This document shows, in pieces, positions 1 to 64,000 of a DNA stretch of 64,000 nt. The notes under the pieces were generated by a model. That model was given only the letters and a program-made list of their open reading frames with translations, searched no databases and was not told the origin of the DNA. The DNA is taken from positions 6,572,001 through 6,636,000 of the forward strand of contig OY987230.1 in assembly GCA_963920705.1 (NCBI GenBank). The letters are read 5' to 3'. The position numbers and the translations under genes were made by a program. The stretch comes from Odiellus spinosus. Taxonomy: Eukaryota > Arthropoda > Arachnida > Opiliones > Phalangiidae. The first letter of the stretch is position 1. Every line of letters begins with the position of its first letter.

Positions 1-303
1 TGAAACAAACGTCATTTTACGTGACTCCACACTAGCTAAAATGTTACCGGAAATACACGACAGTAGGCATTAAAAGCCTGGTTCTATTATACTTAATTGG
101 GATTAACATTAAATTCATGTATGAAAAAGTGTGAAACTAAAACTAGCAGTCATCACGAGATCCAATCACGTGATTCTTTTCCTCACTCTGTCTACATTTC
201 ACTCTTGGGTCAACCATATCATACATGACTATTAAAACACGAGAAATTTCAATGTCAATCCGGTTTAAGAAAGTTCGTCAATTGTTAATTGTGGCATGAC
301 TAA
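1..303. other. Noncoding, nothing recognised
   Basis: AT-rich sequence before the first mobile element. I see no exon, RNA gene or repeat that I can support. Confidence 0.5.
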
Positions 304-860
304 AGCCGGATTCACACAGACCTATTTTCACGCTTTTCACGGTCACGCGCGAGGGGCAATGGGCAAACCACTCTTGGAATCAGGTGTACAAACTAAATGG
401 AATCACGCGAATCGATTCGGAATCAGGAGAATCGATACGGAATCACGCGAATCGATTCGGAATCACGCGAATCGATTCGGAATCAGGAGAATCGATACGG
501 AATCACGCGAATCGATTCGGAATCAGGAGAATCGATACGGAATCACGCGAATCGATTCGGAATCACGCGAATCGATTCGGAATCACGAGAATCGATACGG
601 AATCACGCGAATCGATACGGAATCACGCGAATCGATTCGGAATCACGCGAATCGATTCGGAATCACGAGAATCGATTCGGAATCACGAATCAATTCGGAA
701 TCACGCGAATTGATTCGGAATCACTGACAATCAAATGAATCTGGAATCAGGTGTACAAAATTTTTCTAGAGTGGTTTGCACCTCGCTCGCGCGTGCTAAT
801 GGTACTTCTATGAGTTCACGAGCGTGAAACGCGTAAAAACAGGTCTGTGTGTATCCGCGT
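304..860. mobile_element. Miniature inverted-repeat element carrying a minisatellite
   Basis: The left end AGCCGGATTCACACAGACC and the reverse complement of the right end, ACGCGGATACACACAGACC, match at 16 of 19 positions. The similarity runs inward through related CACGC/TTTCACG blocks, a CGCGCGAGG block and an AAACCACTCT block. Both ends are bordered by TAA (301-303 and 861-863), which fits a 3-bp target-site duplication of the TWA kind known for PIF/Harbinger elements. No transposase is encoded, so this is a non-autonomous element. The interior is the 20-bp minisatellite described separately. The superfamily assignment is an inference from the TAA alone. Confidence 0.65.
399..736. repeat. 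20-bp minisatellite
   Basis: About 16-17 tandem copies of a 20-bp unit, AATCACGCGAATCGATTCGG, whose second half holds the palindrome CGAATCGATTCG. Two main unit variants, CACGCG...ATTCGG and CAGGAG...ATACGG, are interspersed without a strict pattern. The last copies are shortened and mutated (681-736). All three forward frames stay open because the unit has no stop codon, so the open frames here carry no evidence of coding. Confidence 0.92.
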
Positions 861-1096
861 TAACCTGGTTCGCTCTGCGCATGTACACAATTTCGCACGA
901 AATACATTTGCGAAACGCGCGAAAATTATAAAAAAATTAATTTGAAAATCCGTGCCAGTAATTAAAACCAAATACGCCACTGTTTGCAAGTTTGCCAGAA
1001 GATTACGATATTTCCCCATACATGAAGCTGATTCTCCCAAGAATATCAAAAAAAATCACATTGATATTTTCCATGCGTAAAGAGGTTTCCGACTTC
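861..1096. other. Noncoding spacer
   Basis: Short AT-rich spacer between two mobile elements. No supported feature. Confidence 0.5.
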
Positions 1097-2741
1097 AAAG
1101 AACAACAGCAACTCCCCATAAGAGTCTGGGTCCACGTAATGTTGAAAATTTTCGTCTCTTTTATGATAAATTCGTATTATATTATTAAAATAGGGTAGTT
1201 GGGGGATAATTTAAAGCTAAAATTCGAGCTCACAACTGTAAATTTTGGAAATTACAACGAATGGAAGGTTTCTTCCATAATGTAAAGAATAGGAAGAATC
1301 TATGACTTCCGTGCCGGATATGAAAGCCTTCCCCCACACGAAAATCTTGAACGGTTATTATTTTAGATTCATAATTATGTTAGGAAAATATTAGGAAATA
1401 ATTATTTTGTAACTGCCACGGGTATAGTGCTGGCGGCAAAATGAAATTCGTATATTTTTGGTCTACTATGCCTTGAAATCCTCGAAAACGCCTGTAGAAG
1501 TGTTCCACTTGTCAAGCATTCATGCAGTAGGCTTTTGCTAGCTTTACAGGGGCCGTGCAAAGACTATATAGCTTACTTGAATAGTCTTTGGTGTATAAGA
1601 AACTCGAAAAATAAATAGAGAAATCATACCAATTAGAAGATACTGGAGTAGTATCTTTAATTTTTATTTCATATTAAACAAAACACACTTGTATAAAACG
1701 GACAAATTATTCATTTAACGCTAAGGTTTTCTACGTTTAACGTATGTCTGGTAGTTCAAGCTCAGTGGCATCTTCACACACTACACGCAATTTTGACTGG
1801 TACCAACTGCCTCGATCTTCATGGCGACGATAACCAAGATACCAGATTACGCTGCTAACGTGAACACAAGTACCTATCGTCAAACTACCACCTTTGCAAT
1901 TGCAATACCAGCCTTTAATGGCATTTGCACCTGTCCCGTTCGGTACATAACGAATTAGAGCTTGGTGAACAGCTGAGGTGGAAAATTGACCAGGCACGCG
2001 TATACGAATTAAGTCATGTTCAACTTTGGACACTTCGACGCTGAAAGAGCCGGATTTCTCTATAGTCAACGCCACATAAGATTCAGCGCGTTTCGTTTTA
2101 AAGTCGCTCATTACCACCTCACGTACATCACTTTCACGAAGTACAGGGAAGTCTTGAAATTCACTATCCTCAATTCGTTGCCATTTAGACGGTTTGCGAA
2201 GCAGATTATCGCGCTCAACTACTTCCTTAAGAGGATTTTCTTTCGTAGAGACTGCCAGCATTTTTTCGACGGAGTCTTCCCAGGAACCTTTAAGATGTAA
2301 CTCCGGGTGGTAGGCGTTCAACAGCGCAGCAGCAATTTGAAGAAGTTCCGGAACTAATGGTAACATATGCACAGGTATACGGTTTTGAAAAAAACGATAC
2401 ACCGTCTGCAAATGCCCATTCCTAACTTCAACCGGCCACCTGAGGTACGTTACTTGTCGGGAACGATTAACTTCTTGCGTGTTTACTTGCTTCTCGCCTT
2501 TGGACAAGAACGAAGGCATTTGTAAATCCACACCCAGTTCAGTCAGTACGCTGTTGGAGTCTCGAAAACCGCGGTCTGCCAGTACAACGTCACCAACTTG
2601 AAAGAAAGACTGGAGTTCTTCTCTCTTTTTGATAGAATGGTTTAAAATGCGCGCGTCGTTATTGCGGCCATTAGCAAAGTAGGGTCCGATTATATCTATT
2701 ATGTAACCCGTAGTTGTTACCATTAACATTGGCTTGAGGAT
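1097..2741 (-). repeat. Left arm of 1.64-kb inverted repeat
   Basis: Reverse complement of 2993-4636. The match begins at AAAGAACAACAGC (1097) and ends at ATCCTCAAGCC read on the minus strand (2741). Differences are isolated substitutions, for example at the GGTAGTTGGGG block, plus one extra T near 2643. Confidence 0.9.
1737..2741 (-). pseudogene. DDE transposase, 5'-truncated copy
   Basis: The frame is open to a stop at 1737, but the gene lost its 5' part at the inversion point, so the first few residues are junction sequence. It contains the inner part of a DDE_Tnp_4-like nuclease domain: VVLADRGF, with the second catalytic Asp near residue 59, and RWPVEVRNG, with the likely catalytic Glu near residue 108. 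Near the C-terminus a SWIM zinc finger, C-x-C...C-x-H, is visible (CNCKGG...TCVH). The first catalytic Asp lies in the missing part. A protein from this copy could not be active. It overlaps the left arm fully. Confidence 0.8.
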
Positions 2742-2992
2742 CGGTATCAAACACGGTAAAAGCGGTTATTATGGCTTTATCGGAGCATTTCGTGCCACAT
2801 CATTTTGGCCTGCAACACTTATCACGTGACAATCTGATAACAAACCATCAATCTGGAGCAGCAGTAAAACTCTTTGCTAACAACAAGCCTAATTGTCTTA
2901 TTACCATTGTAGATGGCACCTATATCAAGGTTGGAAGATCCAAGGACTATAACGTTCTTCACAAATCCTTCTGTGTGCACAAAGGCCAGCAT
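2742..2992 (+). other. Unique centre of the palindromic transposon
   Basis: Present only once. In the + frame it reads open from its left edge through the ATG at 2771, giving helix-rich sequence and then IVDGTYIKV with the first catalytic Asp. The frame continues upstream of the ATG to the inversion point, so the ATG is probably internal and the natural N-terminus was cut away. Confidence 0.75.
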
Positions 2993-3996
2993 ATCCTCAA
3001 GCCAATGTTAATGGTAACAACTACGGGTTACATAATAGATATAATCGGACCCTACTTTGCTAATGGCCGCAATAACGACGCGCGCATTTAAACCATTCTA
3101 TCAAAAAGAGAGAAGAACTCCAGTCTTTCTTTCAAGTTGGTGACGTTGTACTGGCAGACCGCGGTTTTCGAGACTCCAACAGCGTACTGACTGAACTGGG
3201 TGTGGATTTAAAAATGCCTTCGTTCTTGTCTAAAGGCGAGAAGCAAGTAAACACGCAAGAAGTTAATCGTTCCCGACAAGTAACGTACCTCAGGTGGCCG
3301 GTTGAAGTTAGGAATGGGCATTTGCAGACGGTGTATCGTTTTTTTCAAAACCGTATACCTGTGCATATGTTACCATTAGTTCCGGAACTTCTTCAAATTG
3401 CTGCTGCGCTGTTGAACGCCTACCACCCGGAGTTACATCTTAAAGGTTCCTGGGAAGATTCCGTCGAAAAAATGCTGGCAGTCTCTACGAAAGAAAATCC
3501 TCTTAAGGAAGTAGTTGAGCACGATAATCTGCTTCGCAAACCGTCTAAATGGCAACGAATTGAGGATAGTGAATTTCAAGACTTCCCTGTACTTCGTGAA
3601 AGTGATGTACGTGAGGTGGTAATGAGCGACTTTAAAACGAAACGCGCTGAATCTTATGTGGCGTTGACTATAGAGAAATCCGGCTCTTTCAGCGTCGAAG
3701 TGTCCAAAGTTGAACATGACTTAATTCGTATACGCGTGCCTGGTCAATTTTCCACCTCAGCTGTTCACCAAGCTCTAATTCGTTATGTACCGAACGGGAC
3801 AGGTGCAAATGCCATTAAAGGCTGGTATTGCAATTGCAAAGGTGGTAGTTTGACGATAGGTACTTGTGTTCACGTTAGCAGCGTAATCTGGTATCTTGGT
3901 TATCGTCGCCATGAAGATCGAGGCAGTTGGTACCAGTCAAAATTGCGTGTAGTGTGTGAAGATGCCACTGAGCTTGAACTACCAGACATACGTTAA
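2771..3996 (+). pseudogene. DDE transposase with SWIM finger, one frameshift
   Basis: The more complete of the two copies. The first part, 2771-3091, holds the first catalytic Asp in IVDGTYIKV (about residue 48) and ends at a premature stop. The frame then resumes to 3996 with LADRGF, RWPVEVRNG and the C-terminal SWIM finger. Comparison with the other arm shows the cause: a run of T is one base shorter here (near 3086-3089). Without the shift the product would be about 408 residues from this ATG. The combination of a DDE_Tnp_4-type nuclease with a SWIM finger suggests the Harbinger or IS4EU/ISL2EU side of eukaryotic cut-and-paste transposons; that assignment is an inference. Confidence 0.8.
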
Positions 3997-4636
3997 ACGT
4001 AGAAAACCTTAGCGTTAAATGAATAATTTGTCCGTTTTATACAAGTGTGTTTTGTTTAATATGAAATAAAAATTAAAGATACTACTCCAGTATCTTCTAA
4101 TTGGTATGATTTCTCTATTTATTTTTCGAGTTTCTTATACACCAAAGACTATTCAAGTAAGCTATATAGTCTTTGCACGGCCCCTGTAAAGCTAGCAAAA
4201 GCCTACTGCATGAATGCTTGACAAGTGGAACACTTCTACAGGCGTTTTCGAGGATTTCGAGGCATAGTAGACCAAAAATATACGAATTTCATTTTGCCGC
4301 CAGCACTATACCCGTGGCAGTTACAAAATAATTCTTTCCTAATATTTTCCTAACATAATTATGAATCTATAATAATAACCGTTCAAGATTTTCGTGTGGG
4401 GGAAGGCTTTCATATCCGGCACGGAAGTCATAGATTCTTCCTATTCTTTACATTATGGAAGAAACCTTCCATTCGTTGTAATTCCCAAAATTTACAGTTG
4501 TGAGCTCGAATTTTAGCTTTAAATTATCCCCCAACTACCGTATTTTAATAATATAATACGAATTTATCATAAAAGAGACGAAAATTTTTAACATTACGTG
4601 GACCCAGACTCTTATGGGGAGTTGCTGTTGTTCTTT
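2993..4636 (+). repeat. Right arm of 1.64-kb inverted repeat
   Basis: Mirror copy of 1097-2741. It includes the 3' end of the transposase and about 640 bp of AT-rich 3' flank, with a possible polyadenylation signal AATAAA near 4064. Confidence 0.9.
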
Positions 4637-5805
4637 AGTGGTCTACACATACTCGCGTGCTGGCGAACTCGATTTTACACGTGTCACAAATACACTGGAA
4701 ACCTACTCTACTTCTGTTCGAGGAGAGTTTTCACGACTATCATTTTTCTTAAGTGGTTTAACATTATGCATAAATCCGCCTCAGCTTCAAATCTTATACA
4801 CCAATTCCCCTTGAACTGGTTAAAAATTCACCGAGTATAATCGAAGTTATTATTGTCTTATCTCTTATCTAAATTATGTTTCAATCTTCCATACCCGTGT
4901 AAACGCACCTTTATTTAAGTTCTTCAATCCACCCCAAGTTTGCACCAGAGATAAGCCTATACTGCCCGTTATACCTTTGCTTTTTCGAGTAAATGATATA
5001 TATGGAAAATAGCTTAGGCGCATGCTGCCAACTAAAACTGCCATTAATCGGTCAAATTTCTTTAAATTTTTGCATAAATTCTCAAATAACTTCTAAACTA
5101 TCTCGAATTTTAAATTAATTTTTCGACTTTCTAATTAATTAGATTAAGATGAACCATTTTAATATTTTTAATTATAATATAAATTAATATTGCGTTTCAT
5201 TTCCCTAAACAATATCAAACAAAATCACCCCATGAGGCTAATTTGCATACGTTCCAAAAAGATACTATATAAACCTTTCGAAGGGCTATATTAATCGAAG
5301 TAACCGTGCGTGATGGCCATGAAGTTAGGGGGAAAACCCCCCCCTTTCAATGTCTTGCTGATTCTTGATCTCTAGGCGCTTGGCGACGCAATTTACCCAT
5401 TGGTGGGGCGATGTTTGGAGGAAGTGGAAGGTTGATGTGAACTGTACTAGTGGGGGACGCCTCGCTAGTATGGAACGCTGAGATCGGAAACTGGAGGTTG
5501 GACCTTGGTGCGGGGATGGTCGGAGGTGATTATGACAGTGGGAGACGTCCCATTGCTTGTAATCGCCTTCGGCTGTTCAGCATCGAGGTTCGACCGTAAA
5601 GTGGATGGTGGAATGCGATGATGTGCAATGGGAGACGTCCTGTTGTATGTCTTTGCACGACACTTGAAACTCAATGTGGCAGCCACGCTTAAAGGAGGTA
5701 ATTCCCCGGAATTGAACGATAAGCTGGTATGATTACGTCTCTAGACTTTTGGCTCCACGAGCTAGGTCACGTGACTTCCGTTTACACAGGATATCTCGCT
5801 TACAC
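4637..5805. other. Noncoding, possible old retroelement remnant
   Basis: 4637-5230 is AT-rich with nothing recognised. Around 5239 there is ATTTGCAT (octamer motif) and near 5268 CTATATAAAC (TATA-like), followed by GC-richer sequence with a C-run (5331-5343) that resembles transposon DNA more than the flanks. A reading frame on the minus strand at 5465-5686 has no recognisable domain. I cannot assign a function. Confidence 0.3.
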
Positions 5806-5876
5806 AGACAGACACACAGACAGACACACAGACAGACAGACACACAGACAGACACACAGACAGACACACAGACACG
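5806..5876. repeat. CAGACA/CACA microsatellite
   Basis: About 70 bp of alternating CAGACAGA and CACACAGA units. Confidence 0.9.
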
Positions 5877-5888
5877 ACCAGTGTAACA

Positions 5889-5920
5889 CCTCCCCCTGAA
5901 CTAAAGTTCAGTCGGGGAGG
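5889..5920. other. Strong 32-nt hairpin
   Basis: CCTCCCC-C-CTGAACT, loop AA, AGTTCAG-T-CGGGGAGG folds on itself almost completely, with a single internal mismatch zone. It lies directly after the microsatellite. It could be part of a retroelement end or a structured noncoding element; nothing nearby decides this. Confidence 0.6.
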
Positions 5921-7080
5921 TAAAAATAGGTAAACACATAAGAAACATCATACGGTAAACTCAAATTGTCATTTGATTTCGGGTGGATTAATAATACAGA
6001 GTTATCTATTATTTATCAGTACTGTATCATTAGCTTTAATAAGCTAATTTTGGCTGACAAAAAGTTTAAAAATAGAGTACCATTTGCGGGACAAGAACCC
6101 CCCATTTAAAATTCGAGCTGGCGAATTGATTGCTTTCCCCTCCCCACCAGGTATTCTAATTGTAAAAACCACCTCATTCTTATATGCACTTAAAACGTAC
6201 GTGGTGTTTCAAAGTGTATTCGTCTGTTGCTGCACCCTTTTCCACATTATCATTATATTTACTAAGAACTATAAGCAGATGGCGCTATCTCTTCTATTGG
6301 ATTTAATCAATAAAATTTAAGCTCTGTAAGATGCAAAATAATAAAAGTGTTATCTATGTTAGTTAAATTTGGAGCCTATGTACTTGTAATTGTCTTAAAT
6401 TAAGCTAAGTCTAAAATCAGTACATCATAGTCATCATCACCCCACTACCACCGTACATCAACCACGGACAATATAAGACCCTATTCCCACCCCCGTGATA
6501 GGGGAGCTTTCCCGTTTCAGAATTTTTTTAACAAAAATTAGAGGATGCTGATTACAATGATAACATAGCTATTGATTAGAATGTTATAATAGCTATTGAT
6601 TCGACTAATTAAATATCTATTGATTAGAATGCCTATACTTGCTAATGATGAAAATCATATAATTGACATATAATTGTTTGAAATAGCCATATCGTGAAGT
6701 TAACACATTTTATGATCCACCTCGTATGTAACGGAATAAGGAGGTCTTCCTGATATTAATTCATTCCTTTATGAAATTCCCCATCGATTTCGGAGACTGG
6801 AAGACAGGATGCTGTAAGGGAAAGCGAGCATCACGCCCACCTTTTCTCCCTCACTCGCGGTCTATCTCTTCGTCTCCGTTTCTCACTCTATCTGGTTGCA
6901 ATTCGCTCCATGAAATCGATAATAAACGTGTAATTTGAAGAAGAAGCACGAAACTAAAACCCTATTGGTTTCTCTTGAATTTTAATCCCAGTTATTTTAC
7001 ACAAAAAGCGCGGGAGAACGAAAAGAGACCCGAATTATTTCTTACTGAAAGGATCTTGTCGATCTTCCCAGGTTTAGTAA
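5921..7080. other. Noncoding, upstream of gene 1
   Basis: Mostly AT-rich. Short open frames, for example 6084-6320, show no domain and start in low-complexity sequence. The base composition becomes more balanced from about 6730 towards 7500, as often seen near a promoter. Confidence 0.4.
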
Positions 7081-7504
7081 AATGTAATCCACAGACTCGT
7101 TTTTAGTATAGAGAGAGGAGCTTCGGCGCAGCGCAGCCAAACCCAACCACATGTGCCGTGATGATTCGCTCTAGGCTTCAAAGAGGCTAGTCTCGTTGCT
7201 AAGGGACGGACCAGTTTTCCAAAAGAGTAATAAAATGTTGCGGCATAAGCCTTAGCTTTCCCTTCTTTCCTTCTCCATCTTTCGGAGAAGGAGAGCCGAG
7301 CCGAAGAATTATTTTTAAAAATAGATCGAAAAGCAAATATTTACCGCACTATCGAAGGAGATCTTAAACAACTTCTCTCGTAAACCGCGATGTGATTATT
7401 GTGAATATTATTTTACCTGGTTGATATTGGTGTCGTTATCAAGAAAAAACACACTCACACTCAAGCGGGGATACCTTTCAATTGGTAAAACTGACTGCGT
7501 CAAG
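7081..7504 (+). promoter_or_regulatory. Possible promoter and leader exon of gene 1
   Basis: The start codon of gene 1 at 10201 is preceded by a run of T and CAG, so an acceptor probably ends at 10199 and an untranslated exon must lie upstream. The best donor I see is CAAG|GTAAGC at 7505. The segment before it is GC-richer than its surroundings and has a pyrimidine-rich block (7258-7280). The transcription start cannot be placed. Confidence 0.35.
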
Positions 7505-27524
<20,020 letters not shown>

Positions 27525-27777
27525 TCATCGATTCAAATACTTATATTCTTAGTAATTTTTATATCAAACCAAAAAAAGTGAACTTCTGTGTTTCTAATTG
27601 GTTCTCATTTGGGCTATTTTTACTTTTAGTACCCCCCCCCCCCCCGATAACCCGTAACCGAAGTTAGCGAGCGTCGAAGGTGTACGAGCTGCGGTTTTTG
27701 CTACGGAGGCAATTGGGGGTACTAGAGTACCAAATTGCCCTAATTTTAAACAAAAGCGAGGGGAATGAATATACTCC

Positions 27778-27783
27778 AATAAA
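27778..27783 (+). terminator. CCDC177: Likely polyadenylation signal of CCDC177
   Basis: AATAAA about 254 bp after the stop codon, the first canonical signal downstream. Confidence 0.55.
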
Positions 27784-28453
27784 TTATTTCAAAATTTTAA
27801 ACCGAAATTACTGGTTTAGATCAGAAGTAAAAAAGTCCATATCTTAGCCGACCACTTTTCTTTGGTCAGGATTCACAAATAAAAATTGCAATTTATCCCA
27901 AAAAGACTGTCTTCGTTTATTTTATTTTTTTTTTTACAATTTTTCTGAATTTGTAAGTTCATGTGTTCAGGAAACATTATTTCACCATATGGAGAGCTTT
28001 GGCTTCCAGCTGAAGTGTCGTCGACTTGCGCTAGCGCGAATGATAGACCCCTCATAAGCAAGAAGTATACAGACAGTCTGGATAAACGTGGATTGATGAT
28101 TAATCGAGTACTCGGTAACCGCGTAAAAAATGGAATTCTTACCCGCGCAAAAAAATAAATCAAAAATTAAAATGGAGAAAGGAGTCCGCGGCAGATTGCG
28201 CCAGGGCCTCTGCCTCTATATAAGCTCCCGCAACTCAACTGTCGAGAAAGAAGGTAGAACCTAGGAGGATGAAGGGGGACCAATGGAAAAGAAAACAATG
28301 GTTGCACGAACGGCATTTACTGAAAAGTGCTTGACTTAACTATAGAGTGTCATCTAACGGAAAAATTGAGAAACTACTTTACTATTTTCGTCCAGGTTTT
28401 GAAACTGGATGAAAAACTCAATTCTTCTGGCAACGAAAATCGCTACGACAATT
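27784..28453. other. Intergenic, TATA-like motif near 28217
   Basis: Between gene 1 and the repeat body. CTATATAAGC near 28217 lies within a GC-richer patch and could be a core promoter or a retroelement remnant. The open frame at 27961-28158 has no recognisable domain. Confidence 0.35.
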
Positions 28454-28836
28454 ATCGTAAGGGGTCCCCATGTAAAAAAAACTAAAAAAAAAAAAAAATT
28501 TTTTTTACAAGTTGTACTCCTTGTAAAAAAAAAAATCGAAATTTTTACAAGGGGTACCCCTTGTAAAAAAAAAAAAAAAAAAAAAATACACCCCCTGTAA
28601 AATAAATAATCAAAAATTTTACAAAGGGCACCCCATGTAAAAAAAAAAAAAAAAAAATACTCCCATGTATTATTATTTTTTATTATTTATTTTACAGGGG
28701 TGTATTTATTTTTTTTACCCCTTGTAAAATTTTTGATAATTTATTTTACAGGGGGTGTATTCATTTTTTTTACCCCTTGTAAAATTTTTGATTATTTATT
28801 TTACAGGGGGTGTATTTATTTTTTTTACAAGGGGTA
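28454..28836. repeat. Outer left segment of A/T tracts and CCCCTTGTAAAA blocks
   Basis: Imperfect copies of TTTTACAAGGGGT and its reverse ACCCCTTGTAAAA joined by poly-A and poly-T runs; contains TTTTACAGGGGGTGTATT twice near its right end (28748 and 28801). Confidence 0.75.
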
Positions 28837-29790
28837 TTTTCAATGGGTCTTGTATTTTCAAAGGGTCTAGTATTTTCAAAGGGTCTAGTATTTTCAAAGG
28901 GTCTAGTATTTTCAAAGGGTCTAGTATTTTCAAAGGGTCTTTTATTTTCAAAGGGTCTTTTATTTTCAAAGGGTCTTTTATTTTCAAAGGGTCTTTTATT
29001 TTCAAAGGGTCTTTTATTTTCAAAGGGTCTTTTCTTTTCAAAGGGTCTTTTCTTTTCAAAGGGTCTCGTATTTTCAAAGGGTCTCGTATTTTCAAAGGGT
29101 CTCGTATTTTCAAAGGGTCTCGTATTTTCAAAGGGTCTCGTATTTTCAAAGGGTCTCGTATTTTCAAAGGGTCTCGTATTTTCAAAGGGTCTAGTATTTT
29201 CAAAGGGTCTAGTATTTTCAAAGGGTCTAGTATTTTCAAAGGGTCTAGTATTTTCAAAGGGTCTAGTATTTTCAAAGGGTCTAGTATTTTCAAAGGGTCT
29301 AGTATTTTCAAAGGGTCTAGTATTTTCAAAGGGTCTAGTATTTTCAAAGGGTCTTTTCTTTTCAAAGGGTCTTTTCTTTTCAAAGGGTCTTTTCTTTTCA
29401 AAGGGTCTTTTCTTTTCAAAGGGTCTCGTATTTTCAAAGGGTCTCGTATTTTCAAAGGGTCTCGTATTTTCCAAGGGGCTCGTACTTTCAAAGGGTCTCG
29501 TACTTTCAAAGGGTCTCGTACTTTCAAAGGGTCTCGTACTTTCAAAGGGTCTCGTATTTTCAAAGGGTCTCGTATTTTCAAAGGGTCTCGTATTTTCAAA
29601 GGGTCTCGTATTTTCAAAGGGTCTCGTATTTTCAAAGGGTCTCGGATTTTCAAAGGGTCTCGGATTTTCAAAGGGTCTCGGATTTTCAAAGGGTCTCGGA
29701 TTTTCAAAGGGTCTCGGATTTTCAAAGGGTCTCGGATTTTCAAAGGGTCTCGGATTTTCAAAGGGTCTCGGATTTTCAAAGGGTCTTTTA
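28837..29790. repeat. 18-bp array, 53 units
   Basis: TTTTCAAAGGGTCTAGTA and close variants. The span divides exactly into 53 units of 18 bp, so there are no indels. Variants occur in blocks: AGTA, then TTTA, TTTC, CGTA, AGTA, TTTC, CGTA, CGTA with C in place of T, CGTA and finally CGGA, plus one TTTA at the end. Open in several frames on both strands only because 18 is divisible by 3 and the unit lacks stops there. Confidence 0.95.
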
Positions 29791-29799
29791 TTTTCAAAT

Positions 29800-30075
29800 A
29801 CACCCCCTGTAAAATAAATAATCAAAAATTTTACAAGGGGTACCTATTGTAAAAAAAAAAATCAATTATTATTTTTTTACAAGGGTACCCCTTGTAATAA
29901 AAATCAATTATTATTTTTTTACAACGGGTACCCCTTGTAAAAAAATAACAAATTGATTTTTTTTACAAGGTGTACCCCTTGTAAAAAATCAATTGTTTTT
30001 TTACATGGGGTACCACTTGTAAAAAAAATCAATTATTATTATTTTACAAGGGGTATCCCTTTTAAAAATAATCAA
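29800..30075. repeat. Cluster of ACAAGGGGTACCCCTTGT palindromes
   Basis: Several near-perfect palindromes of the type TTTTACAAGGGGT/ACCCCTTGTAAAA around a central GGTACC, joined by TCAATTATTA linkers. Two further clusters lie at 31050-31200 and 32195-32290. Each half resembles the neighbouring array unit, so each palindrome is a unit meeting its own inverse. Confidence 0.9.
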
Positions 30076-32545
30076 TTTTTTTACAGGGGGTGTATTTATT
30101 ATTTTGTTTTTACAGGGGGTTTATTTATTATTTTGTTTTTACAGGGGGTGTATTTATTATTTTGTTTTTACAGGGGGTGTATTTATTATTTTGTTTTTAC
30201 AGGGGGTGTATTTATTATTTTGTTTTTACAGGGGTGTATTTATTATTTTTTTTTTTTTACAGGGGGTGTATTTATTATTTTTTTTTTTTTACAGGGGGTG
30301 TATTTATTATCTTTTTACAAGGGGTGTATTTATTATTTTTTGACAGGGGGTGTATTTATTATTTATTTTTTTTACAGGGGGTGTATTTATTATTTATTTT
30401 TTACAGGGGGTGTATTTATTGTTTATTTTTTTTACAGGGGGTGTATTTATTATTTTTTTTACAGGGGGTGTATTTATTATTTATTTTTTTTACAGGGGTG
30501 TATTTATTATTTTTTTTACAGGGGGTGTATTTATTATTTATTTTTTTTACAGGTGGTGTATTTATTATTTTTTTACAGGGGGTGTATTTATTATTTATTT
30601 TTTTACAGGGGGTGTATTTATTATTTATTTTTTTACAGGGGGTGTATTTATTTTTTTTACACGGGGTGGATTTTTTTTTTTTTTTACAAGGGGTGTATTT
30701 ATTATTATTTTTTACAGGGGGTGTATCTATATTTTTTTACAGGGGGTGTATTTATTTTTACAGGGGGTATATTTATAATTTTTTTACAGCTAGGGGCGTA
30801 TTTATTATTTTTTACAGGGGGTGTATTTATTATTTTTTTTTACATGGGTTGTATTTATTATTTTTTTACAGGGGGTGTATTTATTATTTTTTTTTTTTAC
30901 AGGGAGTGTATTTATTATTTATTTTTTTTTACAGGGGGTGTATTTATTATTATTTTTTTTTACAGGGGTGTATTTATTATAATTTTTTTTTACAGGGGTG
31001 TATTTATTATTATTTTTTTTTACAGGGGTGTATTTATTGTTATTTTTTTTTACAGGGGTACCCCTTGTAAAAAAAATTAAATTATTATTTTTTTACAAGG
31101 GGTACCCCTTGTAAAAAAAACAATTATTATTTTTTTACAAGGGGTACCCCTTGTAAAAAAAAATCAATTATTATTTTTTTACAGGGGGTATCCCTTTTAA
31201 AAATAATCAATTTTTTTACAGGGGGTGTATTTATTATTTTGTTTTTACAGGGGTGTATTTATTATTTTGTTTTTACAGGGGGTGTATTTATTATTTGGTT
31301 TTTACAGGGGGTTTATTTATTATTTTGTTTTTACAGGGGGTGTATTTATTATTTTGTTTTTACAGGGGTGTATTTATTATTTTGTTTTTACAGGGGGTGT
31401 ATTTATTATTTTTTTTTTTTATAGGGGGTGTATTTATAATTTTTTTTTTTTTTTACAGGGGGTGTATTTATTATCTTTTTACAAGGGGTGTATTTATTAT
31501 TTATTTTTTGACAGAGGGTGTATTTATTATTTATTTTTTTTTACAGGGGGTGTATTTATTATTTATTTTTTTACAGGGGGTGTATTTATTGTTTATTTTT
31601 TTTTACAGGGGGTGTATTTATTATTTATTTTTTTACAGGGGGTGTATTTATTATTTATTTTTTTACAAGGGGTGTATTTATTATTTTTTTTACAAGGGGT
31701 GTATTTATTATTTATTTTTTTTACAGGTGGTGTATTTATTATTTTTTTACAGGGGGTGTATTTATTATTTTTTTTTTACAGGGGGTGTATTTATTTTTTT
31801 ACAGGGGGTGGATTTATTTATTTTTTTTTACAAGGGGTGTATTTATTATTATTTTTTACAGGGGGTGTACCTATTTTTTTTTACAGGGGGTGTATTTATT
31901 TTTTTTACAGGGGGTATATTTATAATTTTTTTACAGGGGGCGTATTTATAATTTTTCACAGGGGGTGTATTTATTATTTTTTTTTTACAGGGGTTGTATT
32001 TATTATTTTTTTACAGGAGGTGTATTTATTATTTTTTTTTTTTTACAGGGGGTGTATTTATTATTTATTTTTTTTTACAGGGGGTGTATTTATTATTATT
32101 TTTTTTTACAGGGGTGTATTTATTATTATTTTTTTTACAGGGGTGTATTTATTATTATTTTTTTTTGCAGGGGTGTATTTATTGTTATTTTTTTTTACAG
32201 GGGTACCCCTTGTAAAAAAAAACAATTATTATTTTTTTACAAGGGGTACCCCTTGTAAAAAAAAATCAATTATTATTTTTTTACAGGGGGTATATTTATT
32301 ATTTTTTTTTACACGGGGTGTATTTATTATTTATTTTTTTACAGGGGGTGTATTTATTGTTTATTTTTTACAGGGGGTGTATTTATTATTTATTTTTTTA
32401 CAGGGGGTGTATTTCTTATTTATTTTTTTTACAGGGGGTGTATTTATTATTTTTTTTTACAGGGGGTGTATTTATTTTTTTTTTACAGGTGGTGTATTTA
32501 TTATTATTTTTTATACAGGGGGTGTATTTATTATTTATTTTTTTT
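30066..32545. repeat. Roughly 30-bp array, TTTTACAGGGGGTGTATTT type
   Basis: Units of TTTTACAGGGGGTGTATTTA plus a T-rich linker of variable length (about 25-33 bp in all). Two near-identical halves start at 30045 and 31186, both led by GGGTATCCCTTTTAAAAATA, so the first 1.14 kb was tandemly duplicated. Extended + strand frames result from the lack of stops in the unit. Confidence 0.92.
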
Positions 32546-35500
32546 TACACCCCCTGTAAAAAGTACGAAACGATAAATACACCCCCTGTAAAAAGTACGA
32601 AACGATAAATACACCCCCTGTAAAAAGTACGAAACGATAAATACACCCCCTGTATAAAGCACGAAACGATAAATACACCCCCTGTAAAAAGTACGAAACG
32701 ATAAATACACCCCCTGTAAAAAACACGAAACGATAAATACACCCCCTGTAAAAAGTACGAAACGATAAATACACCCCCTGTAAAAAGTACGAAACGATAA
32801 ATACACCCCCTGTAAAAAGTACGAAACGATAAACACACCCCCTGTAAAAAGTACGAAACGATAAATACACCCCCTGTAAAAAATACGAAACGATAAATAC
32901 ACCCCCTGTAAAAAGTACGAAACGATAAATACACCCCCTGTAAAAAGTACGAAACGATAAATACACCCCCAGTGAAAAGTACGAAACGATAAATACACCC
33001 CCTGTAAAAAGTACGAAACGATAAATACACCCCCTGTAAAAAACACGAAACGATAAATACACCCCCTGTAAAAAGTACGAAACGATAAATACACCCCCTG
33101 TAAAAAGTACGAAACGATAAATACACCCCCTGTAAAAAGTACGAAACGATAAACACACCCCCTGTAAAAAGTACGAAACGATAAATACACCCCCTGTAAA
33201 AAGTACGAAACGATAAATACACCCCCTGTAAAAAGTGCGAAACGATAAAAACACCCCCTGTAAAAAGTGCGAAACGATAAATACACCCACAGTAAAAAGT
33301 GCGAAACGATAAATACACCCCCAGTAAAAAGTGCGAAACGATAAATACACCCCCTGTAAAAAGTGCGAAACGATAAATACACCCCCTGTAAAAAGTGCAA
33401 AACGATAAATACACCCCCTGTAAAAAGTGCGAAACGATAAATACACCCCTGTGAAAAGTACGAAACGATAAATACACCCCCTGTAAAAAAAAGAAACGAT
33501 AAATACACCCCCTGTAAAAAGTACGAAACGATAAATACACCCCCTGTAAAAAGTACGAAACGATAAATACACCCCTGTAAAAGTACGAAACGATAAATAC
33601 ACCCCCAGTAAAAAGTACGAAACGATAAATAAACCCCCTGTAAAAAATACGAAACGATAAATACACCCCCTGTAAAAAGTACGAAACGATAAATAAACCC
33701 CCTGTAAAAAATACGAAACGATAAATACACCCCCTGTAAAAAGTACGAAACGATAAATACACCCCCTGTAAAAAATACGAAACGATAAATACACCCCTTG
33801 TAAAAAGTACGAAACGATAAATACACCCCTTGTAAAAAGTACGAAACGATAAATACACCCCCTGTAAAAAGTACGAAACGATAAATACACCCCCTGTAAA
33901 AAGTACGAAACGATAAATACACCTCCTGTACGAAACGATAAATACACCCCCTGTAAAAAGTGCGAAACGATAAATACACCCCCAGTGAAAAGTACGAAAC
34001 GATAAATACACCCCCTGTAAAAAGTACGAAACGATAAATACACCCCCTGTAAAAAACACGAAACGATAAAAACACCCCGTGTAAAAAGTACGAAACGATA
34101 AATACACACCCTGTAAAAAGTACGAAACGATAAATACACCCCCTGTAAAATATACGAAACGATAAATACACCCCCTGTAAAAAGTACGAAACGATAAACA
34201 CACCCCCTGTAAAAAGTACGAAACGATAAATACACCCCCTGTAAAAAGTACGAAACGATAAATACACCCCCTGTAAAAAGTGCGAAACGATAAATACACC
34301 CACAGTAAAAAGTGCGAAACGATAAATACACCCACTGTAAAAAGTGCGAAACGATAAATACACCCCCTGTAAAAAGTGCGAAACGATAAATACACCCCCT
34401 GTAAAAAGTGCGAAACGATAAATACACCCCCTGTAAAAAGTGCGAAACGATAAATACACCCCTGTGAAAAGTACGAAACGATAAATACACCCCCTGTAAA
34501 AAAAGAAACGATAAATACACCCCCTGTAAAAAGTACGAAACGATAAATACACCCCCTGTAAAAAGTACGAAACGATAAATACACCCCTGTAAAAGTACGA
34601 AACGATAAATACACCCCCAGTAAAAAGTACGAAACGATAAATAAACCCCCTGTAAAAAATACGAAACGATAAATACACCCCCTGTAAAAAGTACGAAACG
34701 ATAAATACACCCCCTGTAAAAAATACGAAACGATAAATACACCCCTTGTAAAAAGTGCGAAACGATAAATACACCCCTTGTAAAAAGTACGAAACGATAA
34801 ATACACCCCCTGTAAAAAGTACGAAACGATAAATACACCCCCTGTAAAAAGTACGAAACGATAAATACACCTCCTGTACGAAACGATAAATACACCCCCT
34901 GTAAAAAGTGCGAAACGATAAATACACCCCCTGTAAAAGTACGAAACGATAAATACATCCCCAGTAAAAAGTACGAAACGATAAATAAACCCCCTGTAAA
35001 AAATACGAAACGATAAATACACCCCCTGTAAAAAGTACGAAACGATAAATACACCCCCTGTAAAAAGTACGAAACGATAAATACATCCCTGTAAAAGTAC
35101 GAAACGATAAATACACCCCCTGTAAAAAGTACGAAACGATAAATACACCCCCTGTAAAAAACACGAAACGATAAAAACACCCCCTGTAAAAAGTACGAAA
35201 CGATAAATACACCCCCTGTAAAAAGTACGAAACGATAAATACACCCCCTGTAAAAAATACGAAACGATAAATACACCCCCTGTAAAAAGTACGAAACGAT
35301 AAATACATCCCTGTAAAAGTACGAAACGATAAATACACCCCCAGTAAAAAGTACGAAACGATAAATACACCCCCTGTAAAATACACGAAACGATAAATAC
35401 ACCCCCTGTAAAAAGTACGAAACGATAAATACACCCCCTGTAAAAAACACGAAACGATAAATACACCCCCTGTAAAAAGTACGAAACGATAAATACACCC

Positions 35501-38500
35501 CCTGTAAAAAGTACGAAACGATAAATACACCCCCTGTAAAAAGTACGAAACGATAAACACACCCCCTGTATAAAGTACGAAACGATAAATACACCCCCTG
35601 TAAAAAGTACGAAACGATAAATACACCCCCTGTAAAAAGTACGAAACGATAAATACACCCCCTGTAAAAAGTACGAAACGATAAATACACCCCCTGTAAA
35701 AAACACGAAACGATAAATACACCCCCTGTAAAAAGTACGAAACGATAAATACACCCCCTGTAAAAAGTGCGAAACGATAAATACACCCCTGTGAAAAGTA
35801 CGAAACGATAAATACACCCCCTGTAAAAAAAAGAAACGATAAATACACCCCCTGTAAAAAGTACGAAACGATAAATACACCCCCTGTAAAAAGTACGAAA
35901 CGATAAATACACCCCTGTAAAAGTACGAAACGATAAATACACCCCCAGTAAAAAGTACGAAACGATAAATAAACCCCCTGTAAAAAGTACGAAACGATAA
36001 ATACACCCCCTGTAAAATATACGAAACGATAAATACACCCCCTGTAAAAAGTACGAAACGATAAATACACCACCTGTAAAAAACACGAAACGATAAATAC
36101 ACCCCCTGTAAAAAGTACGAAACGATAAATACACACCCTGTAAAAAGTACGAAACGATAAATACACCCCCTGTAAAAAGTACGAAACGATAAACACACCC
36201 CCTGTATAAAGTACGAAACGATAAATACACCCCCTGTAAAAAGTACGAAACGATAAATACACCCCCTGTAAAAAGTACGAAACGATAAATACACCCCCTG
36301 TAAAAAATACGAAACGATAAATACACCCCCTGTAAAAAGTACGAAACGATAAATACACCCCTTGTAAAAAGTGCGAAACGATAAATACACCCCCAGTAAA
36401 AAGTGCGAAACGATAAATACACCCCTGTGAAAAGTACGAAACGATAAATACACCCCCTGTAAAAAAAAGAAACGATAAATACACCCCCTGTAAAAAGTAC
36501 GAAACGATAAATACACCCCCTGTAAAAAGTACGAAACGATAAATACACCCCTGTAAAAGTACGAAACGATAAATACACCCCCAGTAAAAAGTACGAAACG
36601 ATAAATAAACCCCCTGTAAAAAATACGAAACGATAAATACACCCCCTGTAAAAAATACGAAACGATAAATACACCCCCTGTAAAAAGTACGAAACGATAA
36701 ATACACCCCCTGTAAAAAATACGAAACGATAAATACACCCCTTGTAAAAAGTACGAAACGATAAATACACCCCCTGTAAAAAGTACGAAACGATAAATAC
36801 ACCCCCTGTAAAAAGTACGAAACGATAAATACACCTCCTGTACGAAACGATAAATACACCCCCTGTAAAAAGTGCGAAACGATAAATACACCCCCAGTGA
36901 AAAGTACGAAACGATAAATACACCCCCTGTAAAAAGTACGAAACGATAAATACACCCCCTGTAAAAAACACGAAACGATAAATACACCCCCTGTAAAAAA
37001 CACGAAACGATAAAAACACCCCCTGTAAAAAGTACGAAACGATAAATACACCCCCTGTAAAAAGTACGAAACGATAAATACACCCCCTGTAAAAAATACG
37101 AAACGATAAATACACCCTCTGTAAAAAGTACGAAACGATAAATACACCCCTGTAAAAGTACGAAACGATAAATACACCCCCAGTAAAAAGTACGAAACGA
37201 TAAATACACCCCCTGTAAAATATACGAAACGATAAATACACCCCCTATAAAAAGTACGAAACGATAAATACACCCCCTGTAAAAAACACGAAACGATAAA
37301 TACACCCCCTGTAAAAAGTACGAAACGATAAATACACCCCCTGTAAAAAGTACGAAACGATAAATACACCCCCTGTAAAAAGTACGAAACGATAAACACA
37401 CCCCCTGTATAAAGTACGAAACGATAAATACACCCCCTGTAAAAAGTACGAAACGATAAATACACCCCCTGTAAAAAGTACGAAACGATAAATACACCCC
37501 CTGTAAAAAGTACGAAACGATAAATACACCCCCTGTAAAAAACACGAAACGATAAATACACCCCCTGTAAAAAATACGAAACGATAAATACACCCCCTGT
37601 AAAAAATACGAAACGATAAATACACGCCCTGTAAAAAGTACGAAACGATAAATACACCCCCTGTAAAAAGTGCGAAACGATAAATACACCCCCTGTAAAA
37701 AGTGCGAAACGATAAATACACCCCTGTGAAAAGTACGAAACGATAAATACACCCCCTGTAAAAAAAAGAAACGATAAATACACCCCCTGTAAAAAGTACG
37801 AAACGATAAATACACCCCCTGTAAGAAGTGCGAAACGATAAATACACCCCCTGTAAAAAATACGAAACGATAAATACACCCCTTGTAAAAAGTACGAAAC
37901 GATAAATACACCCCTTGTAAAAAGTACGAAACGATAAATACACCCCCTGTAAAAAGTACGAAACGATAAATACACCCCCTGTAAAAAGTACGAAACGATA
38001 AATACACCTCCTGTACGAAACGATAAATACACCCCCTGTAAAAAGTGCGAAACGATAAATACACCCCCAGTGAAAAGTACGAAACGATAAATACACCCCC
38101 TGTAAAAAGTACGAAACGATAAATACACCCCCTGTAAAAAACACGAAACGATAAAAACACCCCCTGTAAAAAGTACGAAACGATAAATACACACCCTGTA
38201 AAAAGTACGAAACGATAAATACACCCCCTGTAAAATATACGAAACGATAAATACACCCCCTGTAAAAAGTACGAAACGATAAACACACCCCCTGTAAAAA
38301 GTACGAAACGATAAATACACCCCCTGTAAAAAGTACGAAACGATAAATACACCCCCTGTAAAAAGTGCGAAACGATAAATACACCCACAGTAAAAAGTGC
38401 GAAACGATAAATACACCCACTGTAAAAAGTGCGAAACGATAAATACACCCCCTGTAAAAAGTGCGAAACGATAAATACACCCCCTGTAAAAAGTGCGAAA

Positions 38501-41500
38501 CGATAAATACACCCCCTGTAAAAAGTGCGAAACGATAAATACACCCCTGTGAAAAGTACGAAACGATAAATACACCCCCTGTAAAAAAAGAAACGATAAA
38601 TACACCCCCTGTAAAAAGTACGAAACGATAAATACACCCCCTGTAAAAAGTACGAAACGATAAATACACCCCTGTAAAAGTACGAAACGATAAATACACC
38701 CCCAGTAAAAAGTACGAAACGATAAATAAACCCCCTGTAAAAAATACGAAACGATAAATACACCCCCTGTAAAAAGTACGAAACGATAAATACACCCCCT
38801 GTAAAAAATACGAAACGATAAATACACCCCTTGTAAAAAGTGCGAAACGATAAATACACCCCTTGTAAAAAGTACGAAACGATAAATACACCCCCTGTAA
38901 AAAGTACGAAACGATAAATACACCCCCTGTAAAAAGTACGAAACGATAAATACACCTCCTGTACGAAACGATAAATACACCCCCTGTAAAAAGTGCGAAA
39001 CGATAAATACACCCCCTGTAAAAGTACGAAACGATAAATACATCCCCAGTAAAAAGTACGAAACGATAAATAAACCCCCTGTAAAAAATACGAAACGATA
39101 AATACACCCCCTGTAAAAAGTACGAAACGATAAATACACCCCCTGTAAAAAGTACGAAACGATAAATACATCCCTGTAAAAGTACGAAACGATAAATACA
39201 CCCCCTGTAAAAAGTACGAAACGATAAATACACCCCCTGTAAAAAACACGAAACGATAAAAACACCCCCTGTAAAAAGTACGAAACGATAAATACACCCC
39301 CTGTAAAAAGTACGAAACGATAAATACACCCCCTGTAAAAAATACGAAACGATAAATACACCCCCTGTAAAAAGTACGAAACGATAAATACATCCCTGTA
39401 AAAGTACGAAACGATAAATACACCCCCAGTAAAAAGTACGAAACGATAAATACACCCCCTGTAAAATACACGAAACGATAAATACACCCCCTGTAAAAAG
39501 TACGAAACGATAAATACACCCCTGTAAAAAACACGAAACGATAAATACACCCCCTGTAAAAAGTACGAAACGATAAATACACCCCTTGTAAAAAGTACGA
39601 AACGATAAATACACCCCCTGTAAAAAGTACGAAACGATAAACACACCCCCTGTATAAAGTACGAAACGATAAATACACCCCCTGTAAAAAGTACGAAACG
39701 ATAAATACACCCCCTGTAAAAAGTACGAAACGATAAATACACCCCCTGTAAAAAGTACGAAACGATAAATACACCCCCTGTAAAAAACACGAAACGATAA
39801 ATACACCCCCTGTAAAAAGTACGAAACGATAAATACACCCCCTGTAAAAAGTGCGAAACGATAAATACACCCCTGTGAAAAGTACGAAACGATAAATACA
39901 CCCCCTGTAAAAAAAAGAAACGATAAATACACCCCCTGTAAAAAGTACGAAACGATAAATACACCCCCTGTAAAAAGTACGAAACGATAAATACACCCCT
40001 GTAAAAGTACGAAACGATAAATACACCCCCAGTAAAAAGTACGAAACGATAAATAAACCCCCTGTAAAAAGTACGAAACGATAAATACACCCCCTGTAAA
40101 ATATACGAAACGATAAATACACCCCCTGTAAAAAGTACGAAACGATAAATACACCCCCTGTAAAAACACGAAACGATAAATACACCCCCTGTAAAAAGTA
40201 CGAAACGATAAATACACCCCCTGTAAAAAGTACGAAACGATAAATACACCAACTGTAAAAAGTACGAAACGATAAACACACCCCCTGTATAAAGTACGAA
40301 ACGATAAATACACCCCCTGTAAAAAGTACGAAACGATAAATACACCCCCTGTAAAAAGTACGAAACGATAAATACACCCCCTGTAAAAAATACGAAACGA
40401 TAAATACACCCCCTGTAAAAAGTACGAAACGATAAATACACCCCTTGTAAAAAGTGCGAAACGATATATACACCCCCAGTAAAAAGTGCGAAACGATAAA
40501 TACACCCCTGTGAAAAGTACGAAACGATAAATACACCCCCTGTAAAAAAAAGAAACGATAAATACACCCCCTGTAAAAAGTACGAAACGATAAATACACC
40601 CCCTGTAAAAAGTACGAAACGATAAATACACCCCTGTAAAAGTACGAAACGATAAATACACCCCCAGTAAAAAGTACGAAACGATAAATAAACCCCCTGT
40701 AAAAAATACGAAACGATAAATACACCCCCTGTAAAAAATACGAAACGATAAATACACCCCCTGTAAAAAGTACGAAACGATAAATACACCCCCTGTAAAA
40801 AATACGAAACGATAAATACACCCCTTGTAAAAAGTACGAAACGATAAATACACCCCCTGTAAAAAGTACGAAACGATAAATACACCCCCTGTAAAAAGTA
40901 CGAAACGATAAATACACCTCCTGTACGAAACGATAAATACACCCCCTGTAAAAAGTGCGAAACGATAAATACACCCCCAGTGAAAAGTACGAAACGATAA
41001 ATACACCCCCTGTAAAAAGTACGAAACGATAAATACACCCCCTGTAAAAAACACGAAACGATAAATACACCCCCTGTAAAAAACACGAAACGATAAAAAC
41101 ACCCCCTGTAAAAAGTACGAAACGATAAATACACCCCCTGTAAAAAGTACGAAACGATAAATACACCCCCTGTAAAAAATACGAAACGATAAATACACCC
41201 TCTGTAAAAAGTACGAAACGATAAATACACCCCTGTAAAAGTACGAAACGATAAATACACCCCCAGTAAAAAGTACGAAACGATAAATACACCCCCTGTA
41301 AAATATACGAAACGATAAATACACCCCCTATAAAAAGTACGAAACGATAAATACACCCCCTGTAAAAAACACGAAACGATAAATACACCCCCTGTAAAAA
41401 GTACGAAACGATAAATACACCCCCTGTAAAAAGTACGAAACGATAAATACACCCCTGTAAAAAGTACGAAACGATAAACACACCCCCTGTATAAAGTACG

Positions 41501-44500
41501 AAACGATAAATACACCCCCTGTAAAAAGTACGAAACGATAAATACACCCCCTGTAAAAAGTACGAAACGATAAATACACCCCCTGTAAAAAGTACGAAAC
41601 GATAAATACACCCCCTGTAAAAAACACGAAACGATAAATACACCCCCTGTAAAAAGTACGAAATGATAAATACACCCCCTGTAAAAAGTGCGAAACGATA
41701 AATACACCCCCTGTAAAAAGTGCGAAACGATAAATACACCCCTGTGAAAAGTACGAAACGATAAATACACCCCCTGTAAAAAAAAGAAACGATAAATACA
41801 CCCCCTGTAAAAAGTACGAAACGATATATACACCCCCTGTAAAAAGTGCGAAACGATAAATACACCCCCTGTAAAAAGTGCGAAACGATAAATACACCCC
41901 TGTAAAAAGTACGAAACGATAAATACACCCCCTGTAAAAAGTACGAAACGATAAATACACCCCCTGTAAAAAGTACGAAACGATAAATACACCCCCTGTA
42001 AAAAGTACAAAACGATAAATACACCCCCTGTAAAAAGTACGAAACGATAAATACACCCCATGTAAAAAGTACGAAACGATAAATACACCCCCTGTAAAAA
42101 GTACGAAACGATAAATACACCCCCTGTAAAAAGTACGAAACGATAAATACACCCCCTGTAAAAAGTACGAAACGATAAATACACCCCCTGTATAAAGTAC
42201 GAAACGATAAAACACCCCCTGTATAAAGTACGAAACGATAAATACACCCCCTGTAAAAAGTACGAAACGATAAAAACACCCCCTGTAAAAAGTATGAAAC
42301 GATAAATACACCCCCTGTAAAAAGTACGAAACGATAAATACACCCCCTGTAAAAAGTACGAAACGATAAATACACCCCTGTAAAAAGTACGAAACGATAA
42401 ATACACCCCCTGTAAAAAGTACGAAACGATAAATACACCCCCTGTAAAAAGTACGAAACGATAAATACACCCCCTGTAAAAAGTACGAAACGATAAATAC
42501 ACCCCCTGTAAAAAGTACGAAACGATAAATACACCCCTTGTAAAAAGTACGAAACGATAAATACACCCTGTATAAAGTACGAAACGATAAAAACACCCCC
42601 TGTATAAAGTACGAAACGATAAATACACCCCCTGTAAAAAGTACGAAACGATAAAAACACCCCCTGTAAAAAGTACGAAACGATAAATACACCCCCTGTA
42701 AAAAGTACGAAACGATAAATACACCCCCTGTAAAAAGTACGAAACGATAAATACACCCCCTGTAAAAAGTACGAAACGATAAATACACCCCCTGTAAAAA
42801 GTACGAAACGATAAAAACACCCCCTGTAAAAAGTACGAAACGATAATACACCCCCTGAAAAAAGTACGAAACGATAAATACACCCAATGTAAAAAGTACG
42901 AAACGATAATTACACCCCCTGTAAAAAGTACGAAACGATAATACACCCCCTGTAAAAAGTACGAAACGATAATACACCCCCTGAAAAAAGTACGAAACTA
43001 TAAATACACCCAATGTATAAAGTACGAAACGATAAATACACCCCCTGTAAAAAGTACGAAACGATAAATACACCCCTGTGAAAAGTACGAAACGATAAAT
43101 ACACCCCCTGTAAAAAAAAGAAACGATAAATACACCCCCTGTAAAAAGTACGAAACGATAAATACACCCCCTGTAAAAAGTACGAAACGATAAAAACACC
43201 CCCTGTATAAAGTACGAAACGATAAATACACCCCCTGTAAAAAGTACGAAACGATAAAAACACCCCCTGTAAAAAGTACGAAACGATAAATACACCCCCT
43301 GTAAAAAGTACGAAACGATAATACACCCCCTGTAAAAAGTACGAAACGATAATACACCCCCTGAAAAAAGTACGAAACGATAAATACACCCCCTGTAAAA
43401 AAAAGAAACGATAAATACACCCCCTGTAAAAAGTACGAAACGATAAATACACCCCCTGTAAAAAGTACGAAACGATAAATACACCCCTGTAAAAGTACGA
43501 AACGATAAATACACCCCCAGTAAAAAGTACGAAACGATAAATAAACCCCCTGTAAAAAATACGAAACGATAAATACACCCCCTGTAAAAAATACGAAACG
43601 ATAAATACACCCCCTGTAAAAAGTACGAAACGATAAATACACCCCCTGTAAAAAATACGAAACGATAAATACACCCCTTGTAAAAAGTACGAAACGATAA
43701 ATACACCCCCTGTAAAAAGTACGAAACGATAAATACACCCCCTGTAAAAAGTACGAAACGATAAATACACCTCCTGTACGAAACGATAAATACACCCCCT
43801 GTAAAAAGTGCGAAACGATAAATACACCCCCAGTGAAAAGTACGAAACGATAAATACACCCCCTGTAAAAAGTACGAAACGATAAATACACCCCCTGTAA
43901 AAAACACGAAACGATAAATACACCCCCTGTAAAAAACACGAAACGATAAAAACACCCCCTGTAAAAAGTACGAAACGATAAATACACCCCCTGTAAAAAG
44001 TACGAAACGATAAATACACCCCCTGTAAAAAATACGAAACGATAAATACACCCTCTGTAAAAAGTACGAAACGATAAATACACCCCTGTAAAAGTACGAA
44101 ACGATAAATACACCCCCAGTAAAAAGTACGAAACGATAAATACACCCCCTGTAAAATATACGAAACGATAAATACACCCCCTATAAAAAGTACGAAACGA
44201 TAAATACACCCCCTGTAAAAAACACGAAACGATAAATACACCCCCTGTAAAAAGTACGAAACGATAAATACACCCCCTGTAAAAAGTACGAAACGATAAA
44301 TACACCCCCTGTAAAAAGTACGAAACGATAAACACACCCCCTGTATAAAGTACGAAACGATAAATACACCCCCTGTAAAAAGTACGAAACGATAAATACA
44401 CCCCCTGTAAAAAGTACGAAACGATAAATACACCCCCTGTAAAAAGTACGAAACGATAAATACACCCCCTGTAAAAAACACGAAACGATAAATACACCCC

Positions 44501-47500
44501 CTGTAAAAAGTACGAAACGATAAATACACCCCCTGTAAAAAGTGCGAAACGATAAATACACCCCCTGTAAAAAGTGCGAAACGATAAATACACCCCTGTG
44601 AAAAGTACGAAACGATAAATACACCCCCTGTAAAAAAAAGAAACGATAAATACACCCCCTGTAAAAAGTACGAAACGATATATACACCCCCTGTAAAAAG
44701 TGCGAAACGATAAATACACCCCCTGTAAAAAGTGCGAAACGATAAATACACCCCTGTAAAAAGTACGAAACGATAAATACACCCCCTGTAAAAAGTACGA
44801 AACGATAAATACACCCCCTGTAAAAAGTACGAAACGATAAATACACCCCCTGTAAAAAGTACAAAACGATAAATACACCCCCTGTAAAAAGTACGAAACG
44901 ATAAATACACCCCATGTAAAAAGTACGAAACGATAAATACACCCCCTGTAAAAAGTACGAAACGATAAATACACCCCCTGTAAAAAGTACGAAACGATAA
45001 ATACACCCCCTGTAAAAAGTACGAAACGATAAATACACCCCCTGTATAAAGTACGAAACGATAAAACACCCCCTGTATAAAGTACGAAACGATAAATACA
45101 CCCCCTGTAAAAAGTACGAAACGATAAAAACACCCCCTGTAAAAAGTATGAAACGATAAATACACCCCCTGTAAAAAGTACGAAACGATAAATACACCCC
45201 CTGTAAAAAGTACGAAACGATAAATACACCCCTGTAAAAAGTACGAAACGATAAATACACCCCCTGTAAAAAGTACGAAACGATAAATACACCCCCTGTA
45301 AAAAGTACGAAACGATAAATACACCCCCTGTAAAAAGTACGAAACGATAAATACACCCCCTGTAAAAAGTACGAAACGATAAATACACCCCTTGTAAAAA
45401 GTACGAAACGATAAATACACCCTGTATAAAGTACGAAACGATAAAAACACCCCCTGTATAAAGTACGAAACGATAAATACACCCCCTGTAAAAAGTACGA
45501 AACGATAAAAACACCCCCTGTAAAAAGTACGAAACGATAAATACACCCCCTGTAAAAAGTACGAAACGATAAATACACCCCCTGTAAAAAGTACGAAACG
45601 ATAAATACACCCCCTGTAAAAAGTACGAAACGATAAATACACCCCCTGTAAAAAGTACGAAACGATAAAAACACCCCCTGTAAAAAGTACGAAACGATAA
45701 TACACCCCCTGAAAAAAGTACGAAACGATAAATACACCCAATGTAAAAAGTACGAAACGATAATTACACCCCCTGTAAAAAGTACGAAACGATAATACAC
45801 CCCCTGTAAAAAGTACGAAACGATAATACACCCCCTGAAAAAAGTACGAAACTATAAATACACCCAATGTATAAAGTACGAAACGATAAATACACCCCCT
45901 GTAAAAAGTACGAAACGATAAATACACCCCTGTGAAAAGTACGAAACGATAAATACACCCCCTGTAAAAAAAAGAAACGATAAATACACCCCCTGTAAAA
46001 AGTACGAAACGATAAATACACCCCCTGTAAAAAGTACGAAACGATAAAAACACCCCCTGTATAAAGTACGAAACGATAAATACACCCCCTGTAAAAAGTA
46101 CGAAACGATAAAAACACCCCCTGTAAAAAGTACGAAACGATAAATACACCCCCTGTAAAAAGTACGAAACGATAATACACCCCCTGTAAAAAGTACGAAA
46201 CGATAATACACCCCCTGAAAAAAGTACGAAACGATAAATACACCCAATGTAAAAAGTACGAAACGATAATTACACCCCCTGTAAAAAGTACGAAACGATA
46301 ATACACCCCCTGTAAAAAGTACGAAACGATAATACACCCCCTGAAAAAAGTACGAAACTATAAATACACCCAATGTATAAAGTACGAAACGATAAATACA
46401 CCCCCTGTAAAAAGTACGAAACGATAAATACACCCCCTGTAAAAAGTACGAAACGATAAATACACCCCCTGTAAAAAGTACGAAACGATAAATACACCCC
46501 TGTAAAAAGTACGAAACGATAAATACACCCCCTGTAAAAAGTACGAAACGATAAATACACCCCTGTAAAAAGTACGAAACGATAAATACACCCCCTGTAA
46601 AAAGTACGAAACGATAAATACACCCCCTGTAAAAAGTACGAAACGATAAATACACCCCCTGTAAAAAGTACGAAACGATAAATACACCCTCTGTATAAAG
46701 TACGAAACGATAAAAACACCCCCTGTAAAAAGTACGAAACGATAAAAACACCCCCTGTAAAAAGTACGAAACGATAAATACACCCCCTGTATAAAGTACG
46801 AAACGATAAATACACCCCCTGTATAAAGTACGAAACGATAAAAACACCCCCCTGTATAAAGTACGAAACGATAAATACACCCCCTGTAAAAAGTACGAAA
46901 CGATAAAAACACCCTCTGTAAAAAGTACGAAACGATAAATACACCCCCTGTAAAAAGTACGAAACGATAAATACACCCCCTGTAAAAAGTACGAAACGAT
47001 AAATACACCCCCTGTAAAAAGTACGAAACGATAAATACACCCCCTGTAAAAAGTACGAAACGATAAATACACCCCTGTAAAAAGTACGAAACGATAAATA
47101 CACCCCCTGTAAAAAGTACGAAACGATAAATACACCCCTGTAAAAAGTACGAAACGATAAATACACCCCCTGTAAAAAGTACGAAACGATAAATACACCC
47201 CCTGTAAAAAGTACGAAACGATAAATACACCCCCTGTAAAAAGTACGAAACGATAAATACACCCTCTGTATAAAGTACGAAACGATAAAAACACCCCCTG
47301 TAAAAAGTACGAAACGATAAAAACACCCCCTGTAAAAAGTACGAAACGATAAATACACCCCCTGTATAAAGTACGAAACGATAAAAACACCCCCCTGTAT
47401 AAAGTACGAAACGATAAATACACCCCCTGTAAAAAGTATGAAACGATAAAAACACCCTCTGTAAAAAGTACGAAACGATAAATACACCCCCTGTAAAAAG

Positions 47501-50500
47501 TACGAAACGATAAATACACCCCCTGTAAAAAGTACGAAACGATAAATACACCCCCTGTAAAAAGTACGAAACGATAAATACACCCCCTGTAAAAAGTTCG
47601 AAACGATAAATACACCCCTGTAAAAAGTACGAAACGATAAATACACCCCCTGTAAAAAGTACGAAACGATAAAAACACCCCCTGTAAAAAGTACGAAACG
47701 ATAAATACACCCCCTGTAAAAAGTACGAAACGATAAATACACCCCCTGTAAAAAGTACGAAACGATAAATACACCCCCTGTAAAAAGTACGAAACGATAA
47801 ATACACCCCCTGTAAAAAGTTCGAAACGATAAATACACCCCTGGAAAAAGTACGAAACGATAAATACACCCCTGTAAAAAGTACGAAACGATAAATACAC
47901 CCCCTGTAAAAAGTACGAAACGATAAATACACCCCCTGTAAAAAGTACGAAACGATAAATACACCCCCTGTAAAAAGTACGAAACGATAAATACACCCCC
48001 TGTAAAAAACACGAAACGATAAATACACCCCCTGTAAAAAGTACGAAACGATAAATACACCCCCTGTAAAAAGTGCGAACCGATAAATACACCCCCTGTA
48101 AAAAGTGCGAAACGATAAATACACCCCTGTGAAAAGTACGAAACGATAAATACACCCCCTGTAAAAAAAAGAAACGATAAATACACCCCCTGTAAAAAGT
48201 ACGAAACGATATATACACCCCCTGTAAAAAGTGCGAAACGATAAATACACCCCCTGTAAAAAGTGCGAAACGATAAATACACCCCTGTAAAAAGTACGAA
48301 ACGATAAATACACCCCCTGTAAAAAGTACGAAACGATAAATACACCCCCTGTAAAAAGTACGAAACGATAAATACACCCCCTGTAAAAAGTACAAAACGA
48401 TAAATACACCCCCTGTAAAAAGTACGAAACGATAAATACACCCCATGTAAAAAGTACGAAACGATAAATACACCCCCTGTAAAAAGTACGAAACGATAAA
48501 TACACCCCCTGTAAAAAGTACGAAACGATAAATACACCCCCTGTAAAAAGTACGAAACGATAAATACACCCCCTGTATAAAGTACGAAACGATAAAACAC
48601 CCCCTGTATAAAGTACGAAACGATAAATACACCCCCTGTAAAAAGTACGAAACGATAAAAACACCCCCTGTAAAAAGTATGAAACGATAAATACACCCCC
48701 TGTAAAAAGTACGAAACGATAAATACACCCCCTGTAAAAAGTACGAAACGATAAATACACCCCTGTAAAAAGTACGAAACGATAAATACACCCCCTGTAA
48801 AAAGTACGAAACGATAAATACACCCCCTGTAAAAAGTACGAAACGATAAATACACCCCCTGTAAAAAGTACGAAACGATAAATACACCCCCTGTAAAAAG
48901 TACGAAACGATAAATACACCCCTTGTAAAAAGTACGAAACGATAAATACACCCTGTATAAAGTACGAAACGATAAAAACACCCCCTGTATAAAGTACGAA
49001 ACGATAAATACACCCCCTGTAAAAAGTACGAAACGATAAAAACACCCCCTGTAAAAAGTACGAAACGATAAATACACCCCCTGTAAAAAGTACGAAACGA
49101 TAAATACACCCCCTGTAAAAAGTACGAAACGATAAATACACCCCCTGTAAAAAGTACGAAACGATAAATACACCCCCTGTAAAAAGTACGAAACGATAAA
49201 AACACCCCCTGTATAAAGTACGAAACGATAAATACACCCCCTGTAAAAAGTACGAAACGATAAATACACCCCCTGTAAAAAGTACGAAACGATAATACAC
49301 CCCCTGTAAAAAGTACGAAACGATAATACACCCCCTGAAAAAAGTACGAAACGATAAATACACCCAATGTAAAAAGTACGAAACGATAATTACACCCCCT
49401 GTAAAAAGTACGAAACGATAATACACCCCCTGTAAAAAGTACGAAACGATAATACACCCCCTGAAAAAAGTACGAAACTATAAATACACCCAATGTATAA
49501 AGTACGAAACGATAAATACACCCCCTGTAAAAAGTACGAAACGATAAATACACCCCTGTGAAAAGTACGAAACGATAAATACACCCCCTGTAAAAAAAAG
49601 AAACGATAAATACACCCCCTGTAAAAAGTACGAAACGATAAATACACCCCCTGTAAAAAGTACGAAACGATAAAAACACCCCCTGTATAAAGTACGAAAC
49701 GATAAATACACCCCCTGTAAAAAGTACGAAACGATAAAAACACCCCCTGTAAAAAGTACGAAACGATAAATACACCCCCTGTAAAAAGTACGAAACGATA
49801 ATACACCCCCTGTAAAAAGTACGAAACGATAATACACCCCCTGAAAAAAGTACGAAACGATAAATACACCCAATGTAATAAGTACGAAACGATAATTACA
49901 CCCCCTGTAAAAAGTACGAAACGATAATACACCCCCTGTAAAAAGTACGAAACGATAATACACCCCCTGAAAAAAGTACGAAACTATAAATACACCCAAT
50001 GTATAAAGTACGAAACGATAAATACACCCCCTGTAAAAAGTACGAAACGATAAATACACCCCCTGTAAAAAGTACGAAACGATAAATACACCCCCTGTAA
50101 AAAGTACGAAACGATAAATACACCCCTGTAAAAAGTACGAAACGATAAATACACCCCCTGTAAAAAGTACGAAACGATAAATACACCCCTGTAAAAAGTA
50201 CGAAACGATAAATACACCCCCTGTAAAAAGTACGAAACGATAAATACACCCCCTGTAAAAAGTACGAAACGATAAATACACCCCCTGTAAAAAGTACGAA
50301 ACGATAAATACACCCTCTGTATAAAGTACGAAACGATAAAAACACCCCCTGTAAAAAGTACGAAACGATAAAAACACCCCCTGTAAAAAGTACGAAACGA
50401 TAAATACACCCCCTGTATAAAGTACGAAACGATAAATACACCCCCTGTATAAAGTACGAAACGATAAAAACACCCCCCTGTATAAAGTACGAAACGATAA

Positions 50501-51725
50501 ATACACCCCCTGTAAAAAGTACGAAACGATAAAAACACCCTCTGTAAAAAGTACGAAACGATAAATACACCCCCTGTAAAAAGTACGAAACGATAAATAC
50601 ACCCCCTGTAAAAAGTACGAAACGATAAATACACCCCCTGTAAAAAGTACGAAACGATAAATACACCCCCTGTAAAAAGTACGAAACGATAAATACACCC
50701 CTGTAAAAAGTACGAAACGATAAATACACCCCCTGTAAAAAGTACGAAACGATAAATACACCCCTGTAAAAAGTACGAAACGATAAATACACCCCCTGTA
50801 AAAAGTACGAAACGATAAATACACCCCCTGTAAAAAGTACGAAACGATAAATACACCCCCTGTAAAAAGTACGAAACGATAAATACACCCTCTGTATAAA
50901 GTACGAAACGATAAAAACACCCCCTGTAAAAAGTACGAAACGATAAAAACACCCCCTGTAAAAAGTACGAAACGATAAATACACCCCCTGTATAAAGTAC
51001 GAAACGATAAAAACACCCCCCTGTATAAAGTACGAAACGATAAATACACCCCCTGTAAAAAGTATGAAACGATAAAAACACCCTCTGTAAAAAGTACGAA
51101 ACGATAAATACACCCCCTGTAAAAAGTACGAAACGATAAATACACCCCCTGTAAAAAGTACGAAACGATAAATACACCCCCTGTAAAAAGTACGAAACGA
51201 TAAATACACCCCCTGTAAAAAGTTCGAAACGATAAATACACCCCTGTAAAAAGTACGAAACGATAAATACACCCCCTGTAAAAAGTACGAAACGATAAAA
51301 ACACCCCCTGTAAAAAGTACGAAACGATAAATACACCCCCTGTAAAAAGTACGAAACGATAAATACACCCCCTGTAAAAAGTACGAAACGATAAATACAC
51401 CCCCTGTAAAAAGTACGAAACGATAAATACACCCCCTGTAAAAAGTTCGAAACGATAAATACACCCCTGGAAAAAGTACGAAACGATAAATACACCCCTG
51501 TAAAAAGTACGAAACGATAAATACACCCCCTGTAAAAAGTACGAAACGATAAATACACCCCCTGTATAAAGTACGAAACGATAAATACACCCCTGTAAAA
51601 AGTACGAAACGATAAATACACCCCCTGTAAAAAGTACGAAACGATAAATACACCCCCTGTAAAAAGTACGAAACGATAAATACACCCCTGTAAAAAGTAC
51701 GAAACGATAAATACACCCCCTGTAT
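32546..51725. repeat. 31-bp satellite array, about 19 kb
   Basis: About 600 copies of a 31-bp unit made of ATACACCCCCTGTAAAAA and GTACGAAACGATAA. Variants include CCAGT, CCTTGT, GTGCG, AACACG and AAATACG forms, plus short units without GTAAAAAGT (for example at 33923, 34871 and 36835). Higher-order blocks are present: variant landmarks recur 4,083 bp apart (37245 and 41328), then 2,853 bp apart (44181), and 3,626 bp apart between about 46.1 and 49.9 kb. Because the minus strand of the unit has no stop and 31 is not a multiple of 3, all three minus frames stay open for kilobases. This is not coding evidence. Confidence 0.95.
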
Positions 51726-51735
51726 TTAACAACCA

Positions 51736-52770
51736 ATGATGACTAACAACCTTACAATAATTTATCAAAATGTCAGAGGCTTACGTACTAAAGCCGACGA
51801 ATTTTTTGGCAATGAACTAACGAACGCCTCACACATCTTCTGCTTGACTGAAACTTTTTTAAACGACGATTATTTTAATTCCGACTATTTCCCAAATTCT
51901 TTTACTGTTTATCGCAACGACCGACAGTCCTACGGAGGCGGGGTTTTGATTGCAGTGTCTAGATCTGTCAAAGCTATCAGACGACAGGACCTTGAAGCTG
52001 GTTTTGAAGCGGTTTGGATTTAAATCGCTTTAGCTAACAAGCTCAAGATGTTACTGGGTAATATCTATTTACCGCCCAACCTATCCGTCTCGAAATACGA
52101 GGAACTTGCTACTTTTATTGGGAATACCATATCCTCTTACGACGGAAATGTTATTTTAATGGGTGACTTTAACCTACCCAAGGTTCATTGGCATTCACTC
52201 GACACCAGTAATTGCTCTCACTATATTAAAGTGAAGGCATCACTAATTATTAACTTAATGCAGTTCTGTACCTTAACACAAGTTAATACGATACTCAATC
52301 ATCAAGGGAACGTCTTAGACCTCTGTTTTGTCCGCAACAATAACGTTACCATTGAACGTGGAATACCACTTGTCCCAGAAGACAACTATCATCCAACCTT
52401 GAGGATATCCTACCACAGTAATTTCGACAACATGGAGCGAGAGAAGATGCCTACTTATTCATTTAAATTGGGAGATTATCACTCCCTTTATCTTCATCTT
52501 GCGGCCACCGATTGGAGCTCTCTATACAATTCTCAAGACTGCAACTTAAGCGTTTCCCGTTTAACTTCAGTCTTGCGTAATGCCATGGACCTTTACATCC
52601 CTAAAAACATACTGAACCATAAAACTAAAAAGCCAATCCTAGATTATCCTGGGTGGTTCTCGGCGGATCTAAGGAAGGCTATAAAGAGGAAAAAATATCT
52701 ACACGGGAAACAATCGCTTTCCATCCGTAGCACACAAAATATCTTACGATCAACAACGGACCATTACTAA
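51736..52770 (+). pseudogene. LINE endonuclease region, in-frame stop
   Basis: APE-type endonuclease. Motifs: IIYQNVRGL with the N-terminal Asn, CLTET with the catalytic Glu, GGGVLIAV, LMGDFNLP with Asp and Asn, and DNYHPTL near the C-terminal His. One TAA at 52021-52023 interrupts an otherwise continuous frame between AVWI and IALANKLK. The frame ends at 52768-52770, where a frameshift separates it from the reverse transcriptase. Confidence 0.85.
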
Positions 52771-52801
52771 GAAATTAATACGAAGAGATAAATCATCTTA
52801 C

Positions 52802-54538
52802 TTGGCTACTATTTCCAGTTCAATAAAAATGGACTCCAAAAAATTTTGGTCGTTCGTGAATGACAAAAGGAAGCCTCAATGCCATCGTATAAACCTTATA
52901 AAAAATAATCAGTTACTCACTGATAACGAAGCAATCGCCGAAGAGTTCTCGCGTTCCTTCGCCAACGTAGCCCGCGACACTTCTGATCCAGACGGGCCTA
53001 TTTTTGGTGGGAATATTGTTCCTAACGAATTCCATGATATCCACATTACAGAACAAGATGTCAACGACGCTATCGACAAACTGAAGCCTACCACAACATG
53101 TGGTTTTGATTGCATACCAAACTTCATAATAAAAGGATGCAAGGATCATCTTGTTGGGCCAATGATGCGAGTATTTAACCTGTCCCTCAAAGCCGGCGTA
53201 TTTCCGGAATCATGGAAAATTGCTGTTATCTCTCCTATTTACAAGAAAGGCTTCAAGGGTGATCCTGAAAATTTTCGCCCTATATCCGTTCTCGACTCAC
53301 TAAGTATGTGCTTTGACTATATTATGCACAAACATCTTTACAGCTGGTTTAAACTCTACATACCCGAGACACAACACGGATTCGTCAAAGGACGCTCGGT
53401 AGAAACTAATTTGTTATCCTTCGTGAATCTCGTAGAACCTATAATATCTAATCGTGGCCAGGTTGACACTGTTTATATTGACCTGTCTAAGGCGTTCGAC
53501 CGAGTATCGCATCCTCGACTACTCAGAAAACTTGAGGCACACGGGCTTACCGGTTCCCTACTGTCTTGGTGTGAAGATTACCTGACCAACCGTAACAACG
53601 TCATCAAATGCAACGGCGTTATCTGCTCCGCCTCGTTCAAGGTCGAATGTGGTGTGCCGCAGGGCTCCTCTGTGGGACCCCTTTTATTTAACATATACAT
53701 CTTTGATATTCCACCACTTATTGCACACTCTGATCTTTTTCAACTGGCGGATGACCACAAACTATGCAAAAATATAAAATCACCTGAAGATTGTAAGCAC
53801 TTGCAACATGACTTGTATCAGTTGAACAAGTGGTGTCTCGCCAACAATATTCCGATTAATGGTGATAAAACTGTCGTGATGTCATACACTCGCAAAACAA
53901 ACTCCATTTATTATAATTATCAAATAGGTGCAACTATACTTAAAAGGGAATCCATACTTAAAGACATTGGCGTATACTTTGATTCCAAACTTTTGTTTAC
54001 CTATCATATTCAACAAACTATAAACAAAAGTACTAAAGTGCTTGGTGGTGCCCTCAAAATTTCACGGCAGCTCAACTCGGGCATCTGTTTTTTAACGCTA
54101 TTCCGTTCGCTTATTTTATCAATAATTTCCTATGGCTCACTTATATATGGTAATACCTGTAGTACGAATTTATCTAAGTTAGAGTCCATTCAAAAAAAAT
54201 TTATTTATCTCTATAAACTATTTTTTGATAAAAACTCGACCAAGGAATATAGCGATTGCCTTTTGAAACTAAAACTGGACAGTATAAAATCGAGTCTAAT
54301 TAAAACCGATTTAAAATTTCTACATAGACTCGTATCAAGAAAACTAGACTGTTCGGCAGTATTATGCACATTATCTTTCAACTGTAACCTCTTCTATCCT
54401 GTGACCAATACGCCACCTTGTATGAGTCGTATCATGTCAGCGTACAATAACTTTGGATTTTCTAACGACCTGTTTAGTAGCAAAATTCCTGCCACTTTTT
54501 TATCTATTATTTTAGTTTTACATATCCCTTTAATTTAA
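52802..54538 (+). pseudogene. LINE reverse transcriptase region, frameshifted from the endonuclease
   Basis: Continues the same polyprotein in the +1 frame. A frameshift lies between about 52720 and 52800, where the frames change with no start codon of their own. Reverse transcriptase motifs in order: FRPISVL, VYIDLSKAFDRV (motif A, first catalytic Asp), GVPQGSSVGPLLF (motif B), QLADDHKL (motif C, the Tyr/Phe before ADD replaced by Leu) and a C-terminal thumb-like region. The stop is at 54536-54538. The endonuclease stop and this frameshift make the copy non-functional. Confidence 0.85.
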
Positions 54539-54636
54539 TTTTTTGATATGTATTACATGTACACCAACTTGCTGGTACCTCTGTACTGTTTTGGGTACAA
54601 TAAAAACATTTATTATTTATTATTATTATTATTATA

Positions 54637-55285
54637 ATAAATACACCCCCTGTAAAAAAAATAAATAATAAATACACCCCCTGTAAAAAAAATAAATAAT
54701 AAATACACCCCCTGTAAAAAAAAAAAAATAATAAATACACCCCCTGTAAAAAAAAAAAATAATAAATACACACCCTGTAAAAAAAAAAAATAATAAATAC
54801 ACCCCCTGTAAAAAAAAATAATAAATGCACCCCCTGTAAAAAAAAATAATAAATACACCCCCTGTAAAAAAAAATAATAAATACACCCCCTGTAAAAAAA
54901 AATAATAAACGCACTCCCTGTAAAAAAAAAATAATAAACACACCCCCTGTAAAAAAAAAATAAATAATAAATACACCCCCTGTAAAAAAAAATAAATAAA
55001 TACACCCCCTGTAAAAAAAAAAAAAAATAATAAATACACCCCCTGTAAAAAAATTAAATAATAAATACACCCCCTGTAAAAAAATTAAATAATAAATACA
55101 CCCCCTGTAAAAAAATTAAATAATAAATACACCCCCTGTAAAAAAAATAAATAATAAACACACCCCCTGTACAAAAAAAAAATAAATAATAAATACACCC
55201 CCTGTACAAAAAAAAAATAAATAATAAATACACCCCCTGTACAAAAAAAAAATAAATAATAAATACACCCCCTGTAAAAAAATAT
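54637..55285. repeat. Right inner array, AATACACCCCCTGTAAAA type
   Basis: About 21 units, each AATAAATACACCCCCTGTAA plus an A-rich linker. This is the reverse complement of the array at 30066-32545. It lacks the GTACGAAACG half of the 31-bp satellite on the other side of the LINE. Confidence 0.93.
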
Positions 55286-55290
55286 AATTG

Positions 55291-57864
55291 AGTTGAAAAG
55301 AAGTAAGTAAAAGACCGGTTGAAAAGAAGTAAGTGAAAGACCGGTTGAAAAGAAGTAAGTGAAAGACCGGTTGAAAAGAAGTAAGTGAAAGACCGGTTGA
55401 AAAGAAGTAAGTGAAAGACCGGTTGAAAAGAAGTAAGTGAAAGACCGGTTGAAAAGAAGTAAGTGAAAGACCGGTTGAAAAGAAGTAAGTGAAAGACCGG
55501 TTGAAAAGAAGTAAGTGAAAGACCGGTTGAAAAGAAGTAAGTGAAAGACCGGTTGAAAAGAAGTAAGTGAAAGACCGGTTGAAAAGAAGTAAGTGAAAGA
55601 CCGGTTGAAAAGAAGTAAGTGAAAGACCGGTTGAAAAGAAGTAAGTGAAAGACCGGTTGAAAAGAAGTAAGTGAAAGACCGGTTGAAAAGAAGTAAGTGA
55701 AAGACCGGTTGAAAAGAAGTAAGTGAAAGACCGGTTGAAAAGAAGTAAGTGAAAGACCGGTTGAAAAGAAGTAAGTAAAAGACCGGTTGAAAAGAAGTAA
55801 GTAAAAGACCGGTTGAAAAGAAGTAAGTAAAAGACCGGTTGAAAAGAAGTAAGTAAAAGACCGGTTGAAAAGAAGTAAGTAAAAGACCGGTTGAAAAGAA
55901 GTAAGTAAAAGACCGGTTGAAAAGAAGTAAGTAAAAGACCGGTTGAAAAGAAGTAAGTAAAAGACCGGTTGAAAAGAAGTAAGTAAAAGACCGGTTGAAA
56001 AGAAGTAAGTAAAAGACCGGTTGAAAAGAAGTAAGTAAAAGACCGGTTGAAAAGAAGTAAGTAAAAGACCGGTTGAAAAGAAGTAAGTAAAAGACCGGTT
56101 GAAAAGAAGTAAGTAAAAGACCGGTTGAAAAGAAGTAAGTAAAAGACCGGTTGAAAAGAAGTAAGTAAAAGACCGGTTGAAAAGAAGTAAGTAAAAGACC
56201 GGTTGAAAAGAAGTAAGTAAAAGACCGGTTGAAAAGAAGTAAGTAAAAGACCGGTTGAAAAGAAGTAAGTAAAAGACCGGTTGAAAAGAAGTAAGTAAAA
56301 GACCGGTTGAAAAGAAGTAAGTAAAAGACCGGTGGAAAAGAAGTAAGTAAAAGACCGGTGGAAAAGAAGTAAGTAAAAGACCGGTGGAAAAGAAGTAAGT
56401 AAAAGACCGGTGGAAAAGAAGTAAGTAAAAGACCGGTGGAAAAGAAGTAAGTAAAAGACCGGTGGAAAAGAAGTAAGTAAAAGACCGGTGGAAAAGAAGT
56501 AAGTAAAAGACCGGTGGAAAAGAAGTAAGTAAAAGACCGGTGGAAAAGAAGTAAGTAAAAGACCGGTGGAAAAGAAGTAAGTAAAAGACCGGTGGAAAAG
56601 AAGTAAGTAAAAGACCGGTGGAAAAGAAGTAAGTAAAAGACCGGTGGAAAAGAAGTAAGTAAAAGACCGGTGGAAAAGAAGTAAGTAAAAGACCGGTGGA
56701 AAAGAAGTAAGTAAAAGACCGGTGGAAAAGAAGTAAGTAAAAGACCGGTGGAAAAGAAGTAAGTAAAAGACCGGTGGAAAAGAAGTAAGTAAAAGACCGG
56801 TGGAAAAGAAGTAAGTAAAAGACCGGTGGAAAAGAAGTAAGTAAAAGACCGGTGGAAAAGAAGTAAGTAAAAGACCGGTGGAAAAGAAGTAAGTAAAAGA
56901 CCGGTGGAAAAGAAGTAAGTAAAAGACCGGTGGAAAAGAAGTAAGTAAAAGACCGGTGGAAAAGAAGTAAGTAAAAGACCGGTGGAAAAGAAGTAAGTAA
57001 AAGACCGGTGGAAAAGAAGTAAGTAAAAGACCGGTGGAAAAGAAGTAAGTAAAAGACCGGTGGAAAAGAAGTAAGTAAAAGACCGGTGGAAAAGAAGTAA
57101 GTAAAAGACCGGTGGAAAAGAAGTAAGTAAAAGACCGGTGGAAAAGAAGTAAGTAAAAGACCGGTGGAAAAGAAGTAAGTAAAAGACCGGTGGAAAAGAA
57201 GTAAGTAAAAGACCGGTGGAAAAGAAGTAAGTAAAAGACCGGTGGAAAAGAAGTAAGTAAAAGACCGGTGGAAAAGAAGTAAGTAAAAGACCGGTGGAAA
57301 AGAAGTAAGTAAAAGACCGGTGGAAAAGAAGTAAGTAAAAGACCGGTGGAAAAGAAGTAAGTAAAAGACCGGTGGAAAAGAAGTAAGTAAAAGACCGGTG
57401 GAAAAGAAGTAAGTAAAAGACCGGTGGAAAAGAAGTAAGTAAAAGACCGGTGGAAAAGAAGTAAGTAAAAGACCGGTGGAAAAGAAGTAAGTAAAAGACC
57501 GGTGGAAAAGAAGTAAGTAAAAGACCGGTGGAAAAGAAGTAAGTAAAAGACCGGTGGAAAAGAAGTAAGTAAAAGACCGGTGGAAAAGAAGTAAGTAAAA
57601 GACCGGTGGAAAAGAAGTAAGTAAAAGACCGGTGGAAAAGAAGTAAGTAAAAGACCGGTGGAAAAGAAGTAAGTAAAAGACCGGTGGAAAAGAAGTAAGT
57701 AAAAGACCGGTGGAAAAGAAGTAAGTAAAAGACCGGTGGAAAAGAAGTAAGTAAAAGACCGGTGGAAAAGAAGTAAGTAAAAGACCGGTGGAAAAGAAGT
57801 AAGTAAAAGACCGGTGGAAAAGAAGTAAGTAAAAGACCGGTGGAAAAGAAGTAAGTAAAAGACC
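55291..57864. repeat. 26-bp array, 99 units
   Basis: Exactly 99 units with no indel. Each is GGTTGAAAAG or GGTGGAAAAG, then AAGTAAGT, then GAAAGACC or AAAAGACC. Three homogeneous blocks, from the inside outward: TT with GAAA to about 55770, TT with AAAA to about 56330, then TG with AAAA. Confidence 0.95.
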
Positions 57865-58084
57865 GGTGGAAAAGAAGTAAAAGACCGGTGGAAAAGAAGT
57901 AAAAGACCGGTGGAAAAGAAGTAAAAGACCGGTGGAAAAGAAGTAAAAGACCGGTGGAAAAGAAGTAAAAGACCGGTGGAAAAGAAGTAAAAGACCGGTG
58001 GAAAAGAAGTAAAAGACCGGTGGAAAAGAAGTAAAAGACCGGTGGAAAAGAAGTAAAAGACCCGTGGAAAAGAAGTAAAAGACC
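57865..58084. repeat. 22-bp array, 10 units
   Basis: GGTGGAAAAGAAGTAAAAGA plus CC. It is the 26-bp unit lacking one AAGT. The last two units begin CG instead of GG, the form shared with the next array. Confidence 0.95.
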
Positions 58085-58372
58085 CGTGGAACATGAAAGA
58101 CCCGTGGAACATAAAAGACCCGTGGAACATAAAAGACCCGTGGAACATAAAAGACCCGTGGAACATAAAAGACCCGTGGAACATAAAAGACCCGTGGAAC
58201 ATAAAAGACCCGTGGAAAATAAAAGACCCGTGGAAAATAAAAGACCCGTGGAAAATAAAAGACCCGTGGAAAATAATAGACCCGTGGAAAATAAAAGACC
58301 CGTGGAAAATAAAAGACCCGTGGAAAATAAAAGACCCGTGGAAAATAAAAGACCCGTTGAAAATAAAAGACC
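58085..58372. repeat. 18-bp array, 16 units
   Basis: CGTGGAACATAAAAGACC units first, then CGTGGAAAATAAAAGACC. Exactly 16 units with no indel. The reverse complement, TTTTCCACGGGTCTTTTA, resembles the 18-bp unit of the left side. Confidence 0.95.
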
Positions 58373-58378
58373 CTTTAT

Positions 58379-61162
58379 CATTTTTTACATTGTTTTTAAC
58401 CTCATTTTTATTCTTTAATTTCCATAGAAATGTAAAACCAAGATTTCGAGATATTTACGACGTCACTCGAACATGTCACTCAAAACTGAACTTCCAATTT
58501 CAAATTACACTGAAGGATCTACTTTTTGGCCCCGCATTTCTTCATTGGCTTATTACATAATGTTTGAAATCCAACAATGCGGGGAAATCATTGGTCAGCC
58601 ACGCAAAACGAAGCATATGGGTTAAATTCACCGCGGTACCTCTTCTCCCTTCTGCCCTTATTATCTCTTTCCGGTCTCGATTCAAGCTCTCGAACCAATT
58701 ATGACATAAACCCTAACCCTTCAACCAGGCGGCTTCGAAATATTAAACCAAGTTTGGTTTTAATCCCGAGATCTCGTCAAAAGTAACGATTTTCGTGACC
58801 TTATTCAACCACGCAAAAAGCCTCGGGCCGAATGTGTTTTTGTTTTTCTAAGATTTGGCCGGAGTGGCGAACAAAATCGGGTACTCACGACGGCTCTGTC
58901 CTCACGATGTCTCGAAATGAATCCTTTTTCCCTCTTCCATGAACGAGTTGTTGACGCGCGTCAGACCAGAAGATTATGACCTTGTAGGCCTCATCTTGTT
59001 GAAATTAGCCACGTAGAATCGCCTCGCTTCACTTGGACTTAAATGCTGGAATAAATATTAAAAATTATTATTCATCAGTAAAATTCATAGCGAATTGACT
59101 AAAACGAAGTATCGAATAACAATGGGTGGCAAATCTATCTTTCAAAGGGAGTGGACTCGGCTACGAGCTTCTTTATTCGGGTTTAGCATCTTGTATCAAT
59201 CCGGCCCATCTTTAACACGGGGAAAACTGACCTCGAACAGCTGAGAATAAAATCCGCCAATAATTACATAATTTTAAGAACGCTCTAGTATCGGAGAAGA
59301 GGGAGTCGCTGTTAACGATTACTTAAATTAAATTATTAACAGGAGGCATTCATCCGCCCCGGCTTAGTCACTCTAGCCATGCTCTAGCGAACGGTCAAAT
59401 ACACGCCCGTCTCCCGGGTTAATATTAGCAAACATCTTTCGGATTTGCCATAGTATAATAAAACCTATGCCTAGATTTTAATTTCGAATAATTAATTACC
59501 TTTAATAACTCGCTACAGGGCCGATAAGTCAATAATTTGGATGATTCCAAGACGTGGCGTGTTTTAGGCTATCGCCGCTAAGCCTAACGAGGAGCGAAAA
59601 AGCAGGCATCCGACTTTAACTAAATTATGAGAGAAACTGGCGCAACGACGACCGTGTCCAAAGGTTAGTCAAAAATCAGCTTTATAGGACCGTGTCACGT
59701 CGGTTAAATTTAATCGGAGTCCGTTTACTCGGGTAACGACAAAAGACGCGGGGCGTAAGAACAATTACCTTTGATTTACACGATTTAGACAATAATATTT
59801 GGCCGAAATACGATTCGGCCAAATCGAACGAATTAATATAATCGTCATCCAGTTCTTCCATCGCGAAGATTTTTCACGCGTATGGTAGGGACGCAATTGC
59901 GTATACAATTGTTTTATCTCTTCTTTGACCATTATAGTATTTTTAAGAAATAGTTTGCTGCGCCTAACTTTTAGTTTTTAATAACTTTCTCGTCTCGGTT
60001 ACAGTTTTTTAAAAATAAAAACTTAACTCCATCTGCTCCACGCTTTTCTTCCTTTTATATATATTTTTCACTTTACCATGGATTCTAATTTTAGATAATT
60101 CAACGTTAATATCTTTATAAAGTCTTACATTTTAGATTTAAAGAGCCCCATACATTGTCTTAATAATTCTAAAATATATTATAATTTCGAATAGAAATAA
60201 CTCGTTTACTTTATGAATCATTTTAGAAGTATAAAAAAAATCTCGCGATAAAACTAATCTAAACAATTAGTGAAATATTTCTAATTTATAGAACGTTTCG
60301 CGATAAGCACGGTCGCTTAAAGTGAGACTGAAGGCAAAATCGAAGGCCCTATTTTGTTGATTAAACAGTAATAAAAAGTTACTTCATCCACTCAATTTTT
60401 TTACTCCACTTAATTACTCCAAAATTAAGGTTTAAAGTCAGCGTTTAGCCCACCCATCCCCCGCGACAAACATATAGTTGGAATAAAAAGACGAGATTTG
60501 ATTGGCTCGCCTCTCCTTATCTGCAGAGCGGGATTCGAAATTTAAGGTTGAAATTTTAAAGTACTTATTTAAATACCGTTTCTTCGAAATTTAACTATTT
60601 TAGATACTTTTTTTTGGTACTAAATAATATATTTTATGGTCTAAGAAATCTAAAAATTAAGTTATCGCGTATTACACGATTTCCTTCAGTCTGCCTTAAC
60701 ATAAAGATTGCAATAAAATACTGAATTATTCATTAAGGATGAAGAACGTATACGGGGGCTCCGTATGAATAACATTCTACGGTATCTAATTCGAGTAGGG
60801 AGTAAGACGCATTCTCCAGGAACAGTAGACGAAAAAATGGTTCTCTCACTGGAAAAAATCGGTTCATTGAATACCACAGCTCTGTAACCAAGATGTGATC
60901 CTTTTACGCTTACACTCATTTTATGTCGCAACATTAGAGCCTAGGCCAAAAAAGAAAAAATTCTGTCCTAAGTTAGGGTTTATATATTTATTATTATATA
61001 AAATCCAAAATCAAAGAATTCCCATATTAATGTGCAAGAGAGCGAGCTGAAATATTTATTGCCAAAACTACAATAAAATAATCGAAAATTCAGTTACATA
61101 ATCGCTATTCAATACAATTTTTTAAAGCGCTATAGGCGAACTAAATACTCTGGATCCATACA
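58379..61162. other. Intergenic, nothing recognised
   Basis: No exon or repeat that I can support. An 82-codon minus-strand frame at 60686-60934 and a 39-codon + frame at 60767-60886 overlap one another and show no domain. Composition falls from mixed (58.4-59.9 kb) to AT-rich. Confidence 0.5.
61055..61060 (-). terminator. Likely polyadenylation signal of the Diedel/EF-hand gene
   Basis: AATAAA on the minus strand, about 105 bp after the stop codon. Confidence 0.6.
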
Positions 61163-61401
61163 TTAATTGTCAATTTCGTGTGGCGCGAGTTTTCCGTCTT
61201 TATTCGTATCAAGGATGAGAAATTCTGCCCAGTAGTTTGGGGCTTCTCTTTTGGAAATACGGTGATTTTTCAAGACCCATTTCTGAGCTTCGGAAAACTC
61301 CAAAACACCGTTTTTATTACTATCGAAATCGGCAAATATCTTGTCTAAATGCTTCTCAGAGTAGTGTTTCGAGGTGGTATTCAAAACTTCGTGATGCTCA
61401 T
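61163..61401 (-). CDS. Diedel/EF-hand gene, exon 3 (last)
   Basis: Acceptor GTTCAATTTAG, phase 1, stop TAA at 61163-61165. Encodes a helix (EHHEVLNTTSKHYSEKHLDKI in outline) and the two EF-hands. Confidence 0.82.
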
Positions 61402-63133
61402 CTAAATTGAACAACACCAGAATTTTAATGATTATTTGGGTATATAGATTTTTTTTTAACTTATTATTAAGGGAAGAAACTTGTGGACATTGTATGGAAT
61501 AGCAAAAGCCGATGAAACCCTCCTTTGAAGTCTACTACTCCAATGTTCCATATAGCGCTGCTCTCTGATGGGTAAAATTCACAATTTTACGAGTTAGAAG
61601 GGGTCCTACTTCATCCCCCCTGTCTACGGAAAATTGGAAATTCTCTCTCTCCACAAACGACGACGTTTTTTGACGAACTCCAAGGCTGCTAGAGATATTC
61701 GCTCGACGAACTCCCGCTCCGAAAGCATCTACCGTTATAAGGCGTACGAAACGCCCCTTTTTAGAATAACCCATACAGAGAGGGGTAGACAAGACACGGG
61801 AGTAATAGACTTCAAAGGAGGGTTTCATCGGCTTCTGGGAATACGTCGAAGGCTTGATTTCAAACAGTCACCCTTAATTAGGCGCTTAAATTCGATGTGC
61901 TGATTCAGACTGAAGACCTTTCGAGGTCGAAAGCTTTCTCGCGCAGTTATTGTGTTTAGCAATAAAAACGTAGCTCATTTACCTCCACGCTTTTCTGTCA
62001 TTAATAAAAATTTACCACTACCATAGATTCTAATAATAGAAAATTCAACGTTTCTTAAGTTAAGTTACCAGAGAGAAAAAAAAAAAATTAATTATTCTTC
62101 GCGATCTCTAACGAAATATTTTACTTTACACACTTGTGGGTTCAACTTTTTGCCACGAGGACATTTTAGTGGAACCAACGCGAAAATCAACTTTGAAGGG
62201 GCCTAAAGTTTCGCAGGAATTAATGTTGGAATGGAAATGAAATTCAAAAACGAACTGAACTTATTAATTCTCTCTGAGATTGACTAAAATATATTCTTGA
62301 TCACGTACCTATGGATCGTTTTGGGCGGCAGTTATTGCATCCAATTCCTCGGCGGCAACCTCCGTCGCAATTGCATCCAAATATGTTGCAACTTCCATAT
62401 CCGCAATAGGGTGTTTTGTGGGTGCAATCGTCACAAAGTCCAACTTGATATTCGTAATCTGGTCTACCCATTTGGCCCAATTTTATTTCATTTCACCTAA
62501 TTCCCGTTTCGCCCAATCTCATTTCACCTAATTTCCATTTCGCCCAATCTCATTTCACCGAATTCCCGTTTGGCCCAATCCTATTTAGCCTCCTCGGGTT
62601 TCGGCATTAGTTGGATGTGTTTCGACATCTGTAGAGACTTGACTTTGCTTGATACAGAGAAGGTAAGCCTTCGGGAACAATTTCCTTTTGATCGGTTCCT
62701 CGGGCCCGTTTAATTATTTCTGCACGCACTTCTTGATGTATCTGAAGAACCATTTACTTTATTTGATAACCTAACCTAACCTAAGCTAATAAATTTAGTT
62801 TGGGCGAATTGTGAATCGATAATTTGGGGCCAAATAATAAGTTTGGGCGAAGTAGGATTGGGCGAAATGGAAATAGATTATTTTGGGCGACAAATGCCTT
62901 GGGCGAAATGGGAATAGATTATTTTGGGCGACAAATGCCTTGGGCGAAATGGGAATGGATAATTTTGGGCAAAATGGGAATAGATAATTTTGGGAGAAAT
63001 ATTTGGGCGAAATTGGTACATACCCGTAACCTATATAGTCGCTTAGATAGCTGCAAGGCGCCCGGCAACATTCACTTTCCACATAATCGTGCTTGAATTG
63101 GAAGATGATTAAGGCGAGTAACAACTTCTCCAT
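61163..63133 (-). CDS. Secreted Diedel-like cysteine-rich protein with two EF-hands
   Basis: Three coding exons on the minus strand: 63133-63024, 62463-62309 and 61401-61163. Phases 2 and 1 agree at both junctions, giving 504 nt and 167 residues. Residues 1-20 form a signal peptide (MEKLLLALIIFQF core). ECCRAPC opens a region with 12 cysteines; its centre YCGYGSCNIFGCNCDGGC (residues about 55-72) matches the core I know from insect Diedel. After NNCRPKRS come two EF-hands with full calcium loops, DSNKNGVLEFSE and DTNKDGKLAPHE, the second at the extreme C-terminus. It is probably exported and calcium-binding. Diedel acts as a secreted immune cytokine-like factor in flies; whether this fusion does so is unknown. 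The acceptor of exon 2 has almost no pyrimidine tract. An untranslated leader may begin after TTGCAG at 63145. Confidence 0.78.
61402..62308 (-). other. Diedel/EF-hand gene, intron 2
   Basis: GT-AG intron holding MITE family A copy 2 (61503-61837). The rest shows no feature. Confidence 0.7.
61503..61837. mobile_element. MITE family A, copy 2
   Basis: 335 bp, ends CAAAAGCCGATGAAACC and GGTTTCATCGGCTTCTG. Flanked by GGAATAG (61496-61502) and GGAATAC (61838-61844), a 7-bp duplication with one change. Same orientation as copy 3, opposite to copy 1. Confidence 0.92.
62309..62463 (-). CDS. Diedel/EF-hand gene, exon 2
   Basis: Acceptor GGGTAG|A, donor CATAG|GTACGT, phase 2 in and 1 out. Encodes the Diedel-like cysteine core, including CTHKTPYC and GSCNIFGCNCDGGC. 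Confidence 0.78.
62464..63023 (-). mobile_element. Intron 1 of the Diedel/EF-hand gene, an inverted-repeat element
   Basis: Almost the whole 560-bp intron is an element with inverted ends. In transcript sense it starts GTATG and then TACCAATTTCGCCCAA; the reverse complement of its 3' end is TACCCATTTGGCCCAA, 14 of 16 positions identical. Inside are tandem CGCCCAA-type units on one side (62466-62595) and their inverse GGGCGAAATGGGAATAG on the other (62800-63015), with an internal AACCTAACCTAACCTAAG. No exon sequence separates the ends from the splice sites, so the element appears to supply both. It matches the idea of an introner, a transposon that becomes an intron on insertion. Confidence 0.65.
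62798..63015. repeat. GGGCGAAATGGGAATAG repeat cluster
   Basis: At least six related units with GGGCGAAATGG cores; two 44-bp copies (from 62890 and 62935) containing ATTATTTTGGGCGACAAATG are near-identical. Inverted relative to the CGCCCAATC units at 62466-62595. Confidence 0.85.
63024..63133 (-). CDS. Diedel/EF-hand gene, exon 1
   Basis: Signal peptide and the first three cysteines; donor TACGG|GTATGT at 63023, phase 2 out. The open frame continues upstream to another ATG at 63271, but the hydrophobic stretch directly after the ATG at 63133 and the CAG acceptor just before it favour this start. Confidence 0.72.
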
Positions 63134-63567
63134 TTTATGAAAACCTGCAATAGGTAACGCAGGCCCTACCAATGAGTTTGGGTTGGCAACAGCGAGAGAT
63201 GGTCCTTTTCCAACCAACAAATACATATATGTTAATAACTGGGCTTTAAAGGTATTTATATTACAAGCCATTAAAACAGGAGTTTTTACAATCCTCTATA
63301 TAAAGGGCTTATGATTAAATTTTGATTCTCTCAATGCCCAAATCATTGGCGAGCTCGGAAGCACGAAGCGATAGGGAACGGGGACTATACTTTGTATTCC
63401 TCCGTGTTACAGCGAGCAATTAATATAAAAAGGGTAAAAACGGAAAGAATTTTCTCGGGTTACGGAGAAAGGCGAGGGAAAGAGTACGCGCCAAATTCAG
63501 AACTCAATCACAAGCATTTTAATTGCGTAACCAATTTAAAATGTTTTTTCAAACGTATAAGCTACAG
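63134..63567. other. Upstream region of the Diedel/EF-hand gene
   Basis: CTATATAAAG at 63297-63306 reads as a TATA box in both directions and lies about 165 bp upstream of the start codon. No exon recognised beyond a possible short leader. Confidence 0.4.
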
Positions 63568-63895
63568 CAGAAGCCGATGAAACCCTCCTTTGAAGTCTAC
63601 TACTCTCTCTCTGTATGGGTAAAATTCACGATTTTACGAGATCGGAGGGGTCCTACTTCATACCCCCCTGTCTACGGAAAATTGGAGATTCTCTCTCTCC
63701 ACAAACGACGACTATCACGACTTTTTTTTGGCGAACTCCAAGGCTGCTAGAGATACTCGCTCGACGAACTCCCGCTCCGAAAATATCTACCGTTAGGAGG
63801 CGTACGAATCGCGCTTTTTGAAACTAACCCATACAGAGAGGGGTAGACAAGACCCGGGAGTAATAGACTTCAAAGGAGGGTTTCATCGGCTTCTG
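63568..63895. mobile_element. MITE family A, copy 3
   Basis: 328 bp with ends CAGAAGCCGATGAAACC and GGTTTCATCGGCTTCTG. Flanked by GCTACAG (63561-63567) and GCCACAG (63896-63902), a 7-bp duplication with one change. Confidence 0.92.
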
Positions 63896-64000
63896 GCCAC
63901 AGTAATTATAAAAAAATATACATACTTCTTCGTCGGATGTAGACTTCGAAATATTGACGAGATAAATAATTTTAATTTACGCGACATCCTTTTTATATAT

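Follow-up and report, generated by a model that had tools for sequence, protein, structure and literature searches.

The window, a 64,000-nucleotide stretch of the Odiellus spinosus genome, contains at 28454..58378 a block of tandem arrays arranged as two unequal inverted arms, ~4.1 kb long on the left and ~25.8 kb on the right (Table 1). We located the change of polarity at 32545/32546 using TRF and per-strand motif counts. Leaving aside the palindromic linkers and a brief terminal domain of mixed orientation, repeats to the left of this point share one polarity and those to its right share the other. The core motif TACAGGGGGTGTA occurs 63 times on the plus strand and never on the minus strand in 30076-32545, while in the right arm it is confined to the minus strand (0 plus and 518 minus in 32546-51724; 0 plus and 20 minus in 54634-55288). 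The same counts give 53 plus and no minus copies of the left 18-bp unit in 28834-29798, and C-type units in 55289-58378 on the minus strand only. A first-pass annotation of the window had proposed a mirror arrangement of arrays here; the opposite polarity of the arms, including that of the 30-bp-class units inside them, is borne out, while its placing of the centre, one unit length and the left end had to be revised.

Table 1. Features of the two-armed locus in the window
Feature	Position	Strand	Basis
Left terminal domain, mixed orientations: X linkers with whole and half B units (ACAAGGGGTACCCCTTGT)	28457..28833	.	
Left 18-bp array (GTATTTTCAAAGGGTCTC), ~54 copies	28834..29798	+	TRF, motif counts
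X linker and B palindromes, joining the 18-bp array to the 30-bp-class array	29799..30075	+	
Left 30-bp-class array, core TACAGGGGGTGTA	30076..32545	+	TRF, motif counts
B clusters within the left 30-bp-class array	31040-31212 and 32185-32292		
32-bp array, core plus spacer CGTTTCGTAC, ~600 copies (TRF)	32546..51724	-	TRF, motif counts
LINE insertion (endonuclease and reverse transcriptase), within the right arm	51725..54633	+	
Right 31-bp array, unit as in the left 30-bp-class array	54634..55287	-	TRF, motif counts
26-bp array (18-bp unit plus 8 bp)	55295..57855	-	TRF
22-bp step of the 26-bp array	57856..58076	-	
Outer right 18-bp array (TAAAAGACCCGTGGAAAA)	58077..58373	-	TRF

The position of the flip rules out a symmetry centred on the LINE, which had been placed at the middle; the insertion (domains PF00078 and PF14529) lies inside the right arm, 19 kb away. 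The long right array, described earlier as having a 31-bp unit, has a unit of 32 bp (443 of 549 core spacings) and carries multi-kb exact internal duplications. The 18-bp arrays had been called outermost on both sides, which holds for the right arm. The left array is not outermost, because 28457-28833 lies beyond it and mixes both orientations; sequence like this terminal domain is found elsewhere as array ends or as clusters made of B/X only (cf. L049-L052). The outer 18-mers of the two sides do correspond, with 16 of 18 positions equal after reverse complementing, and the left variant originally quoted is present in six exact copies. For the left 18-bp consensus TTTTCAAAGGGTCTCGTA, the score against the right 18-bp unit was equalled in none of 300 shuffles. 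The description of the whole block as related arrays is upheld only in part: among 12 comparisons of C-type (18 or 26 bp) with core or B units, one (26-bp against 31-bp) was reached by fewer than five of 300 shuffles. The C-type unit of the right arm lengthens inward in steps of 18, 22 and 26 bp, agreeing with the inward growth of the unit in Drosophila FB elements to which the first-pass annotation had pointed. The 26-bp array has no counterpart in the left arm, and all 68 genome matches to an exact 21-base stretch of the 26/22-bp unit lie at this locus. An Rfam and tRNA search of the window gave no match.

The locus is not unique, and similar two-armed blocks are scattered through the 443-Mb genome of the species. 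At the centre of these blocks the core arrays are joined head to head, their G/T-rich strand directed inward, and a locus nearly always has a single flip. A genome-wide census of such centres, whose pattern permits 0-30 bases between the arms, returned 219 inward matches against 20 outward. Among the matches listed, taken from the same part for both polarities and including 100 of the 219 inward matches, there are 58 distinct inward centres against 5 outward (P=1.7e-12), or 47 against 5 when sites <30 kb apart are merged. At ten loci found via the outer unit, one inward flip per locus accounts for 4218 of 4226 motif matches, and the other array types (C, C22 and E) keep the polarity of the core on each side. 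A single-copy piece, Y, likewise points inward in seven of the eight matches lying <=25 kb from a known centre. Observations that weigh against a foldback-derived reading include extra flips, present at three of the 14 census-derived loci, and the lack of any match to Y on the contig of the window among the 40 listed.

Polarity is the firm rule, which constrains any model of array growth, and array types follow one another in a less strict order. C-type arrays stand in both arms at three of the four loci read to both ends (the window, C6:7814164-7831605 and C5:24077379-24100144), the right arm of the fourth being without one, and at one centre-drawn locus the order is E, C22, A on one side and A, C22, A again on the other. 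In the left arms of the window, L010 and L011, X/B linkers separate the C arrays from whichever array follows inward, and in the right arm of L055 they separate the A from the C22 array. C-type units grow inward in four of eight arms examined, and the step from 18 to 22 bp recurs in three arms besides that of the window. The array ends are ragged, with a C-type array, B/X units (L049, L051) or the core itself (right arm of C12, L030) outermost; B/X ends recur at some loci. The first-pass annotation had suggested looking for further copies with the same order from outside to inside: the polarity recurs, while the order does so only loosely, and arrays without mirror order are mostly absent, the exceptions being the three loci with extra flips and the one lacking a right-arm C-type array. 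The arrays are of satellite type, long, homogenised and head-to-tail, with up to ~600 units and a locus-specific consensus, and they are found together with long inverted arms of tandem repeats, a foldback (FB-type) trait. Among the loci sampled, none is a second copy with identical arrays in identical lengths. Viral contigs scanned with a 22-base core gave 0 matches. By eye, tRNA-like repeats, none of them called by ARAGORN, are seen in L010 and L015.

The two arms of a locus resemble each other in array profile more than arms of different loci do (0.689 within a locus vs 0.37 across loci, a contrast reached in 0 of 20000 permutations over 19 loci). They are not mirror copies: the longest common stretch is 22-388 nt and in most cases lies nearer the centre in one arm than in the other, and the best match of the left arm is the right arm of another locus in nine of the 19 loci, including the window. 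Perfect palindromes from recent inverted duplication were not seen in this comparison. B/X units also occur away from the large arrays. A B/X query gave 289 genome matches, and these units are found as short clusters, as array ends and, at one of the six places extracted (L056), as an isolated copy of 151 bp whose inverted ends measure 17 bp. The flanks of this copy match nothing else. Set beside a miniature inverted-repeat element, which is short and has terminal inverted repeats and a target-site duplication, the copy has flanks that share only TA, itself part of its ends.

The recurrent inward-pointing, two-armed blocks suggest small inverted-end mobile elements swollen in place into satellite DNA. 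We lean, with modest confidence, towards reading the locus as a member of a dispersed foldback-like family that has expanded where it lies into a bipolar, two-armed satellite. The ancestor would have carried inverted B/X ends (TACCCCTTGTAAAA) and been dispersed by a trans-acting transposase. Its subterminal units may have multiplied via slippage and unequal exchange, pairing of the inverted arms with gene conversion could have kept the units of the arms alike, and the LINE and the 26-bp array would be later local events. Possible stages are found in this one genome, namely the isolated 151-bp inverted-end copy, a ~450-bp B/X-only cluster and two-armed arrays measuring 17 to 30 kb. A bolder proposal, which we put forward as doubtful, is that of a distinct class of selfish DNA, the bipolar foldback satellite, in which short inverted-end elements seed two-armed arrays with strict inward polarity, units grow from the outside in and the arms evolve in concert by pairing. 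Satellite DNA is classically viewed as heterochromatic, and these loci bear on the old question of how satellite DNA arises, disperses and keeps its uniformity.

In Drosophila FB elements the inverted ends consist of short tandem repeats, with a unit that lengthens towards the inside. The likeness to the Odiellus loci is one of design, consisting of inverted tandem-repeat arms and inward unit growth; the scale in Odiellus is far larger, and the ends and target-site duplication are unmatched. The closest published case is Tetris of Drosophila virilis (PMC4079207). It is an apparently nonautonomous foldback, for which the Mutator superfamily is suggested, with inverted ends of up to 1,735 bp in which tandem repeats lie between a flanking and an inner domain; the ~220 bp repeats are amplified into satellite-like arrays of up to 66 copies, target-site duplications are 8-10 bp, and a transposase was not found (PMC4079207). 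The Odiellus family shares with Tetris inverted ends of that layout and satellite-like amplification of tandem repeats, a transposase having been found for neither, and differs from it in its repeat units of 11-32 bp, its several classes of array, its many-kb arms, the tens of centres among those listed and the lack of any target-site duplication seen. Galileo, of the P superfamily in Drosophila mojavensis, has tandem repeats inside its long inverted ends; they expand and contract independently at each end, and sequence exchange among copies has been suggested (PMC3573991). Its repeat of ~210 bp is present two or three times, its transposase is known and the ends of one copy are 98-100% identical (PMC3573991), whereas the Odiellus arms are unequal and not mirror copies. 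A literature search, judged from its listings, returned no account of these units or this arrangement, and the papers retrieved with four unit strings are unrelated by title.

A different origin, which we regard as possible if on balance unlikely, begins with the satellite. One-armed core arrays would have spread by ordinary routes, such as circular DNA, and each centre would be an inverted duplication of local origin, arising where a broken 3′ end folded back and copied its own array. If the G/T-rich strand is usually the one to fold back in this way, the inward polarity would follow, and the 58:5 bias among the matches listed agrees with this, as do the strong fold at the centre of the window (z -7.1), one locus with a C array in a single arm and the absence of a gene between the arms in the centres read, where the census pattern itself permits only 0-30 bases. 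The folding energies give no reason for such a strand bias, however, because those of the two strands of one array are nearly equal (-4.0 vs -4.4 and -4.1 vs -4.6 kcal/mol), with no advantage seen for the G/T-rich strand, and the 32-bp array does not fold more stably than its shuffled versions (z -0.6 and -1.1). On its own, this origin also leaves unexplained the X/B linkers in both kinds of arm, the Y pieces pointing inward from both sides and the differing C-type units in the two arms of the window.

That the locus is a ~30-kb composite element mobile as a single unit, as the first-pass annotation had read it, we consider very improbable. The foldback-like design it recognised stands, and mirror order and its recurrence speak for such an element, but the data lend no support to a 30-kb unit having moved. 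At the four loci with both ends, no target-site duplication exceeded chance, the 8-10 bp kind of Tetris and the Mutator superfamily included; the longest shared flank word there is 5-6 nt and is equalled in 30-89% of shuffles, and at the window, where TTATC adjoins both ends as drawn, 89% of shuffles do equally well. No empty site was found for the window, C6b, C5b or the isolated copy, and the ragged array ends, the locus-specific units and the confinement of the 26/22-bp unit to the window also speak against a single mobile unit. No transposase was tied to the family, and a DDE_Tnp_4 transposon met in one array was rejected for that role because the C4 copy is itself inserted within a core array. 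The missing target-site duplication, empty site and transposase, the varying array ends and the inequality of the arms weigh against the favoured in-place reading as well. Still less credible is an assembly artefact in which repeats were mis-joined head to head: the multi-kb exact duplications of the 32-bp array are hard to assemble and the evidence is an assembly, but the polarity rule is common to tens of sites with differing units and is obeyed by the single-copy piece Y. Least credible of all, chance juxtaposition of unrelated satellites agrees with the weak similarity of C-type and core units and is contradicted by the genome-wide recurrence of polarity.

Inverted arrays as large as those of the favoured foldback-derived family would be expected to act as hot spots of breakage and inversion. 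Selection on the core box is unsupported: inside the arrays of the window, mismatches are as frequent in the core (0.039) as in the spacer (0.038). The core rate is below that of the spacer in five of six other arrays and above it in one, and the columns that vary from one locus consensus to another are concentrated in the spacer (permutation P=0.00085).

The tandem arrays of the window form two arms of opposite polarity, 4.1 kb and 25.8 kb long, that meet at a centre where polarity flips (32545/32546). The first-pass annotation had placed arrays in opposite orientations on the two sides, which stands for the arms as a whole, while a terminal domain and one linker of the left arm mix both orientations. 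The outer 18-bp units do correspond after reverse complementing, agreeing at 16 of 18 positions, and none of 300 shuffles scores as well as the consensus units. The middle of that scheme is replaced: the LINE, taken there as central, sits within the right arm, flanked by the 32-bp and 31-bp arrays, and the long array, taken as a 31-bp array, repeats at 32 bp in 443 of 549 spacings and contains multi-kb duplications. The left 30-bp-class array and the right 31-bp array consist of the same unit. In a shuffle comparison, the C-type class (18-, 22- and 26-bp units) shows no clear relationship to the core class (30-, 31- and 32-bp units), and thus the description of the arrays as wholly related is valid only within each class. 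One 21-base segment of the 26/22-bp unit is confined to the window, where 68 of its 68 exact genome matches fall.

Arrays, arms and neighbouring repeats in the window and at related loci
Feature	Location	Positions	Strand	Description	Basis
All arrays	window	~28457 to 58373		C-type arrays in both arms	TRF, strand-specific motif counts
Left arm	window	left of 32545	+	18-bp unit and core unit of 30-bp class	TRF, motif counts
Terminal domain	window	28457-28833	both	orientations mixed	motif counts
Right arm	window	right of 32545	- only	core unit and 26/22/18-bp units; 18 to 22 to 26 bp inward	TRF, motif counts
Locus	C6	7814164-7831605		17.4 kb; C-type arrays in both arms	
Locus	C5	24077379-24100144		22.8 kb; C-type arrays in both arms	
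Locus	C12	9963577-9987754		left, C and C22 (22-bp) arrays; right arm terminates in core array	
Left arm	C6b			18 to 22 bp inward, ending with one 18-bp step	
Left arm	C12			18 to 22 bp inward	
Left arm	C5b			18 to 22 bp inward	
Palindromic DNA transposon	window	1097-4636		two inverted 1645-bp arms, 99.3% identical; DDE_Tnp_4 match in each	
Diverged relative of it	L019	736-4380		~72% at both ends; adjoins left end of C12 array, which begins at its last base	
340-bp repeat	window	12801-13142, 61500-61836, 63568-63894		three copies 86-92% alike	
Self-palindromic stretches	window	13628-14073, 14639-14932		77% and 68%	
69-bp tandem array	window	23834-24751		higher-order period 207 bp	
11-bp array	L043	1520-2358		CAACCCAATCT, 76.5 copies at 98%; outward of Y at locus C4d	
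Dispersed repeat	L050	989-1075		at least 33 copies, 92-98%; begins at edge of B/X-only cluster	
X-linker	G000:C1	16084756-16190101		at least 20 matches, at least 8 at 98-99%, over ~105 kb	

When the 443-Mb assembly, in which the window occupies G000:C6:6572001-6636000, was searched for other copies of like order, with about 296 kb taken out for reading, inward polarity was found to recur, with array-type order being looser. The outer unit TTTTCAAAGGGTCTTTTA has 51 exact matches (41 + 10) at ten loci including the window, where one inward flip per locus accounts for 4218 of 4226 motif matches (3132 of 3140 in a smaller sequence sample). The motifs are regular expressions of our own making that leave some units uncounted, much of the 26-bp array among them, and two of the ten loci (C5a and C14) show a single arm because little sequence was fetched. 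Since these loci were selected via the outer unit, a second set of 14 was drawn by centre from 58 distinct listed centre sites. Here, 1195 of 1221 motif matches are consistent with one flip; selection by centre guarantees that flip, so the set, with 3 to 9 kb fetched, informs only on further ones, which are absent along the arms in 11 of the 14 loci and present in three (L036, L048+L038 and L042).

Inward head-to-head centres, with the G/T-rich strand toward the centre, give 107 forward and 112 reverse pattern matches genome-wide, versus 10 and 10 for the outward arrangement at an equal number of fixed letters. One site can yield several rows, and the 100 inward rows listed, from C1 to part of C6, represent 58 distinct sites; the outward search yields 12 in all, five of them in this same part. 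Among the matches listed, the comparison of 58 with 5 gives P = 1.7e-12, a statistic in which neighbouring sites may be non-independent, and merging sites up to 30 kb apart leaves 47 versus 5. Scaled to all 219 rows, the 58 sites in the 100 listed suggest that the genome may hold about 120 inward centres.

The order of array types is less strict. C-type arrays occupy both arms in three of the four loci read to both ends, and one centre-drawn locus reads E (a further array type), C22, A (core) on one side and A, C22, then A again on the other. Arrays end in B/X, short palindromic B units with X linkers, at L049 and L051, and in a core array adjoining a microsatellite at L030. X/B linkers separate C arrays from the next inner arrays in the left arms of the window, L010 and L011, and lie between A and C22 arrays in the right arm of L055; at L050, a B/X cluster of ~450 bp has no neighbouring core array within the 1.5 kb read. 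C-type units lengthen toward the centre in four of eight arms with such arrays, the window's right arm containing 16, 10 and 98 spacings of 18, 22 and 26 bp from outside to inside; the C6b right arm goes from 18 to 19 bp, and three of the eight arms are uniform.

The two arms of a locus also resemble each other. Profiles of 14-mers score 0.689 within loci versus 0.37 between loci (0 of 20000 permutations; unreversed control, 0.001) across 19 of 24 loci, leaving out C5a and C14, whose fetched sequence includes no flip, as well as L036, L038 and L042, with several flips each. In 10 of the 19 (9 and 8 with longer spans), the window not being among them, the left arm matches the right arm of its own locus best. 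Spacers of the 32-bp unit vary between loci and are common to both sides of the flip in C6c and C12. No long mirrored copy was found between arms, the longest shared stretch being 22-388 nt, and this likeness without long copies suggests that turnover probably proceeds in each arm on its own, accompanied by some exchange.

Polarity extends to Y, a single-copy piece first recognised where C5b and C4d match over 129 bp, outside the core arrays in both. The 40 scored among 805 candidates yielded 40 matches, none of them on the contig of the window (C6). A known centre is found within 25 kb of eight matches, six of these being characterised by strand and distance; judged by the nearest centre, seven point inward, while the other agrees with the next centre, ~2.7 kb off. 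Among the matches listed on C1-C5, 8 of 14 at 89% or above are near a centre versus 0 of 8 weaker ones (P = 0.018, at a cut-off chosen after the list was seen).

In essence, the family works like a foldback element, its likeness to FB being one of design. The foldback-like design described in the first-pass annotation is seen in inward arms that recur genome-wide, but no target-site duplication beyond chance occurs at the four loci whose two ends were reached, and membership in foldback elements is therefore not claimed. The nearest described case found, in literature mostly without subscription papers, is Tetris of D. virilis, a foldback, apparently nonautonomous, with 220-bp end repeats amplified to satellite arrays (PMC4079207). 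In Galileo, expanding repeats of ~210 bp lie in the inverted ends, and copies have been suggested to exchange sequence (PMC3573991). Unlike this family, neither is described, in the portions of these papers available, with several array classes, 11-32-bp units, 20-kb arms or a polarity census.

Most likely, inverted-end elements were dispersed in trans and expanded at the sites they had reached. Searching the genome with 120 nt of B/X gives 289 matches, and five of six taken out sit in B/X or core arrays. The isolated 151-bp copy L056 begins with TACCCCTTGTAAAA and ends with its inverse (inverted end, 17 bp); its flanks have only TA in common, which may belong to the end, making a TA duplication possible. 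No empty site turned up in this genome for L056, the window, C6b or C5b, whose flanks match nothing else. Such short elements would have been dispersed by a putative transposase acting in trans, none being tied to the family, after which slippage and unequal exchange within each arm would swell them, and pairing between arms would keep their units alike. The main rival is that satellites came first and one-armed arrays snapped back. This would need a strand preference, and folding gives none, folding energy being a poor proxy; the absence of a C array from one arm of C12 raises its standing and slightly lowers that of inverted-end elements swollen in place.

Other repeats accompany the arrays. 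Two further copies of the 340-bp repeat occur in L009, and the self-palindromic stretches have relatives in other fetched loci. The palindromic transposon, a foldback with transposase sequence in each inverted arm, merits its own study; a near-identical copy on C4 (L048+L038), likewise palindromic, is inserted within a core array.
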